Shown: piece by piece, positions 1-64,000 of the stretch
Numbering within the stretch: position 1 is the first letter of the stretch
How the letters are laid out: the number at the start of each line of letters is the position of its first letter
Assembly: GCA_001899855.1 (NCBI GenBank)
Contig: MKWR01000004.1
Coordinates: forward strand, 186,001 to 250,000
Source of the DNA: Lysobacterales bacterium 63-13
GTDB taxonomy: Bacteria; Pseudomonadota; Gammaproteobacteria; Xanthomonadales; Rhodanobacteraceae
Length of the DNA stretch: 64,000 bases
Reading direction: 5' to 3'
The notes under the pieces: generated by a model
What the model was told of the DNA's origin: nothing
What the model saw: the letters and a program-made list of their open reading frames with translations, nothing else
Databases searched by the model: none
Made by a program: the position numbers and the translations under genes

Positions 1-454
1 TGAGGAAATTCAGCGCCTTCAGCGGCGAGATCACGCCACAGGTGGCCACGTCGATATCCGCGCGGAAGGTCGCGATGCCATTGTGCGGATGCGTTTCCGG
101 GTAGGTGTGGACGGTGATGTGGCTCTTGTCCATGTGCGCGACGACCGCGCCTGAAATTGTGTCGCGGCCGAGTTTGTCGACGACCGGCTCCTCGGAAATC
201 AGGATCGTCACGCTGGCGCCCTGCGGATCGTAATCCTGGCGCGCGACGTTGAGGATGTTGGCGCCGATGATGTCGGCCACGTCGGTGAGGATCGCGGTCA
301 GGCGCTCGGCGTTGTAGGCTTCATCGATGTACTCGATGTAGCGCTGGCGCTGATCTTCCGACACTGCATAGCAGATGTCGTAGATGTTGAAGCTCAACGC
401 CTTGGTCAGGTTGTTGAAACCTTGCAGGCGCAAACGGGGAATGGGTTTGACCAT
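1..454 (-). CDS. speD: S-adenosylmethionine decarboxylase proenzyme (3' end outside window)
   Basis: Pyruvoyl-dependent enzyme that decarboxylates S-adenosylmethionine to give the aminopropyl donor for spermidine synthase. The first 151 codons are visible and read [15 protein letters not shown] onward, then the segment [14 protein letters not shown]. The proenzyme is expected to self-cleave between that Lys and Ser, the Ser becoming the pyruvoyl group. This is the long bacterial (E. coli/Xanthomonas) type. The ATG at 454 is preceded by GAAGAGG on the minus strand. It is divergent from clp, an arrangement also seen in Xanthomonas. Its partners speE and speA lie at the other end of this window. 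The C-terminal part is lost at the window edge, not broken. Confidence 0.95.
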
Positions 455-761
455 GATGTACCTCTTCAGCCCGGACCCCGGGGAAACGGCGCGCAGTATG
501 GGCCAATCACGCAGTTGACGAAACCACCCGCCCGGCAATCGTGCTTAACAGCCATCGACGCATCGGCATGGCATTACAGGGAAAGGACGCCAATCCGGGC
601 GGCAGGCACGGCCCTGGCCCAGGGGTTTCCCCGCTGCGCCGGCCGACATGCGATGCTTGAATTGCAATAAGATTGGTAAATGACTGCATATAAGCGGTGC
701 GGTCGCTGGAACTTCTGCCGCGTTTGTGAATTGCAGGCGCGACGAATTGGGAGATGCTCGC
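455..761. other. speD-clp divergent intergenic region
   Basis: About 300 bases between two divergently transcribed genes, so it must hold both promoters. A TATAAG hexamer at 689-694 is a possible -10 for clp, but no convincing -35 stands at the right distance. I saw no clear CRP-type palindrome that would show autoregulation, no RNA gene and no strong hairpin. Short open frames here are not supported as genes. Confidence 0.4.
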
Positions 762-1475
762 GTGAAAATGGCTGATTTCCGATACACCCTGCAGCGCAAT
801 GTTTCCAAGGTGCAGGCTCCACCGTCGCTGATCCCGGATCGCGACGCCATGGAGAAATTCCTCGGCATGTGCCATCGCCGTCGCTACCCGAACAAGACCG
901 CGATCATCCGCCCCGGCGATTCCGCCAACATTCTTTATTATGTGATCGATGGTTCGCTGACCGTGTCCTCCGAGGACGAGGAAGGCCGTGAGCTGATCCT
1001 CGCCTACCTCAACCGCGGCGAATTCATTGGCGAAATGGGCTTGTTCGTGGAAACCCCGCGGCGCGAAGTCATGGTGCGCACGCGCACGCCCTGCGAGTTG
1101 GCCGAAATCGGCTATGAGCGCATGTTCAACCTGTTCGAGGGGCCGTTGCGCGACGAGTGCCCGAAGATCCTCTTCGCCATCGGCTCGCAATTGACCAACC
1201 GCCTGCTGCATACCAGCCGCAAGGTCAGCCGCCTCGCATTCATGGATGTCACCGGTCGCGTCGGCAAGACCCTGATTGACCTCACCGACGAGCCCGATGC
1301 GATGTCGCACCCGCTGGGCACGCAGATCCGCATCTCGCGCCAGGAAATCAGCCGCATTGTCGGCTGCTCGCGTGAAATGGTCGGGCGCGTGCTCAAGCAG
1401 TTGGAGGAGCAAGGCATGATCAGCGTCTCCGGCAAGACCATCGTCGTCCTCGGTCGCCGCGCCGAACCGCTCTGA
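762..1475 (+). CDS. clp: CRP/FNR-family transcription regulator, Clp type
   Basis: Global regulator of the Clp (CRP-like protein) family, which in Xanthomonas senses cyclic di-GMP rather than cAMP and controls extracellular enzymes and virulence. The N-terminal cyclic-nucleotide-binding jelly roll contains GEFIGEMGLF, the region that holds the c-di-GMP-sensitive Glu in Xanthomonas Clp. It is followed by the dimer helix and a winged helix-turn-helix with SRQEISRIVGCSREMVGRVL. I chose GTG at 762 because GGGAG lies 8 bases upstream. ATG 768 is nearly as good, and a longer GTG at 726 lacks a ribosome site. The 237 residues match the usual 230 or so. Ligand identity is inferred from the family. 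Confidence 0.93.
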   Translation: MKMADFRYTLQRNVSKVQAPPSLIPDRDAMEKFLGMCHRRRYPNKTAIIRPGDSANILYYVIDGSLTVSSEDEEGRELILAYLNRGEFIGEMGLFVETPRREVMVRTRTPCELAEIGYERMFNLFEGPLRDECPKILFAIGSQLTNRLLHTSRKVSRLAFMDVTGRVGKTLIDLTDEPDAMSHPLGTQIRISRQEISRIVGCSREMVGRVLKQLEEQGMISVSGKTIVVLGRRAEPL

Positions 1476-1487
1476 ATCCGGCGTCGA

Positions 1488-2192
1488 TCAGGACCAGCTG
1501 ACCATGCGCGGCTCGCGTCCGAGCGCATGGCGCACGCGCAGGCTGGTGCGCGTGTCGGCATTGACCAGGACCGCATCGGTCGCGCGAATGAGCATCGGAA
1601 TATCGTGCGCGGAGTCGCTGTAGGCCAGGTCCCAGGGTTCGCTGATGCCGTGCAAGGCGATCTGTGCGGGTTTCGCCTTGCCGAAGTTGTGCACCAGTTT
1701 GCGCATGCCGAGGCGACCGCCGCGCAGGCGCGAGGCAACGATCTCAAGATCGGGCAGGCCGATTGAATCGAAGATCGCGCGCACCAGGTTTTCCTCGCAT
1801 CCGGTGACAATGATCACCCGATCACCGGCAAGGATGTGCCGGCGCATCGCACTGATGCCTTCGCGGATGAAGATGCGTGGCTTGCCGACCAGCTCGCTGG
1901 CGAAATCAAGCGTCAGCGCCTCGAAGCGTGCCTGGCTGGTGCCGAGCAGGCTGATGCGTACGAAGACGCCGATGATCGGCATGCGCAAGGAACGTATCGC
2001 GTAGAAGGGCAGCAGCGCGGGCAGCACGGCCAGGGCCAGCAGCGCGCGCCACCACGATCGCCGGAAGCGCGAGCGCACGAAACGTGAAAAGGCATCACCT
2101 CGCATCAGCACGCCGTCGAAATCAAACAACACGACGCGCGCCGCGTGTTCCGTCGCAGGCATTCCCGCGGCGTTGTCGACAGACGCTTTCAT
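1488..2192 (-). CDS. HAD-superfamily hydrolase (phosphoserine-phosphatase-like, IB type)
   Basis: Predicted phosphatase of the HAD superfamily. Motif I is FDFDGVL near residue 25, motif II is the Thr in IIVTGCEEN, and motif III is YSDSAHDIP with the acidic metal-binding residues. A hydrophobic stretch with basic flanks near residues 45-70 suggests association with the membrane. The start codon overlaps the trpC stop as ATGA, so it is the last gene of the trpG-trpD-trpC transcript and ends 12 bases from the convergent clp stop. The substrate is unknown. Nothing in the sequence ties it to tryptophan synthesis beyond position. Length is 234 residues. Confidence 0.8.
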   Translation of the reverse strand: MKASVDNAAGMPATEHAARVVLFDFDGVLMRGDAFSRFVRSRFRRSWWRALLALAVLPALLPFYAIRSLRMPIIGVFVRISLLGTSQARFEALTLDFASELVGKPRIFIREGISAMRRHILAGDRVIIVTGCEENLVRAIFDSIGLPDLEIVASRLRGGRLGMRKLVHNFGKAKPAQIALHGISEPWDLAYSDSAHDIPMLIRATDAVLVNADTRTSLRVRHALGREPRMVSWS

Positions 2193-2986
2193 CAGGCCGG
2201 AAAGAACAGCTGCTTGAGCGCCTTGCCCGGATCCGCGGCGCGCATGAAGGTCTCGCCAACCAGGAAGGCATGGATGCCAGCCGCGCGCAGGCGGCTGATG
2301 TCGGCACTCGTCGCGATACCGCTTTCGCTGACCAGCAGGCGATCCGCCGGCACGCGTTCACGCAGCTTGATGCTGGTGTCGAGCGAGACCTCGAAGCTGC
2401 GCAGGTTGCGGTTGTTGATGCCGATCAGCGGTGCCGGGATTTCCAGCGCGCGCCCAAGCTCGTCCTCGTCATGCACTTCGACGAGCACATCGAGATCGAG
2501 TTCGGCCGCCAGCAGGCTCAGCTCCAGCAAGCTGGAATCATCGAGCGCGGCGACGATCAGCAGGATGCAGTCAGCGCCAATCGCGCGCGCCTCATAGACC
2601 TGGTAGGCATCGATGGTGAAATCCTTGCGCAGCAGCGGCAGCGCGCAGGCGGCCCGGGCCTGGCGCAGGTAGTCCTCATGGCCGCGGAAGAAATCCGCAT
2701 CGGTGAGCACCGACAGGCAAGTGGCACCGCCCTCCGCGTAGGCTTGCGCAATGGCCGCCGGATCGAAATCCGCGCGAATCACGCCCTTGCTCGGACTGGC
2801 CTGCTTGATCTCGGCGATCACCGCCGGCAGGCCGGCTTCGATCTTCGCCTCGATCGCCGCCGCAAAGCCGCGTGTATCCGGCAGGTCGGCGACGCGTGCG
2901 ATCAACTCAGCCATCGGCACGCGCGTGCTGCGCTCGCCAATCTCCTCCACCTTGCGCGCAAGGATGCGATCCAGGATGTCGCTCAT
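2192..2986 (-). CDS. trpC: Indole-3-glycerol phosphate synthase
   Basis: Closes the pyrrole ring of indole by converting carboxyphenylamino-deoxyribulose phosphate to indole-3-glycerol phosphate in tryptophan synthesis. It is a single-domain TIM barrel of 264 residues and is not fused to TrpF. Diagnostic stretches include [10 protein letters not shown] (catalytic Lys), LLRKDFTID (second catalytic Lys), IGINNRNL and LVSESGI. It overlaps trpD upstream and the HAD gene downstream, each by ATGA, which suggests translational coupling. Confidence 0.97.
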
Positions 2987-4053
2987 CGTATGTGCGTCCC
3001 TTCTCTGCCTTGCGCTTGCTGTTGACTGGCCAGGCGCCGTGTCGCCTGCACGAACTCGTCGAGCTTGGCGCGTGCCGCGCCGCTCGCCAGGGTCGCGCGC
3101 GCCATGTCGATGCCCGCGGCCAGTGAGGCAGCGGCATTCGCCGCATACAAGGCCGCGCCGGCATTGAGCATGACGATGTCACGGGCCGCGCCAGCGCTGT
3201 TGTCGAGTGCCTCGATCAGCTTGATGCGCGATTCCTCGGCATTGGCGACGCGCAACTGCCTTCCCGAAGCCATGGCGAAGCCGAATTCCTCGGGATGGAT
3301 CTCGTATTCGCGCACCACGCCATCGCGCAGTTCGCCGACCAGGGTCGCCGCGCCGAGCGAAATCTCGTCCATGCCGTCCTTGCCCCAGACCACCAGCGCA
3401 TGTTCCGCGCCAAGTTCCTTGAGCACGCGCACGAGGATGCCGACCAGATCGGGATGGAACACGCCAAGGAGGATGTTCGGCGCCGCAGCCGGATTGGTCA
3501 GCGGTCCGAGGATGTTGAAAATGGTGCGCACGCCCATCTCGCGGCGCACCGCCGCGACCGCCTTCATCGCCGGGTGATGGATCGGCGCAAACATGAAACC
3601 GACGCCGACCTGTTCGATGCAGGCGGCAACCTGGGCGGGTTGCAGGTCGATCTTCGCGCCCAGCGCCTCGAGCACGTCGGCGCTGCCGGATTTCGAGGAC
3701 ACGCTGCGATTGCCATGCTTGGCCACGCGCGCACCGGCCGCGGCGACCACGAACATCGACGCGGTCGAGATGTTGAAGCTGTTGCCGCCATCGCCGCCGG
3801 TGCCGACGATATCGACGAAATTGCGGCGATCGGCGACCAGCACCGGAGCCGCCAGCTCGCGCATGACCGTGGCCGCGGCGCTGATCTCGCCGATGCTTTC
3901 CTTCTTCACGCGCAGGCCGGTGAGGATTGCCGCGATCATCGAATCGGAGACTTCGCCACGCATGATCTGGCGCATCAGCGCGATCATTTCGTCATGGAAG
4001 ATCTCGCGATGCTCGATCGTGCGCTGCAGGGCGAGTTGCGGGGTGAAGGTCAT
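2983..4053 (-). CDS. trpD: Anthranilate phosphoribosyltransferase
   Basis: Transfers phosphoribose from PRPP to anthranilate, the second step of tryptophan synthesis. The PRPP-binding loop [11 protein letters not shown] lies near residue 84, followed by [21 protein letters not shown], cited here only as the conserved GNR-SSK-GSAD pattern, and the acidic motif DGMDE near residue 230. Its 356 residues fit the family, and no glutaminase domain is fused to it (trpG is separate). The ATG at 4053 is used. A gap of about 90 bases separates it from trpG, and its stop overlaps the trpC start. Confidence 0.97.
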
Positions 4054-4142
4054 GCGTGTTTCCGCCCTGGTACTGGATCACGGGAAGCGGCTTGAGCCGC
4101 GATATGCTTTTCGTCTGCAACATGCGCGCCGATCATCATCGC

Positions 4143-4721
4143 TCAGCGCTCGAGAAAATTGCGCAGCAGGTCATGCCCGTGCTGGGTGAGGATGGATTCG
4201 GGATGGAACTGCACGCCTTCCACCGGCAGGCTGCGATGGCGCAAGCCCATGATCTCGTCGCGACTGCCGTCGCTGTTTTCGGTCCACGCCGTCACTTCAA
4301 GGCAATCCGGCAGCGACTCCTGCTCGACCACCAGCGAGTGATAGCGCGTCGCCTCGAACGGGTTCGGCAGCCCGCGAAAGACGCCGACGCCGGCATGATG
4401 GATCATCGAGGTCTTGCCGTGCATGATCTGCCGCGCGCGCACGACGTTGCCGCCAAAGGCCTGGCCGATCGACTGGTGGCCGAGGCAGACGCCGAAGATC
4501 GGCACCTTCGCCGAAAGATCCTGCAGCACCTCAAGCGACACGCCCGCCTCGTTCGGCGTGCACGGGCCGGGCGAGATGACGATGCAGGACGGCTGCAGCG
4601 CGCCAATCTGCGCGCTGCTCAATTCGTCGTTGCGCACGACCTTCACTTCCTCGCCCAGTTCGCCGAAATACTGCACGAGGTTGAAAGTGAAGCTGTCGTA
4701 ATTGTCGATCATCAACAACAT
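4143..4721 (-). CDS. trpG: Anthranilate synthase glutaminase component
   Basis: Class I glutamine amidotransferase that releases ammonia for anthranilate synthase (TrpE). It starts [14 protein letters not shown]. The catalytic Cys is in [11 protein letters not shown] and the His/Glu pair is in FHPES. At 192 residues from the ATG at 4721 it has the standard length; an in-frame extension to 4919 overlaps the antiporter gene and looks artefactual. TrpE is not in this window, so the large subunit must be encoded elsewhere. A TATACAAT block at 4772-4779 on the minus strand, 51 bases upstream, is a plausible -10 element, so this gene may begin its own transcript after ybaL. Confidence 0.95.
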
Positions 4722-4771
4722 GGCGTGGCCCAGGCTCGATCCGGGCACGACGCCAGCGGAAACGACCGCCG

Positions 4772-4779
4772 ATTGTATA
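4772..4779 (-). promoter_or_regulatory. Possible -10 element for trpGDC
   Basis: TATACAAT on the minus strand, 51 bases before the trpG start and just downstream of the ybaL stop. No -35 hexamer is recognisable. The same TACAAT core stands before speE, speA and the indolepyruvate oxidoreductase gene. Confidence 0.35.
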
Positions 4780-4819
4780 GATGAACGGGCGGGTGCTCCA
4801 TGACGAAGCGCTTTTCGGC

Positions 4820-6577
4820 TCAGGCGCCTTGTGCTTCCGCCGCGGGGTCTTCCCCTGGCGCTCGATTGGCCGCTTCGAGGCGCTGCGCAAGGCGCAACAG
4901 GGATTCCACCGAATCGCACATGCTGCGGGCGATCTCGCTTTCGCCCATGATCGTGGCGTCGACGCCGACCTTGTGCAGGTAGGCGACTTCCTCGTCGGAG
5001 TGGGCGCGCGCGAGGATGGCGATGCCGGGATTGGACTCGCGGGCGAGGCGGATGATCGGCCCGGCTTCAAGCGCCTGGGAAATGGCCAGCAACAGCGCCC
5101 GCGCGGTGCCGATATTGGCATCCTTGAGCACGCCTTCCGAGAGCGCGTTGCCATAGATGCAGGGGATGCCGGCGGCGCGCGCATCGATGCAGTGATCGCG
5201 ATTGGAGTCGATCAGGACCAGCGGCGTGCCGTGTTGCTGCAGGGCCGGGCCGACGCGCGAGCCGACCCGCCCGTAGCCGATGAGGACAATGTGGTTGGCT
5301 ACCGGAATCAGGGCGCGATCGGGCAGCAGGTCTTCTTCCTCGGCACGCAGGCTGCTTTCGCTGGCGACGCGGTTCTGTGCCTCGTGCCTGGCGCTCCAGC
5401 GATCAAGGAGGACGAAGAACATCGGGTTGACGATGATCGAGAGCAGGGCCGCGGCGAGGATCAGGTTGCGCGCGTCCTCGCTGAGCAAGCCTAGGCTGAC
5501 GCCAAGCGCGGCGAGGATGAAGGAGAACTCGCCGATCTGGGCGAGGCCGACGCTGAGGGTCAACTGCGTTTGCAGCGGCTCGCGGAAGACGCGCGCGACG
5601 ATGAATCCGCAAAACGAATTGCCGAGGACGATGATCAGGAATGTCGCCAGGATCGCCAGCGGCTGCTCGATGAGGATATGCGGATCGAACAACATGCCGA
5701 CCGAGACAAAAAACAGCACGGCGAAGGCATCGCGCATCGGCAGCGAATCACTGGCGGCCTGGTGGCTGAGCTTGGATTCGTTGAGCATGACCCCGGCGAG
5801 GAACGCGCCGAGGGCGAACGATACCGAGAAGATTGCCGTGGCCACATAGGCGACGCCAAGCGCGATGGCGAGGACGGCCAGGGTGAACAACTCGCGCGAG
5901 CCGGCACCGGCCGTGCGTTCCAGTACCCAGGGAATCACCCTCCGGCCGATTGCCAGCATCAGGACGATGAATACGGTGACCTTGCCCAGCGTCCAGCCCA
6001 GCGCGCGCAACACGTCGCCGCTGCTCGCCGTCCTTGCCTCGACCGAATCGCCGCCGAGCAGGCCGGCCAGCGGCGGCAGCATGACCAGCACCAGCACCAT
6101 CAGCAGGTCCTCGACGATCAGCCAGCCGATGGCGATGCGCCCGCGCCGGGTTTCCAGCAGGCGCCGTTCCTCGAGCGCGCGCAACAGCACCACCGTGCTC
6201 GCCACCGACAGGCAGACGCCGAAAATCAGCGAGGATCCCCACTGCCAGCCGAGCAGCCAACCCAGCAGCAGACCGAGACTGGTGGCAATGAGCACCTGGA
6301 ACAAGGCGCCGGGGATGACGATCTTGCGTACCGACCAGAGATCGCCAATCGAGAAGTGCAGGCCGACGCCGAACATGATCAGGATCACGCCGATTTCGGA
6401 AAGCTGCTGGGCAATGCCCGTGTCGGCAACAAAGCCCGGAGTGAACGGGCCGGCGACCACGCCAGCGACCAGATAGCCAAACAAGGGTGACAGGCGCAGC
6501 TTCTGCGCGATCATGCCGAAGACGAAGGCGAGGCAGATGCCGCCGACAAGCATCGCGATCAGTGGCGTGTGGTGCAA
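4820..6577 (-). CDS. ybaL: Monovalent cation:proton antiporter with RCK domain, YbaL type
   Basis: Inner-membrane CPA2-family K+/H+ antiporter. Residues 1 to about 390 form a multi-span exchanger domain, with [20 protein letters not shown] and [12 protein letters not shown] near the ion path. A cytosolic RCK/TrkA-N domain follows ([11 protein letters not shown], a Rossmann nucleotide loop). At 585 residues it is slightly longer than E. coli YbaL. The start is a TTG at 6577, because MHHTPLI aligns with the YbaL N-terminus and no in-frame ATG fits better; the next Met is eight codons in. It ends 98 bases before trpG. The exact ion and regulator are inferred from the family. Confidence 0.9.
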
Positions 6578-6688
6578 GGTCCATCCAGGGGCATGTGCGT
6601 GGATTGAATCATAGCAAGTGCGCTGTTGCCGCCTGACGACGCGCTGCGATTCCGGGGCGGTTTAGCGCATGGCGGCTATGCTGGACAC

Positions 6689-7234
6689 ATGGAGCGCCAC
6701 GCGCCAACGCTGTTCACGATCGGCCATTCCACTCGCCCGTTGCAGGAATTCCTCGGCCTGCTCGAAGAATCACGGATCGAATGCGTGGTCGATGTGCGGC
6801 GCCTGCCCGGATCCAGCCGTTTTCCGCAGTACGACGCCGACGCGCTGGCCTCGAGCCTGCACAAGCACGGCGTTGATTACTGGTATCTGCCGGCCTTGTG
6901 CGGACGGCGAAGCAGCGGTGAACTCGGCGGTTGCCCGCCTGAAACGTTCTGGAGCAACTCGAGTTTTGCCCGCTACGCCGCGTACGCGCGCGGCGGCGCC
7001 TTTGCCGAAGGATTGCAGGAGCTGCTGCGCCGTGCGGACATGCAGCGTTGTGCGCTGATGTGTGCGGAGGCGGTGTGGTGGCGTTGCCATCGCCGCATCA
7101 TCAGCGACCATCTGCTCGCTCGTGGTGCGCGGGTGCTGCACATCATGGGCCCGGGCAAGGTCGATGCGGCCAGCCTCACCCGCGGCGCGCACATCGCCAA
7201 CGCCGAGGTCGTCTATCCCGCCGCTGCGGGCTGA
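6689..7234 (+). CDS. DUF488 family protein
   Basis: Conserved protein of unknown function, 181 residues. It shows the hallmarks of DUF488: FTIGHSTRPL at the start, VVDVRRLPGSSRFPQY, and late in the protein CAEAVWWRCHR, where the family usually reads CAE-x4-CHR. These Cys/His residues could bind metal or be catalytic, which is inference. ATG 6689 (MERHAPTLFTIG) fits the family start; the longer frame to 6626 is not needed. A 25-base gap leads to the Tudor-like gene, so the two are probably cotranscribed. Confidence 0.8.
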   Translation: MERHAPTLFTIGHSTRPLQEFLGLLEESRIECVVDVRRLPGSSRFPQYDADALASSLHKHGVDYWYLPALCGRRSSGELGGCPPETFWSNSSFARYAAYARGGAFAEGLQELLRRADMQRCALMCAEAVWWRCHRRIISDHLLARGARVLHIMGPGKVDAASLTRGAHIANAEVVYPAAAG

Positions 7235-7259
7235 ACTTGCCGATGAGGAGGAAACCACG

Positions 7260-7475
7260 ATGAGCAGCCATTTCAAGGTTGGCGAGCACGTGCGCCGGAA
7301 CTTGGAGGCGGGACACGTAAGCGGCGTGATCGAAACAATCCACTACCGCGATTTCACCCGGAAGGGCTGCACGCGCCATTGCAGCGCGGATGACCCGCAA
7401 TACGAGATCAAGAGCGACAAGTCCGACCACGTCGCCATGCACAAGGGTGCCTCGTTGCAGCGGGTGGACCCCTGA
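7260..7475 (+). CDS. Small Tudor-like protein (DUF2945 / Hva1 type)
   Basis: Protein of 71 residues, MSSHFKVGEHVRRN to the end, with one predicted small SH3/Tudor-like fold: FKVGEHVR, GHVSGVI and DPQYEIKSD-KSDHVAMHKG. The family is often encoded next to DUF488 or plasmid and stress genes; its role is not known. A strong ribosome site (GAGGAGGAAA) precedes the ATG, so it is likely well translated. It lies 25 bases after the DUF488 stop. Confidence 0.75.
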   Translation: MSSHFKVGEHVRRNLEAGHVSGVIETIHYRDFTRKGCTRHCSADDPQYEIKSDKSDHVAMHKGASLQRVDP

Positions 7476-7485
7476 GCACGCGAAA

Positions 7486-8100
7486 TCAGAAATTCAGCTG
7501 CGGCCAACGGATGTGCGCGAGATGGCCGTTTTGAACCAGCCAGGCAAGAGCGACGACATTGACGATGACGCCGAACCAGAAGGCAATCTGGAAGGAGAGC
7601 TTCCGCGTCTTGTGTCGAAAGCTGCCTTGTGCGATCAGTGCGCCAGGCCAGCCACCCATCAATTCGAAAAGATGCAAGGTGCTTTCCTGCGTTCGCCAGC
7701 GGTTGGCTCTTGCGGCGGACTTGTCGAGACCGTAGGAAACGAAGGTGATCAGGCTCATCCCTGCGTAAACCAGCGGGACGAGCGGTGGAACCAGGCCCAG
7801 GTACGCGGCAACGGCAAGCGCGAGCAGGGCGAGGATTCCGAGGATCTTTCGCGGCAACCATGTGCGCTGAAACGAGGGCGATCGTGCAGAAAGCTTCACT
7901 TCACGGATGCGCGTCGCATTCAACCGCCGTCGCTGGTCAAATGCGGGCTCATACGAAACCAGATCGCCGTCAATCGGTCGACGTCCGCGCTTCTCGAATG
8001 ACTTGATGTGGACGAAGGCACGTTCGCCGCCGCCGTTCGGGGTGACGAAGCCGTAACCCTTTTCATCGTTCCAATCGGCAATGCGACCGACATAGCGCAT
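7486..8100 (-). CDS. Cold-shock domain fused to DUF1294 membrane protein
   Basis: Two-part protein. The N-terminal 65 residues form a cold-shock (OB-fold) domain, with GRIADWNDEKGYGFVTP carrying RNP1-like aromatics and RAFVHIKSF as RNP2. After a basic linker there are four hydrophobic segments of DUF1294, including SYGLDKSAARANRWRTQE and GGWPGALIAQ. It probably binds single-stranded RNA or DNA at the inner membrane; this is inferred from the fold. I chose ATG 8100 because the domain starts right there (MRYVGRIADW). Upstream ATGs at 8142 and 8160 would add a tail without similarity. The gene is convergent with the DUF2945 gene. Confidence 0.85.
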   Translation of the reverse strand: MRYVGRIADWNDEKGYGFVTPNGGGERAFVHIKSFEKRGRRPIDGDLVSYEPAFDQRRRLNATRIREVKLSARSPSFQRTWLPRKILGILALLALAVAAYLGLVPPLVPLVYAGMSLITFVSYGLDKSAARANRWRTQESTLHLFELMGGWPGALIAQGSFRHKTRKLSFQIAFWFGVIVNVVALAWLVQNGHLAHIRWPQLNF

Positions 8101-8294
8101 CAGCAGTTCGTCCCTGGCCAAGCCGGACAGCGAGGACGCCATTATCTTTTGGCAACATTTCATTGCCAAGGGAAAGCTGAGGATCACAAAAGGTTCTCAT
8201 GGACAAGGCTGTTGCTTGAGTCAGGCAGCGCTTCGTGCCTGAAGCCGCAGTCACGGGTCTTCAGCCTTTTGCGCATTCGCCGGAACAATTTGCA

Positions 8295-8570
8295 TCATTG
8301 CCCCGCGAGCAAGGCCTTGGCCTCGGTCTGGGCGGCGCGCCAGGAGGCTTCCCATTGGCCTTCGCGCGGGGTGGTCCCGGCAATGCGCGCGAGCAGGCGC
8401 TGCATGGCATCGATCTCGCCGATCAGTGTCTGGATTGCATCGAGAGCTTCCTGGTGATCCTGCATGGTCACCAGGAAGACCTTCTTGTCCTGACACACGC
8501 CGATGCAGGTCTGCGGCGCTTCGATGCGTCCGCAGCCGATGCATTGCCAGGCGGGAATCGGATCGCCCAT
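8295..8570 (-). CDS. Small Cys-rich protein downstream of dnrO
   Basis: Protein of 91 residues beginning MGDPIPAWQCIGCG. Four cysteines (WQCIGCG, then CIGVCQD) in the first 30 residues form a probable zinc ribbon or redox site. The rest is a predicted coiled coil (EALDAIQTLIGEIDAMQRLLARI). It starts 4 bases after the dnrO stop, so the two are coupled. No signal peptide is visible, so the metal site would be cytosolic. I cannot assign a function. The neighbour suggests a role in nitric-oxide or low-oxygen respiration. Confidence 0.65.
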   Translation of the reverse strand: MGDPIPAWQCIGCGRIEAPQTCIGVCQDKKVFLVTMQDHQEALDAIQTLIGEIDAMQRLLARIAGTTPREGQWEASWRAAQTEAKALLAGQ

Positions 8571-8574
8571 GGCT

Positions 8575-9063
8575 TCAGTGCGCGTGTTCGCTGCCGGCGT
8601 CTGCCGTGGGCTGCCAGTTCGGATCGTCAAACACCCGCGGATAGTCGGCAATGGCCTGGCGCATGGCGACGACCGTTGAAGTGTCGGCCGGATCGGTCCG
8701 GAATGCGTTGATGCCGTTGAGCAAGGGCACGAGCATGGCGTGCAGGGCGACATCGGCATCGGGGGCGAGCTTGCAGTTGGCGAAGATGCTGTCGGTGGCG
8801 GCCTTGATCGCATCGACGCGCTCGACGGCGACCGATTGCGGCATGTGGCCCATCTCGTAGTGGGAAAGCTCATCGAGCGCGACACGGATGCGCGCCATGC
8901 CATCGCGCAGCGGTGCGTCGGTGGCATGTCGTTGCGCCGGGATCGCCACGGCCGCGGGACTGGCATGGCTGGCATGTTCATCATGCTCGTGCTGGGCGAT
9001 TGCCGGCAGCGAAGCGAAGACGAATGTCGAGATCAGCAGGGGGAAGGCGTATCGGGTTTTCAT
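8575..9063 (-). CDS. dnrO: DnrO-like periplasmic protein
   Basis: Secreted protein of 162 residues with a clear signal peptide (MKTRYAFPLL to AIAQ). A His-rich segment (HEHDEHASHAS) follows that could bind metal, then the conserved block RHATDAPLRDGMARIR, the FANCKLAPDAD segment with one Cys, and a His-containing end (SEHAH). The name DnrO comes from denitrification regulatory clusters in pseudomonads, where it is uncharacterised. The start at 9063 is set by the signal peptide. A well-placed FNR/Anr-like site lies upstream. It is divergent from the P-type ATPase gene. Confidence 0.75.
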   Translation of the reverse strand: MKTRYAFPLLISTFVFASLPAIAQHEHDEHASHASPAAVAIPAQRHATDAPLRDGMARIRVALDELSHYEMGHMPQSVAVERVDAIKAATDSIFANCKLAPDADVALHAMLVPLLNGINAFRTDPADTSTVVAMRQAIADYPRVFDDPNWQPTADAGSEHAH

Positions 9064-9104
9064 CGTGCAACTCCTTGTGGCTCGGCAATACAGGCAGGCG
9101 TTGG

Positions 9105-9146
9105 ATACTAGAGCCTGCATTCGTGAGTGCCCCTGATTCAGATCAA
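9105..9146 (-). promoter_or_regulatory. Class II FNR/Anr-type promoter of dnrO
   Basis: The box CTGATTCAGATCAA (9133-9146) differs at one base from the FNR/Anr consensus TTGAT-N4-ATCAA. Its centre predicts transcription start at 9098, and the expected -10 window (9105-9110) holds TAGTAT on the minus strand. The leader would be about 35 bases. The geometry is that of a classical FNR-activated promoter. The same box could act on the divergent ATPase gene, but no matching -10 is seen on that side. Confidence 0.65.
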
Positions 9147-9265
9147 CACTGCGGCAATGCGAATCATGCGAGGCTTCGGTACGCTGCGTGCGCGCGGACT
9201 CGGCGCAACGCGATCGATATGGTGCTGCTTGCGGTGAGCTCAAGAGGGAAGGAAAGGAACGGCGG

Positions 9266-11815
9266 ATGAATGCGACGCGACCCCCTTCAATCCGGGATCT
9301 GCGCGGACTGGATGCGGCGGAAGCGACACGCCGGCTGGCGGCGAATGGCCCGAATATCCTGCCGGGCAGCAGTCCCAAGTCCTTCTTCAACATTGTTGCC
9401 GGCGTCCTCGTCGAACCGATGTTCCTCATGCTGCTGGTCGCCGGCGGCCTCTACCTGGCCCTTGGCGATACCGCCGAGGCGATCTTCCTGCTCAGCTCGG
9501 TGCTGGTCGTCATCGGCATCACCCTGATCCAGGAGGGCAAGACCCAGCGTGCACTGGAATCGCTGCGCGATCTGTCGGCACCGCGCGCGCTGGTCATGCG
9601 CGATGGCGAGGAACTGCGCATTCCCGGTCGCGATGTCGTCATCGGTGACCTGCTGGTGCTGCATGAAGGCGATCGTATCGCCGCCGATGCGACCCTCATC
9701 GACGGCCAACTCGACGCCAACGAATCCCTGCTGACCGGCGAAGCGGTGCCTGTGTCCAAGCTGCCTGGCACGGAGGAAAACTGCCTTTTTGCCAGCACCC
9801 TGGTGACCCGTGGCGTCGGCCTTGCCGAAGTCACCGCGACCGCTGCGGCGTCGGCGGTCGGGCGCATCGGCGCGGCATTGGCGGCAGCCGAGGAACCTCC
9901 CTCCGGCCTGCAGCGCGCCTCGCGGCGACTGGTGCGCAACCTGACCATCATCGGCCTGCTGCTGGCGACGGTCCATCTGCTCATCAACTGGTTGTGGAAT
10001 GGACAGAGCCTGCTGGAAAGCCTGCTTGCCAGCATCGCCTTGACCATGGCCATCCTGCCCGAGGAAATCCCGGTCATCCTCACCGTGTTCCTCGCCCTGG
10101 GCGCGTGGCGGATCTCGCAACGCAAGGTGCTGACCCGGCGCGTGCCGGCAGTCGAGGGCCTGGGCGCGATTTCCGTGCTGGCCGTGGACAAGACCGGCAC
10201 CTTGACCGAGAACCGCATGCAGATTGCCGAGTTGCAACTGCAAGAGATGAAGTTTGTGCATGCGGGAGCGGACGAGCTTGTCGAGCCGTTCCACGAACTG
10301 GTCGAGTTCGCCATGCTGGCGACGCCAAGCGATCCCTTCGATCCGATGGAAAAGGCCATCCAGCAGTTCGGCCTGTACTGGCTGACCGGCACCGAGCACG
10401 TGCATGCCGAATGGTCGCCTGATTTCGAATACGGACTGTCGCCGGATATCCTCGCCATGACACGGGTGTTTCCGGTCGGTGCCAGTGCGCAACACATGCT
10501 GGCGACCAAGGGTGCGCCCGAGGCGGTGGTTGACCTGTGCCATCTCGATGCCGCCGAGGCGAGCCGCATCCTCGCCCAGGCCGAAGCCATGGCTGTCCGC
10601 GGCTTGCGTGTGCTCGGTGTCGCCCGCGGCCGCTGGCAGGGCGAAACACCGCCGCGCAGCCAGCACGATTTCAACTTCCAGTTCCTCGGCCTGCTTGGCT
10701 TCGTCGATCCGCCACGCGCCGACGTGCCGGCGGCGATTGCCGAATGCCGCGGTGCCGGCATCCGCATCATCATGCTGACCGGCGACCATCCGGCCACGGC
10801 CATGGCCATTGCCGACGAGGTCGGCCTCAGCGAGCGCGCCGACGTCATCAGCGGCAGCGAGATCGATACGCTGGATGACCAGACCCTGATTCAGCGCCTG
10901 CGTCACGTTGATGTGTGCGCGCGCCTGCAACCGGTGCAGAAGCTGCGCCTGGTGCGCTTGTTGCGCGAGGATGGCGAGGTGGTGGCGATGACCGGCGACG
11001 GCGTCAACGACGCGCCGGCGCTGAAGGCCGCCGATGTCGGCATCGCCATGGGCCAGCGTGGCACCGATGTCGCGCGGGAGTCGGCGGCCCTGGTCCTGCT
11101 GGATGACAGCTTCGCCAGCATCGTCGCGGCCATCCGCCAGGGCCGGCGCATCTACGACAACATCACCAAGGCAACGCGCTTCGTCTTTGCCGTGCACATG
11201 CCGATCATCGCCTTGACCCTGGTCCCTTCCTTGCTGCATTGGCCGGTGATGTTGATGCCGGTGCACATCGTCCTTCTCGAACTGCTGATCGATCCGGCCT
11301 GTTCGATCGTGTTCGAGGCCGAGCCGGAAGCCGACGACGTCATGCAGCGCCCGCCGCGCGCGCTGGCCTCATCGCCGTTTGCGGCGGGGAACATTGGCGT
11401 CGCTTTGGTGCAAGGCATCGGCACGGCCCTGGTCCTGCTGGCCGGCTACGGCTGCATGCTCGGCCTCGGCGTCGATACCGCGCACAGTCGCACGGCAACC
11501 TTCATCGCCCTCATCATCAGCCTGTTTGCCCTGATCCTCGCCAATCGCCACCCGGATCATGCGCTGGTGGCGCGTGGCGGCAGCCGCAACCGCTGGGTGC
11601 GGCGGATGTTCGCCGCCATCCTGCTGTTGCTGGCGTTGGCGATTGGCGTGCCGTTCCTGCGAGAAGTCATGGGCCTGGTGGTGCCGACCCCGGCTGATCT
11701 GCTGGGCGCGGCGATCGTCTTCGTGCTGACCTTCCTCTGGCTGGAAGGATTGCGCCTGGCCTTGCACCTGTTCGTCCGTTCCACTCCATCAACCCTTGCA
11801 CGCGAGAATCCATGA
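9266..11815 (+). CDS. Cation-transporting P-type ATPase (P2-like)
   Basis: ATP-driven inner-membrane cation pump of 849 residues. In order: N-terminal cation-ATPase domain (residues 5-40), actuator loop with TGEAVPVSK, transmembrane helix 4 with LPEEIPVIL, the phosphorylation motif DKTGTLTENRM, the nucleotide-binding domain, the hinge MTGDGVNDAPALK, and C-terminal helices. The PEEIP motif replaces the PEGLP of Ca2+ pumps, so the ion (Ca2+, Mg2+, H+ or other) is unclear. There is no heavy-metal-binding domain. I chose ATG 9266 for its GGAAAGGAACGG leader. The stop overlaps the next gene as ATGA. Similar pumps are known in the Anr regulon of Pseudomonas, and an Anr-like box lies upstream. Confidence 0.9.
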   Translation: MNATRPPSIRDLRGLDAAEATRRLAANGPNILPGSSPKSFFNIVAGVLVEPMFLMLLVAGGLYLALGDTAEAIFLLSSVLVVIGITLIQEGKTQRALESLRDLSAPRALVMRDGEELRIPGRDVVIGDLLVLHEGDRIAADATLIDGQLDANESLLTGEAVPVSKLPGTEENCLFASTLVTRGVGLAEVTATAAASAVGRIGAALAAAEEPPSGLQRASRRLVRNLTIIGLLLATVHLLINWLWNGQSLLESLLASIALTMAILPEEIPVILTVFLALGAWRISQRKVLTRRVPAVEGLGAISVLAVDKTGTLTENRMQIAELQLQEMKFVHAGADELVEPFHELVEFAMLATPSDPFDPMEKAIQQFGLYWLTGTEHVHAEWSPDFEYGLSPDILAMTRVFPVGASAQHMLATKGAPEAVVDLCHLDAAEASRILAQAEAMAVRGLRVLGVARGRWQGETPPRSQHDFNFQFLGLLGFVDPPRADVPAAIAECRGAGIRIIMLTGDHPATAMAIADEVGLSERADVISGSEIDTLDDQTLIQRLRHVDVCARLQPVQKLRLVRLLREDGEVVAMTGDGVNDAPALKAADVGIAMGQRGTDVARESAALVLLDDSFASIVAAIRQGRRIYDNITKATRFVFAVHMPIIALTLVPSLLHWPVMLMPVHIVLLELLIDPACSIVFEAEPEADDVMQRPPRALASSPFAAGNIGVALVQGIGTALVLLAGYGCMLGLGVDTAHSRTATFIALIISLFALILANRHPDHALVARGGSRNRWVRRMFAAILLLLALAIGVPFLREVMGLVVPTPADLLGAAIVFVLTFLWLEGLRLALHLFVRSTPSTLARENP

Positions 11816-13233
11816 TCATCTATGCCTGCCACGGTGCCGCCAAACAAGTCACCGGATCGTGTCACCTGATCATCTGCAACCGCCGTCGCATCCTCATCGA
11901 CTGCGGCCTGTTCCAGGGCGGCCGCGAGATCGAGCAGGCGAACGCCGAGCCGTTCGAGTTTGATCCGGCCTCGATCGACGCCCTGCTGCTGACCCACGCC
12001 CACCTCGACCATTGCGGGCGCATTCCACTGCTGGTCAAGCGCGGCTTTCGCGGCCGCATCTACACCACCGCCGCGACCCGCGAGCTGGCGCGCGTGGTCT
12101 TGCTTGATTCCGCCGGCCTGCAGGAAGAAGATGCGCGGCGCGCGGCAGTACGCAAGCGCAATGGCAACGGACGCAATGGCAATGGCCGCAACGGCGACAC
12201 GCCCGAAGGCCCGCTGTACACCATTGATGATGCCCTGCATGCCCTCGACTTCTTCGCCGCGGACGTGACCTATGGCGACCCCGTGCAGGTCACCGATGGC
12301 ATCCGCGCGCGCTTCCTGGATGCCGGCCACATTCTCGGCTCGGCATCGGTCCTGCTGGAACTCGATGACGGGCATGTGCAGCGGCGCATGCTGTTCTCCG
12401 GCGACCTCGGCAATTCCGGGCGGCCGATCGTGCGTGATCCGCTGCCGGCGGCGACCGCCGACTACGTGGTCATGGAGAGCACCTACGGCGACCGCCCGCA
12501 TCGCTCGGTGCCTGATTCCGTCGAGGAGCTCTACCAGGCGATCCGCGAGACCTACGCGCGGCGCGGCAACGTCGTCATTCCGACCTTCGCCCTCGAACGC
12601 ACCCAGGAAATCCTCTACTACCTGCACCAGGGCATCCGCAACGGCTCGCTGCCGACGAACCTGCGCGTGTTCCTCGACTCGCCGATGGCGATTTCGGCGA
12701 CCGAGATCTTCCGCCGCCATCCGGAATGCTTCGACCTCGATTTCATCGCCGAGCTTGAGCACGGCGATCCCTTCGACATGCCAGGCCTGCATTTCACCCG
12801 CGAAACCAGCGAATCGATGGCCATCAATTCAATCGAGAGCGGCGCGGTGATCCTTGCCGGTTCCGGCATGTGCAACGGTGGCCGCGTGCGCCACCACCTC
12901 AAGCACAACCTGTGGCGCGAGCGCAGCAGTGTCGTCTTCGTCGGCTATGCCGCCGAGGGGACGCTGGCGCGACGCATCGTCGATGGCGCAAGCACGGTGC
13001 AGATCTTCAACAATGACATCCCGGTTCGCGCGCAGGTCTGGACGATCAATGGTTTTTCCGCGCACGCCGATCAACCGGCCCTGCTCGACTGGCTTGGCGC
13101 AGCGCAGCGGCGGCGCATCTTCCTCGTCCATGGCGAGTACGAGCGCGGCATGCGCAAGTTCCAGGAGGTGCTGGAGGCGCGCGGATTCGATTGCCACCTG
13201 CCGGGCATGGGTGAATCGATCAAGATCGATTGA
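11812..13233 (+). CDS. Metallo-beta-lactamase fold RNA-processing hydrolase (beta-CASP/RMMBL)
   Basis: Predicted cytosolic zinc-dependent ribonuclease of 473 residues. The metal motif is THAHLDHCG near residue 62, with further ligands in LDAGHILGSA and FSGDLGN. The beta-CASP domain shows PTFALERTQE and LAGSGMCNGGR, and the C-terminal RMMBL segment has GFSAHADQ and VHGE. A low-complexity Asn/Gly/Arg insert (residues 117-129) interrupts the first domain. Its start overlaps the ATPase stop (ATGA), so the two are translationally coupled. Substrate unknown; DNA-repair or RNA-decay roles are inferred only from the fold. Confidence 0.88.
   Translation: MIIYACHGAAKQVTGSCHLIICNRRRILIDCGLFQGGREIEQANAEPFEFDPASIDALLLTHAHLDHCGRIPLLVKRGFRGRIYTTAATRELARVVLLDSAGLQEEDARRAAVRKRNGNGRNGNGRNGDTPEGPLYTIDDALHALDFFAADVTYGDPVQVTDGIRARFLDAGHILGSASVLLELDDGHVQRRMLFSGDLGNSGRPIVRDPLPAATADYVVMESTYGDRPHRSVPDSVEELYQAIRETYARRGNVVIPTFALERTQEILYYLHQGIRNGSLPTNLRVFLDSPMAISATEIFRRHPECFDLDFIAELEHGDPFDMPGLHFTRETSESMAINSIESGAVILAGSGMCNGGRVRHHLKHNLWRERSSVVFVGYAAEGTLARRIVDGASTVQIFNNDIPVRAQVWTINGFSAHADQPALLDWLGAAQRRRIFLVHGEYERGMRKFQEVLEARGFDCHLPGMGESIKID
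12160..12197 (+). repeat. 15-bp in-frame tandem repeat in the beta-CASP gene
   Basis: Two full and one partial copy of a 15-base unit encoding Asn-Gly-Asn-Gly-Arg. The copies differ only at third codon positions (AAC/AAT, GGA/GGC). It forms a flexible basic insert in the metallo-beta-lactamase domain. Copy number may vary between strains. Confidence 0.8.
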
Positions 13234-13275
13234 GGTGCAGCCCGTCATCGGCGGCTTGCGCCCGGCGCCAGCGCC

Positions 13276-14148
13276 TCAATCGAGGCCTGACGGCGTCCCG
13301 CCATGGAAGGAAGCAAGCACGCCGACGATTTCCTCGGCGCTGTCCACGCGCGTGAACAGGCCGGCGTCGTCGGCGCTGATGTAGCCTTCCGCGACCAGGT
13401 AATCGAAGTCGATCACGCGTCGCCAGAACTCGTTGCCAATCAGCACGATCGGGATGCGCGGCATCTTGCCGGATTGCACGAGGGTCAGCACATCGAACAA
13501 TTCATCGAGCGTGCCGAAGCCGCCGGGGAATGCGACCAGCCCTCGTGCACGCATGAGGAAGTGCATCTTGCGCAATGCAAAATAGTGGAAACGGAAGGCA
13601 AGCTCGGGCGTGATGTAGGGATTCGGCCGCTGCTCGCGCGGCAGGATGATGTTGAGGCCGATCGACCGCGCCCCGGCTTCGTGGGCGCCGCGATTGGCTG
13701 CCTCCATGATGCCCGGGCCGCCACCGGTGACGACGACGAAATCACGCCTTCCGGCCTGCTGGAAGCGGGTCGAGACGAGCTGGCTGAAGCGCCGCGCCTC
13801 TTCGTAGTAATGCGAAAGTTCAAGCTGGTGGCGGGCTGCGGCCAGCCGCGCCGCGCGTGCGGCGGCATCGGCCGGGTCGCCAGGGGTCTGCGCCGTGGCC
13901 TCGTCCAGCGCGGCCCGTGCCTGCGCCTCGGATACCACCCGCGCGCTGCCGAAGACGACGACGGTCGAGGCAATGCCCTCTTCGCGGAGGACATGCTCGG
14001 GCTTCAGCAACTCCAGTTGCAGGCGCAAGGGGCGTAGGTCGTCGCTGGCGAGAAATTCGGCGTCATCCTGCGGCAATCGATAGGCGGTACCCTGCATGAT
14101 TGCCTGTTGCATTGCTTCGAGCTGGGCTGGATCAGTGGGATCAGTCAT
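13276..14148 (-). CDS. LOG family (Rossmann-fold nucleotide-binding) protein
   Basis: Protein of 290 residues with the LOG/TIGR00730 signature: TGGGPGIMEAANRGA for phosphate binding and FPGGFGTLDELFDVLT with the catalytic Glu. Family members hydrolyse cytokinin riboside 5'-monophosphates or other nucleoside monophosphates to base plus ribose phosphate. The N-terminal 80 residues, with a helical charged region (EATAQTPGDPADAAARAARL), are longer than in plant-type LOG and match the larger bacterial version. It may be cytosolic nucleotide scavenging rather than hormone synthesis. It sits 9 bases before the next minus-strand gene. Confidence 0.85.
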   Translation of the reverse strand: MTDPTDPAQLEAMQQAIMQGTAYRLPQDDAEFLASDDLRPLRLQLELLKPEHVLREEGIASTVVVFGSARVVSEAQARAALDEATAQTPGDPADAAARAARLAAARHQLELSHYYEEARRFSQLVSTRFQQAGRRDFVVVTGGGPGIMEAANRGAHEAGARSIGLNIILPREQRPNPYITPELAFRFHYFALRKMHFLMRARGLVAFPGGFGTLDELFDVLTLVQSGKMPRIPIVLIGNEFWRRVIDFDYLVAEGYISADDAGLFTRVDSAEEIVGVLASFHGGTPSGLD

Positions 14149-14157
14149 GGTTGTGCA

Positions 14158-14571
14158 TCATGCCGCAGCCGAGCGCTTGTGCAACAGGCGCTGGCGGCCA
14201 ATGCCGGCAATGGCGAGCCAGACCACGCTGCGCAACGTCATCGCAACCAGGGTGCGCGGCTCCCAGGCGGCACCGCTGCCGATGTGGACGAGGAATGCGG
14301 CAAACACCAGCACGGTGGCGAGGGCAATGGCGATGGCCAGGCGCGCAGCCCAGCGTTGCCGCCACCACATGCCCGTGCCGGCAAGGACATAGGCGAAGCC
14401 GGCGAGGAAATTGAACCAGAGCACGAACGGCACGTACTTGCCCGCTGCGCTGCGTGCGGCTTCGCCGCCAAACAGCACCGTGCCGCCTTCCTTGATGGTG
14501 AGCAGGCCGAAGATGATGGCGATGACGGAAATGCCGGCGAGCCAGCGGTCGCGGCTGCGCTGCGTGTTCAT
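14158..14571 (-). CDS. Four-span membrane protein of the ABC efflux operon
   Basis: Hypothetical protein of 137 residues with four hydrophobic segments (about residues 11-33, 46-66, 75-98, 110-128), probably in the inner membrane. No family recognised. Its start overlaps the ABC ATPase stop (ATGA), placing it as the last gene of the TetR-controlled efflux operon. It could be an accessory subunit or simply ride along. It carries short basic loops and no conserved catalytic motif. Confidence 0.6.
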   Translation of the reverse strand: MNTQRSRDRWLAGISVIAIIFGLLTIKEGGTVLFGGEAARSAAGKYVPFVLWFNFLAGFAYVLAGTGMWWRQRWAARLAIAIALATVLVFAAFLVHIGSGAAWEPRTLVAMTLRSVVWLAIAGIGRQRLLHKRSAAA

Positions 14572-15293
14572 GTCGATGCTCCGTGGTCGATGGCGCGGCC
14601 CTCGCCGGCTTCTTCGTGGGTGACGCCTTCGCGGATGTGGTAGATGCGCTTGAAGGTGGGGATGATCTTTTCATCGTGGGTGACGACGATGATCGCGGTG
14701 GCGTACTTGCGCGCCATGTCATTGAGGATGCGCACCACCGCCATCGCCCGCGCGCTGTCCAGCGGTGCGGTCGGTTCATCGGCGAGGATCACCGGCGGCT
14801 GGTTGACCAGTCCGCGCGCGATCGACACGCGCTGCTGTTCGCCGCCGGACAATTCCGCGGGCATCGCCTGCGCGCGATGCTGCACGTCCAGCGCGGTCAG
14901 CAATTCGTGTGCCTTGGCACGGGCGGCGGCGTTCGGCATGCCGGCCAGCATCGGCAGCAAGGCGACGTTGTCGGTCGCATCGAGAAAGGGGATCAGGTAG
15001 GGCGCCTGGAAGACGAAGCCGATCTTGTCGCGGCGCAAGGCGCGCAGGTCGCGCACCTTCCAGCCGTTGTCGTAGGTCACCTCGTCGCCAAGGATCATGC
15101 GTCCGGCCGTGGGGTCGATGACCGCGCCCAGGCATTTGAGCAGGGTGCTCTTGCCCGAGCCGGACGGGCCGATGAGTCCGACCACCTCGCCCGCGTCGAC
15201 ATGCAGGTTGACGTCCTTCAGCGCATGCACGGCGGTGGCACCCTCGCCGTAGCGCTTGCTCAGTCCCTCGATGCGGATGCCGCGCTTGTCCAT
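14568..15293 (-). CDS. ABC transporter ATP-binding protein (MacB/LolD type)
   Basis: ATPase subunit of 241 residues for an export-type (FtsX-like) ABC transporter. Walker A is GPSGSGKST at residues 42-50, the signature is LSGGEQQRVSIARG, Walker B is VILADEPTAPLD, and the H-loop is VVTHD. I chose ATG 15293, 4 bases beyond the permease stop; a TTG 12 bases earlier is possible. It works with the adjacent permease and membrane fusion protein as a tripartite pump or lipoprotein/lipid exporter. Confidence 0.9.
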   Translation of the reverse strand: MDKRGIRIEGLSKRYGEGATAVHALKDVNLHVDAGEVVGLIGPSGSGKSTLLKCLGAVIDPTAGRMILGDEVTYDNGWKVRDLRALRRDKIGFVFQAPYLIPFLDATDNVALLPMLAGMPNAAARAKAHELLTALDVQHRAQAMPAELSGGEQQRVSIARGLVNQPPVILADEPTAPLDSARAMAVVRILNDMARKYATAIIVVTHDEKIIPTFKRIYHIREGVTHEEAGEGRAIDHGAST

Positions 15294-15297
15294 GTCT

Positions 15298-16497
15298 TCA
15301 GCCAATGGCCTCGGCCGGATCCACCTTGAGCGCCATGCGGATGGCGACCACGCTGGCCAGCATGCAGATGGCCAGCACGGCGAGGAAGCCGGCGATCGAA
15401 TCGAGCGGGATCAACAGCACGTACTTGGGAAAGATCGGCGCGGCGAAGGTGGCGGTGATCTTGCCGACGACGAAGCCGATGACGCCGAGCACCAGCGCCT
15501 GTTGCATGATCATCGCGGCAATCGTGCGATTGCGCGTGCCGATCAGCTTGAGCACGGCGATCTCGCGGATCTTGTCCATGGTCAGCGAGTAGATGATGAA
15601 GGCGACGATGGCCGCGCTGACCACGGCGAGGATGACCAGGAACATGCCGATCTGGCGTGCCGAGGTGGCGATCAGCTTGCCGACGAGGATTCCTTCCATC
15701 TGCGTGCGCGTGTAGGCGGTGACGCGCTGCCAGCGGCGGATCGAGGCAGCCACGTCTTCCGCTGCAAAGCCGGGCCTGACCGTGACCAGCACGGCGTTGA
15801 CATACGGGTTGCCGCTTTGCGAGGCAATCACCGAATCCAGCAGGCCGGGCACCGCGGGACGATTGAAGGCGGGATTCCCTGCCGTGCGTCGGCGGCCTTG
15901 CAGGATCGCCTCGTTGTCCTTCAGAAACTGCGCCTGCTGGGCATCTTTCAGCGGGATGAAGATCATCGGATCGCCACTGGAGGACACCATGCGCCGGGTC
16001 AGTCCCACCACGTTGTATTCATGGCGACGGATGCGGATGAGATCACCGATGCGGAAACCGCTGGCGATGTCGGCCACCGCCTCGTAGTGGCTGCGGCTGA
16101 TCGGCCGACCACTGACCAGGTAGGGTGGCCAGCCCGGCGTGCCGACTTGCCCCGGCGTGATGCCGACCACCATGGCGCGGACATCGCTGTCGCCCTTGCG
16201 CACCTGCATGGTCAGGTAGGTGACATTGGCCGCCATGGCGACACCGGGGGTGATCCGGATGCTGCGGTAGAGATCATCGTGAACGCTGGAAGCCTCGGCG
16301 TACGGGCCAAGTGTATTTTTCTGCACAATCCACAGGTCCGCGCCGCTGTTGTCGAGCAGGGCCTTGCCGTCATCGACCATGCCGCGATAGACGCCGGCCA
16401 TGGTCAGGGTGACACCGATGAGCAGGCCGAGGCCGATGCCGGTGAACAGGAACTTGCCCCAGGCATGCAGGATGTCGCGGCCGGCCAGGCTGATCAT
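15298..16497 (-). CDS. ABC transporter permease, FtsX/MacB type
   Basis: Inner-membrane permease of 399 residues: one N-terminal transmembrane segment (residues 15-37), a periplasmic MacB core of about 230 residues, and three C-terminal transmembrane segments with the FtsX domain (LVILAVVSAAIVAFIIYSL, then the last two near residues 325-385). Typical members move substrates from the periplasm outward with an adaptor. The start overlaps the adaptor stop. Substrate unknown; TetR control suggests a toxic small molecule. Confidence 0.85.
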   Translation of the reverse strand: MISLAGRDILHAWGKFLFTGIGLGLLIGVTLTMAGVYRGMVDDGKALLDNSGADLWIVQKNTLGPYAEASSVHDDLYRSIRITPGVAMAANVTYLTMQVRKGDSDVRAMVVGITPGQVGTPGWPPYLVSGRPISRSHYEAVADIASGFRIGDLIRIRRHEYNVVGLTRRMVSSSGDPMIFIPLKDAQQAQFLKDNEAILQGRRRTAGNPAFNRPAVPGLLDSVIASQSGNPYVNAVLVTVRPGFAAEDVAASIRRWQRVTAYTRTQMEGILVGKLIATSARQIGMFLVILAVVSAAIVAFIIYSLTMDKIREIAVLKLIGTRNRTIAAMIMQQALVLGVIGFVVGKITATFAAPIFPKYVLLIPLDSIAGFLAVLAICMLASVVAIRMALKVDPAEAIG

Positions 16498-17645
16498 CGG
16501 GCGACGCCGGCGATGCGTTCAACGACATGGATGCGGCTGTTGGCAGTGACCGCTTGTTCGCTGAAGACGAGGATGCGCTGGTCGGCACCGAGACCTTCCA
16601 GCACCTGCGCATGGCCATCAAGATCGCGCAGGCCGGGGCGTACCGCGCGGAAGACGAGGCGCTTGCCCTCGACCAGCCAGACGCCGATCTGGCCATCCAA
16701 CTGGCGCAAGGCCGCCGTTGGCACCACCAGGCTGGGCGGCAGGGCAGGCAGGCTCAGGCTGACCTCGGCGAGCTCGCCGATCGGCGGCAATTGCGTGGAT
16801 TGCGCGGGGAAGCTGATCTTCGCCAGGGTTTCCTCGGTCACCGCATCGGCCAGCGGTTCGACGCGGATCACCGTGCCGGCCAGCGCCTCGTCGCGGCGCG
16901 AGCGCAAGCGGATCTCGGCCGGCAGTCCGGCGGCAAGTCCGGCTGCGCTGACCTGATCAAATCGTGCATTGATCCACAGGCTTTGCGGATCGATCAATTC
17001 AACCACCGCCTGGCCGGCGAACACCGTGGTGCCAGGCTCGGCATCGCGGGCGACGACCAGGGCATCGACCGGTGCCAGCAGGAGCAGGTTTTCCCGCTGC
17101 GCCAGCACTGCTTGATTGTCGGCGAGCGCGCGGGCCAGTTCCTGGCGCGCGGCGGCGACCCCGGCATCGGCGATCTGCTGCTCCTGCTCGCGCGCGGCGG
17201 CGGCTTCCTCGCTGACCGCGTGGATTTGCAGCAGGCTGCGGTAGCGCGTGGCCTGGGCGCGCGCATAGGTTTGCCGTGCGCCGGCCTCGCGCAAGGCGGC
17301 ATCGGCGCGCTGGATCATCGCCTCCTGCACGCGCAGGCGATCATCCAGGTCGACCGGTTCCATCTCGCCAAGTACCTGCCCGGCCTGGACCCGATCACCC
17401 ACCTGCACATGCAACCGCTTGACGCGTCCGGCCGTGGTCGGGCCGATCCGGTAGACATGGCGCGCCTCGACATTGCCGATGCCGAACAGGGCGGGGCTGA
17501 TCGAGCGCGTCTCGACCGTGGCGACAACCACGGCAATCGGTGCCAGCGGCCCGGAGCGCAGGACCACGTAGATGAACAGGACGAGCAGGGGCAGCAGCAC
17601 CGCCAGCAAGGTCAGGCTGCGCCGACCCGGGCGCGGCCGCTTCAT
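16494..17645 (-). CDS. Periplasmic adaptor (HlyD/RND-MFP type) of the ABC efflux system
   Basis: Membrane fusion protein of 383 residues. One N-terminal anchor (LLAVLLPLLVLFIYVVL) precedes a biotinyl-lipoyl-like part (GRVKRLHVQVGDRVQAGQVLGEM), an alpha-helical hairpin with many Ala/Gln/Glu (residues 110-190), and the barrel domain (VVPTAALRQLDG). It bridges the ABC permease to an outer-membrane channel, which is not encoded here. Its ends overlap both neighbours by ATGA, so the whole operon is translationally coupled. Confidence 0.87.
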   Translation of the reverse strand: MKRPRPGRRSLTLLAVLLPLLVLFIYVVLRSGPLAPIAVVVATVETRSISPALFGIGNVEARHVYRIGPTTAGRVKRLHVQVGDRVQAGQVLGEMEPVDLDDRLRVQEAMIQRADAALREAGARQTYARAQATRYRSLLQIHAVSEEAAAAREQEQQIADAGVAAARQELARALADNQAVLAQRENLLLLAPVDALVVARDAEPGTTVFAGQAVVELIDPQSLWINARFDQVSAAGLAAGLPAEIRLRSRRDEALAGTVIRVEPLADAVTEETLAKISFPAQSTQLPPIGELAEVSLSLPALPPSLVVPTAALRQLDGQIGVWLVEGKRLVFRAVRPGLRDLDGHAQVLEGLGADQRILVFSEQAVTANSRIHVVERIAGVAR

Positions 17646-18250
17646 GGACGTGCGCCGATGCCACGGCTGTAGATTGCATAGACCTTGGGGGCTTCCTCGC
17701 GGATGCGCGCCATGTCGCCAACCAGCAGCGACTGCATGACCAGTCCCTGGATGGTGCCGATGAACAGGGTCGCCGCTGCGCCGGAATCCAGATCGGCCTG
17801 CAGCTCACCGCAGGCCTTGCCGGCTTCGAGGGTTTGCTGCAGGCGTTGCGCATAGCGCTGGATCAGCGATTGCACGATGCGCTTGGGCGCCGTGGAGTCG
17901 GATTTTTGCAGCTCGCCGAAGAGCATGCGCGGCACGCCGGGATGTTCGGCGACGAAATCGATGTGGCCAAGGAACATGGCGCGCAACTGGTCGCTTGGCG
18001 AATCAAGGTCGCGTGCGGCGCGCTCAACCCGATCCAGCAGGCTTTCCGCCACCCATTCCATCACCGACTGCCAGATTGCCTGCTTGCTCGGGAAATGCCG
18101 GAACAGCGCGCCCTCGGTCAGGCCCATGTGCCTGGCGATGGCCATCGTGGTGATTTCACCGGGATTGCGCGTGCCAGCCAGTTCCACCACGGCTTCCACG
18201 GTATGCGCACGACGTTCGTCAGCAGGCAGGTTGCGGGGTCGGTTCATCAT
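17642..18250 (-). CDS. TetR family transcriptional repressor
   Basis: Regulator of 202 residues heading the efflux operon. The N-terminal helix-turn-helix is ITTMAIARHMGLTEGALFRHFPSKQAIW (pattern TMAIA, GLTEG, LFRHFPSK), followed by an all-helical ligand domain. It probably represses its own operon and releases on binding a drug or metabolite. A palindrome lies directly upstream of the start. ATG 18250 or ATG 18247 may be used; there is little room for a ribosome site, so the mRNA may be leaderless or very short. Confidence 0.9.
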   Translation of the reverse strand: MMNRPRNLPADERRAHTVEAVVELAGTRNPGEITTMAIARHMGLTEGALFRHFPSKQAIWQSVMEWVAESLLDRVERAARDLDSPSDQLRAMFLGHIDFVAEHPGVPRMLFGELQKSDSTAPKRIVQSLIQRYAQRLQQTLEAGKACGELQADLDSGAAATLFIGTIQGLVMQSLLVGDMARIREEAPKVYAIYSRGIGARP

Positions 18251-18258
18251 GTCGGGAA

Positions 18259-18282
18259 AAGATAGTGAGTGCTTACTATCTT
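18259..18282. promoter_or_regulatory. Likely TetR operator
   Basis: A 24-base inverted repeat, AAGATAGTGAGT / GCTTACTATCTT, with ten of twelve base pairs matched. It begins 8 bases upstream of the tetR start. GTGAGTG-type half-sites at such places are usual for TetR autorepression. It should also control the efflux genes downstream of tetR. Confidence 0.7.
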
Positions 18283-18401
18283 ACTCGGGCATGCGCCGAT
18301 TGCAAGCCTGTGCATGCGATGGTCAAACCAGAAGATCGCCCCCAAGAGGGGACAAGCGGTGGAAGCCGCTTCCTGCGAGAGACAGCTGATGCAGCCTGGC
18401 C

Positions 18402-19421
18402 TCAGGCGATCGCGCAATGCCCCAATTCAGCCGATGCGGACGCATCGTCCGCCGGTACGCCGCCGACCAGGGATATCTCCCTGAAGCCGTCTCCATCGTG
18501 CAGCACGAACAAGGCATCCATGCCGCGTTGCCGCGCCAGTTCGATGCCGGCTTTTTCGCCGAGCACCAGCAAGGCGGTCGCCCAGGCATCGGCCAGCATG
18601 GCGCTCGTGGCGACGACACTGACCGCCGCCAGGCGATTCTCCGCAGGCGCGCGGCGGATTCCATTCATCGTATGCGCGCGGCTGCGGCCTTCGTGCTCGA
18701 CCCAGTGGCGATAATCACCGGAGGTCGCAATGGCCGCATCCTCGAGTTCCATCACGCCCATGACCTCGCGCAGGTGGCGCACCGGTTTTTCAATGGCGAT
18801 GGCCCACGGCTGTCCGCCCGGCTTGCAGCCGCGGGCGCGCATCTCGCCGTCGATGCCGACCAGGTAGTCGGTGATGCCAAGGCGGTCGAGGCAGCGCGCC
18901 AGTTCATCGACGCCGTAGCCCTTGGCGATGCCGGAGAGATCAAGGGACAGGGCCGCCCGTTTGCGTACGCGACCGTGCGCGCGATCGAGGTCAAGGCAGT
19001 CACTTGCCGGCCGATGCGCCTGGCTGGCCAGGGTCTTGATCCGCGCTTCGTCGATCTGTCCGTTGGCGGGGCCGAAACCCCAGGCCTTGACCAGATCACC
19101 GACGCCGATGTCAAACGCGCCATGCGACTCCCGGCTGACGCGCAAGGCGGCCTCGAGGACATCGAACAAGGCATGCGGGACGCGCAGCCATGCGTCGACG
19201 GGCGCGTTGTTCAGGCGATTGAGATCGGAGTCCGCTTTCCAGCTCGACATCTGCCTGTCCACCGCATCCACCGCGGCAGACAGGCGCGCAGCGATTGCCG
19301 TTTCGTCCGCGGCGGCGGCGTAGAAGACCGCGCTGTAGCGGCTGCCCATGGTCGGGCCATGCAGGCTGTACCGCTGCCTGGTGCCGGCTGGCGCCTCACG
19401 CGGATCCGAATACGTCTTCAC
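18402..19421 (-). CDS. apbE: FAD:protein FMN transferase (ApbE family)
   Basis: Mg2+-dependent enzyme that attaches FMN covalently to a Ser or Thr of partner proteins. Family motifs: GPTMGSRY near the start, DLSGIAKGYGVD, ATSGDYRHW and the Mg2+-site TSAMLADAWATALLVLG. The usual H-x-(I/V)DP-x-TG stretch is replaced by HTMNGIRRAP. I start at GTG 19421, which has AGGG 9 bases upstream and overlaps the previous stop by 26 bases; 339 residues. No signal peptide or lipobox is visible in this frame or upstream, which is odd because most ApbE proteins act outside the cytosol and the likely substrate next door is exported. Confidence 0.88.
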   Translation of the reverse strand: MKTYSDPREAPAGTRQRYSLHGPTMGSRYSAVFYAAAADETAIAARLSAAVDAVDRQMSSWKADSDLNRLNNAPVDAWLRVPHALFDVLEAALRVSRESHGAFDIGVGDLVKAWGFGPANGQIDEARIKTLASQAHRPASDCLDLDRAHGRVRKRAALSLDLSGIAKGYGVDELARCLDRLGITDYLVGIDGEMRARGCKPGGQPWAIAIEKPVRHLREVMGVMELEDAAIATSGDYRHWVEHEGRSRAHTMNGIRRAPAENRLAAVSVVATSAMLADAWATALLVLGEKAGIELARQRGMDALFVLHDGDGFREISLVGGVPADDASASAELGHCAIA

Positions 19422-21630
19422 GATAGCGCCCTTGCAGTTTGAGAGTCTGCACATCGAGGTTGAGCGGGGAGAGGATTCCATCCACGGCGTGCATGATGCC
19501 GGTGGCCATGGCACGGCTGCCGCAGACGAGGATCTGCGCGCCGTTCTCGATCAGGCGACGGATCTGCGAGGCGTGGTCGAGGACGCGATCCTGCACATAG
19601 CCGCCTTCCTTGACGCGGGAAAAGACCGCATGCAACTGGGTCAGGCGGCGATCGGCCAGGTATTCACCGAGTTCCGGTTCATAGAGGAAATCGGAAGCCG
19701 GGTCGCGACCGCCCCAGTACAGGTACATCGGGTACTTGTCCGTGTTGTTGCGGATGAACCCGGCCAGCGGGCCAATGCCGGCACCGGCACCGATGAGGAT
19801 GACCGGAGCCTTGCCGGATGCCGGGCGGAAATGCGGATTGGCCTGGATGAAGGCAGCGATGTGCTGGCCAGGCTGCAGGTCATGCAGCATGCCCGAGCAC
19901 AGGCCGCCGGGATGCTTGCGCACGCAGATTTCCAGGAAACCGTTCTTCGAACCGCTGGCCAGGGAATAGAACCGCGGCTGCGGGCTGCCCGGCGGCACGA
20001 CTGCCAGCAGATCACCGGCCTCGAAACGTGGCAGGCCCTGCAAGCCCAAGCGCCGCGCGAAGCGACCGATGCGCCCACGCGGTGCCGGGGCGGCAAAGCG
20101 CAGGATGCTGGTGGGTGCCTGCACCTGCGCGCCGTAGTCGGTGCGGCTGATCAATTCCAGGGCGCGGGTTTGCGCATGCCTGGGCGTGCAGGAGAGCTGC
20201 AGCGGGTGACTGAACAACGCGCCGACGCGGTTCCCCCAGCGCGCAAATTCCTGCGTCGACTGGCGGTCGATGGTGTCCAGATCGAGGGCTTGCGGCCAAC
20301 CGCGTGCAAGCAGGGCTTGCTGCGTATCGCGGGCAAATTGGCAGAATTTCGGAAACTGGCGATCACCAAAGCCAAGCACCGCGAACGCCGGTCGATGGCT
20401 GCCGGAATAGCGCTGCAGGCGGGCGAGGAACTGCCTGGCCGAGGCGGGCGCATCGCCATCGGCATAGGTCGAGGTCAGGATGAACAGATGGCGTGCCTGT
20501 CGATACTGCGTCGCCATCTCGTTCATCGCCGCCGTGTGCACGCGCAGGCCATTCGCGCGCAAGGCATCGTGCAATGCTTGCGCAAAGCACCAGGTGCTGT
20601 TGCTCTCGCTGCCTACGAGGATGACGACATCGGCCGCTTGCGCTCCGGCGTTGGCGGCAAGGCGCGGCCGCGAGCGGTAGCGTTGCCACCACATCAGCAC
20701 GCCGGTGCCGCCCATCACCGGCACGCTCAGCGCGCTGAGGCCGAGCAGCAAGCCCAGCCACCACAAGCCCTCGCCGGTGTGCAGGCGATAGATCAGTTCA
20801 TGGGCCTTTTGCGTGCCGTTGTGCGCGCGCCAGGAGAGCAGGGTACCTTGCACCTGGTCGACATAGCCGTCACCGAGCGCGGTGCTCAGGGAGTAGAAAT
20901 CCTCGGGATTTTGCGGATCCGGATAGACCAGCTCGCGCAGGTCGTTCAGATCGACGGCTTGCAGCGCGGGCAAGGAAGCGACAGGCGCAATCGGGCCGCT
21001 CACCGCCACGCTCGGGAAATCCGGCTCGTCCTGCGAGCCGTCGGAGAGGAATCCAAACGTCGCCGCCGACATGTACATCCCGGTCAGCGCGGACAGCAGC
21101 AATCCAAACACCGCGACACGCCCCAGCTGCGCATGCCAGCGCTGGCTGAAAGTTCCACGCAGGGGACGCGCCAGTTGCCGCCAGCCGCCGGCGCGGCGGA
21201 CCAGCAAGGCCACGCCGGACAGACACAGCAGCAGCATCGCCACGGCCCCGAAACCGGCCACGGCCCGGCCGGGTGTATCGGCGAGGAACGAGCGATGCAG
21301 GTTCTTTACCCAGCGCATGAAGGCGGAAGGCGCATAAGGGCCGACGCCTTGCCCGCTCAGCGGATCGACGCGCTCCGCACCGGCCACGCCATCCTGGCTG
21401 TAGTAGACGATGACCGAGCCGGAGGCCGAGCGCTGGATCTGCTCCACGCCCGGATAATGCCGCGCCACCCGTTCGGCCAGCGCTGCCACGCTGACCTGGC
21501 CGCGGTCGGGCACGCTGGCCTGCAGCCGCTCGAGCGCCGGATTGACCGACAGGGTGGCGCCGCTGAGGGCCAGCACGGCCAGCAGCAGGGCCGTCAGCAA
21601 GGCGGGAAGGGAATGCGTCCGGCGCAGCAT
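19396..21630 (-). CDS. PepSY-TM / flavodoxin / ferredoxin-NADP reductase-type fusion
   Basis: Membrane flavoprotein of 744 residues. The N-terminal PepSY-associated region has about four to five transmembrane segments (residues 13-32, 155-175, 190-210, 330-350) with conserved His in NLHRSFL, RWHAQLGR and RLHTGEGLWW that could bind heme. Then comes a flavodoxin-like domain (VVILVGSESNSTW, TYADGDAP) and a CysJ/FNR-like reductase domain (RFYSLASG for FAD, GLCSGMLH, LIGAGAGIGPLAGF and CGSRAMATG for NADPH). It probably passes electrons from NADPH across the membrane to the periplasm. ATG 21630 has GGAGG upstream. It overlaps apbE. Confidence 0.85.
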   Translation of the reverse strand: MLRRTHSLPALLTALLLAVLALSGATLSVNPALERLQASVPDRGQVSVAALAERVARHYPGVEQIQRSASGSVIVYYSQDGVAGAERVDPLSGQGVGPYAPSAFMRWVKNLHRSFLADTPGRAVAGFGAVAMLLLCLSGVALLVRRAGGWRQLARPLRGTFSQRWHAQLGRVAVFGLLLSALTGMYMSAATFGFLSDGSQDEPDFPSVAVSGPIAPVASLPALQAVDLNDLRELVYPDPQNPEDFYSLSTALGDGYVDQVQGTLLSWRAHNGTQKAHELIYRLHTGEGLWWLGLLLGLSALSVPVMGGTGVLMWWQRYRSRPRLAANAGAQAADVVILVGSESNSTWCFAQALHDALRANGLRVHTAAMNEMATQYRQARHLFILTSTYADGDAPASARQFLARLQRYSGSHRPAFAVLGFGDRQFPKFCQFARDTQQALLARGWPQALDLDTIDRQSTQEFARWGNRVGALFSHPLQLSCTPRHAQTRALELISRTDYGAQVQAPTSILRFAAPAPRGRIGRFARRLGLQGLPRFEAGDLLAVVPPGSPQPRFYSLASGSKNGFLEICVRKHPGGLCSGMLHDLQPGQHIAAFIQANPHFRPASGKAPVILIGAGAGIGPLAGFIRNNTDKYPMYLYWGGRDPASDFLYEPELGEYLADRRLTQLHAVFSRVKEGGYVQDRVLDHASQIRRLIENGAQILVCGSRAMATGIMHAVDGILSPLNLDVQTLKLQGRYREDVFGSA

Positions 21631-21658
21631 GATTGGCGTGTCCTCCGTCTGTGGGTGG

Positions 21659-22129
21659 TTACATGTCGTAGGTGAGTGACTGCACGTAACCGCGTCCGCT
21701 CGCCGGCTTGCCGGCACCGGCGGCGGTCAGTGGCGTGCGTACATCGGCGGCATTGTCCCGGCCGTCTTCCACCGCCGAGTCCACGCGGATCTCGTAGCCG
21801 GCATCGAGCAGGGTGTCGGCGAGGTCGACGGTGACTTTCAAGCTCTGCCCGCTGCCCACGCTGGCGCCACTGACGCCGTCAAACTCGGCGCGGTTCATGC
21901 CGCTGCCGCGTGCCCAGTCGCGCAGGTGCTTGTAGTACTTGGCCTTGCGGCCCGATACCCAGAGCGTCTTCTGGTACTGGCCCGCGGCATCGGTGACGTA
22001 GATCGCCAGGTAGGCACCGTCGCCGCTGTAATTCTTCATTTGCGCGGTCAAGGTCAGCGGCCTTGCCTGGGCCAGGCCGGGCAGGGCGATGATTCCTGCG
22101 AGGCAGAGTGAAAGTGCAGTCTTGTTCAT
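21659..22129 (-). CDS. DUF2271 periplasmic protein with flavinylation-like motif
   Basis: Protein of 156 residues with a signal peptide (MNKTALSLCL to LAQA). DUF2271 hallmarks: YLAIYVTDAAGQYQKTLWV, KYYKHLRDW and a final SLTYDM. Near residue 84 it carries DGVSGASVG, close to the D-x-x-(S/T)GA(S/T) site that ApbE modifies in NqrC and RnfG, so Ser90 may carry covalent FMN. ATG 22129 has GGAG 7 bases upstream; ATG 22135 overlaps the previous stop and has poor spacing. Proposed electron acceptor of the adjacent membrane reductase. Confidence 0.8.
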   Translation of the reverse strand: MNKTALSLCLAGIIALPGLAQARPLTLTAQMKNYSGDGAYLAIYVTDAAGQYQKTLWVSGRKAKYYKHLRDWARGSGMNRAEFDGVSGASVGSGQSLKVTVDLADTLLDAGYEIRVDSAVEDGRDNAADVRTPLTAAGAGKPASGRGYVQSLTYDM

Positions 22130-22131
22130 GC

Positions 22132-22494
22132 TCATTCTCCGGCGGGTTTCGTGGTGGCCGAGGGTGCGGCGGATTGCTGATCCGCATCCCGGTCGAGGTA
22201 ATCGGCAGCCTCGCCGCCCTGGTCGAAGCGGATTTCCAGGGTGCGGATACGCAATGAAGCAGGTGCGTACTTGGCCTTGAAGGCATTGCCGATCGTGTCG
22301 ACGCCGCGGACTTCGTAGCAGCCGTCATCCACCTTGATGCGCTGTACGGTCCAGCCATGCTGTTCGAGTTGCGCGCGCAATGCCTCGCGCGGCTGCCAGT
22401 CGGTAACCGGGTCGCTGCAGTCGGCGGACGCCAGCGCGCTGCCGCTGAAAACGAGGCCGGCAAGGACGGCGCTGAGGGGCTTGAAGGATTTCAT
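22132..22494 (-). CDS. Secreted PepSY domain protein
   Basis: Protein of 120 residues: signal peptide (MKSFKPLSAV to SALAS), then one PepSY unit with QHGWTVQRIKVDDGCYEVRGVD and LRIRTLEIRFDQGG. PepSY domains are found in periplasmic regulators and in redox proteins, and often sit beside QseBC-type two-component systems. Two cysteines (DCSDP and DGCYEV) may form a disulfide. The ATG at 22494 has GGAGA upstream. It is the first gene of the flavin operon and divergent from the response regulator. Confidence 0.8.
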   Translation of the reverse strand: MKSFKPLSAVLAGLVFSGSALASADCSDPVTDWQPREALRAQLEQHGWTVQRIKVDDGCYEVRGVDTIGNAFKAKYAPASLRIRTLEIRFDQGGEAADYLDRDADQQSAAPSATTKPAGE

Positions 22495-22631
22495 TGGCGG
22501 GGTCTCCTTGGGGTGTGTGTGGCGGACTCTAGCGGCGCATGCTGATGTCAACCTTAAGGCGGGCCTCGTTTGCGCATAGACTGGCCGCGCGCCATGCCGT
22601 GTGGCGTCCGCGATCCTGCTCAGGGGAGGCC

Positions 22632-23291
22632 ATGCGCGTACTCTTGGTTGAAGACAGCGCCGATCTGGGTCAGGCGGTGCGCGAGCAGATTGCCGAGGAC
22701 GGGCATGCCGTGGATTGGGTGCAGCGCCTCGACCACGCCACGCTCAGCGTCAAGTCGAGCGCGTATGACCTGATCCTGCTCGACCTGATGTTGCCGGATG
22801 GCGGTGGCATCGATTTCCTGCGCAAACGCCGCGCTGCCGGCGACGCCACGCCCGTCATCATCCTCACCGCAAGGGATCAGCTCTCCGATCGCATTGCCGG
22901 ACTGAATGCCGGCGCGGATGATTACCTGGTGAAACCCTTCGATCTGTCCGAATTGTCGGCACGGATCGCCGCCGTCGCGCGCCGCTACAGCGGCAATCCG
23001 AATCCGCAAATCGAGCTTGGCGGATTGCGCATCGATCTGTCGCATCGAACCATCCAGCGCGGCGCAGCCATGATCGACCTGACCGCCCGTGAATGGGCCT
23101 TGTTCGAGGCCTTCCTGCAGCGTCCCGGCGCGTTGTTTTCGAAAGCGCAACTCGAGGAGCGCCTGTATGAGTTTGGCGCGGAGATCGAGAGCAACACGAT
23201 CGAGGTGCACATCAGCCACCTGCGCAAGAAACTCGGCTTCCAGGTCGTCGAGACAGTGCGCGGCGTGGGCTACCGGTTGGGCACGGCATGA
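22632..23291 (+). CDS. Two-component response regulator, OmpR/PhoP (QseB-like)
   Basis: DNA-binding response regulator of 219 residues. Receiver domain (VLLVEDSADLG with the acidic pair, LILLDLMLPDG with the phospho-Asp, ILTARD, and VKPFDLSEL with the Lys) followed by a winged helix (LTAREWALFEAF, IEVHISHLRKKLG, VRGVGYRL). A strong ribosome site (GGGGAGG) precedes ATG 22632; the longer frame from 22539 is not needed. Together with the adjacent kinase it probably controls the divergent PepSY/DUF2271/apbE operon. Confidence 0.92.
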   Translation: MRVLLVEDSADLGQAVREQIAEDGHAVDWVQRLDHATLSVKSSAYDLILLDLMLPDGGGIDFLRKRRAAGDATPVIILTARDQLSDRIAGLNAGADDYLVKPFDLSELSARIAAVARRYSGNPNPQIELGGLRIDLSHRTIQRGAAMIDLTAREWALFEAFLQRPGALFSKAQLEERLYEFGAEIESNTIEVHISHLRKKLGFQVVETVRGVGYRLGTA

Positions 23292-24625
23292 AGACGCCGC
23301 AAAGCCTGCAAAGGCAACTTGTTTACGGCCTCACGCTGGGGCTTGTGCTGTTCTGGCTGCTGGCCGCGCTGGTGTCCGGGCTGGTCGTGCGGCACCGGCT
23401 CGACCAGACTTTCGACAATGCCATGCTGGAAGCCGCGCAACGCATCCTGCCACTGGCTGTTCTGGATATTCTCGATCGCGAGGATCCTGTCCTGCCGCAG
23501 CGGGTGGCGCCGCTGACCACGCAGCAGAAGGGTTTTTCCTACGTCGTGCGTGACAGCCAGGGGAATATCCTCTTGCAGTCCTTCAGCGCCGACCCGGCCG
23601 TGTTCGGCCCACTCACACTGAGCGGCTTCGCCAGCACCGCGACGCATCGCCTGTATGCCACCAGTGCCTTGCGCGAAACGGTATTCCTGCAGATCGCCGA
23701 ACCGCTTGCCTATCGGCAGACGGCAGTCCGCGATGCGACCGTCGCCCTGTTGCTGCCGCTGTTGTTCCTGATACCGGCCAGCCTGTTCGGCATCTGGCTG
23801 TTCGTGCGTTTCAGTCTGCGCAGCGTGCGTGGCTATGGCCTGGCGATCGAGGCGCGCGGCGTCGGCAACCTGTCGCCGGTCCATGCCGGCAGGCTTCCTG
23901 CGGAGATCAGGCCCATCGCCGATGCCGTCAATCGCCTGCTCGAACGCTTGCGCCGCGCGCTGGAAAGCGAACGCAGGTTTGCCGCCAACAGCGCGCATGA
24001 ATTGCGCACGCCCCTGGCGGCAACCCTCGCCCAGGTTCAGCGCCTGCGCCACGATGCGCCGGCAGGGCCGTTGCAGGCACGCGCCGCGCAGATTGAAGCC
24101 TCGCTCAAGGAACTCGCGCGACTGGCGGAAAAGCTGATGCAACTGGCCAAGGCGGAAGGCGGCGGCGTGTTTGCGGAAGCGCCGCAGGACCTGGCCGTGC
24201 TGCTCGCGCATGTCGTGGCGGATCTGCAGCGAACGGCCCTTGTGCCGATCGAAGCGAGCCTGCCCGCGCCCGGCTCGGTTTTTTCCCTGATCGACGCCGA
24301 CGCCTTTGCCATCCTGGCGCGCAACCTGATCGAGAACGCGTGCAAGCACGGTGCCCAGGATCATGCCGTCGAAGTCAGCTTGTCGACGTCCGCGCGCCTG
24401 CGCGTGGTCAATGCGGGCAGCATCGTGCCGGCGGCCGAGCTGGCGCAGTTGCGGGGTCACTTCGTGCGTGCGGGCAGTCGCGCCGAGGGTTTTGGACTTG
24501 GTCTGGCAATTGTCTCGACCATTGCCAACGGCGTTGGAGCCGAGCTGCTGCTGGCCTCACCCGCCAGCGGCAGGGCGGACGGGTTCGAGGCCGTGGTGCA
24601 GTTTGTTCCCGCAGCACCGCGATGA
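23288..24625 (+). CDS. Sensor histidine kinase (QseC-like)
   Basis: Membrane sensor kinase of 445 residues with transmembrane segments at about 18-40 and 155-178 flanking a periplasmic domain of some 110 residues. A HAMP-like linker follows, the phosphoacceptor His is in NSAHELRTPLAA, and the ATPase N-box is NLIENACKHG with a G-box GFGLGLAIV. The start overlaps the regulator stop (ATGA). The signal is unknown; the divergent redox operon suggests an envelope redox or metal cue. Confidence 0.9.
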   Translation: MKTPQSLQRQLVYGLTLGLVLFWLLAALVSGLVVRHRLDQTFDNAMLEAAQRILPLAVLDILDREDPVLPQRVAPLTTQQKGFSYVVRDSQGNILLQSFSADPAVFGPLTLSGFASTATHRLYATSALRETVFLQIAEPLAYRQTAVRDATVALLLPLLFLIPASLFGIWLFVRFSLRSVRGYGLAIEARGVGNLSPVHAGRLPAEIRPIADAVNRLLERLRRALESERRFAANSAHELRTPLAATLAQVQRLRHDAPAGPLQARAAQIEASLKELARLAEKLMQLAKAEGGGVFAEAPQDLAVLLAHVVADLQRTALVPIEASLPAPGSVFSLIDADAFAILARNLIENACKHGAQDHAVEVSLSTSARLRVVNAGSIVPAAELAQLRGHFVRAGSRAEGFGLGLAIVSTIANGVGAELLLASPASGRADGFEAVVQFVPAAPR

Positions 24626-24700
24626 TCCATCCGCCCGTCGCCGGCGCGCTGTGCGGTGACCTTGCCGTGATGGCGATCGCGTACTTGCCCAGGCGGGTGC

Positions 24701-27700
24701 TCAGGCTGCGGGCTCCGCCTTCGCCGCGTGGCCCTGGTGGGCGAGCCAGGCGTAATAAAGCAGGGGAATGACCAGCAGGGTCAGCGCGGTGGAGACAAGG
24801 ATGCCGAAGATCAGCGATACGGCGAGTCCTTGGAAGATTGGATCATCGATGATGAAGAATCCACCCACCATGGCCGCCACGCCGGTCAGCACGATCGGCT
24901 TGGCGCGCACCGCGGCGGCATCGATGACGGCGTGGCGCAAGGCCTGGCCGTCGGCAACCTGCTGGTTGATGAAATCGATCAGCAGGATCGAGTTGCGCAC
25001 GATGATGCCGGCCAGCGCGATCATGCCGATCATCGAGGTGGCCGTGTATTGCGCACCGACCAGGGCATGCCCGGGCATCACCCCGATCACGGTCAGCGGA
25101 ATCGGCGCCATGATGATCAGCGGCACGACATAGCTGCGGAACTGGCCGACGACGAGCAGGTAGATCAGCACGAGGCCGACCGAATAGGCCAGGCCCATGT
25201 CGCGGAATGTCTCGTAGGTGATCTGCCATTCGCCATCCCATTTCACCGCCGCCGCGGTGGTGTCGGCGGGCGGGTCGATGAAGGTCTGGCCGATCCTGGC
25301 CGCGCCATCCTCGCCGTCGGCGAGTTTGCCGACCAGTGAAAACATTCCATACAGCGGGCTGTCGGTTGCCCCGGCATCGTCGCCGGTGACCGTCGCGTAA
25401 GGCAGCAGGTCCTTGTGCATGATGGCCTTTTCCCAGTTTGCCTGGCGCACCTCGACGACTTCCGAAAGCGGTACCAGCGTGCCATTCGCCGCGCGCACGC
25501 GCACGGCCAGCAGCTGATCGATCGCCGCCTGGTCGCCGGCCGGCAGGCGCAGGCGCACGGGCACGGCGTAGCGGGCGTGGCCATCCATCAGGTAGGTGGC
25601 ATCGTCACCGGACAGCGCCATGCGCAGGACCTGGGCGATGCCGGCCTGGTCGAGGCCAATTCGGGCGGCGCGCACGCGATCGACGACGATGATCTCGCGC
25701 GCCGCGTCGGCCTCGACGCTGGTGTCGATGTCGACAATGTCGGCTTCGGCACGGAACTTCGCTTCCAGCGCCAGTGCGGTCTTGCGCACGCTGTCGTAAT
25801 CCGGGCCATAGACTTCGGCGACGATGGGCGCGAGCACCGGCGGGCCGGGTGGCACTTCGACCAATTTCACCGATGCCCCGTAGGCCTTGCCGATCGCGGT
25901 CAGCTGCGGACGCACGGCCAGCGCGATGGCATGGCTTTGCCGGTGTCGCTCGTGCTTGTCGACCAGGTTGACCTGCAGGTCGCCGACCAGTGGTCCGCTG
26001 CGCAGGTAGTACTGGCGCACCAGGCCGTTGAAGGTGATCGGACCGGCGGTGCCGGCGTAGCCCTGCCAGTTGCGCACTTCGGCGACCTCGGCAAGGCTGT
26101 CGGCGAGCTTGCCGAGCAGCTCGTTGGTGCGTTCGAGCGTGCTGCCTTCCGGCATGTCGACGACGACCTGGAATTCCGATTTGTTGTCGAGCGGCAGCAT
26201 CTTCAGGATGACCGCCTGGATCACCACCAGGCCAACCGCAGCCATGACCAGCACGCCCATCGCCGCAAACAGCAGGCGTCGCCGCCGCGGTGCCCGATTC
26301 GATTCGAGGAACGGCGCCATGAGCTTGTGCGAGACGCGGTTGAGCCAACCGCCGCGCACGTCCTCGCCTGCACCCGCGTGATCGGCTGCCGGCGCGTGGC
26401 GGGCGAACAGGCGCAATGCCAGCCATGGCGTGACGACGAGGGCGACCGCCAGCGACAGCAGCATGCCGATCGAGGCATTGATCGGGATCGGCCGCATGTA
26501 CGGCCCCATCAGGCCGGAGACGAAGGCCATCGGCAGCAGCGCGGCAATCACCGTGAAGGTGGCAAGGATGGTCGGCCCGCCGACTTCGCTGACCGCCGCC
26601 GGGATGACCTCGCGCAGGCGCGATGCGCCGAGGCGCTGGTGGCGGTGGATGTTCTCGACGACGACGATGGCATCGTCGACGAGGATGCCGATGGAGAAGA
26701 TCAGCGCAAACAGGGATACGCGGTTGATGGTGAAACCCATCGCCCAGGAGGCGAACAAGGTCAGCATTAGGGTGATGATGACGGCGGTGCCGACCACCAC
26801 GGCTTCGCGCCAGCCGAGCGTGAACAGCACCAGCAGGATCACCGACAGCGTCGCGAACATGAGCTTCTGGATCAGCTTGTTGGCCTTGTCGCTGGCTGTC
26901 TGGCCATAGTCGCGCGTGGTCGAAAACTGTACATTGGCAGGAATCACTATGCCGCTCAGCGCCTGCAGGCGCGAGGCCACGGCGCTGGTGATGTCGGCGG
27001 CGTTGCTGCCGGGCTTCTTGGCAATGGCCAAGGTCACGGCGGGTGCATTGCCGCTGGGCGGCCCAGCCTTGCCGGCGGGCGCGCCATACCAGACATAGCT
27101 GCCAGGCAGGTCGGCGCCGCGGCGGATCTGCGCGACATCCGAGAGGAACACCGGCTGGCCCTTGTTGAGGCCGATGACCAGCGCGGCGACATCGGCGGCA
27201 TTGGCGAGGAAGCTGCCCGCCGTCACCGGCACGCTGCGGTCCTCGACGATGCGCACGCCGGCCTGGCTCACCGTGTTGGCCGCGCGCAGGGCGCCGGAAA
27301 GATCCTGGATCGAAAGTCCGTAGGCGGCCAGCCGCGGCGCATCGAGATCGACGATCACGGCGTGCTCGGGTGCGCCGATCGTGTAGACATTGCGCGTGCC
27401 CGGGATCTGCTTGAGTTCGGTTTCAAGCGTGTGGGCGATTTCGCCAAGCGTGGTTGGATTGTGCTCGGGCGCATCGCTCCACAAGGTCACCGCCATGACC
27501 GGCACATCGTCGATACCCATCGGCCGGATCAGCGGCTGGCCGACGCCGAGTCCGGGCGGCACGAAATCCTGGTTCTGGAAGACCTCGTTGTAGAGCCTGA
27601 CGATCGCCGTCTGCCGCGGGATGCCGACCTGGTACTCGACCGTGAAGATGGCCACGCCCGGGCGGCTGATCGAGTAGACATGCTTGATGCCATCGATCGC

Positions 27701-27937
27701 GGCGAGTTTCTGCTCGAGCGGATAGGCGACGAGATTCTCGACATCGCGCACATCGGCTCCGGCAAACGGCACGATCACGTTGGCCATGGTCACGTCGATC
27801 TGCGGCTCTTCCTCGCGCGGCGTGATCAGGGTGGCGGCGATGCCCAGCAGGACGGCCGCGATCGCCAGCACTGGCGTCAGCGGCGAGTCCTGGAACGCGC
27901 GTGCGATGCGCCCGGAAAAACCCAGCGCCTGGCTCAC
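24701..27937 (-). CDS. RND efflux transporter permease
   Basis: Inner-membrane proton-driven RND pump of 1078 residues with 12 predicted helices and two large periplasmic loops. Conserved features: AYPLEQKLAAIDGIKHVYS (porter), VDDAIVVVENIHRH in helix 4 (proton-relay Asp pair), and GIIVRNSILLIDFINQ in helix 11. It belongs to the group usually found as a single permease with a lipoprotein adaptor and no outer-membrane gene. Placed in one operon with sqr, it may export a sulfur compound or an electrophile; that is inference. It overlaps the adaptor by ATGA. Confidence 0.9.
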   Translation of the reverse strand: MSQALGFSGRIARAFQDSPLTPVLAIAAVLLGIAATLITPREEEPQIDVTMANVIVPFAGADVRDVENLVAYPLEQKLAAIDGIKHVYSISRPGVAIFTVEYQVGIPRQTAIVRLYNEVFQNQDFVPPGLGVGQPLIRPMGIDDVPVMAVTLWSDAPEHNPTTLGEIAHTLETELKQIPGTRNVYTIGAPEHAVIVDLDAPRLAAYGLSIQDLSGALRAANTVSQAGVRIVEDRSVPVTAGSFLANAADVAALVIGLNKGQPVFLSDVAQIRRGADLPGSYVWYGAPAGKAGPPSGNAPAVTLAIAKKPGSNAADITSAVASRLQALSGIVIPANVQFSTTRDYGQTASDKANKLIQKLMFATLSVILLVLFTLGWREAVVVGTAVIITLMLTLFASWAMGFTINRVSLFALIFSIGILVDDAIVVVENIHRHQRLGASRLREVIPAAVSEVGGPTILATFTVIAALLPMAFVSGLMGPYMRPIPINASIGMLLSLAVALVVTPWLALRLFARHAPAADHAGAGEDVRGGWLNRVSHKLMAPFLESNRAPRRRRLLFAAMGVLVMAAVGLVVIQAVILKMLPLDNKSEFQVVVDMPEGSTLERTNELLGKLADSLAEVAEVRNWQGYAGTAGPITFNGLVRQYYLRSGPLVGDLQVNLVDKHERHRQSHAIALAVRPQLTAIGKAYGASVKLVEVPPGPPVLAPIVAEVYGPDYDSVRKTALALEAKFRAEADIVDIDTSVEADAAREIIVVDRVRAARIGLDQAGIAQVLRMALSGDDATYLMDGHARYAVPVRLRLPAGDQAAIDQLLAVRVRAANGTLVPLSEVVEVRQANWEKAIMHKDLLPYATVTGDDAGATDSPLYGMFSLVGKLADGEDGAARIGQTFIDPPADTTAAAVKWDGEWQITYETFRDMGLAYSVGLVLIYLLVVGQFRSYVVPLIIMAPIPLTVIGVMPGHALVGAQYTATSMIGMIALAGIIVRNSILLIDFINQQVADGQALRHAVIDAAAVRAKPIVLTGVAAMVGGFFIIDDPIFQGLAVSLIFGILVSTALTLLVIPLLYYAWLAHQGHAAKAEPAA

Positions 27938-29010
27938 TGCGAAGCCTCGTCATGGCGTCGCGCCAGCCACTGCGCGGCGGCGGCCGGATCGGTGGCGTAT
28001 TGCTCGCCTGGCGCAAGCCCGGCGAGGATCTCCACCGAATCGGCAAACCGATGGCCGCTGCGCACCTGGCGCAGGCGCACGTTGCCGCCATCGACCACGT
28101 AGAGTCCCTGCAACTCGCCGCGCTGGACCAGGGCGGTGAGCGGAACCAGCAGGCGTTTCACCGCGCCGGTGGCGAAGGCGACCTTGACCGTCATGCCCGG
28201 ATACAGGGCGGTATCGTCACCGGGCAATTCCAGGCGCACGGTGAAGGTGTGCGTGGCCGGATCCGCATACGGAAACACGGTGACCTTGCTGGCAGCGACG
28301 CGCCGGCTGCCGTCGCCGCCAAGCAGCACCTCGGCGGAGCGCAGGTTGCGGATCGGCGCGATCGCGCTTTGCGGCACCTGCACCGACACGCGCAGGTCCT
28401 TCAGCGACACGCCGGAAATCAGTGGCTGGCCGGGACGCACGGATTCGCCGATCTGCACATGGCGTGCGGTGACGATGCCCGAATACGGCGCGCGCACGAC
28501 GGTGTAATCCATCTGCTGGCCGACCTCGCTGAGCTGGGCGCGTGCCGCATCCAGCGCCGCCTTGGCTGCATCGCGGCGGGCGCGTTCCTGGTCGAGTTGC
28601 GCCTTGGCCACGAGCTTGCGCGCATAGACTTCGGCAATGCGTTGGTAGGAGGCCTGCGCCTCGTCGTAGGCGGCTTGCGCGGAGGCGATCTGCGATTGCG
28701 CGCGGCTGCGTGCCGATTTCTGCTCGACATCGGTGAAGCGCACGACCAGCGCGCCTTCCTCGACCGTGTCATTGACGTCATACGGCAGCTCGATAACGCG
28801 GCCGCTGGTCTGCGCCGAAATCGTCGCCTGGTTGACCGCTTCGACGAGGCCATCCCAGACCTGCTCGCTGCGGCCGTCCGCGTACGCGGCGGTCGCCGTG
28901 GCGATGCCGGGCGCAGCTTTCGCCGCGGTTTCTCCAGGCGCGGGATTGCCGCAGGCGACGAGCAGGCCGAGGCTGCCGGCGGCCAGCAGCAGCGAACGCG
29001 TGAATTTCAT
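27934..29010 (-). CDS. RND efflux periplasmic adaptor lipoprotein
   Basis: Membrane fusion protein of 358 residues. A lipoprotein signal peptide ends at LLVAC-G, so Cys19 should be lipidated. Then a lipoyl-like segment (GRVIELPYDVNDTVEEGALV), a helical hairpin (residues 90-150, rich in Ala/Gln/Arg), and barrel parts (VVRAPYSGIVTARHVQIGE, VPLTALVQRGELQGLYVVDG). ATG 29010 overlaps the DUF302 stop. It connects the permease to an unlinked outer-membrane channel. Confidence 0.9.
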   Translation of the reverse strand: MKFTRSLLLAAGSLGLLVACGNPAPGETAAKAAPGIATATAAYADGRSEQVWDGLVEAVNQATISAQTSGRVIELPYDVNDTVEEGALVVRFTDVEQKSARSRAQSQIASAQAAYDEAQASYQRIAEVYARKLVAKAQLDQERARRDAAKAALDAARAQLSEVGQQMDYTVVRAPYSGIVTARHVQIGESVRPGQPLISGVSLKDLRVSVQVPQSAIAPIRNLRSAEVLLGGDGSRRVAASKVTVFPYADPATHTFTVRLELPGDDTALYPGMTVKVAFATGAVKRLLVPLTALVQRGELQGLYVVDGGNVRLRQVRSGHRFADSVEILAGLAPGEQYATDPAAAAQWLARRHDEASQ

Positions 29011-29393
29011 CAGGCCGCCTCGTCGATCATCTGCCGGGTGGCGCTTTCCACTTCGGCGGCGACCGCGCCAAGTGCCGGATCCTTCGACAGCATGCCGAGC
29101 ATCGTTTGCGGACGGATCATGCCGATCAGGGTCTTGCCCTTCTCCGTGTACACCGAGATGCGGCACGGCAAGGCCATGTTCATGCTCATGTCGGCACTCA
29201 TCACCTTGGCTGCCTGTTTCGGATTGCAGACCTCGAGCACCTTGCATTGCTCGGCGAATTCGACGCCCTTGCTGCGCAGGGTGTTGCCGATGTCATGCAC
29301 ATGCAGGACGCCGAACTGGTGCGCCTTGACCGCGGCATCCAGGTCCTCGGCGGCCTGGGCGAACGGTTTGCTTGTTTCGACGATGTAGTACAT
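29010..29393 (-). CDS. DUF302 domain protein
   Basis: Cytosolic protein of 127 residues (MYYIVETSKPFAQAA onward) with the DUF302 fold, including FGVLHVHDIGNTLRSKG, the Cys pair QCKVLEVCNPKQA and LPCRISVYTEKGKT. The family often accompanies sulfur or arsenic stress genes, and its role is unknown. The three conserved cysteines could handle persulfides or metal. A good GGAGG site precedes ATG 29393; the longer frame to 29561 is not supported. It lies between DUF2892 and the adaptor in the sulfide operon. Confidence 0.8.
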   Translation of the reverse strand: MYYIVETSKPFAQAAEDLDAAVKAHQFGVLHVHDIGNTLRSKGVEFAEQCKVLEVCNPKQAAKVMSADMSMNMALPCRISVYTEKGKTLIGMIRPQTMLGMLSKDPALGAVAAEVESATRQMIDEAA

Positions 29394-29443
29394 GGATGAC
29401 CTCCAGTCATGGGTGTTGCGCGCAGCGCGCGCGTGGATCGTGA

Positions 29444-29650
29444 TCAGTTGGGAAATGCGTGGCCCGGCTTGAAGCCGAACTTGCGCAGGACCATGGCCAG
29501 CGGACAAAAGCCGGTGAACGAGGACTGCAGCAGGTTGGCACCGACAAAAACCGTCAGCCACAACCAGTATGGCGAAACAAAATGAGCCAGCGCCACGCTG
29601 AGCAGGATCATGCTGCCGGCAAATGCAAGAACCATACGATCAATGTTCAT
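29444..29650 (-). CDS. DUF2892 (YgaP-type) small membrane protein
   Basis: Protein of 68 residues with two transmembrane segments (residues 9-27 and 29-47) and the family end TGFCPLAMVLRKFGFKPG. In YgaP this domain is fused to a rhodanese that handles persulfide sulfur; here it stands alone next to SQR and DUF302. The Cys before PLA is the only cysteine. It likely forms a membrane channel or anchor in sulfur detoxification; that is inferred from family and context. Confidence 0.8.
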   Translation of the reverse strand: MNIDRMVLAFAGSMILLSVALAHFVSPYWLWLTVFVGANLLQSSFTGFCPLAMVLRKFGFKPGHAFPN

Positions 29651-29733
29651 GGATCACCTCTTCAATTCCAGTATCGACCGGGTGTCCGGCGCTGCCGCGG
29701 GTCGATGCGGCGGCAGCGCCGCGGGCTTGCGGC

Positions 29734-30285
29734 TCAGGCGGATCGCCCGGGCAGCATGCGCCGCAATGTGTTGTCGCGAACAATGTAATGGTGGTAAAGC
29801 GCGGCCAGCGCATGTGCGCCAACGAGGAAGTAGCCGATCTCGCCAATGGTCTCGTGCAGATCCTTGAGCGTGTCGGCGAATCCCTTGTCCTGCGGCCAGA
29901 TTGCCGGCAGTTCGAGGCCGAAGAAGGGAATCGGCTTGCCGCTTGCGCTCAGGGTCAGCCAGCCGAGCAACGGCATGCCGATGAGGAAAAGGTAAAGGGC
30001 CAGGTGCATGCCGGCGGCAAGCAGGTGTTGCCAGTGCGGCGGCGTCGGCACGATGCGTGGCGTGCCGCCGGAAAAGCGCAAGGCGATGCGCACGAAGACC
30101 AGTGCAAACACGCTCAGGCCGAGCATGAAATGCCACACCTTCAGCGCTTCGCGGGGATCGCTGCCTTTCTCATAGCCCTCGCGCAGCAGGATGGTCGCGT
30201 ACACCGCAACCAGCAGCAACAGCATGAGCCAGTGCATGGCAATGGAAAGGCTGCCATAACGGTCTGCGGTGTTCTTCATGTTCAT
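29734..30285 (-). CDS. Cytochrome b561
   Basis: Integral di-heme cytochrome of 183 residues with four helices. Candidate heme-ligand histidines: SIAMHWLMLLL, KVWHFMLGL, GMHLALYLF and GAHALAALYHHY. It probably exchanges electrons with the quinone pool beside SQR. Three ATGs are possible (30294, 30285, 30279); 30285 has the best spacing (9 bases) from a GAGG. It lies 41 bases downstream of sqr and ahead of DUF2892. Confidence 0.85.
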   Translation of the reverse strand: MNMKNTADRYGSLSIAMHWLMLLLLVAVYATILLREGYEKGSDPREALKVWHFMLGLSVFALVFVRIALRFSGGTPRIVPTPPHWQHLLAAGMHLALYLFLIGMPLLGWLTLSASGKPIPFFGLELPAIWPQDKGFADTLKDLHETIGEIGYFLVGAHALAALYHHYIVRDNTLRRMLPGRSA

Positions 30286-30326
30286 CGGTCGCATCCTCGG
30301 GATTCGGGTTGGCTGCGTTGCGGTCG

Positions 30327-31616
30327 TCAGTGCGGCTTGCTTTCGGATTTCAGGCGTTCGATGCCGAGTGCCTTCATCACGTATTTCTCGTAGATCGGAT
30401 CGGTGTTGCCTGTGCGCATCTTGCGCAGGTAGTACTTCTCGAATGCGACCTTGGCCAGATGTACCCATTTGCCGACCTTGGCCCAGGTGACATTGCGTGG
30501 CGGGATCTGCGGCAGGGCGACAAAGGCCGCACCGGTATCGCCCATGTCGGCCAGGCAAACCGCGTTCCACGTCGCGCGGGCCTTGCCTTCGCGGCCGGCC
30601 AACTCGTCGCGCAGGTTGTGCGCAATGGCGGTGACCATCGATTCGATCATGAAGCCGGTCTTCGGTGCACCGGTTGGTACCGGCGTCGCCTCGACCGGCG
30701 GGATCGCCACGCAGACGCCAGCGGAAAAGATGTTGCGGAAGGTCGGGTTGCGCTGGTGTTCGTCAATGAGGATGAAACCGCGCGGATTGCCCAGGCCTTC
30801 AATGCCACGCACGGCATCGACGCCGGTGAAGGCCGGCAGCAACATGGAATAGGCAAACGGCAATTCGTGCGACTGGCTGACGATACCCTTGCCATCGACT
30901 TCGTCGACCTTGACCTTGCCGGCCTCGACCGCAGTCACGCGGGCATTGGTGATCCATTTGATGTGGCGCTGGCGCAACTCCGATTCGAGCAGGCCCTTGG
31001 AATCGCCAACGCCACCGAGGCCCATGTGGCCGATGTAGGGTTCCGCGGTCACGTAGGTCATCGGCACGCGGTCGCGCAGCTTGCGCTTGCGCAGGTCGGC
31101 ATCGAGGATCATGGCGAACTCATAGGCCGGGCCATAGCAACTGGCACCCTGCACCGCGCCGACGACGATCGGGCCGGGATTTTTCAGGAATTCCTGGTAG
31201 GCCTGCCAGGCACTTTCCGCATGCGCGCCGGTGCACACCGATTGCGTGAAGCCGGTCGTCGGGCCCAGCCCGGGGACCTCGTCGAAGGCCAGGCGCGGCC
31301 CGGTGGTGATGACCAGGAAGTCGTAATCGAGGATGCGGCCATCGACCAGACGCACCTTGTTTTCGGTCGGCAGGACTTTTTCCGCCGTGGCGTGGATGAA
31401 GTCGATGGCATGCCTCGCCAGCGCCGGAGCGGCGTCGATGCGGATGTCGGCCGGCTTGCGCCAGCCAATCGCCAACCAGGGATTGGACGGCGTGAAATTG
31501 AACTGTGGACTGTCGCCAACCACCGTGATCGGGTGGTCCTTGCCCAGCGCCGCTCGAATTTCGTAGGCGGCCGCCATGCCGCCCAGACCCGCACCCAGAA
31601 CAAGGATCTTCGCCAT
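30327..31616 (-). CDS. sqr: Sulfide:quinone oxidoreductase, type I
   Basis: Peripheral membrane flavoprotein that oxidises H2S to zero-valent sulfur or persulfide and reduces ubiquinone. It has 429 residues and resembles Acidithiobacillus SQR along its length. The FAD loop VLGAGLGGMAAAYE is at residues 6-19. Three catalytic cysteines stand at 128 (SVCTG), 160 (GASCYGPAYE) and 354 (NAVCLADMGD), nearly the family numbering 128/160/356. The C-terminal amphipathic part (VHLAKVAFEKYYLRKM) should dock it to the membrane. It is the first gene of the operon and divergent from the SqrR/BigR-like regulator. Confidence 0.95.
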   Translation of the reverse strand: MAKILVLGAGLGGMAAAYEIRAALGKDHPITVVGDSPQFNFTPSNPWLAIGWRKPADIRIDAAPALARHAIDFIHATAEKVLPTENKVRLVDGRILDYDFLVITTGPRLAFDEVPGLGPTTGFTQSVCTGAHAESAWQAYQEFLKNPGPIVVGAVQGASCYGPAYEFAMILDADLRKRKLRDRVPMTYVTAEPYIGHMGLGGVGDSKGLLESELRQRHIKWITNARVTAVEAGKVKVDEVDGKGIVSQSHELPFAYSMLLPAFTGVDAVRGIEGLGNPRGFILIDEHQRNPTFRNIFSAGVCVAIPPVEATPVPTGAPKTGFMIESMVTAIAHNLRDELAGREGKARATWNAVCLADMGDTGAAFVALPQIPPRNVTWAKVGKWVHLAKVAFEKYYLRKMRTGNTDPIYEKYVMKALGIERLKSESKPH

Positions 31617-31690
31617 GATCGTGCCTCCACCGTTGACTGAATCGAGGTTGCGCTGATGCCAGGGTGGGCACCGTGACTTGCGTCAAAGCG

Positions 31691-31736
31691 ATTCTAATTA
31701 AGCAGTTGCTAATATACAAGCCCCTAAATTAGACTC
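31691..31736. promoter_or_regulatory. sqr/bigR divergent promoter and putative operator
   Basis: For sqr (minus strand) a -35 TTGTAT (31719-31714) and a -10 TAGAAT (31696-31691) are 17 bases apart. The spacer (31697-31713) is an inverted repeat, ATTA(A)GCA-GT-TGCTAAT. For the regulator (plus strand) TTGCTA (31707-31712) and TAGACT (31731-31736) stand 18 bases apart. Outer copies TCTAATT (31693-31699) and AATTAGA (31727-31733) are also inverted. A repressor bound here would close both promoters. Confidence 0.65.
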
Positions 31737-31792
31737 TTCGGAAGCCGTGTTTGCACACGCGATCCGCGCCCATAGCCGGAGGCCCGATAGCC

Positions 31793-32113
31793 ATGATGGA
31801 TCCGCTTGCCCTGATGACCATGCAACAGCGCGCCGACGAAGCCGCGCGCCTGCTGAAGACGCTGGCCAATGCGCAGCGCCTGCGCGTGCTGTGCCTGTTG
31901 GTCGGCGGTGAAATGAGCGTGCGCCAGATAAACGAGGAGCTGCCCGACCTGAGCCAGTCGGCGCTGTCCCAGCACCTGGCCAGGCTGCGCGATGAAGGCA
32001 TGGTCAGTACCCGCCGCGAGTCGCAGACCATCTGGTATTGCCTCGTCGATGGCCCGGCCCAGGGCGTCATCGCCGCCTTGTATGGAGTCTATTGCCAACC
32101 TGCATCGACATAG
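31793..32113 (+). CDS. Persulfide-sensing ArsR-family repressor (SqrR/BigR-like)
   Basis: Winged-helix repressor of 106 residues. Sensor cysteines are Cys34 (RVLCLLVGGE) and Cys101 (YGVYCQ), spaced like Cys41/Cys107 of SqrR, which form a tetrasulfide bridge on exposure to persulfides. The metal-binding ELCVC motif of true ArsR is absent, and a third Cys sits at 83. The recognition helix is LSQSALSQHLARLRDEG. ATG 31793 follows GGAGG by 10 bases; ATG 31796 is equally possible. It likely represses sqr and itself through the palindrome upstream. Confidence 0.9.
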   Translation: MMDPLALMTMQQRADEAARLLKTLANAQRLRVLCLLVGGEMSVRQINEELPDLSQSALSQHLARLRDEGMVSTRRESQTIWYCLVDGPAQGVIAALYGVYCQPAST

Positions 32114-32230
32114 AGAATGCTGGCGGTGTCGCGACCAGCGTGCCGCTCGATCACTGCGCATGACAGGGCTGGCAAATCGTCGCAGCGTCCATTCGGGGCC
32201 GCCACAGAGGCGGGAAAGACTGCGTTTGGC

Positions 32231-32272
32231 CTGATCCCGGTCAAGCTGCAGATGCGAATCGTTCGCGATAAT
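32231..32272 (+). promoter_or_regulatory. Class II Dnr/Anr-type promoter of nnrS
   Basis: The box CTGATCCCGGTCAA (32231-32244) matches the FNR/Dnr pattern with two differences. Its centre at -41.5 predicts start at 32279 and a -10 at 32267-32272, where the sequence reads GATAAT. The leader would be about 60 bases. The position match is exact, which supports regulation by an FNR/DNR-family activator responding to low oxygen or nitric oxide. Confidence 0.6.
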
Positions 32273-32337
32273 ATCGGCGAGCGGTACTTCGGTCAGACGA
32301 TGCATCCGCGATTTTCCCGGCTCAGCGGAGCACATCG

Positions 32338-33660
32338 ATGATTGCAGAAACCCTCTCCCCGCGCTTTCCCAACGCGCGCACGATCCAGGCGGAAAACGTC
32401 AATATCGGCTTCATCCTCGAATTCTCCTCGCACGACGAGGCGACCTCGCGTTTCGCCGATCTGCCGGCCCTGCTGGCCAGCGCGCCGCATCGGATGATGT
32501 TCTTTGCCGGAGCCTCGGCAATCATCGTCTCGATGTTGTGGTGGGCTTGCGTGCTGGCCGGCGGTTATTACGGATTTGCCGTGCCGGAGGCGCCGGTGCC
32601 GCCGGGTTGGGCGCACGCGGTGTTCACCCAGTACGGCATGCTGCCGTTCTTCATCTTTGGTTTCCTGCTCACCGTGTTTCCACGCTGGATGGCGCAGCCG
32701 GCCCTGACCCAGCGCCACTATGTGCCGGTCTTCCTTGGCGTGTTCGGCGGTTACCTGCTGACCCATGTCGGCTTGCTCGACAACAAGCCGTTGCTGCTCG
32801 TCGGCTTGCTGATGATGCTGGCGGGATGGGCGTACGCCTTGAGCGTGCTCGGGCGCATCCTCGTCCGCAATGGCGCCCGGGATCGCACTGCCTTGTCCTG
32901 TTTCAGCGCGCTCGCGCTGGGGTTTTGCGGGCTGGCCGCGTTTGCCGCGTTTGCCTTTGGTGCCTCGGCCGAACTGGCCCAGGCGGCAATCAAGATCGGT
33001 ACCTTCGGCCTGCTCTTGCCGATATATTTCACCGTCATCCATCGCATGCTGCCCTTCTTCAGCGCCAGCGCGATTGGCCCGGGCTACCGCATGGTCAAGC
33101 CGGCCTGGAGCCTGCCGGTGTTCTGGCTGCTTGCGTTGACCCATCTCGGCCTGGAACTGGCGCACCGGCCGCAGTGGTTGTGGCTGGCAGATGCGCCGCT
33201 GGCCTTGTTCTTCCTGATCCATTGGCTGCGCTGGCAGCCCTGGAAATGCATGCGTCCCGGCCTGCTTGCCGTGCTGCATCTGGCCGCCGCCTGGCTGCCG
33301 ATCGCGCTTGGCCTGTACGCGTTGCAGAGCCTGCTGCTGTTCTCCGACTCGGCCATCTCGATTGGCCGCGCACCGGTGCATGCGCTGACCGTCGGTTTCT
33401 TCGGCTCGATGCTGGTTGCCATGGTCACCCGCGTCACCCAGGGCCATTCGGGGCGCCCGCTGGAAATGGGGCGCATCCCCTGGCTCACCTTCATCCTCCT
33501 GCAGGGCGTGGTGCTGATCCGCCTGTTCGCCGAACTGGCCGGCAACATCGCCTTGTGGCTGGTGATCGCGGCCTTTGCCTGGCTGATGGCGTTCCTGCCC
33601 TGGGTGATCCGCTCGATCTGGATCTTCACCACGCCGCGCATCGATGGCAAACCCGGCTGA
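32338..33660 (+). CDS. nnrS: NnrS family membrane protein
   Basis: Inner-membrane heme and copper protein of 440 residues with about 12 transmembrane segments. NnrS relieves nitrosative stress and belongs to NO-responsive regulons (NnrR/DNR). Recognisable parts: PHRMMFFAGA near residue 55, GFLLTVFPRWM, YFTVIHRMLPFFSAS, PVHALTVGFFGSMLVAMVTRVTQGHSGR, and FLPWVIRSIWIF. Conserved His/Met residues may ligate heme. GGAG 8 bases before ATG 32338. The SirB2-like gene follows 32 bases later. Confidence 0.93.
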   Translation: MIAETLSPRFPNARTIQAENVNIGFILEFSSHDEATSRFADLPALLASAPHRMMFFAGASAIIVSMLWWACVLAGGYYGFAVPEAPVPPGWAHAVFTQYGMLPFFIFGFLLTVFPRWMAQPALTQRHYVPVFLGVFGGYLLTHVGLLDNKPLLLVGLLMMLAGWAYALSVLGRILVRNGARDRTALSCFSALALGFCGLAAFAAFAFGASAELAQAAIKIGTFGLLLPIYFTVIHRMLPFFSASAIGPGYRMVKPAWSLPVFWLLALTHLGLELAHRPQWLWLADAPLALFFLIHWLRWQPWKCMRPGLLAVLHLAAAWLPIALGLYALQSLLLFSDSAISIGRAPVHALTVGFFGSMLVAMVTRVTQGHSGRPLEMGRIPWLTFILLQGVVLIRLFAELAGNIALWLVIAAFAWLMAFLPWVIRSIWIFTTPRIDGKPG

Positions 33661-33692
33661 GCACGGCCGCAACCCGACCTCAACACGCAGCC

Positions 33693-34091
33693 ATGATCGA
33701 GTTCTATCCGCAAGTCCGCCTTGTCCACATTGTCTGCGTGGTGCTCTCCGGCAGCCTGTTCAGCGTGCGCGGCATGCTCATGCTGGCGCGTTCGCCCTAC
33801 ACCAACCACAACGTCCTGCGCCGGCTTTCGCAACTGATCGACACCACCTTGCTGGTGGCCGCGCTGTTCCTGATCAGCATGTTGCACCAGTATCCCTTTG
33901 TGCAGTCTTGGCTGACGGTCAAGGTGGTGTTGCTGTTCATCTACATCGTGCTCGGCATCTTCGCCCTGCACGCCGGGCGCACGCAGGGCTTGCGCGTCAC
34001 CTGCCTGGTGGCCGCCTTGCTCGTCTATGCATTCATCATCAGTGTCGCCCTCGCCCATCATCCATTGGGCATCTTCAGTCGCTGGCTCTGA
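33693..34091 (+). CDS. SirB2 family membrane protein
   Basis: Inner-membrane protein of 132 residues with four helices (about 8-28, 45-66, 73-92, 103-122). It has the SirB2 look: VRLVHIVCVVLSGSLFSVRG and LRRLSQLIDTTLLVAAL, with one late His (ALAHHPL). The name is historical from Salmonella; function unknown. It is probably cotranscribed with nnrS and may bind heme or copper, but that is only suggested by position. Confidence 0.82.
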   Translation: MIEFYPQVRLVHIVCVVLSGSLFSVRGMLMLARSPYTNHNVLRRLSQLIDTTLLVAALFLISMLHQYPFVQSWLTVKVVLLFIYIVLGIFALHAGRTQGLRVTCLVAALLVYAFIISVALAHHPLGIFSRWL

Positions 34092-34190
34092 GCGCCGCGG
34101 GTCTACGCATTCCCGCGGCGCTGCCAATACCCGGAACATCAAGCGACTCTCGGCACGCATGCGAAAGGCGCTCGCCGCCCGGGGCGGGAA

Positions 34191-35402
34191 TCAGTACTTG
34201 TATTCGATGCTGGCCCAGAGCTTGCGCACGTCGCTGGCGAAACCGTCACTGCGGTAGTCGGCCAGCTTGAGCAAGCCACTGACGTGCTTGTTGAACGGGT
34301 AGCCGATTGAGGCATCGAACTCGCGGCCGTAATCCTGGTTGCCGTGATCGGCGCGGAAATCATGGTAGCTGGCAGCCCAGGCAGCCTTGCCGATCTTGCC
34401 ACCGATGCCGATGTAGCGATCATCGAGGCCATTGACCGGCGTGGCGGGAAAGCGGTCGGCCCAGCCGTTGAAGGCGTGCAGGGTGGCGAACGGCGTGCTG
34501 AAGCCATAATGGCCATCGCCACCGAGGACTTCCCAGCCGGCCTTGAGGGTGATCCCGCCCACGCTGACGCTGGGTTCGATGAAGCGGTATTGCGCACTTT
34601 GCGACAAGGGATTGTTGGCGTAATCGGACTGCCTGGCCCATTCGGCCGTCCAGGCAAATTGCGTCTCGCCCCAGGCGTGCTTGCCGCTCCAGCGCGCGCC
34701 CAGCGTGCGCGTGGACTGGCTGGCGATGCCATTGTTTTCGACCAGGTAGGCATAGGCGCCGAGCACGCCCAGTGGCAGCGCCTGGCTGACGTTGAAGAGA
34801 TGCCCGTCGAGTGACCACTCGCGCTGCAGCGGGTTTGGATTCTGATGTCCGAACACGCGCAGGACGCGATCGAGATAGGTATAGCGCACGCTCGGGCGAC
34901 CCTCGCCAAAGGCGTAGCTGGCGGCCAGTGCATCGAAGGTCTGCTCGTTCTGGCGCCAGCCGGAATTGCCGAAGAAGCGCTGGTTGTCGAGGAGGACCAG
35001 CTGCCGGCCCAGGGTGGCGTGGAAGGCATCGTTGCTGTAGCCGATCCAGGCCTGGTTGATCTCGTCGCTCTCAGGATCGGCCACCACCGGGTACTCGGTC
35101 TTGCCGTTGGCGGTGCTGTTGTAGCGCTCGCCAAACAGCGGTTGCACGTGTTCGCCGTCGGCATACAGTTGCCAGCCGGGCGCAAACACCCAGCGATAAC
35201 CAAGGCGCAGGCGCAGGGTATCGGCACTGGCGTTGCGCGAGAACGCGGCATCGTCGACGCCTTCATGCCGGTAGCGCACTTCGATGACCGGTCCGGATTG
35301 CGGCGGCTCGGCCGCTTCGGCCAGGGACAGGGGCGCAAACAAGGCCAGGGCCACGGCGGTACAAAGTGTCCGTGGCCACGGACGCAGCGGGTGGAAGTTC
35401 AT
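34191..35402 (-). CDS. Outer-membrane beta-barrel (alginate-export-like porin family)
   Basis: Protein of 403 residues with a signal peptide (MNFHPLRPWP to AEAA) and alternating amphipathic strands through the whole length, ending in SIEYKY with a terminal aromatic, as expected for barrels inserted by BAM. Segments such as DNQRFFGNSGWRQNEQTFDALAASY and AGWEVLGGDGHYGFSTPF match the alginate_exp-type porins often annotated as hypothetical in this order. GGAA 6 bases before ATG 35402. Substrate unknown; an FNR-like box stands about 70 bases upstream. Confidence 0.8.
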   Translation of the reverse strand: MNFHPLRPWPRTLCTAVALALFAPLSLAEAAEPPQSGPVIEVRYRHEGVDDAAFSRNASADTLRLRLGYRWVFAPGWQLYADGEHVQPLFGERYNSTANGKTEYPVVADPESDEINQAWIGYSNDAFHATLGRQLVLLDNQRFFGNSGWRQNEQTFDALAASYAFGEGRPSVRYTYLDRVLRVFGHQNPNPLQREWSLDGHLFNVSQALPLGVLGAYAYLVENNGIASQSTRTLGARWSGKHAWGETQFAWTAEWARQSDYANNPLSQSAQYRFIEPSVSVGGITLKAGWEVLGGDGHYGFSTPFATLHAFNGWADRFPATPVNGLDDRYIGIGGKIGKAAWAASYHDFRADHGNQDYGREFDASIGYPFNKHVSGLLKLADYRSDGFASDVRKLWASIEYKY

Positions 35403-35474
35403 GCTGGGTTCCTCAAGGTTTCGGCGGGGTGCCGGGATGGCCGGCACGGTGCGCGGTCTGGCCCGCGCAACGCT

Positions 35475-35488
35475 TTGACCGGCATCAA
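35475..35488. promoter_or_regulatory. FNR/Anr-like box between porin and cytochrome c genes
   Basis: TTGACCGGCATCAA differs at one base from TTGAT-N4-ATCAA. It lies 73 bases upstream of the barrel gene and 155 upstream of the cytochrome gene. Unlike the dnrO and nnrS sites, the predicted -10 windows for class II geometry hold no TATAAT-like hexamer on either side, so function is doubtful. Confidence 0.35.
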
Positions 35489-35642
35489 GGGCGGATCGAC
35501 AACGGCCTGCGCCGCGACCGCATGCCACAGTTTTCCGCGGATCGATGCTCGCGGACTTCCGCGAGTTGCCGCGTCTGGCTATACTTGCCCGTCAATTTTG
35601 GCGCGCCGGCAACCGCTCCGGACGCCCGCAAGAGGTGGCTCC

Positions 35643-36173
35643 GTGACCAATCCCGTACCCAAGACCGATGCGGTCTTTCTCAAGCATTTCGCCCAGTTGA
35701 TCACCTTTCTGGTCTGCCTTGCCGTCGCCCTGATTGCCCTCGGCGCCTTCATCTACAGTCGGCATCCGGCTCCGGAAAATCCGGCCAAGGCGCGCGCCAC
35801 GGATCTGCGCCTGCAGCCGGTCGGTGGCGTCTACGCCGGCGACACCGGGCGGGCCGCGATCGCCGCTGCCGAGGAAGCTGCCAAGGCCGCGGCCAGCGCA
35901 GAAGTGGCATACGGCGGCACCACAGACGGCAAGACCATCTTCGGCAACCTCTGCCATGCCTGCCACGAAACCGGAGCCGGCGGTTCGCCGACGCTGGCCG
36001 ACAAGGCAGCCTGGGTGCCGCGCCTGGCCCAGGGTGAGGAGACCCTGCTCAAGCACGCCATCGACGGCTTCACCGGCGCCACCGGCATGATGCCGGCCAA
36101 GGGCGGCAATCCGGCGCTCAGCGACGAGCAGGTCAAGGCCACCGTCGAGTGGATGATGAGCCAGGTCAAATGA
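35643..36173 (+). CDS. Membrane-anchored cytochrome c (c5-like)
   Basis: Mono-heme cytochrome of 176 residues. The N-terminal anchor (FAQLITFLVCLAVALIALGAFIY) is followed by an Ala/Lys-rich linker and one c-type domain with CHACH heme binding, and the Met ligand in GATGMMPAKGG. It would face the periplasm and donate to a terminal oxidase. GTG 35643 is chosen after AGAGGTGG. A -10-like TATACT stands at 35580-35585. A strong terminator follows. Confidence 0.88.
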   Translation: MTNPVPKTDAVFLKHFAQLITFLVCLAVALIALGAFIYSRHPAPENPAKARATDLRLQPVGGVYAGDTGRAAIAAAEEAAKAAASAEVAYGGTTDGKTIFGNLCHACHETGAGGSPTLADKAAWVPRLAQGEETLLKHAIDGFTGATGMMPAKGGNPALSDEQVKATVEWMMSQVK

Positions 36174-36201
36174 TGCCCTGAGCGGGTCCACCACGAATCA
36201 G

Positions 36202-36227
36202 AAACGCCGCCTGCGGGCGGCGTTTTT
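36202..36227 (+). terminator. Rho-independent terminator after cytochrome c
   Basis: Perfect 10-bp stem AAACGCCGCC / GGCGGCGTTT with loop TGCG, running into a T tract, 28 bases after the cytochrome stop. It closes that transcript before the glnA control region. Confidence 0.85.
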
Positions 36228-36368
36228 CATTGCTTGATTCGCGCGCCCTCGGGCGCAGGCTGGACCTCTGCATCGACGGGGTCGGGCATTCCGTGCATGG
36301 CGGGCGCTGACAGCGCCTGTTATCGCGGCAACGTGGCCGGTTCGGCAGGGCTGCCTCGCTCGCACCAA

Positions 36369-36385
36369 TGCACCAGCATGGTGAA
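36369..36385. promoter_or_regulatory. NtrC enhancer site 1 of glnA
   Basis: TGCACC-AGCA-TGGTGAA, one base away from the NtrC consensus TGCACY-N4-TGGTGCA. It is about 138 bases before the predicted start. It forms a pair with site 2, centre to centre 31 bases, three helical turns. Confidence 0.8.
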
Positions 36386-36399
36386 AGATTGATGGAAAT

Positions 36400-36416
36400 T
36401 GCATGGATTTGGTGCG
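36400..36416. promoter_or_regulatory. NtrC enhancer site 2 of glnA
   Basis: TGCATG-GATT-TGGTGCG keeps one almost perfect half-site and one weaker one. Located about 107 bases before the predicted start. E. coli glnA has its two strong NtrC sites at nearly the same positions (-140 and -108). Confidence 0.7.
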
Positions 36417-36489
36417 CCTGGTCCCCGCGCCCGGCGACGCAGTTTCCGCAAGAGATTGAATTCAAGGAGTTTTTCAGAGCCGAAGCGGC

Positions 36490-36505
36490 TGGCATGGGGG
36501 TTGCA
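36490..36505 (+). promoter_or_regulatory. Sigma-54 promoter of glnA
   Basis: TGGCAT-GGGGG-TTGCA fits the -24/-12 consensus TGGCAC-N5-TTGCA with one mismatch and correct spacing. Start predicted near 36515, about 28 bases before the glnA ATG. Expected to be fired by phosphorylated NtrC when nitrogen is short. Confidence 0.85.
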
Positions 36506-36542
36506 ACCGGTGTTGCACAACCATTTCCACGCCGAGGTTTCC

Positions 36543-38373
<1,831 letters not shown>

Positions 38374-38394
38374 CAGCCGCCGCACGAGAACCTC

Positions 38395-39750
38395 ATGAAC
38401 GCAGGATTGCCAGCAAGGCGACACCGGCAGCCATCCATGCGTGCCTTCGCGGCACTGCTGCTGGCGGGCTTGGCGGCGTCCCATCCCGCGTTTGCCGGGA
38501 ATGCGGGCGTGGCGACGGCGACCGTGGACAAGGGCGATGTCGCCTGGATGCTGACCTCGACCTTGCTGGTGTTGCTGATGACCGTGCCTGGCCTGGCGCT
38601 TTTCTACGGCGGCATGGTGCGCTCGAAGAACGTGTTGTCGGTATTGATCCAGGTCATGCTGGTCTTTTCCGTGCTGGTCCTGCTCTGGGTCGGCTACGGC
38701 TACAGCCTCGCCTTTGCCGGCGGCAACGCCGTGCTTGGCTCCTTCGACAAGCTCTTCCTTGCCGGCGTCGGCATCGATTCGCTTGCGGACACCTTCACCG
38801 CCACGGTGAAGGTGCCCGAGTATGCGTTCATCGCCTTCCAGGCGACCTTTGCCGGGATCACCGGCGCCTTGATCGTGGGCGCCTTCGCCGAACGCATCCG
38901 GTTTTCGGCGCTGATGCTTTTCGCCGTGCTCTGGTTCAGCTTTGGCTACCTGCCGATCGCGCACATGGTCTGGGGCCCGGGCGGCTATTTGCTGGAACTG
39001 GGCGCGCTGGATTTCGCCGGCGGCACGGTCGTGCACGTGAATGCCGGCGTGGCCGGCTTGGTCGGTGCCTATTTCCTCGGCAAGCGTCTCGGTTTTGGTC
39101 GCGAGGCGATAAAGCCGCACAACGTGACGATGACCTTTGTCGGTGCCTCCCTGCTCTGGGTCGGCTGGTTTGGATTCAATGCCGGATCGAATCTGCAAGC
39201 CGACGCCGGCGCTGCGCTGGCCTTCATCAACACCTTGCTGGCAACGGCTGCGGCAATGGTCGCCTGGGCCACGGTCGAGATGCTTGCCAAGGGCAAGCCT
39301 TCCGCGCTTGGCGTGGCTTCGGGAGCCGTGGCCGGACTGGTCGGGGTGACGCCGGCGGCTGGCCTGGTCGGCCCGTTTGGTGCCATCGCCATCGGTGCGA
39401 TTGTCGGCGTGGTCTGCGTCTGGGGCGTGACGGGCTTGAAGAAGATGCTGCGTGTCGACGACAGTCTCGATGTGTTTGGCGTGCACGGCATCGGCGGCAT
39501 TGTCGGTGCCCTCCTCACCGGCGTATTCCACGCGCCGGCGCTGGGCGGCAATGGCGGCGAGGGCTATTCGATCGTCAGCCAGGTAGCCATCCAGGGACTG
39601 GCCGTGCTCATCACCATCGGCTGGATTGGCGTCGTCTCGGTGGCATCATTCCTGATTGCCAGGGCCGTCTTCGGACTGCGCGTGTCGGAAGAGGAAGAGC
39701 GCGAGGGCCTCGATATCAGCTGTCATGGTGAATCGGCGTACGAAATCTGA
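38395..39750 (+). CDS. amtB: Ammonium transporter
   Basis: Trimeric inner-membrane ammonium channel of 451 residues with a signal-like N-terminus (MRAFAALLLA to AFA) and 11 helices. Pore His pair: HVNAG in DFAGGTVVHVNAG and VFGVHGIGG. The C-terminal cytosolic tail (EEEEREGLDISCHGESAYE) is the usual P-II contact site and keeps its conserved HGE-AY end, so a working P-II should exist in the cell. ATG 38395 has GAGAA 4 bases before it; the internal ATG 38437 is another choice. It lies 21 bases after the P-II frame. Confidence 0.95.
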   Translation: MNAGLPARRHRQPSMRAFAALLLAGLAASHPAFAGNAGVATATVDKGDVAWMLTSTLLVLLMTVPGLALFYGGMVRSKNVLSVLIQVMLVFSVLVLLWVGYGYSLAFAGGNAVLGSFDKLFLAGVGIDSLADTFTATVKVPEYAFIAFQATFAGITGALIVGAFAERIRFSALMLFAVLWFSFGYLPIAHMVWGPGGYLLELGALDFAGGTVVHVNAGVAGLVGAYFLGKRLGFGREAIKPHNVTMTFVGASLLWVGWFGFNAGSNLQADAGAALAFINTLLATAAAMVAWATVEMLAKGKPSALGVASGAVAGLVGVTPAAGLVGPFGAIAIGAIVGVVCVWGVTGLKKMLRVDDSLDVFGVHGIGGIVGALLTGVFHAPALGGNGGEGYSIVSQVAIQGLAVLITIGWIGVVSVASFLIARAVFGLRVSEEEEREGLDISCHGESAYEI

Positions 39751-39803
39751 TTCGGACATCGCGGGCGTGAAGCGCGCGCATCGACCACGCCTCCGTGCCG
39801 AAC

Positions 39804-40382
39804 TCAATCGTGCCACGCTCTTGCAAATGCCTGCAGATCCGGGAAGAAGCGCGCAAAGGCCAGGTCCAGGTCCGCTTCCAGGCGCGTGATCTCGAGCATG
39901 CTCTCGGCCAGAGGGTTGGCGCGCGTAAGGCGTGTGCCGACAGCGCCGAGCACCCGGCCAATCATCGGGCGATCCGCATACGCCGCCGGCAGGCCGTGCG
40001 CTTGCAGGTAGGCGCGAAAACGTCGCAGCGATTCAGGCAACAGGGCATCGTGCCGATGCAGAAGCTGCACGAGGTCGTCGCTGAAGCGCAGCAGCGGAAT
40101 ATCCGACCAGGCCGGGAAATCGCGGGCGAGCAGGTGATCGAACCAGATATCGATCAGGATCCCGGCATAGCGCCGATAGGGCGGCTGGAAACGCGCCCGC
40201 ATGGCGCGGATTTCGGCATGGTTGTCGGTATAGGCATCGATGGCCCGATGCTGGGCGATGCCGCGCTGCACGGGCAGCGGCAGACGCGGATCCATGCGGC
40301 CGCGGACGAAATCGCCAAGCAGGCCGCCAAGCCGCCAGCCGTCGTCGGCACCGGACAGCAGGGCATGGGCAAGGTGATTCAT
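39804..40382 (-). CDS. acpH: Acyl carrier protein phosphodiesterase
   Basis: Removes the phosphopantetheine group from acyl carrier protein. Protein of 192 residues beginning MNHLAHALLSG, with LGGLLGDFVRGRM, RGIAQHRAIDAYTDNH and YAGILIDIWFDHLLA, which hold the HD-type metal residues of the AcpH family. ATG 40382 fits the family start; GTG 40388 adds two residues. It is convergent with amtB and divergent from the alpha/beta hydrolase. Confidence 0.9.
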   Translation of the reverse strand: MNHLAHALLSGADDGWRLGGLLGDFVRGRMDPRLPLPVQRGIAQHRAIDAYTDNHAEIRAMRARFQPPYRRYAGILIDIWFDHLLARDFPAWSDIPLLRFSDDLVQLLHRHDALLPESLRRFRAYLQAHGLPAAYADRPMIGRVLGAVGTRLTRANPLAESMLEITRLEADLDLAFARFFPDLQAFARAWHD

Positions 40383-40426
40383 CGGCACGGCAGGCGCGGA
40401 ACAGGCTTCACGGTATCATGCGCACC

Positions 40427-41125
40427 ATGAGCAACGAATCTTCCCGTTCCGCGCCGACCGAGTTTCCACGCGAATCCGCAAGCTTCCTGCTGCCAGGCCC
40501 GGTTGGCGATCTCGAGGTGGCCTGCGAGCCCGCTGAAACCCGGGCGAAGTCCCCGCCTGCCGGCATTGCCGTCATCTGCCATCCGCATCCCCTGCATGGC
40601 GGCACCATGCACAACAAGGTAGTCACCATCATCGAGCGCTCGTTGCGCGAACTTGGCCTGGATACCGTGCGCTTCAATTTCCGCGGCATCGGCAAGTCCG
40701 CCGGCACTTTCGATGAAGGCGAAGGCGAAAGCGATGACCTTGCCAGCGTGGTGCGCTGGGCGCGCACGGTGCGACCCGAAGTGCCGCTTTGGCTGGCCGG
40801 ATTCTCCTTCGGCAGCTACGTTGCCCTGCGCAACGCCAAGGCGCTTGATGCCGATGCCCTGATCACGATCGCGCCACCGGTTGGGCGCTGGGATTTCGAT
40901 GCCATCGACTTGCCCGATTGCCCGTGGCTGGTGGTGCAGGGCGAGGAGGATGAAGTCGTCGATCCGCAGCTGGTCTTCGACTGGGTCGAAAGTCTCGATG
41001 TCTCGCCGCACCTGGTGCGCATGCCGGAAACCAGCCATTTCTTCCATCGGCGCTTGATGGATCTGCGCGGTGCGGTCAAGAACGCGATGCGCGTGTATCT
41101 GCCGAAGGCGAACGATCCGGCATGA
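40427..41125 (+). CDS. Alpha/beta hydrolase (COG2945 type)
   Basis: Cytosolic serine hydrolase of 232 residues. It has the HPHPLHGGTMHNKVV block, the nucleophile elbow GFSFGSYVA, an Asp in QGEEDEVVD and a His in ETSHFFH. This lineage is commonly annotated as an alpha/beta hydrolase of unknown substrate. Two ATGs (40418 and 40427) lie close together without a clear ribosome site. TATCAT just upstream may be a -10, hinting at leaderless translation. The stop overlaps zapE. Confidence 0.8.
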   Translation: MSNESSRSAPTEFPRESASFLLPGPVGDLEVACEPAETRAKSPPAGIAVICHPHPLHGGTMHNKVVTIIERSLRELGLDTVRFNFRGIGKSAGTFDEGEGESDDLASVVRWARTVRPEVPLWLAGFSFGSYVALRNAKALDADALITIAPPVGRWDFDAIDLPDCPWLVVQGEEDEVVDPQLVFDWVESLDVSPHLVRMPETSHFFHRRLMDLRGAVKNAMRVYLPKANDPA

Positions 41126-42216
41126 GTCCGGTTTCGCTGTGCCCGAGTGCGCGCTATGCGCAGGGCGTTGCCGACGCGACGTGGCAAGGCGACCCCGCCC
41201 AGCAACCTGCATTGCGTGCTTTCGATCGCATGTTCGAGGCGCTTGGCGCGGATCAGCCGCTGTCCTTGTGGCAACGCCTGCGCGGGGAGAAACCGGCAAC
41301 GCCGCAGGGCCTTTACCTGTGGGGCAGCGTCGGTCGCGGCAAGACCTTCCTCATGGATCTGTTCTTCGAGTCCTTGCCGATCGAGGAAAAGTCCCGTGTG
41401 CATTTCCATCGTTTCATGCAAGGCATCCACGCCGAGCTGCGCGCCTTGAGCGGGCACAGTGATCCCTTGCGCGAAGTTGCCCGACGCATCGCGGCGAAGA
41501 CGCGGGTGCTTTGTCTGGATGAGTTCTTCGTGCTGGATATCGGCGATGCGATGATCCTCGGCAACCTGTTCAAGGCGTTGTTTGCCGATGGCGTGATGCT
41601 GGTGACGACCTCCAACACCGCGCCGGCAAACCTGTACAGGGATGGCCTGCAGCGCGAGAGATTCCTGCCGGCCATCGCCCTGATCGAGAAACACTGCGAA
41701 ATCCTCGAACTGGTTTCCGCGACTGATTGGCGCCTGCGTGCGCTGAAGCAGGCCCCGGTCTACCTGACTCCGCCCGACGCCGCCGCCGAGCGCGCCATGA
41801 AGGCAATCTTCCATCGCGTCGCGCACGCGGCCGAACGTGTCGATTTCAGCCTCAACATCAACGACCGGCCGGTGCTGGTGAAGCGCGAAAGCGATGGCGC
41901 GATCTGGTTCGAGTTCGATGCGCTCTGCGACGGCCCACGCGGCGTGGCCGACTACATCTACCTGGCCCGCTCGTATCACACGGTGCTGGTCTCGCGCGTA
42001 CCCGAGTTCACGCCGCAAACCGAAGACGCCGCGCAACGCTTCGTCGAACTGGTCGATGAACTCTACGACCATGCCGTCAAGCTCGTCCTCTCCGCCGCCG
42101 TGCCGATCATCGACCTCTACGATGGCCGCCGACATCGCGCCGTCTTCGCCCGCACCGAATCACGCCTGATCGAAATGCAGAGCGAGGAATACCTGGCACT
42201 GGAGCATCGGGGCTAG
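41122..42216 (+). CDS. zapE: Cell division ATPase ZapE (AFG1-like)
   Basis: AAA-like ATPase of 364 residues that acts at the Z-ring under low oxygen or heat in E. coli. Walker A GSVGRGKTFLMDLFF, Walker B LCLDEFFVLDIGDA, sensor TSNTAP, and the family block PANLYRDGLQRERFLPAI. It overlaps the hydrolase gene by ATGA. No transmembrane segment. Confidence 0.92.
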   Translation: MSPVSLCPSARYAQGVADATWQGDPAQQPALRAFDRMFEALGADQPLSLWQRLRGEKPATPQGLYLWGSVGRGKTFLMDLFFESLPIEEKSRVHFHRFMQGIHAELRALSGHSDPLREVARRIAAKTRVLCLDEFFVLDIGDAMILGNLFKALFADGVMLVTTSNTAPANLYRDGLQRERFLPAIALIEKHCEILELVSATDWRLRALKQAPVYLTPPDAAAERAMKAIFHRVAHAAERVDFSLNINDRPVLVKRESDGAIWFEFDALCDGPRGVADYIYLARSYHTVLVSRVPEFTPQTEDAAQRFVELVDELYDHAVKLVLSAAVPIIDLYDGRRHRAVFARTESRLIEMQSEEYLALEHRG

Positions 42217-42371
42217 CGACTTGATCTTCCTTGCTCGCGATGCTTTTCCTGCGCCGCGAAGAGGCGTGAAGCATCGCGCCACGAAATTGATGGCCATGAA
42301 AACATCCACCCCGCCAGTTGCATCCGGAACGCGTCTGCGCTTGACTGCGCGTTGACTTCCGGGAGATTGCC

Positions 42372-43679
42372 ATGCGCCGCCGCCTGCTTGCCGCTTGTGT
42401 TTGCCTTTGCTGTGCGCCGGTCGCGGGTGCCGCGGAAACCTCCGTCGAGGGCATGATCGATGCGCGGCTCGCGCACATCACCGCACTGCGTCGTGACATC
42501 CACGAACATCCCGAGCTGAGCAATCGCGAGACGCGCACGGCCAAGCTCATCGCCGGCGAATTGAAGAAGCTGGGTTACGAGGTACACACCGGCATTGCCC
42601 ATACCGGCGTCATCGGTGTGCTCAAGGGCGGCAAACCGGGGCCGAGGTTGGCCATTCGTGCCGATATCGATGCCTTGCCGGTGACCGAGGAAGTCGACCT
42701 GCCGTTTGCCTCCAGGGCGAAGGGCGAATACCAGGGCAAGCAGGTCGGCGTCATGCACGCCTGCGGCCACGATGTGCATGCCGCGACCACGCTCGGCGTC
42801 GCCAGTGCCTTGGCCAGCCTGCGCAAGGATCTGCCGGGCGAGGTCATGATGATCTTCCAGCCGGCCGAGGAAGGCGCGCCGCCTGGCGAGGAGGGCGGTG
42901 CCGAGCTGATGGTCGAGCAGGGCGTGTTCAAGGATTTCAAGCCCGACGCGGTGTTCGGCATGCACGTCACCTCTTCGTACCACGTTGGCGACGTGGCCCT
43001 GCGTGCCGGCGGCATCATGGCCAGTTCCGATACCTTTCGCATGACCGTGCACGGCCTGCAGACGCATGGCGCGACACCGTGGCGCGGCATCGACCCGATT
43101 GTCGCCGCTGCCGACATCGTCATGGCCGCACAGTCGATCGTCAGCCGGCGCATGGACATCAACAAGGATCCGGTGGTGCTCACCTTCGGCGTCTTCGATG
43201 GCGGCCAGCGTTTCAATATCGTGCCCGACCGGGTATCCCTGCAAGGTACGATCCGCGCCTTCGATACCGGCATGCGCGATCAGGCCCTGGCCGAGTTGCG
43301 CCAGGTTGCCGAGCACGTCGCCAAGGCGCATGGGGCCAGCATCGACATGGAAGTGCCAACCGCCAGCGGCAGCAATCCGGTCAACTTCAACGATCCGGCA
43401 TTGACCGAACGCGTTCGCGGCAGCCTGCAGAAGGTGCTTGGCAAGGACGCCGTGCTCGAGGCGAAGCGCTGGACCGCGGCCGAGGACTTTCCGCTGCTCG
43501 GAATCGGTGCCAAGGCACCCAGCGTGTATTTCTTTGTCGGCGGCACGCCAAGGGATCAGGATACCGACAAGGTTGCCTTCAACCATTCACCGCGCTTCTT
43601 CGTCGACGAAGGTGCCTTGAGGACCGCCAGCGAAGCGATGCTGCAGGCCAGCCTCGATTTTCTCGGTTACGCACGATAG
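42372..43679 (+). CDS. Secreted M20 family metallo-amidohydrolase
   Basis: Zinc amidohydrolase of 435 residues in the IAA-amino-acid/hippurate hydrolase group, with a signal peptide (MRRRLLAACV to VAGAA). Metal and active-site features: RADIDALPV, HACGHDVHAATTLG, FQPAEEGAPPGEEGGAELM, and a late FNHSPRFFVDE. Releases amino acids or acyl groups from N-acyl amino acids. ATG 42372 follows a GGGAG at 8 bases. Stands alone between zapE and the carboxypeptidase. Confidence 0.9.
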   Translation: MRRRLLAACVCLCCAPVAGAAETSVEGMIDARLAHITALRRDIHEHPELSNRETRTAKLIAGELKKLGYEVHTGIAHTGVIGVLKGGKPGPRLAIRADIDALPVTEEVDLPFASRAKGEYQGKQVGVMHACGHDVHAATTLGVASALASLRKDLPGEVMMIFQPAEEGAPPGEEGGAELMVEQGVFKDFKPDAVFGMHVTSSYHVGDVALRAGGIMASSDTFRMTVHGLQTHGATPWRGIDPIVAAADIVMAAQSIVSRRMDINKDPVVLTFGVFDGGQRFNIVPDRVSLQGTIRAFDTGMRDQALAELRQVAEHVAKAHGASIDMEVPTASGSNPVNFNDPALTERVRGSLQKVLGKDAVLEAKRWTAAEDFPLLGIGAKAPSVYFFVGGTPRDQDTDKVAFNHSPRFFVDEGALRTASEAMLQASLDFLGYAR

Positions 43680-43911
43680 GGGCATCCGCGCACGGGCCGC
43701 AGGTTGCGGCATGTTGACGCTGGCACGTGCGTGCCGTCGCCCATGTTTGCCCATGTGCATTCGCGGGCGACGCTCAATCCGGGCGGCCTGGCCTTGCCGT
43801 GGGTCGATTCGACAATGGCCAGCGGTTTCGACTGGCTTTGTCGATTTCGTCGGTTCGAGCGCCGCTTCCTGCTGCTAGGATGTGCCGCTTTGTGGCCCCG
43901 GGGAACCTTGC

Positions 43912-46359
43912 ATGCGCCAGTTCTTGCTTGCTGCGATCGTGGCGATTGCCGCGAGCACGTCGTTACACGCCGAAGAATGGGCGCTGGATGTTTCCTGGCG
44001 CACGCCCGCCGACCTGGCGCGCATCGCACCGCACTTCCAGCACCTGAAAGTCGATCGCGTGCTGCACACGGCCAGCCTGATTGCCGATGACGCGCAGTTG
44101 GTCCTGCTTGACGAACTCGGTGTCGAGTACCGCATCGACATGGTCACCACGGCGAACATGCGCCAGTTCTACGCCGAGGCGTTCAGTGATACACGCAACG
44201 GCATTCCGGCCTATCCCTGCTATCGCACGGTCGAGGAAACCTACCAGACGATGGACGACCTTGCCGCCGCCCATCCGACGCTGGCGCGGGTGATCGATAT
44301 CGGTCCCACCTGGCAGCGCACGCAGAACGCCAGCCAGGGTTATGCGATGCGCGTCTTGCGCATCGGCAATTCCGCCACCGACTCCAGCATCCCCGACAAG
44401 CCGAACATGGTCATCACCAATTCGATCCATGCGCGCGAATACGCCCCGGCCGAAGTCAGCACGCATTTCGCCGAATGGTTGCTGGACAACTACGGCAGCG
44501 ATGCCGAGGCCACCTGGCTGGTCGATCACCAGAACTTCCACCTGATCCTGCAGGCCAATCCGGACGGTCGCAAGAAAGCCGAGACCGGGCTTTCCTGGCG
44601 CAAGAACACCGACACGGTCGCGGCAAGCTGCGGCAACACCTCGGGCATCGATCTCAATCGCAATTTCCCGTTCCATTGGGGCATCGTGCCCAACAATGGC
44701 GGCTCCAGCGGTTCGATCTGCAGCGAGACCTTTCGCGGACCGGCGCGCATGTCCGAGCCGGAAACCGACAATCTGGTGCGCTACGTTGCCGGCACCTGCG
44801 GCAGTGATGGCGTGTGCAGCGGCGGCGTGCTGCCCGATCGACGTGCCGGGCCGATGAACCCGTCGACGGTCGCTGGCGATGGCGGCGCGGCCGCACCCGA
44901 TGACTATGCCGGCATGTTCCTCGACCTGCACAGCTATGCGGAGCTGGTCTTGTGGTCGTGGGGCGACACGCCGAACGCGGCACCGAACGGGCCAGCCCTG
45001 CGCACCCTCGGCCGACGCATGGCCTGGTTCAACCAGTACTCGCCGGAACAGTCCGATACGCTCTATCCGACCGACGGCACCACGGACGATACGATGTACG
45101 GCTTGCTCGGCGCCCCGGCTTACACCTTCGAGCTGGACCAGGCATTCTTTGAATCGTGTTCGATGCTGGCCAGCAAGACCATCCCGGACAACCTGGCTGC
45201 CCTGCGCTATGCGGCGCGCAACCTGCATGCACCGTATCGCTTGCCGGGCGGCCCCGATGTGACCGCCATCAGTGCGGCTCCGGATCTTGTCGCGGCCGGG
45301 TCGCCCGTGCGCCTGAGCGCGCGCATCGATGACACGCAATTCAACGACGTCAATGGTGCCGAACCCGACCAGAACATCGTCTCCGCGGCTGCTTATCTGG
45401 ATGGCCTGCCCTGGGAAGGCGCACTGTCGGTCGCCGCGCTTGCCGCCAGTGATGGCGCATTCGACAGCAAGGTGGAGAATGTCCACGCCGACATCCCGAC
45501 CAACGGCCTGGCCAGCGGCAAGCATCTGCTGTTCGTGCAGGGCACCGATGCCTCGAGCCAGGCAGGAAGTCCGAACGCGGTCTTCATCGATGTCGCCCAG
45601 GCCAGCGAGATCGCAAACTTGAGCGGAACGATCACCGCCTTGCACAATGGTGCGCCGCTGGCGACCAGCATCCAGGTGCGCAACCCGGTCAGCGGCGAGA
45701 GTCGCAGCACCCTCAGCGCCGCCGGCGATGGCAGCTATGCGCGGTCGATGCGCGCGGGCAGCGTCGATATCCATGTCGATGCGCCGCCGGGATACATGGC
45801 CGAGGAACTTGCCGGCGTGACCTTGACGGGCGGCGCTTCCATGCTGCGCAATTTCGCCTTGCTCAGCATCTGCACCCTGTTTGCCGACGATGTCGAAGCC
45901 GGGAGCAATGGCTGGACCGCGGAAACGCCGTGGGTGCGGAACACGACCACCAGCGGCAATGCCAGTTTCGTCTGGGCCACGCCCGGTTATGGCAACAACG
46001 CCAGTCGCAGCCTGACCCGCGCGTTCGATTTCAGCGGATTTTCCGGCAGCGTGTTGCGCTTCGATGATCGCTGCGACACCGAGGCCGGCTACGATTTCGG
46101 CAATGTCGAGATTTCGGTCAATGGCGGCAGTTGGATCTCGCTCGGGCAATGCTCCGGCCGCACGACATGGCAAGCCAATCGCATTGTCCTGCCGGCTTCG
46201 ACCGACAATGTCGCCGACGTTCGCCTGCGCTTTCGCCTGAGCAGCGATGGCAGCGTCACCCGCAGCGGCTGGGCCATAGACAACATCGTGGTGGAGTCCG
46301 GCGGCGCCGAATGCCGCGCCAGTCAGCTCGACGTGATCTTTGCCGACGGCTTCGAGTAG
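43912..46359 (+). CDS. Secreted M14 zinc carboxypeptidase with C-terminal tail motif
   Basis: Exported peptidase of 815 residues with signal peptide (MRQFLLAAIV to LHA). The M14 domain (about 115-440) has Zn ligands HAREY (H-x2-E), LDLHSYAE, and a catalytic Glu in YTFELDQAF, with specificity segment GIDLNRNFP. Then a low-complexity region, an Ig-like segment and a jelly-roll domain (LFADDVEAGSNGW to the end). The protein finishes in LDVIFADGFE, a tail shared in form with two other secreted proteins of this window. ATG 43912 gives the best signal peptide. Confidence 0.9.
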   Translation: MRQFLLAAIVAIAASTSLHAEEWALDVSWRTPADLARIAPHFQHLKVDRVLHTASLIADDAQLVLLDELGVEYRIDMVTTANMRQFYAEAFSDTRNGIPAYPCYRTVEETYQTMDDLAAAHPTLARVIDIGPTWQRTQNASQGYAMRVLRIGNSATDSSIPDKPNMVITNSIHAREYAPAEVSTHFAEWLLDNYGSDAEATWLVDHQNFHLILQANPDGRKKAETGLSWRKNTDTVAASCGNTSGIDLNRNFPFHWGIVPNNGGSSGSICSETFRGPARMSEPETDNLVRYVAGTCGSDGVCSGGVLPDRRAGPMNPSTVAGDGGAAAPDDYAGMFLDLHSYAELVLWSWGDTPNAAPNGPALRTLGRRMAWFNQYSPEQSDTLYPTDGTTDDTMYGLLGAPAYTFELDQAFFESCSMLASKTIPDNLAALRYAARNLHAPYRLPGGPDVTAISAAPDLVAAGSPVRLSARIDDTQFNDVNGAEPDQNIVSAAAYLDGLPWEGALSVAALAASDGAFDSKVENVHADIPTNGLASGKHLLFVQGTDASSQAGSPNAVFIDVAQASEIANLSGTITALHNGAPLATSIQVRNPVSGESRSTLSAAGDGSYARSMRAGSVDIHVDAPPGYMAEELAGVTLTGGASMLRNFALLSICTLFADDVEAGSNGWTAETPWVRNTTTSGNASFVWATPGYGNNASRSLTRAFDFSGFSGSVLRFDDRCDTEAGYDFGNVEISVNGGSWISLGQCSGRTTWQANRIVLPASTDNVADVRLRFRLSSDGSVTRSGWAIDNIVVESGGAECRASQLDVIFADGFE

Positions 46360-46516
46360 GTCGAGCTCAGCCGCGGCGGAGGCGCATCGATGGCTTCGCC
46401 ATGGATGCGTTCGCGCGGACGGCGCGGGTGGTCACTCGAAGCGATGCAACTCGGCAGCGGGATTATCCGCGCCCGGGGTGATGACTCATCGGCAATTCGC
46501 GGATGAGGTTTGCGCG

Positions 46517-46768
46517 TCAGGCGCGCTTGGCGGTGCCCTGTTGCTCGCGGAAGCGCTGCAATGAGTCACGCAAGGCGTCACTGCGATCGCGCATCAACTT
46601 CAACTTGGCCCGTGCCGTGATGATGCGCAGCTTGAACTCCTCGCTTTGCGTGCGCTCCTCGGCCGGCCGCGGCGCGGGCGCTTTCGCAAGCGCGGCTGGC
46701 GCAGGCTTGGGCTGCTTGACCTGGCGCAGCGCGCTTTCGAATTCTTCAGCGTCGAATTTTACCGGCAT
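46517..46768 (-). CDS. Small hypothetical protein with predicted coiled coil
   Basis: Protein of 83 residues, no family recognised. Middle Ala/Pro/Lys-rich stretch (KQPKPAPAALAKAPAPRPAEE), then a charged helix (RIITARAKLKLMRDRSDALRDSLQRFREQQ). It has no signal peptide or membrane segment. Convergent with the carboxypeptidase gene. Composition and open frame support a gene, but not strongly. Confidence 0.5.
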   Translation of the reverse strand: MPVKFDAEEFESALRQVKQPKPAPAALAKAPAPRPAEERTQSEEFKLRIITARAKLKLMRDRSDALRDSLQRFREQQGTAKRA

Positions 46769-47126
46769 GGGCAGATCCTCGGATACGCAAACTGTGTTCG
46801 GTCATCGGGCCGGCGAGCACACGGCTTGCCGATGCCCCGTCACGGAAAGGTTGCATTGACGGTCGCGATGACGGCCGTGCAGGCAAAACGACCCGCACGA
46901 TGCAGGCGCAATGTGCCGCAGGAACGTCGATGATATTGTGATCCGGGCCACGGGATCGGATGCCGCGCCGGCACAATCGGACTGACGGTCGGCTTGTCCG
47001 GCCAGGCGGCGAATCGCAACCGCGACGGCCGCCGCCGCGCGACCCTTGGTGGCGTTTCGACGCACTCCGTCGTGGCCGGCAGCGGTGCTGCAACCGACGC
47101 ACTTCGCCGGGTTGTCCCGGGACATC
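46769..47126. other. Intergenic stretch without recognised feature
   Basis: About 360 bases between the small hypothetical gene (whose promoter should lie here, as it reads to the left) and the end of the indolepyruvate oxidoreductase gene. I see no RNA gene, repeat or strong hairpin. Short frames are overlapped by others in all phases. Confidence 0.4.
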
Positions 47127-50100
47127 TCAGGCCGCGCTGCGCGCCGCCGACGGGTTGCGCCAGGCATGCAGCAGGTCGTCCTGGCGCTTCATGGCATCGG
47201 CGTGGAAACGTTCCTTGACGTGCCCGTAGCCGCGGATGTGTTCGGGCACCGAGGCGATGTCGATGGCCAGCGCGTGGTTGTCGTTGTCGAGCCCGGCCAG
47301 CAGTTCATCAATCTGCTTGAAGTAATCGACGATGAGCTGGCGTTCCAGCTTGCGCTCGGCGCTGTAGCCGAAGATGTCGAAGACGCCGCCACGCAGCCCC
47401 TTCAACTTGCCCAGCACGCGGAATGCCTTGAACATCCACGGACCGTATTCGGCCTTGCGCAGGTGACCGTCCGCATCCTTCTTCGCCAGCAGTGGCGGAG
47501 CAAGATGGAAGTGGATCTTGTAGTCGCCTTCAAAGGTCTCGCGGATCTTCTTCTCGAAATCGCCGCTGGTGTAGAGGCGGGCAACTTCGTATTCGTCCTT
47601 GTAGGCCATCAGCTTGAACGCGTAGCGGGCGACCGCCTGGGTCAGGCTGGTGAAGGCGGGGGTCTTCTGCTGCTCGACGCGACGCACCTTGTCGATCAGC
47701 GCCTGGTATTTCCTCGCATAGCCGGCATTCTGGTAGCCGGTGAGGAATTCGATGCGTCGCGCAATCTGCTCATCGAGCGAGCTGCTGATGGCGAGATCAT
47801 CGAGGGCCTCGGCGCCGCGCGGCAGCGACACGGCATCGATCTTCGCGGCGGGCTTCGCCGGATGCATGGGCAGGTTGAGCGGAATCGCTCCGGAAGGCAG
47901 CCTGGCCGGGCCAACGCCCGCGGCCCGGCGCACGGCGGTGAGGTCGTGCGCGCCCATGCGACCCCAGTTGAACGCGGTCTTGTTCATCTCGATGGCGGCA
48001 CCGTTGAGTTCGATCGCACGCATCAGCGAATCGAGACTGACCGGAACCCAGCCCTTCTGCCAGGCATAGCCGAGCATGAACAGGTTGGCCGCAATGGTGT
48101 CACCGAGCAGGGCGGTGCCGAGCTGGGTCGCATCGATCAGTTCGGGCTCGTCGCCTTCCAGTGCGGTGCGCACGGCATCGATGATCTGCTGCGCCGGGAA
48201 CTGCATGTCCGGTTTGGTGGTGAAGGTGCCGGGCATCGCCTCGTAGGTGTTGAGGACGACGTTGGAGCGATTGGCGCGGATCTTCGACAGCGCCCAGTAG
48301 TCGTTGACCACGACCATGTCGCAGCCAAGCACCAGGTCGGCTTCGCCAGCGGCAATGCGCACGGCGTGGATGTCGGCGGGATCCTTGGCAATGCGCAGGT
48401 GGCAGGTGACCGCGCCACCTTTCTGCGCAAGTCCGGTCTGGTCGAGCACGGTGCTGCCCTTGCCTTCCAGATGCGCGGCCATGCCGATCAGCGCGCCAAT
48501 GGTGACCACGCCGGTGCCGCCGATGCCGGTGACGAGGATGTTCCACGGCCGCTCGAAATCCGAGGCAAACATCGGCATTGGCAGGCTGCTGAAATCAACT
48601 GCGCCGGAAGCGGCCTTGCTGACCTTCTTCAAGCTGCCACCGTGCACGGTGACGAAACTCGGGCAGAAACCCTTCACGCAGGAATAATCCTTGTTGCAGC
48701 CGGATTGGTCGATCTCGCGCTTGCGCCCGTATTCGGTCGCCTTCGGCAACACCGAGACGCAGAAGGATTTCTCGCCGCAATCGCCGCAGCCCTCGCAGGC
48801 CAGGGTGTTGATGAAGACGCGCTTCTTCGGATCCTCCAGCTTGCCGCGCTTGCGCCGGCGCCGCTTTTCGGTGGCGCAGGTCTGGTCGTAGATCAGCACC
48901 GAGGTGCCGGGGATCTCGCGCATGCGCTTCTGCACGGCATCGAGTTCGTCGCGGTGGATGAATTCGACGCCGGCCGGGAAGATCTCGGGCTTCGACCATT
49001 TCCCGATGTCATCGGAGACGACGATGATCGTCTGCACGCCCTCGGCGCGCATCTGATGGGCGATGTCGGGCACGGTCAGGGTGCCGTCGACCGGCTGGCC
49101 GCCGGTCATCGCCACGGCATCGTTGTAGAGGATCTTGTAGGTGATGTTGACCTTGGCCGCGATCGCCTGGCGGATCGCCAGCGATCCGGAATGGAAATAG
49201 GTGCCGTCGCCGAGGTTCTGGAATACGTGTTTGGTTTCGGTGAAGGGCGCCTGGCCGCACCAGGTCGCGCCTTCGCCGCCCATGTGCGAAAACGTGTCGG
49301 TGCGCCGATCCATCCAGGTGACCATGTAATGGCAACCGATGCCGCCGTGCGCACGCGAGCCTTCCGGCACAGCGGTGGAGGTGTTGTGCGGGCAGCCCGA
49401 GCAGTAGTGCGCGGCGCGCGGGAAATTCGCGCGTGGCAGGGTCAGCTCCTGTTCCTTGGCCTCGATCCAGGCCACGCGCGAGCGGATCGCCTCGCTGCTG
49501 AAAAAGCGTGCCAGTCGCCTGGCGATGACCAGGGCGATCATTGCCGGGGTCAGCTCGTTGGTGCTTGGCAGCACCCAGTTGCCGTCCTCGTCGTACTTGC
49601 CGACCACGCTCGGGCGCGTTGTCCAGTTGTACATGTATTCCTTCATCTGCGATTCGATGAAGGAACGCTTCTCCTCGACCACGATGACATCTTCAAGGCC
49701 ATCGGCGAACTCGCGGATGCCGATGGGTTCAAGCGGCCAGGTCATGCCGATCTTGTAGACGCGGATGCCGATCTCGCGCGCATCACTTGCGCTGATGCCG
49801 AGGTATTCCAGCGCCTGCAGCACGTCGAGGTAGCTCTTGCCGGTGGTGACGATGCCGAGTCGTGCTTTCGGCGAATCGAGGACGATGCGATCGATGCGAT
49901 TGGCGCGGGCGAAGGCGGTGGCCGCCTGCACGGCGTAGCGGTGCAGGCGCATTTCCTGGTTCAGCGGCGGATCGGGCCAGCGGATGTTGAGGCCGCCTTC
50001 GGGCAGCACGAAATCCTCGCCGGGCAGGAGGATGTCGAGCTGGTGCGGATTGACGTTGACCGAGGCCGAGGATTCGACGGTTTCGGCAATCGTCTTGAAG

Positions 50101-50723
50101 CCGACCCAGCGCCCGGTGAAGCGCGACATGGCCCAGCCGAGCAGGCCCATGTCGAGGATGTCCTGCACGCCGGCCGGATTGAGGATCGGCATCATCGCCG
50201 AGACGAATTCAAGTTCGGATCCGTGCGGCAAGGTCGACGAGCGGCAGGCATGGTCATCCGCCGCCAGCGCCAGCACGCCGCCGAACCTGGAGGTGCCGGC
50301 GGCATTGCCGTGCTTGAACACGTCGCCGCAGCGATCGACGCCCGGACCCTTGCCGTACCACATGGAAAACACGCCGTCGTACTTGGCGCCTTCGAACAGG
50401 TTGGTCTGCTGGGTGCCCCAGACCATGGTCGCGCCAAGATCCTCGTTGAGGCCCGGGGTGAACTCGATGTTCGAGGCCTTGAGGTGCTTCTTCGCCTTCC
50501 ACAGCTCGAGGTCGAAGCCGCCCAGCGGCGAGCCGCGGTAACCGGAAATGAAACCGGCGGTATTGATGCCGGCAGCACGATCGCGCATCTGCTGCATCAG
50601 CGGCAGGCGCACCAGGGCCTGCACGCCGGACAGGTAGATGCGACCTTCACGGCGCGTGTACTTGTGATCGAGCGTGTAGTCGGTGTCGAGGGCGGGCGAA
50701 AGCAGGCTGGCGGGGACGGACAT
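47127..50723 (-). CDS. Indolepyruvate ferredoxin oxidoreductase family protein (fused alpha-gamma)
   Basis: Large 2-oxoacid:ferredoxin oxidoreductase, 1198 residues. Order: N-terminal pyrimidine-binding domain, thiamine-diphosphate domain (GIGCHYMVTWM, TGGQPVDG), two [4Fe-4S] clusters (CEGCGDCG and CNKDYSC-KGFC), then a gamma-type domain (TGIGGTGVVTIGALIG). Converts aryl- or branched-chain 2-oxoacids to acyl-CoA, reducing ferredoxin, so it belongs to amino-acid catabolism. ATG 50723 lacks a good ribosome site, but an upstream TACAAT is 38 bases away. The opposite strand has a 3.9-kb open frame that is an artefact. Confidence 0.9.
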   Translation of the reverse strand: MSVPASLLSPALDTDYTLDHKYTRREGRIYLSGVQALVRLPLMQQMRDRAAGINTAGFISGYRGSPLGGFDLELWKAKKHLKASNIEFTPGLNEDLGATMVWGTQQTNLFEGAKYDGVFSMWYGKGPGVDRCGDVFKHGNAAGTSRFGGVLALAADDHACRSSTLPHGSELEFVSAMMPILNPAGVQDILDMGLLGWAMSRFTGRWVGFKTIAETVESSASVNVNPHQLDILLPGEDFVLPEGGLNIRWPDPPLNQEMRLHRYAVQAATAFARANRIDRIVLDSPKARLGIVTTGKSYLDVLQALEYLGISASDAREIGIRVYKIGMTWPLEPIGIREFADGLEDVIVVEEKRSFIESQMKEYMYNWTTRPSVVGKYDEDGNWVLPSTNELTPAMIALVIARRLARFFSSEAIRSRVAWIEAKEQELTLPRANFPRAAHYCSGCPHNTSTAVPEGSRAHGGIGCHYMVTWMDRRTDTFSHMGGEGATWCGQAPFTETKHVFQNLGDGTYFHSGSLAIRQAIAAKVNITYKILYNDAVAMTGGQPVDGTLTVPDIAHQMRAEGVQTIIVVSDDIGKWSKPEIFPAGVEFIHRDELDAVQKRMREIPGTSVLIYDQTCATEKRRRRKRGKLEDPKKRVFINTLACEGCGDCGEKSFCVSVLPKATEYGRKREIDQSGCNKDYSCVKGFCPSFVTVHGGSLKKVSKAASGAVDFSSLPMPMFASDFERPWNILVTGIGGTGVVTIGALIGMAAHLEGKGSTVLDQTGLAQKGGAVTCHLRIAKDPADIHAVRIAAGEADLVLGCDMVVVNDYWALSKIRANRSNVVLNTYEAMPGTFTTKPDMQFPAQQIIDAVRTALEGDEPELIDATQLGTALLGDTIAANLFMLGYAWQKGWVPVSLDSLMRAIELNGAAIEMNKTAFNWGRMGAHDLTAVRRAAGVGPARLPSGAIPLNLPMHPAKPAAKIDAVSLPRGAEALDDLAISSSLDEQIARRIEFLTGYQNAGYARKYQALIDKVRRVEQQKTPAFTSLTQAVARYAFKLMAYKDEYEVARLYTSGDFEKKIRETFEGDYKIHFHLAPPLLAKKDADGHLRKAEYGPWMFKAFRVLGKLKGLRGGVFDIFGYSAERKLERQLIVDYFKQIDELLAGLDNDNHALAIDIASVPEHIRGYGHVKERFHADAMKRQDDLLHAWRNPSAARSAA

Positions 50724-50760
50724 GACGTATACCGGGGAATGCAGCGTGGACAAGAGCGGA

Positions 50761-50766
50761 ATTGTA
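50761..50766 (-). promoter_or_regulatory. Possible -10 element of the indolepyruvate oxidoreductase gene
   Basis: TACAAT (in GTTACAATTCC) on the minus strand, 38 bases before the start codon. No -35 found. Confidence 0.35.
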
Positions 50767-50892
50767 ACAGCGCCAAGGCCGCGCGCCGTCCTGGCCGGCG
50801 AATCCGCGCACGCCAATGGTGCCGTGCCAGGCCATGCGCGGGGCAGCCCATCCGTTCCGGATCAGCGGACGTTATTCCCCAACGCGCCGGCC

Positions 50893-50910
50893 CCGGCCTG
50901 ATCAGGCCGG
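50893..50910 (-). terminator. Hairpin downstream of the sterol-desaturase gene
   Basis: Perfect 18-base palindrome CCGGCCTGATCAGGCCGG, 17 bases past the stop codon. A U-rich tail is absent, so it might halt RNA polymerase only with help or protect the 3' end. Confidence 0.4.
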
Positions 50911-50926
50911 CGTGGCTTGGGCTGGC

Positions 50927-52135
50927 TCAGGGCAGCGGCTTGGCGCGAAACGGAAACATCTGCTGGGCGACAAAGCCGTCGGGCATGTAGTCGCCGACCA
51001 CGCCGTACTGGTTGGGCAGCTTGCGATCGGCCTTGACCGCGGTGCCGAACAGGTGGTCGATGAAGGCGTAGTGCGCCGCGTAGTTGCGATCGATCGCCTC
51101 GTCATCCGAGGCGTGGTGCCAATGGTGGAAATCCGGGGTCACGATCAGGTATTTCAGCGGTCCCCAATGCAGGCCGACGTTGGCGTGATTGAGCACGGCC
51201 TGGAAGCCGACGACGATGATGTAGGCATTGATCACCGCCTCGCTGAAACCGATCACGAACAGCGGCGCGACCACCAGCACGCGGGTGACGATCACTTCGA
51301 GAATGTGCTGGCGCGAACCGGCCAGCCAGTCCATCGTCTTCGTGCTGTGGTGGACGGAATGGAATTTCCACAGGAACGGGATCTCGTGATAGGCGCGATG
51401 CGTCCAGTACTGGGCGAGATCGGCGACGAGAATGCACAGCAGCAGCTGCGGCAGGAACCAGATGCGCTGCACGGCAAGCTGGAAATCGTGCTGGACCATC
51501 CAGCCGAAACCGTGGTGGATGACGAAATTCACGGTCAGCAGGATCAGGCCGACGAGGAAGTGGTTGACCGCGAAATGCTTGAGATCGGTCTGCCATTCGC
51601 GGCGGAAGATCGGCTGGCCGCGGCGCAGTGGCAGGATCTTCTCGATGGCGACGAAGATCAGGGTCGAGCCGAGCAGGTCGAGGATGAACCAGTCGAGGCC
51701 GATGTAGGGCGTATTGTCGGGGAAATTCCCCACCGGCACGCGCGAGCCGCCCAGCGCCACGGCAATGATGACAATGGCAAAGGCAAGCAGGTTGAGGTTG
51801 CGCCGCACGCCGAGCACAAGATTGGCCAGGGACAGCGCGCCGGCAACCAGCAAGGCCACAAACATGGCCTGGCGCAGGATGTCGACCGAATACTGGTGGC
51901 GCAATTCCGGCGTGGTCAGGTATTCCGGAAAGTGGAAGGCGAGCACGCCGAGCAGGCAGAGGAAGCCGAGGCTCAGGGCGACGATGGTTGCGATCAGGCC
52001 ATGCCCGAACTTGAGTTCACCACTGCTGCCCAGCAGCCCCGAGGTTTCATCGACGGCGGCACGAACTACTTGTGCGGGTTTCCTCGCGACGGCGCCGAGC
52101 GTGTAGGGGATGCGGCTGATCGATCGTTTTGACAT
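50927..52135 (-). CDS. Sterol desaturase / fatty acid hydroxylase family protein
   Basis: Membrane di-iron protein of 402 residues. The His boxes are HRAYHE, HSVHHS and HHWHHASD, with at least six helices in the first 230 residues. Substrate unknown: bacterial members act on sterols, carotenoids, ether lipids or lipid A. The N-terminal segment (residues 1-40) looks soluble. ATG 52135 is used. It is 64 bases downstream of the LtaS-like stop, on the same strand, so both may contribute to envelope lipid modification. Confidence 0.85.
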   Translation of the reverse strand: MSKRSISRIPYTLGAVARKPAQVVRAAVDETSGLLGSSGELKFGHGLIATIVALSLGFLCLLGVLAFHFPEYLTTPELRHQYSVDILRQAMFVALLVAGALSLANLVLGVRRNLNLLAFAIVIIAVALGGSRVPVGNFPDNTPYIGLDWFILDLLGSTLIFVAIEKILPLRRGQPIFRREWQTDLKHFAVNHFLVGLILLTVNFVIHHGFGWMVQHDFQLAVQRIWFLPQLLLCILVADLAQYWTHRAYHEIPFLWKFHSVHHSTKTMDWLAGSRQHILEVIVTRVLVVAPLFVIGFSEAVINAYIIVVGFQAVLNHANVGLHWGPLKYLIVTPDFHHWHHASDDEAIDRNYAAHYAFIDHLFGTAVKADRKLPNQYGVVGDYMPDGFVAQQMFPFRAKPLP

Positions 52136-52199
52136 GACGCCGTGGGTCCGGGTTGGCGCCGGTTCGCGCGAGCGCATGTTATCCGCAATCCTGCCCCGG

Positions 52200-53957
52200 T
52201 TACTGCGGGATCGAGAGTTCGCCACGCTGTTGCAGACGCATGAGGGCGCTGATGCCATCGGCCTGGGGAAAATCTTGTGCGCCGCCGGAGGGGTCGTTCA
52301 AGCGCAAGCCATCGAGCAGCTTGAAATAGCCCCGATCATCGATTCCTGCTGCGTCGAGCAGCAGGGCGGGCAGGTAAAACGAGGCCGTGGCTTCGGCAGC
52401 GGTTGGCGGGGAGGTCTGCGCCGTATCGACCAGCAGCCAGGGCAGCGGTTGGGAAGGCGCTGGTTCGCCATCGTCGAATTCCAGCTCCGAATAAACCAGC
52501 GGCAGGGCGGGCAGGTGATCGCCGTAGAACAGCAGCAAACTTCGGCGCTTGCGCTTTTCCAGGGCACCGACCAGCCGGCCCAGCGTGCGATCGGCGTTGT
52601 CCAGATGATGGAGATAGCCCCGCAGCCGCGCCGCAGCGACGGGGTCGATACCGTCCGGCACCTCCTGTGCCGCGACTTTTTCGGGATCGACATTCGGATA
52701 GCCATCGTACGGGCCATGATTCTCCATGCTGATCGCGAACATGAAAATCGGTGCCGTGGCTTGCCCGAGGCGTTCAAGCATGTGATCAATCAGGGCGTCA
52801 TCGCCAGGATACCAACCGATGCGCTGCGCGCCTGCGAAATGCTCGGCGGCATCGAAATCCGCAAAGCCCATGCGTGCGAAGGTGGCTGCACGATTCCAGA
52901 AATCGCGCGTATTCGGATGGATCGCCAGCGTCCGATAGCCCTTTGCGGCAAGGGTATGAGCGAGACTCGGTACCGGATCCTTGTTGGTCAGCCGGAAATA
53001 CGGGTACTCGGTGGTCGGGAATTCCTTCATCGCCAGACCGGTCAGTGTCTCGAACTCGGTGCGGATGGTGCCGCCGCCATAAGCGGGCACCCACAAATCG
53101 CCATGACGATAGCGCGTGCTCAGTCGACGCAATTCCGGCAAGGAGCGATCCTTGTCGATGCGCTTCAGTCGTGCGGGGTCGAAAAACGATTCACTCTGCA
53201 GGATGATGATGTCGGGCAGCTCGGTCGGTGCCGGAAGCGATGCGGGCAAGGGGTGCTCATCCAACAGTTTGGCGGCCGCTGCACGGTCGATCGGCAGGGA
53301 GGAATCGGATATCCGCCAGAGATAGTTCAACAAGGTGACCAGCAATCCATTCTGCTTTGCCGACGACGTCGGCGACCACGCCAGGAACTTGCCGTTGTCA
53401 TCGCTGAAAATGGTCGATATCGGACTCAGGTTGAGTGCCAGGCTGCTGCCGAGGCCGAGCGCGACAAGCATGACCGCGAGGCGCGGCAGGCCGCGCAAGC
53501 AATCCCAGCCGCGCTCGAACAGGCACAAGCCGATCATCGCCAGTCCGCCACCTGCCGCCCAGAGCAACTGGCCGGGGTCTAGGTAACGCGCCAGCAGGGC
53601 ACCGCCACTGCCGCCACCAAGGTGCCCAAGCAGGCTGAGATCACCCGGCAGCAGCGGTGTATCGAGCAGTTCGAGTTTGATCGCATTGGCAAAATACAAA
53701 AAATACAGCAGCGCCATGCTTGTGCTGATCGAGAAAATGCCGCGTCGCGTAAAGCCAAGCAGCAGCAGCGCGAGGACCAGCGCCGGTGCCACGTTGCGCC
53801 ATACGAGCAGCAGGTCGATCGATGCCGCTGACTGCGGAATTTCGGCGAAAGCCGGATCCAGGGTCGTTACCTGCCACCATGACAGTGCCGCAACAAGCGA
53901 CAGAAAAAGCACGAGATCGAGGAGGAGTGGCCATCCACGGGCTGGAGTTCGGAGCAT
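52200..53957 (-). CDS. LTA synthase / phosphoglycerol transferase-like sulfatase-fold protein
   Basis: Membrane enzyme of 585 residues with about five N-terminal transmembrane helices and a periplasmic alkaline-phosphatase/sulfatase domain. Metal and nucleophile marks: IIILQSESFFD, GGGTIRTEFETLTGL (catalytic Thr), HPNTRDFWNR, SMENHGPYD and FYGDHLPALP. LtaS and MdoB relatives transfer phosphoglycerol or phosphoethanolamine to glycans or lipids. The start is uncertain: ATG 53957 (MLRTPARGW) or ATG 53987, with weak ribosome sites for both. Confidence 0.88.
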   Translation of the reverse strand: MLRTPARGWPLLLDLVLFLSLVAALSWWQVTTLDPAFAEIPQSAASIDLLLVWRNVAPALVLALLLLGFTRRGIFSISTSMALLYFLYFANAIKLELLDTPLLPGDLSLLGHLGGGSGGALLARYLDPGQLLWAAGGGLAMIGLCLFERGWDCLRGLPRLAVMLVALGLGSSLALNLSPISTIFSDDNGKFLAWSPTSSAKQNGLLVTLLNYLWRISDSSLPIDRAAAAKLLDEHPLPASLPAPTELPDIIILQSESFFDPARLKRIDKDRSLPELRRLSTRYRHGDLWVPAYGGGTIRTEFETLTGLAMKEFPTTEYPYFRLTNKDPVPSLAHTLAAKGYRTLAIHPNTRDFWNRAATFARMGFADFDAAEHFAGAQRIGWYPGDDALIDHMLERLGQATAPIFMFAISMENHGPYDGYPNVDPEKVAAQEVPDGIDPVAAARLRGYLHHLDNADRTLGRLVGALEKRKRRSLLLFYGDHLPALPLVYSELEFDDGEPAPSQPLPWLLVDTAQTSPPTAAEATASFYLPALLLDAAGIDDRGYFKLLDGLRLNDPSGGAQDFPQADGISALMRLQQRGELSIPQ

Positions 53958-54324
53958 TGGATCTCGGCTCACCGGCGCTGCCATCATTGATCACGATCAC
54001 TTGCCGGCCGAGGCCATGCGGCGACAAAACGAAAGGAGCAGACCTTGTTGCAGACGTTGGTCATGCCTCGGAACCTGCGTGGCGGAAGTCCAGCGGACTG
54101 CAAACGCGCCCGCCAGTGCGCATTCTCGCCGCTTGCGGGCCTGCGCAACCACTGCAGGTCGATGAAGCGCAGGAAACCCGTCCTCGCGTATCAACGCTTG
54201 ATCCGCTTCGCGGTTGCAAAGCCATTCGCCTCGATCTTCCGCCGGGCAGGCTCCTTGCGCATTTCTTCCCGCTTGATCTACGCTGCGCCGCTCGGTTCGG
54301 GTGATCCTACAGGGGAATGGGCGA
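53958..54324. other. Divergent region between LtaS-like gene and nupC
   Basis: About 365 bases that must carry both promoters. It contains TTGATCACGATCAC (53987-54000), one base off an FNR box, but its position does not fit either start. Nothing else recognised. Confidence 0.4.
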
Positions 54325-55641
54325 ATGTTGCAGGTACTGGGCCACATCGTGTTCGGCTTGTTCGGCCTGGCCGTACTGATTTCAATCGCCGTTCTTTTCT
54401 CCGCCAATCGCCGCGCGATCAGCTGGAAGCTTGTCGGAACGGGCGTTCTTCTGCAGATTGTCTTTGCTGCTCTTGTGCTCAAGGTTCCTTTTGGTCGCGA
54501 AGTCTTCAACGCCATCGCCACCGGTTTCGTGAAATTGCTCGACTACGTCCGCGCCGGTTCGGATTTCATCTTCGGCGGCTTCATGGACGTGTCGAAATTC
54601 GGCTTTGTCTTCGCCCTGCAGGTTTTGCCGACCATCATCTTCTTTGCCGCCTTGACCGGCGTGCTGTACCACCTCGGCATCATGCAGATGATCGTCAAGG
54701 GCATGAGCTGGGTGATCACCAAGGTGATGAACGTGTCCGGCGCGGAGACGACTTCGGTCTGTGCCAGCGTCTTCATCGGCCAGACCGAAGCGCCGCTGAC
54801 GATCAAGCCCTACATCGAGCGCATGACCCAGTCGGAGCTGATGACGGTCATGGTCGGCGGCATGGCCCATATTGCCGGTTCGGTCATGGCCGCCTATGTC
54901 GGCCTGCTCGGCGGCGAGGATGATGGCCAGCGCATCTTCTTTGCCACGCACCTGCTGACCGCAAGCATCATGGCGGCACCGGCGACCTTGATGCTGGCCA
55001 AGATCCTCATCCCCGAAACCGAGGAGCCGCTGACCCGTGGCCAGGTCAAGCTCGAGGTCGAGAAGACCACCGCCAACGTGATTGACGCCGCCGCCACCGG
55101 TGCCGCCGATGGCCTGCGCCTGGCCCTCAACGTCGGCGCCATGCTGCTGGCCTTCATTGCCTTGATCGCCCTGCTCAACGCGCCATTCCAGTGGCTCGGC
55201 ACGCATGCCTGGGGCGCGGATCCGTCCTCATCGCTGAATGGCTGGCTGTCCACGCAGCTCGGTCATCCGATCGAGTTGTCCTTGCAGACCCTGTTCGGAT
55301 GGATATTGGCACCGCTGGCCTGGATCATCGGCGTGCCGTGGCAGGACGCCACCCTGGTCGGCAGCTTCATCGGCCAGAAAATCGTCATCAACGAATTCGT
55401 CGCCTATGTCGACATGGCCAAGCACATCGACCAGTTGACCGAGCACAGCCGCCTGATCGCAACCTATGCCTTGTGCGGGTTCGCCAATTTCTCCTCCATC
55501 GCGATCCAGATCGGCGGCATTGGCGGACTCGCCCCGAGCCGCCGTCCCGATCTCGCCCGCCTCGGCCTCAAGGCCGTCCTCGGCGGCTCCCTCGCAACCT
55601 TCATGACGGCGACGATCGCAGGTGTGCTGAACTTGCTGTGA
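54325..55641 (+). CDS. NupC-type concentrative nucleoside transporter
   Basis: Inner-membrane H+ or Na+-coupled nucleoside importer of 438 residues, CNT family. The gate and core have LLQIVFAALVLKVPFG, GVLYHLGIMQMIVKGM, GAETTSVCASVFIGQTEAPL (nucleoside site), GGMAHIAGSVMAAYVG, and LCGFANFSSIAIQIGG. GGGG 8 bases before ATG 54325. Stands alone; convergent with the PQQ-type gene. Confidence 0.93.
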   Translation: MLQVLGHIVFGLFGLAVLISIAVLFSANRRAISWKLVGTGVLLQIVFAALVLKVPFGREVFNAIATGFVKLLDYVRAGSDFIFGGFMDVSKFGFVFALQVLPTIIFFAALTGVLYHLGIMQMIVKGMSWVITKVMNVSGAETTSVCASVFIGQTEAPLTIKPYIERMTQSELMTVMVGGMAHIAGSVMAAYVGLLGGEDDGQRIFFATHLLTASIMAAPATLMLAKILIPETEEPLTRGQVKLEVEKTTANVIDAAATGAADGLRLALNVGAMLLAFIALIALLNAPFQWLGTHAWGADPSSSLNGWLSTQLGHPIELSLQTLFGWILAPLAWIIGVPWQDATLVGSFIGQKIVINEFVAYVDMAKHIDQLTEHSRLIATYALCGFANFSSIAIQIGGIGGLAPSRRPDLARLGLKAVLGGSLATFMTATIAGVLNLL

Positions 55642-55681
55642 TCCTCGCGGATCCGCTCGAAAAGCCAAGCCACAGAATTGG

Positions 55682-57472
55682 TCATCGTCCCGACGAAGTG
55701 GACTTTGGCGCAAAGCGGGTGCCATTCGGATCTGATCCGATCCCTCCAGGACGCGTCCCGTCGATGCGCTCGTCGCCGGTGCCGTCGAATCCATCCGCGA
55801 ACAGCAGGTCGCGGGCGATGGTGACAATCATGAAAGCGTCGTCGCTGGCAGCGGCTGTATCGCTGACGCGCACACCGATCCTGATTCGATCGGGTTGCGC
55901 GGTGCTGCTGGAATAGACCGCGCTGGCAGTGCTGCCGACGGCGTCATCGAAGCTGCCGTCGCCATCGAGATCCCAGGCGTAGGCCATGGCGCTGCTCTCG
56001 GGGTCGATACTGTTTGCTGCCGAGAACCCGATCGTGCGTGGTGACCCGTCGGCGGTCGAGCTGGCGTCCAGGGTAATGGCCGCCGAAGGCGACAAGTTGC
56101 GTTGGGCCGGGTTGGCATCCCAGGAAACGCGACCGACGCGACCATTGTTGATGTCGACAAAAAACAGGTCGCCGCCCGGCCCGGTGGTCAGATCGACGAC
56201 GCCAAGATTGCCTTGGCCAAACAATTCGGCACTGCTGTCGTTGATCGGATCTGGAATGCCGTCGTGATCGGTATCCTTGATCACGCGAATGCTGTTCTGG
56301 ATATAGTCGGCAAAAAACACGGCGTTGCGGTACGCGGGCGGCCACACGGTTCCGGAATAGAACACGATTCCGGAAATCGCCTCGTTGCTGGTGTGCTGGT
56401 AGGCGTGGAACGGTGCCGATGCCGGCGTGCGTCCGCCACTGTTGCCGTTTTCGTACAAAAGCGTACACAGTGGACGTGTGCTGTAGTCGACGACATGCAC
56501 GCGGTTCTCGAAGCATGGCCAGCCGAAATTGCGCAGGCTCGATCCTCCTGCCGAATCGGGGATCACGTTGATCTCTTCCCAGGTTCGCCAGCCGACGTCG
56601 CCAAGCCAGATTTCGGAAGTTCCAGGTCGCATCGCGAACCGGTACGGATTGCGCAGGCCATAGGCGAGGATGCGGCGCGCATTGGCGGATGCGCCGGCGA
56701 CCTGGGCCAAAGGATTTCCGGGTGCGCCCTCGCCGCTCTGCGGGTCGACGCGCGCGATTGTGCCATTGAGCCAGATCTGGCCCGTGTATTGATCCTCAAC
56801 CTCAAGGCCCTGTGCACGCAAGGCACCGCCCTGGTTTGTCGGCGAGCGTTGATCGGGCCAGGTCGGGTTGCCGAATTGTCCCCAGTCGGCGTTGACAAAG
56901 GCCGCGCCGTCGCCGCCGCCGACATACAGATAGCCATCGGCGCCAAAGCGCACGCTGCCAATCGAATGACTCGGATATTGCTGATACCAGTCCTCGATCA
57001 GCACGTGCTCGTCAGTCGCGATGTTGCCGGCCAGGGTCAAACGCGAAAGCCGGCCTGAAATCACGCAACCGGCAAATGCGGCGAGCGGATCGGGACAGCC
57101 GGTTGCCGGCCAACGGGGCGGAGAATCGCCGAACAGGCCGCCGTTGAACGAGTACAGAACGTAGAGGTAAGGTCGTTCGGGAAAACGCGGATCGAGTTCG
57201 AGGCCGAGCAAGCCGCGATCCTGGTATTGGTGGATGCTGCCGCCAAGATTTGCGATCTGCTCGGGTGCCGCATCGAGCAGGTTCCGATACATCCAGATCG
57301 CGCCGGTCTTCTCGGCGATGAAGATCCGGCCGTCGTGGGCGAAACGGATCTGGGTCGGCTGATCACGCTGGTTGAATGGAATGGTGTGGCGGAAATTCGC
57401 TGTCGGCCAGGACTGCGCGGCGACGGTCACTGGCGCGGCGACAAGAAGCAGAAGCCAGTGTCGCCACTTCAT
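55682..57472 (-). CDS. PQQ-dependent sugar dehydrogenase-like secreted protein
   Basis: Exported six-bladed propeller protein of 596 residues (signal peptide MKWRHWLLLL to VAAQ). Resembles soluble glucose/aldose dehydrogenases and HHIP: RGLLGLELDPRF, VGGGDGAAF, YGLRNPYRFAM and WLGDVGWRTWEEIN. A PKD-like repeat (SIDPESSAMAYAWDLDGDG) follows, and then LLFADGFDG near residue 563. Unlike its paralogue it does not stop there but continues for 32 residues (TGDERIDGTRP and on). ATG 57472 is set by the signal peptide and a GGAGG. Substrate unknown. Confidence 0.87.
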   Translation of the reverse strand: MKWRHWLLLLVAAPVTVAAQSWPTANFRHTIPFNQRDQPTQIRFAHDGRIFIAEKTGAIWMYRNLLDAAPEQIANLGGSIHQYQDRGLLGLELDPRFPERPYLYVLYSFNGGLFGDSPPRWPATGCPDPLAAFAGCVISGRLSRLTLAGNIATDEHVLIEDWYQQYPSHSIGSVRFGADGYLYVGGGDGAAFVNADWGQFGNPTWPDQRSPTNQGGALRAQGLEVEDQYTGQIWLNGTIARVDPQSGEGAPGNPLAQVAGASANARRILAYGLRNPYRFAMRPGTSEIWLGDVGWRTWEEINVIPDSAGGSSLRNFGWPCFENRVHVVDYSTRPLCTLLYENGNSGGRTPASAPFHAYQHTSNEAISGIVFYSGTVWPPAYRNAVFFADYIQNSIRVIKDTDHDGIPDPINDSSAELFGQGNLGVVDLTTGPGGDLFFVDINNGRVGRVSWDANPAQRNLSPSAAITLDASSTADGSPRTIGFSAANSIDPESSAMAYAWDLDGDGSFDDAVGSTASAVYSSSTAQPDRIRIGVRVSDTAAASDDAFMIVTIARDLLFADGFDGTGDERIDGTRPGGIGSDPNGTRFAPKSTSSGR

Positions 57473-57485
57473 TTCCGCATCCTCC

Positions 57486-58343
57486 CTACTCGCCGAGTTC
57501 CTCGCGCATGAACTCGGGCAGGGACAGCGCGGCCTTGTGGATCTCGGCGTTGTAGTAGCGCGTGGGGAAACCCTTGGTCTGGGCGCCGCGCTCGCGGAAA
57601 TCGGCAAGGTCGGCACCCTTGCGCGCCAGCGTCGCGCTCCACCAGCCGGTCGGATAACACGGTTGCGGGAAGGTCAGCGTGCGCACGGCCTGGAAGCCGG
57701 CGGTGCGCATTGCCGAGCGCATCGACTTGATCAGGCCGAGATGGGCCAGCGGCGATTCGCTTTGCTGGACGAAGATGCCACCGCTGCGCAGGGCCTTGAA
57801 GCAGCTTGAATAGAACGCCGCATTGAACAGGCCTTCGGCCGGACCGACCGGGTCGGTCGAATCGACGATGACCACATCGACCGATTCCGCCTCGCAATCG
57901 GCCATGTACTTGATGCCGTCATCGAACAGCAGTTGCGCACGCGGATCGTTGTTGGCTTCGCACAGCTCGGGGAAGTACTGCTCGGCCAGGCGCGTCACGC
58001 GCTCGTCGATCTCGACCTGCACCGCCGATTCGACCACGTCGTGGCGCAACACTTCGCGCAACGTTCCGCAATCGCCACCGCCGATGATGACGACGCGCTT
58101 GGCACGCGGATGCGTGAACAAGGCCGGGTGCGAAATCATCTCGTGATAGAAGAAGTTGTCGCGGCTGGTCAGCATCATGCAGCCATCGATGACCATGAGC
58201 TTGCCCCAGTCGGTCGAATCGTGGATCTCGATCGACTGGAACGGGGTCTGCTCGGCGTGCAGGCGCGCGCGGGTGCGAAAGCCGATGGATGAGCCCGATG
58301 ATTCGTGGGCTTCGGTGAACCAGCTTTGCTCGGACGTGGACAT
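57486..58343 (-). CDS. speE: Spermidine synthase
   Basis: Transfers an aminopropyl group from decarboxylated SAM to putrescine. Protein of 285 residues with GKLMVIDGCMMLT, VIIGGGDCGTLREVL for nucleotide binding, VDVVIVDSTDPVGPAEGLF (catalytic Asp), and late PCYPTGWW. ATG 58343 has AAGGAA 7 bases before it. The PQQ-type gene upstream in the genome reads the same way but starts 13 bases downstream of this stop. It is divergent from speA. Confidence 0.95.
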   Translation of the reverse strand: MSTSEQSWFTEAHESSGSSIGFRTRARLHAEQTPFQSIEIHDSTDWGKLMVIDGCMMLTSRDNFFYHEMISHPALFTHPRAKRVVIIGGGDCGTLREVLRHDVVESAVQVEIDERVTRLAEQYFPELCEANNDPRAQLLFDDGIKYMADCEAESVDVVIVDSTDPVGPAEGLFNAAFYSSCFKALRSGGIFVQQSESPLAHLGLIKSMRSAMRTAGFQAVRTLTFPQPCYPTGWWSATLARKGADLADFRERGAQTKGFPTRYYNAEIHKAALSLPEFMREELGE

Positions 58344-58404
58344 GCGGACTTCCTTGAAATCGACGGAGATTGCCTCGGCACAAGGCGTTGGCATGAAGGC
58401 AGCG

Positions 58405-58410
58405 ATTGTA
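58405..58410 (-). promoter_or_regulatory. Possible -10 of speE
   Basis: TACAAT in GGTACAATCG on the minus strand, 62 bases upstream of the start. Same core as the speA, trpG and indolepyruvate oxidoreductase candidates. Confidence 0.35.
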
Positions 58411-58555
58411 CCGGCTCGAACCCCGTCGCGGCAGCCGCCGGCCTCGGTGCAGGCGCGGTCCGCGGCTCTGGATGCGGGTTTCATTCAGCATTTGCCAGCG
58501 GTCACCGCGCAGTCAGGCGCAGGCGAGCGGATTCCTCAGGAATGAAACGGATGGT

Positions 58556-58561
58556 TACAAT
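58556..58561 (+). promoter_or_regulatory. Possible -10 of speA
   Basis: TACAAT in GGTTACAATG, predicted start near 58568, giving a leader of roughly 90 bases. No matching -35. Confidence 0.35.
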
Positions 58562-58659
58562 GCCCGCCCCGAAGGTTCCCGCGGCATCAAGGCTCCCGAC
58601 CGACGGATCAGATGCGTCCAAGCCTGCCGCTGCGACGTCGAACTCTTCCGGAGGACACC

Positions 58660-60549
58660 GTGAGCACATCCTGGACGACAGACGACGCCCGTCACACCTA
58701 CGCAATCGCGAACTGGGGCGAGGGTTATTTCGATGTGGGCGCGGATGGCGCCATCCTGGTCAAGCCGCGCGCCGCCGACGGCCCGGCGCTGAACTTGCCG
58801 GGGATTGTCGCCGATGCGCGCGCACGCGGCTCGCGCCTGCCCTTGCTGGTGCGCTTCACCGACATCCTCAATGATCGCCGCGCACGCCTGCAGGCCGCGT
58901 TCGCCAAGGCGATGGGTGATTGGGATTATGCCGGCGGCTATACCGCGATCTATCCGATCAAGGTCAACCAGCAGAAGAACGTGGCCGGCGAACTGGCTGC
59001 CGCGTGTGGTGAAGGTTTTGGTCTTGAAGCCGGCTCGAAGCCGGAGCTGATGGCCGTGCTGGCGCTGGCCCGCCGCGGCAGCGTGGTCATCTGCAATGGC
59101 TACAAGGATCGCGAATACATCCGCCTCGCCCTGATCGGGCGCAAGCTCGGCCTGGATGTCTTCATCGTCATCGAGAAACCTTCGGAACTGCGCTACGTGA
59201 TCGAGGAGGCAAAGGCGCTGGGCGTCGAGCCGCTGCTCGGCGTGCGCATGCGCCTGAAGAGCCTCGGCGCGGGCAAGTGGCAGAACTCCGGTGGCGACAA
59301 GGCCAAGTTCGGCCTGACCCCGCGCCAGTTGCTGACCCTGATCGAACAGCTCAAGTCGGCCGAACTTTCGCACACGCTCAAGCTGCTGCATTTCCACATG
59401 GGTTCGCAGATGTCGAACGTGCGCGACATCGCCCGCGGCATGCGCGAGGCCGTGCGTTATTTCGTCGAACTCTCGCAACTGGGCCTGCCGATCCGCTACA
59501 TGGATGTCGGCGGCGGACTCGGTGTCGATTACGAAGGCACGCGTTCGCGTTCGGAGTGTTCGATCAACTACGGCCTCGATCAATATGCATCGAGCGTGGT
59601 CGGCGCGCTGGCCGAAGCCTGCGCGGAAAACAAGCTGGCGCCGCCGCACGTGCTGACCGAATCAGGTCGTGCGCTGACCGCCCATCATGCCGTGCTCGTC
59701 GTCAACGTCAGCGAGATCGAGGAATCGCCGCGCGGCGCGGTGCCCGCCATGCGCGAGGACGAACCGGCCGTGCTGCGCCGCCTGCGCGAGGCACATGCGG
59801 AGATCGACGCGCGGCCGCCCACCGAGCTCTATCACGAGGCGCAATACCATCTTGCCGAAGGCCAGTCGCTGTATGCATTGGGCCAGTTGTCGCTGGCCGA
59901 TCGCGCCCAGCTCGATGATCTCTACTACGCCATCGTCAACGCCGTGCGCGCGCGCCTGAAACCCGATGAGCGTTCGCATCGCCAGGTGTTTGATGAGCTC
60001 AACGAGACCCTGGTCGACAAGTACTTCGTCAACTTCTCGGTGTTCGAGTCGGTGCCGGACATCTGGGCCATCGACCAGGTGTTTCCGATCGTGCCGATCG
60101 CCGGACTTGATCGCAGGCCGGATCGGCGCGGCGTGATTGCCGACCTGACCTGCGATTCGGATGGCCGCATCGATCATTACGTCGATGCCGATGGCGTCGA
60201 TGTCAGCCTGCCGCTGCACGCGCCGGCAAGAGGCGAAACCTACCTGCTTGGTTTGTTCATGGTTGGCGCGTATCAGGAAACCCTGGGCGACATCCACAAC
60301 CTGTTCGGCGACACCGATGCGGTGAGCGTGAAGATCGATGGCGATAGTTACGCAATCAGTCATCAGCGCCGCGGTGATACCACCGACCTGATGCTCGATT
60401 ACGTCGGTTATGACCTGGGTGCCCTGCGTGCCGAGTACCGCGACAAGATTGCCGCGGTCGGCATTGTCGGCGACGAGGCGAAAGCGCTGGAAGCCAGCCT
60501 GGAAGCCGGATTGACGGCCTACACCTATCTTGCGGAGACGGCGGAATGA
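58660..60549 (+). CDS. speA: Biosynthetic arginine decarboxylase
   Basis: PLP enzyme that makes agmatine from arginine, the first step to putrescine. 629 residues, alanine-racemase-fold type. The PLP Lys is in YPIKVNQQKNV, with LLHFHMGSQMSN, YMDVGGGLGVDYEGT, VLTESGRALTAHHAV and IWAIDQVFPIVPI. GTG 58660 follows CCGGAGG by 6 bases; a longer frame from 58612 lacks this. The enzymes for agmatine to putrescine are not in the window. It overlaps the next gene by ATGA. Confidence 0.96.
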   Translation: MSTSWTTDDARHTYAIANWGEGYFDVGADGAILVKPRAADGPALNLPGIVADARARGSRLPLLVRFTDILNDRRARLQAAFAKAMGDWDYAGGYTAIYPIKVNQQKNVAGELAAACGEGFGLEAGSKPELMAVLALARRGSVVICNGYKDREYIRLALIGRKLGLDVFIVIEKPSELRYVIEEAKALGVEPLLGVRMRLKSLGAGKWQNSGGDKAKFGLTPRQLLTLIEQLKSAELSHTLKLLHFHMGSQMSNVRDIARGMREAVRYFVELSQLGLPIRYMDVGGGLGVDYEGTRSRSECSINYGLDQYASSVVGALAEACAENKLAPPHVLTESGRALTAHHAVLVVNVSEIEESPRGAVPAMREDEPAVLRRLREAHAEIDARPPTELYHEAQYHLAEGQSLYALGQLSLADRAQLDDLYYAIVNAVRARLKPDERSHRQVFDELNETLVDKYFVNFSVFESVPDIWAIDQVFPIVPIAGLDRRPDRRGVIADLTCDSDGRIDHYVDADGVDVSLPLHAPARGETYLLGLFMVGAYQETLGDIHNLFGDTDAVSVKIDGDSYAISHQRRGDTTDLMLDYVGYDLGALRAEYRDKIAAVGIVGDEAKALEASLEAGLTAYTYLAETAE

Positions 60550-61415
60550 GCGACATCAAGGCGGGATTTGTCGGCCTCGGTGCCATGGGCCAGCCAATGG
60601 CCGGGCACCTGGCACGTGCCGGATTGCTTGCTTCGATATGGACGCGCACGCCGGCCAATACCCGTGCCATTGCCGCGGAACTGGGCCTGCATGAACCGGC
60701 CTCGCTGGCCGAGCTGGCCACGCGCTGCAATGTCATCGCGCTGTGCGTGCCGGCCGATGCCGACGTGCTCGCCGATGTCGCGGTGATCGCCGCCAACGCC
60801 CAGGCAGGCACGATCGTCATTGATCATTCCACGGTGTCCTCGGTGACCGCACGCGAGGCACGCGAATGCATGCTCCGGAACGGCGGCGAGTTCATCGATG
60901 CGCCGGTATCCGGTGGTGTCGAAGGCGCGCGCAACGGCAAGCTCTCGGTCATGGTCGGTGGCGAAGCCGCGGTGCTCGAACGCGTGCGCCCGGTGCTCGA
61001 ATGCTATGCGGCGCGGATCAACCACATGGGCGGCATTGGTGCAGGACAGAACACCAAGGCGGTCAACCAGGTGCTGGTCGCCGGCATTGCCCAGGGTGTC
61101 TGCGAAGGCCTTGCCCTCGGCGAGGCCCTCGGGCTCGATGCCGACACGCTGATCTCGACCCTGCTCACCGGCGCGGCCGGCAACTGGTTCCTCGACAAGC
61201 GCGGGGCGAGCATGTTGCGCGACGAGTTCAAGGTCGGCTTCAAGCTTGCCCTGTTGCACAAGGATCTGAAGATCGTCCGCGAGCTTGCCCGCGATGCCGG
61301 AACCGATCGCAGCGTGATCGAGAAATCCCTGGCCGACTACGCCGTGCTGATGGCGCAGGGCCATGGCGATGAAGACATCTCGGCGTTGATCCGGCTCAAG
61401 CGAGGTGCGCGCTGA
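60546..61415 (+). CDS. NAD(P)-dependent beta-hydroxyacid dehydrogenase (HIBADH-like)
   Basis: Cytosolic oxidoreductase of 289 residues. Rossmann start GFVGLGAMGQPMAGHL, substrate loop DAPVSGGVEGARNGKL, catalytic Lys in GAGQNTKAVNQ. This family includes tartronate semialdehyde, hydroxyisobutyrate and succinic semialdehyde reductases, so the substrate is open. It is translationally coupled to speA. A link to agmatine or GABA breakdown is possible but unproven. Confidence 0.88.
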   Translation: MSDIKAGFVGLGAMGQPMAGHLARAGLLASIWTRTPANTRAIAAELGLHEPASLAELATRCNVIALCVPADADVLADVAVIAANAQAGTIVIDHSTVSSVTAREARECMLRNGGEFIDAPVSGGVEGARNGKLSVMVGGEAAVLERVRPVLECYAARINHMGGIGAGQNTKAVNQVLVAGIAQGVCEGLALGEALGLDADTLISTLLTGAAGNWFLDKRGASMLRDEFKVGFKLALLHKDLKIVRELARDAGTDRSVIEKSLADYAVLMAQGHGDEDISALIRLKRGAR

Positions 61416-61656
61416 GGCGACTTTTTCATGCCTTGTTCGCACGCAGTCGGCGGCCTTGCGGGCGACGTGGCTGCGTGCCGAGCCAACGCCTGTGACGGGT
61501 TGACCAGATTGTCGCGGTAGACTTCTGGCAAGGTGGCGTCGGCGTGGGCGGGCCCGCAACGGCTTCACCAGCATGCATGGCTGCATCGCGCACATCGAGC
61601 CCACGGATAGTCGACCGGTCCCAGCCTGATCCAACACCCCTGATGGAGTTCTGCGT

Positions 61657-62961
61657 ATGCGTCCCTTCGGCAACACTCTCGGCCTTCTCCTTGCCATGGC
61701 GTCGGCATCGGCCTTGGCGCAAACCGCGCCCAGCGACCTCACCCTTGTCACCGTCGCCAACGTGACATCACCGGTCGCGATTCGCGCACCCGCCGACGGC
61801 AGCGGTCGAATTTTCATCGTCGGCCAGAACGGCGCGATCCGCATCGTCAAGAATGGCACGCTGCTGCCGACTCCGTTCCTCACCGTGCCGGTGACTTTCA
61901 GTGGCGAAAGCGGATTGCTCGGACTCGCCTTCCACCCGAATTTCGGCAAGCCGGCGCTCCCGCACAACAACGAATTCTACGTCGCCTTCAATCGACCAAG
62001 CAGTGATCCCAAACTCGGCTCGTCGCCGGATGTCGTCCTCTCCCGCTACACGGTTTCCGCCAACCCGGACATTGCCAACACCACGGCAACCCTGGTCCTG
62101 CGCGTTCCCGACATCGCCTCGAACCACAATGGCGGCGACATCCATTTCGGCCCGGATGGCTATCTGTACATGTCCACCGGCGACGGCGGCGTGCAGGGCG
62201 ATCCCAACGGTTTCGCCATGTGCCTGTGGAAGAAAGCGGCAGACAACACGCCGGGCAATTGCGGCAGTGGCACGCCCACCTATTTCCTGATGGGCAAGGT
62301 CCTGCGTCTCGACGTCGACAATCCGGCTGCCACGGCGAGCGCCGACATGTGCGGCTCGAACGGCATCAACCCGCCGCAGTATTCGATTCCCGCCGACAAT
62401 CCGCATGTCGGCACGAGCAATACCTGCGACGAGATCTGGCTGCACGGATTCCGCAATCCATGGCGCACGAGCTTTGATCGCGTGACCGGCGATTTCTGGA
62501 TCGGTGATGTCGGCCAGGGCTCGCGCGAGGAAATCGACTTTCGCGCCCGCACTTCAACCGAGCCGACCTTCTACGGCTGGCGCTGCCTCGAAGGAAGTGC
62601 CACCTACAACAGCCAGAACATCTGTGCAGTGCCGCCGGCCAACGTCTTGCCGGTGATGGAATACACGCATGCCAACGGACGCTGTGCGATCACCGGTGGC
62701 TTCCGTTTCCGTGGTCCGATCGCCGCGCTGAACGGAATGTATATCTTTGCCGAAGCCTGCACGAGCGAAATCTATTTCGGCAAGCCGGCCGCCGGCAACA
62801 CCTGGACCTACACGACCTGGCGTGACGATGCAAACGGTTATGGCACCTATTCGGGCTTTGGCGAGGACGAGTTCGGCAACCTCTATGTCGCCAACAACCA
62901 GGATGGCGTCGTCTCGAAGTTCGTCTCCGATCACATTTTCGACAACGGCTTCGACAACTAG
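61657..62961 (+). CDS. PQQ-dependent sugar dehydrogenase-like secreted protein with C-terminal tail
   Basis: Exported propeller protein of 434 residues, signal peptide MRPFGNTLGL to ALAQ. Related to aldose sugar dehydrogenase (GdhB/YliI) and HHIP: SGLLGLAFHPNF, ASNHNGGDIHFGPDGYLYMSTGDGG with the likely catalytic His, HGFRNPWRTSFD, IGDVGQGSREEID, and GGFRFRG. It has many Cys that may pair in disulfides. It ends in DHIFDNGFDN, a form of the tail shared with two other proteins here. ATG 61657 fits the signal peptide. Confidence 0.87.
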   Translation: MRPFGNTLGLLLAMASASALAQTAPSDLTLVTVANVTSPVAIRAPADGSGRIFIVGQNGAIRIVKNGTLLPTPFLTVPVTFSGESGLLGLAFHPNFGKPALPHNNEFYVAFNRPSSDPKLGSSPDVVLSRYTVSANPDIANTTATLVLRVPDIASNHNGGDIHFGPDGYLYMSTGDGGVQGDPNGFAMCLWKKAADNTPGNCGSGTPTYFLMGKVLRLDVDNPAATASADMCGSNGINPPQYSIPADNPHVGTSNTCDEIWLHGFRNPWRTSFDRVTGDFWIGDVGQGSREEIDFRARTSTEPTFYGWRCLEGSATYNSQNICAVPPANVLPVMEYTHANGRCAITGGFRFRGPIAALNGMYIFAEACTSEIYFGKPAAGNTWTYTTWRDDANGYGTYSGFGEDEFGNLYVANNQDGVVSKFVSDHIFDNGFDN

Positions 62962-62976
62962 GCCGAAGCCGATGCC

Positions 62977-63005
62977 AGTCACGGCGGCGTGCGTCCGCCG
63001 TGACT
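62977..63005. terminator. Hairpin between convergent PQQ-type and lplA genes
   Basis: Perfect 11-bp stem AGTCACGGCGG / CCGCCGTGACT, 7-base loop, directly after the first gene stop and just outside the second. No T tract follows on either strand, so a bidirectional role needs testing. Confidence 0.55.
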
Positions 63006-63006
63006 G

Positions 63007-63783
63007 CTAGGGCACGGCCGCCGTCCATTCCGGGCTTGAGAATTTCTGTCCGGCCAGCTGCTCGGCAAGGGCCAGTTCTTCCGCTCCCAAGCGGTCATCG
63101 CTCAAGCCATGCTTGAGACGGAAGGTCTCGATCATGCGCTTGATGATCGTCTCGCGCGGCAGGCCGGTCTGGCTGCGCAGCGGATCGACCCGTTTTGCCG
63201 CGCTGAGCGTGCCCTTGTCCGAAAGTTTTTCGCGACCAATGCGCAACACCTCGAGCATCTTCGTGCTGTCGATGTCATAAGCCATGGTGACGTGATGCAG
63301 CACGGCCCCGCCACGCCGGGTCTGTGCCGCGCCGGCGATCTTGCCGGCCGGCGAGGTGATGTCATTCAGTGGCTGGTAGCTGGCATGGATGCCGAGCACG
63401 GCCAGCGCATCGATCACCCAACTGTCCATCAACTGGTAGGACTCCTGGAACGACAAGCCCGCCACCAGCGACATCGGCGCGCAAATCGAATAGGTGATGG
63501 TATTGCCGGGTTCGATGAACATCGCGCCACCACCACTGATGCGGCGCACCACCTCGATGCCATGCCGCCGCGCGGCATCGCTGTCGACCTCGTTGCGCAG
63601 CGACTGGTGGCGACCGATGACGACGGCCGGACTTGCCCACTCCCAGACGCGCAGGGTCGGCTTGCGGCGACCGCTGGCGACTTCCGTGGTGAGCACCTCG
63701 TCCAGGGCCATGTGCATGCTCGGCGATTGCGCACCGGCATGGATCAATTGCCACTCATGCTCGTGCCAGGCCGTGCGATTCAT
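63007..63783 (-). CDS. Lipoate-protein ligase, catalytic subunit
   Basis: BPL/LplA/LipB-fold enzyme of 258 residues that activates lipoate and transfers it to 2-oxoacid dehydrogenases or GcvH. ARRHGIEVVRRISGGGAMF corresponds to the RRxSGGG motif and DITSPAGKIAGAAQTRRGG to the Lys loop. The usual C-terminal accessory domain is missing and seems to be given by the small gene upstream (ATGA overlap). No catalytic Cys of LipM type was recognised, so a ligase rather than octanoyltransferase is likelier. Confidence 0.85.
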   Translation of the reverse strand: MNRTAWHEHEWQLIHAGAQSPSMHMALDEVLTTEVASGRRKPTLRVWEWASPAVVIGRHQSLRNEVDSDAARRHGIEVVRRISGGGAMFIEPGNTITYSICAPMSLVAGLSFQESYQLMDSWVIDALAVLGIHASYQPLNDITSPAGKIAGAAQTRRGGAVLHHVTMAYDIDSTKMLEVLRIGREKLSDKGTLSAAKRVDPLRSQTGLPRETIIKRMIETFRLKHGLSDDRLGAEELALAEQLAGQKFSSPEWTAAVP

Positions 63784-63998
63784 GGCGTTGCCCCGTCAAT
63801 GGCGCGGCGCACTGCCATCGCCACGCCGCCCGGCGTGATTCCATAAAGCGTGACCTCGGCATCCAGCGCCGCTTCGATTGCCAGCGTCAACGCCTCGTGC
63901 GAAGCATCGGCGGGCAATCCTTGCAGCGCCGCATCGATGACATCCAGCGCCGAATCGGGTTCGATGAAGAAATCACCGCTGATCCGGACATCCGTCAA
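63780..63998 (-). CDS. Small lipoate-ligase accessory subunit (LplB-like), start at window edge
   Basis: Protein of about 72 residues, TDVRISGDFFIEPDSALDV onward, similar to the C-terminal accessory domain of LplA (ISGDFF, LQGLP, LYGITPGGVAMAV). In Thermoplasma such a separate LplB works with a catalytic LplA. The first codon seen is a TTG at 63998; the frame may run on beyond the window. It overlaps the ligase gene by ATGA. Confidence 0.7.
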   Translation of the reverse strand: MTDVRISGDFFIEPDSALDVIDAALQGLPADASHEALTLAIEAALDAEVTLYGITPGGVAMAVRRAIDGATP

Positions 63999-64000
63999 CC

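Follow-up and report, generated by a model that had tools for sequence, protein, structure and literature searches.

Three secreted proteins encoded in a 64,000-nucleotide stretch of the genome of Lysobacterales bacterium 63-13 (contig MKWR01000004.1, positions 186,001 to 250,000; hereafter the window) carry the same short sequence at or near their C-termini, and the question is what this tail does. The first-pass annotation had taken it for a sorting or anchoring tag of the order, served by a processing protease or transferase. We found that the tail is far more widespread than these three proteins, and that it is probably a delivery address read by an extra export machine. The observations comprise the motif itself, where it sits, the secreted nature of its carriers, how far it extends through the order, a change of its code in one genus, and its co-occurrence with a second type II secretion system (T2SS), termed T2SS-A. 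From these we infer, with a probability of roughly 0.58, that the tail serves T2SS-A as a short linear signal by which cargo is recruited. The relevant features of the window are:

43912..46359, plus strand: gene for an M14 zinc carboxypeptidase that carries a signal peptide, an InhA-like MAM jelly-roll (LFADDVEAG...), and the tail; start codon at 43912 picked by eye.
46330..46356, plus strand: tail DVIFADGFE of the M14 carboxypeptidase, abutting the stop codon at 46357-46359; the protein ends in QLDVIFADGFE.
55682..57472, minus strand: second GSDH-type propeller gene, with signal peptide; start picked by eye.
55781..55807, minus strand: tail motif LLFADGFDG (ARDLLFADGFDG) of the second GSDH-type protein, with 32 residues downstream before the stop.
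61657..62961, plus strand: GSDH-type propeller gene of 434 amino acids, with signal peptide and tail.
62929..62958, plus strand: tail DHIFDNGFDN of the 434-amino acid GSDH-type propeller, abutting the stop; the protein ends in SDHIFDNGFDN.

The motif is present at all three places annotated earlier (46336-46356, 62935-62958, and, on the minus strand, 55781-55807), and the signal peptides claimed for the three proteins are clear by eye (MRQFLLAAIVAIAASTSLHA, MKWRHWLLLLVAAPVTVAA, and MRPFGNTLGLLLAMASASALA). The M14 gene matches PF00246 (2.2e-46) and PF20773 (2.3e-06), and the second GSDH-type protein has a weak PKD match, under the curated cut-off. The tail is terminal in the M14 and 434-amino acid proteins, and is followed by 32 residues in the second GSDH-type protein. 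Because the tail is terminal in the closest relatives of the latter from two same-genus genomes (IFADGFDPPRR-stop and IFADGFEPAPR-stop), the window copy seems to have acquired a late C-terminal extension. AlphaFold modeling of the window GSDH protein and five relatives gave a mean pLDDT of 37, and was of no use for judging the exposure of the tail.

The pattern F-x-[DN]-G-F-[DE] matches 50 times in the window's genome, as compared to once for the same pattern read backwards, a frequency far beyond chance. In 41 of the 50 matches, a stop follows after no more than 11 residues; two of these were left out (one apparently antisense, the other in an odd 81-amino acid frame), and 39 were kept. These 39 C-terminal tails sit on unrelated proteins. 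An I or L precedes the first F in all 39, and a D occurs at position -3 in 33; neither preference was imposed by the search pattern. The consensus is D-x-[IL]-F-x-[DN]-G-F-[DE]. After the core come 0 to 11 residues, among which P, A, and T are abundant, and 13 of the 39 tails end exactly at GF[DE]. In other genomes of the order, a sample partly picked for tandem copies, 48 of 56 matches lie within 15 residues of a stop. Tandem, internal, and N-terminal copies, the last near signal peptides, were found as well. In protein L106, a tandem tail runs straight into IFADGFETGDTSAW. The tail also resembles the jelly-roll segment LFADDVEAG inside the M14 protein, and on this sequence likeness the segment may be the origin of the tail.

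Carriers of the tail are predominantly secreted. Among genes called in the examined stretches, a signal peptide without a further transmembrane helix was assigned by a home-made rule to 19 of 22 tail genes versus 38 of 180 other genes (p 2e-9), and the three tail genes missed by the rule look signal-peptide-bearing by eye. An earlier rule was too loose (24 of 43 ORFs in the window were positive) and was replaced by this stricter one. Tail genes therefore have the attributes of T2SS substrates, namely a cleavable Sec or Tat signal and no further transmembrane helix. In one of the carriers (L065), the signal is Tat-like (MTHIDRRDFLKG), which suits the export of folded proteins. The first-pass annotation would have given up its proposal if the motif were no more frequent at C-termini than inside proteins, or equally frequent in cytosolic proteins, and neither proved to be the case.

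The tail occurs across the order, including in Dokdonella, Rudaea, Pseudofulvimonas, and Marinicella, with dozens to about 200 copies in tail-rich genomes; outside the order, only 0 to 2 matches per genome were seen. In Marinicella, the tails are encoded by quite different codons. Genus g35 has T2SS-A but almost no tails of the G form. Of 41 choice_anch_Q proteins read there (49 matches, five genomes), 32 end in IFxDRFE and none in the G form, and another four end in a hydrophobic CTERM-like tail. The tail code has shifted from G to R in these five genomes. A comparison of GspC for residues matching this change revealed no convincing specificity residue. The spread of the tail bears on the idea that it is a relic or structural cap, in which an initial jelly-roll strand (I/L-F-x-D-x-F-E) has persisted at protein ends with no role in targeting. 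This idea draws on the likeness to LFADDVEAG and to IFADGFETGDTSAW of L106, but we find it scarcely credible: rich genomes have dozens to about 200 copies, the tail is kept in Marinicella with different codons, it has changed as a whole set to the RFE form in g35, and co-variation with a secretion system would not be expected of relics.

Some carriers belong to families that bear anchor tails elsewhere. Among the 39 carriers, seven are of the choice-of-anchor Q family and two of the choice-of-anchor J family, and there are partial matches to rhombosortase-dependent M36 proteins (6/39) and to myxosortase-dependent ones (3/39). When the 39 carriers were compared to NCBIfam (32 families matched), no tail model was evident by name among the 25 families listed, for which positions were not given. 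These family memberships raise the alternative that the tail serves to anchor or sort proteins during or after export, with carriers exiting by T2SS-A and then being held at the surface, with or without cleavage, by a receptor or transferase. The choice_anch_Q domain of g35, in which a hydrophobic CTERM-like end (4/41) can stand in place of the tail, points the same way, as does the link of the Vibrio GlyGly-CTERM tag itself to the T2SS (PMC13393428). We nevertheless regard an anchoring tag as unlikely. The tail has no hydrophobic stretch and no basic end, the 13 tails that stop at GF[DE] leave nothing downstream to be cut off, copies occur in tandem, internally, and N-terminally, and the C13 peptidase that could have been the processing enzyme does not follow the tail. 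This legumain-like peptidase, the one candidate examined for cutting at [DN]-G-F, was rejected, as PF01650 is found in 12 of 13 tail-poor f1 panel genomes and is absent from six tail-rich ones (G198, G199, G201, G204, G229, and G324). What follows the tail instead is T2SS-A, and a processing enzyme is thus not the best reading of tail function. Of the original proposal, a tag common to secreted proteins and concentrated in this order stands, while its processing protease or transferase lacks support.

The tail also differs from known C-terminal tags. PEP-CTERM and MYXO-CTERM tags include a transmembrane helix, whereas the tail is no more than a linear motif, with tandem and N-terminal copies as well. 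Like the tail, these tags, which are associated with exosortase and myxosortase, respectively, occur on many proteins, and they have been studied by phylogenetic profile (PMC1569441 and PMC11980579). GlyGly-CTERM, the tag associated with rhombosortase, resembles the tail in being a C-terminal tag of secreted hydrolases, and genomes having it also tend to have T2SS core genes (PMC13393428). It is cleaved by a rhomboid protease, however, and includes a hydrophobic part and a basic end, neither of which the tail has. No transmembrane helix and basic end follow any of the 39 tails, which are thus not built like a tripartite sorting signal (PEP-CTERM, GlyGly-CTERM, MYXO-CTERM, or LPXTG); the annotation had already set the tail apart from PEP-CTERM, GlyGly-CTERM, and LPXTG, and the lack of a hydrophobic or basic end in the 0 to 11 residues after the core bears this out. 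In type IX secretion, the C-terminal signal for crossing the outer membrane is a folded domain of about 80 residues, and this system belongs to Bacteroidota. The tail does not fit type IX cargo, being a 9-residue core after unrelated domains, with the protein ending 0 to 11 residues later.

Tail-rich genomes have, in T2SS-A, a second T2SS with a PDZ-type GspC. In the window's genome (locus L291), T2SS-A comprises a GspC with a T2SSC domain (PF11356, 5.9e-27), a GspD with N0 (PF21305, 4.2e-29) and secretin (PF00263, 1.3e-50) domains, and a GspE ATPase (PF00437, 1.4e-146), which are the components by which we tested for a T2SS. The PDZ domain of GspC-A scores above the curated cut-offs in Marinicella (L309; PDZ_2 31.9 bits, PDZ 26.7 bits) and slightly below the cut-off of 27 in the window's genome (PDZ_6, 26.5 bits). 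The PDZ domain in GspC is variable among known T2SSs; XpsC of Xanthomonas is without a PDZ fold (PMC11981180). Around gspD-A (20 stretches of 20 kb each, except for one of 6.8 kb), BLAST detected no relatives of pseudopilins G to K, GspL, or GspM, which the other T2SS locus has.

The tail and T2SS-A co-occur. In a search of 40 genomes for GspD, all 20 tail-rich genomes had two GspDs above the cut-off, while among the 20 tail-poor genomes, 16 had one, G250 two, G010 three, and G197 and G214 none. A tree of 40 GspD rows has two deep clades (100/100). Clade A contains one GspD from each of the 20 tail-rich genomes, along with two of 11 tail-poor rows (G025 and G250), both on long branches. The GspC of G250 is divergent (4.9e-22) and this genome has no tail match; we infer that its second T2SS is Xcs, which in Xanthomonas is, like T2SS-A, a second T2SS. 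With a GspC-A profile built from tail-rich genomes, and with a tail-rich threshold of 14 matches chosen after the counts were known, GspC-A was found in 43 of 45 tail-rich versus 2 of 152 tail-poor genomes of the window's family. Divergent matches were excluded by genus from these counts, while weak truncated ones in tail-rich G110, G114, and G183 were retained; the tail-poor count becomes 16 of 152 once divergent or partial matches in genera g25, g18, and g24 are included. In other families of the order, GspC-A occurs in 70 of 80 genomes with at least three tails versus 30 of 118 with fewer, and 22 of those 30 belong to g35. The common T2SS of the order (Xps type) does not track the tail, and no accessory gene beside it cleanly separates tail-rich from tail-poor genomes. 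Marinicella litoralis possesses the Xps-type system together with T2SS-A. As tail-rich genomes nearly always carry T2SS-A, the tail is probably its address signal.

These counts ignore kinship among genomes, and with profiles of just a few families, some other gene could match the tail no less well than T2SS-A. The co-occurrence might accordingly reflect shared ancestry only, with the real reader of the tail being another gene lost in the same lineages. We consider this improbable, as concordant differences arise in separate places. Within the mixed genus g8, GspC-A is present in 10 of 10 genomes with at least 14 matches versus one of six with at most eight, and in GspD clade B, two tail-poor g8 species branch from within the tail-rich ones (94/83), so that a joint loss of the tail and T2SS-A appears to have occurred in this genus. 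The same concordance holds in the rest of the window's family, in family f2, where a close GspC-A orthologue occurs only in the two tail-rich genomes, and in G214 of family f9, which has no GspD match.

The association is not strict. T2SS-A occurs where no tail was seen in genus g25 (divergent GspC; no core matches in 271 kb of G025), in f7 (a single dubious match in 73 kb of G202), in G253 (no matches in 123 kb), and in some f8 genomes. A search for variant tails in f7, g25, and G253 yielded none that was convincing in these small samples, in which variants may still exist. Conversely, tails occur without a GspC-A match in G037 and G079 of the window's family (46 and 45 matches), whose assemblies are in 770 and 680 contigs, respectively, and fragmentation may be the cause here. 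The same is seen in 10 of the 80 genomes of other families, including G297 and G349 (41 and 33 matches), G239 (10 matches), and, in f8, genomes having 3 to 6. The GSDH proteins found in tail-rich G324 and G204 are without the tail, indicating that it is not needed on every relative.

If the tail is an address for T2SS-A, carriers would cross the inner membrane via Sec or Tat and fold in the periplasm with the tag exposed at one end, mostly the C-terminus. A component of T2SS-A in the periplasm would then bind the tag and so admit the carrier to the secretin; the PDZ domain of GspC and the N domains of the secretin GspD are the most plausible candidates. The variable distance from core to stop, the tandem copies, and the copies near signal peptides are more in keeping with binding than with cleavage at the motif. 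The distance of 0 to 11 residues and the tandem and N-terminal copies argue against a classical PDZ ligand, which has a free C-terminal carboxylate and a fixed register. Tandem copies and positions at either end would also suit multivalent binding if the tail were a peptide docking onto a scaffold, matrix, or vesicle receptor outside the cell, linked to T2SS-A only because T2SS-A carries the cargo. We find this quite improbable, as the tie to one T2SS out of two would be indirect and no candidate scaffold stood out among the neighbors of tail genes, where, apart from synteny within a genus, the only recurrent elements were ORFs resembling a sigma factor and a kinase.

Recruitment of carriers to T2SS-A by the tail would have both a parallel and a difference in known systems. 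In PDZ-dependent T2SS substrates (VesB with EpsC; PelI and Pel3 with OutC and OutD), as proposed here, Sec- or Tat-exported folded proteins are recruited by GspC and GspD. The Ig fold of Vibrio cholerae VesB carries graftable PDZ-dependent information acting via EpsC (PMC12369372), and in Pel3 and PelI, flexible loops serve as the signals (PMC7949064). These signals are described as structural and as sharing no common linear sequence, whereas here a single 9-residue linear motif occurs on many unrelated proteins. Recent papers (PMC12369372, PMC7949064, and PMC11981180) state that no conserved linear T2SS signal has been identified. We give about even odds to a broader proposition, that the tail is a transferable T2SS tag of 7 to 9 residues that any folded periplasmic protein could wear, whether at its C-terminus, behind its signal peptide, or in tandem. 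Its reader would be the PDZ-type GspC or the GspD of one T2SS and not of the other T2SS in the same cell. Receptor and tag would co-evolve into lineage codes, GFE in most families and RFE in one genus.

Cargo selection by T2SSs is a long-standing question, and the tail, if the proposal is true, would be a long-sought signal. Even as an anchor tag, it would be a widespread C-terminal tag without a transmembrane helix, and we found no report of it in the open-licence literature searched (preprints and supplements lay outside this search). As a T2SS signal, it would make a ready-made tag for the export of folded proteins, and peptides could be used to dissect receptor and tag. Substrate lists would be readable directly from sequence, and two T2SSs with two tag codes would provide a natural internal control.

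The tail, D-x-[IL]-F-x-[DN]-G-F-[DE], was searched for by its core, F-x-[DN]-G-F-[DE], matches to which we call hits. It occurs in three proteins of the window, all at the coordinates of the first-pass annotation:

46336-46356: motif of the M14 carboxypeptidase
62935-62958: motif of the GSDH propeller protein
55781-55807, minus strand: motif of a second GSDH protein

The C-terminal position claimed for the motif holds strictly for two of the three. The third is followed by 32 further residues in this genome (55682-55780, minus strand), whereas in its close relatives, found in two other genomes of the genus, the motif is terminal, 4 residues before the stop; this extension would be due to a recent stop loss, a frameshift or an assembly error. 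Throughout the own genome (3.75 Mb), the core has 50 matches versus 1 for a backwards control, and a stop codon lies within 11 residues of the motif in 41 of these. Setting aside L045 (apparently antisense) and L049 (an 81-amino acid frame with an odd upstream part) leaves 39 tails. At L049 (C29:296622) the tail LFADGFDDTPTSNP stands behind an odd arginine-rich frame, and this locus is probably a frameshifted gene. All 39 tails have I or L before the first F and 33 have D at -3, both being positions left free in the search pattern; the protein ends exactly at GF[DE] in 13. The 39 carriers have no common fold (subtilase, M14, reprolysin-like, GH44, endonuclease I, FG-GAP, beta-helix, LRR, GSDH, and others), with a mean column identity of 9%.

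The tail is real and distributed across the order, far beyond the three window proteins from which it was first described; full-text searches of openly licensed papers found no report of it. Counts range from 0 to 200 per genome among 197 genomes of the window's family, Rhodanobacteraceae, with genera g1 (own), g14, g16, and g26 rich (one incomplete g26 genome has only 2 hits), g8 mixed, and the remaining genera low. Further families of the order are also tail-rich, as seen with a pattern having I fixed before F. Some of their tail-rich genomes retain the tail with quite different T- and A-ending codons, and selection thus acts on the peptide. Elsewhere in the class, 41 hits occur in 35 of 199 genomes, with at most 2 per genome, versus 18 backwards. 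A scan of named genomes found the tail at a stop codon in at least 116 stretches. The 80 listed come mostly from Dokdonella, Marinicella, Rudaea, Pseudofulvimonas, and MAGs named Lysobacterales or just Proteobacteria, the other names being three Alcanivoracaceae MAGs, one Xanthomonas sp. MAG, and one Lacinutrix. Near tail genes (e.g., at L249 and L195), two kinds of ORF, named by eye, recur: ECF-type sigma factor-like ORFs in 7 of the 116 loci and serine/threonine kinase-like ORFs with repeats in 6. Looser forms exist (IFADDFE, IFATGFE, IFFHDFE), so tail counts are lower bounds.

Carriers are predominantly secreted. With the motif widened slightly and a home-made rule for signal peptides, a signal peptide without a further transmembrane helix was assigned to 19 of 22 tail genes versus 38 of 180 other genes in the same fetched stretches, which were centered on tail genes (p = 2e-9); by eye, the remaining three appear to have signal peptides too. 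The carrier at L065, probably the DUF1501 protein of the carrier set, has a Tat-like signal. NCBIfam families choice_anch_Q and choice_anch_J match 7 and 2 of the 39 carriers, respectively, and rhombosortase-dependent and myxosortase-dependent M36 families partially match 6 and 3. By their names, such anchor-type families elsewhere bear a sorting signal where the own-genome members bear the tail. Across related genomes, some choice_anch_Q domains end in the tail and others in a hydrophobic CTERM-like stretch. Of ten choice_anch_Q proteins in tail-poor genomes G008 and G032, the four readable to the stop have no tail, and the other six frames exceed the stretch.

In a sample from other genomes, partly picked for tandem copies, a stop codon lies within 15 residues in 48 of 56 hits. 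Copies also occur near the mature N-terminus (L106, L115, L097, and own L073), between domains (own L042 and L053), and in tandem at either protein end (L105, L107, L106), although some non-terminal hits are probably due to chance. At L106 (genome G206), two tandem tails directly follow the signal peptide, and the second continues into GFETGDTSAW, which resembles the start of a jelly-roll; tail and jelly-roll may thus be linked in evolution. Among GSDH relatives, the tail stays at or near the end, even where some 75 residues have been inserted before it as a domain (L240, in which about 20 residues follow the tail); two relatives from tail-rich genomes, L136 and L140, end without it.

The first-pass annotation proposed a sorting or anchoring tag with a processing enzyme. 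The tail goes instead with a secretion system, and not with a known sortase-like enzyme; irrespective of tails, 23 of the 24 genomes that represent the window's family in a 40-genome panel have a C13 (legumain-like) peptidase. Half of this panel was tail-rich and half tail-poor. In a GspD search, two GspDs scored above the cut-off in all 20 tail-rich genomes; 16 tail-poor genomes had one, G250 two, G010 three, and G197 and G214 none. A 40-row GspD tree (20 clade A rows of tail-rich genomes, 9 second copies, and 11 rows of 9 tail-poor genomes, leaving out one G010 copy and the remaining tail-poor panel genomes) has two deep clades (support 100/100). Clade B is the Xps-type protein, encoded in a full operon and found in both groups alike. 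Clade A has one GspD from each of the 20 tail-rich genomes, plus long-branched sequences from G025 and the second G250 copy. It belongs to a second type II secretion system, T2SS-A, whose GspC (GspC-A) has T2SSC and PDZ matches; the tail-poor panel genomes outside the tree had no match to GspC-A in a profile search. A section of PMC11981180 describes XpsC of Xanthomonas as being without a PDZ fold. In the own genome, T2SS-A lies on another contig than the window:

G000:C27, about 167,200-171,900: T2SS-A locus

In the T2SS-A loci read by eye, the gene order is gspC-gspD-gspE; gspF lies close by in three of six, and in some genomes ftsE/ftsX-like genes (named by eye) come next. No pseudopilin relatives were found near T2SS-A loci (L291-L310), and T2SS-A may use those of the Xps-type operon. 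At the Marinicella litoralis locus (L309), the gene for a protein ending in the looser form IFENDFEILN lies a few genes downstream of gspD-A.

The GspC-A profile, whose 17 rows all come from tail-rich genomes and so bias it in their favor, was run on 197 + 250 genomes. In the window's family, GspC-A occurs in 43 of 45 genomes having at least 14 hits, a threshold picked once the counts were known. Below it, 16 of 152 have any match, or 2 of 152 after excluding by genus 14 divergent or partial matches (g25, g18, g24), with weak truncated matches in tail-rich G110, G114, and G183 retained. In 198 genomes of other families, GspC-A matches at about 1e-36 or better in 70 of 80 with at least three tails and in 30 of 118 with fewer. 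Within g8, it is present in 10 of 10 genomes with at least 14 hits versus 1 of 6 with at most 8. In clade B, the sequences of the two tail-poor genomes G008 and G032 branch from within those of tail-rich g8 (94/83), and tails and T2SS-A were therefore apparently lost together. These counts ignore shared descent, and a handful of gene families was profiled. There are counter-cases: no convincing tail was found in genus g25 (divergent T2SS-A; 271 kb), family f7 (73 kb), or genome G253 (123 kb); GspC-A is present in some genomes of family f8 that have at most one tail; and among tail-bearing genomes, GspC-A has no match in 2 of the 45 in the window's family and in 10 of the 80 in other families. 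Genus g17 has up to 13 hits and no GspC-A, but four members have 0 or 1 under a stricter pattern.

Genus g35 (family f10) provides 22 of 30 genomes having GspC-A but few tails. Among its choice_anch_Q proteins (five genomes, G205, G230, G236, G248, and G286; L311-L373; 41 of 49 domain matches with a readable end), 32 of 41 end in [IVLM]F-x-x-R-F-[DEQG] (the IFxDRFE form), one in IFADDFE, and four in a hydrophobic CTERM-like stretch; four are of none of these types, two having the R motif and then a long extension. None of the 41 has the G form. We infer that the remaining g35 genomes use the R form likewise. A one-residue change on many proteins at once would be the expected effect of a common reader, with the caveat that all 41 belong to one domain family.

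Parts of PMC12369372 and PMC7949064 describe T2SS substrates as exported by Sec or Tat and then folded in the periplasm, with GspC and GspD helping to recruit them; only some substrates require the PDZ portion of GspC. A carboxylate-dependent PDZ mode is disfavored by the varying ends and the tandem and N-terminal copies. Our guess is that the PDZ domain or the GspD N domains would read the tail by strand addition; a structure model was of no use. We consider it quite probable that the tail is functionally linked in some way to T2SS-A, and give a probability of about 0.58 to its being an address tag. The element recruited by T2SS-A in this order would then be a linear peptide at an exposed protein end.
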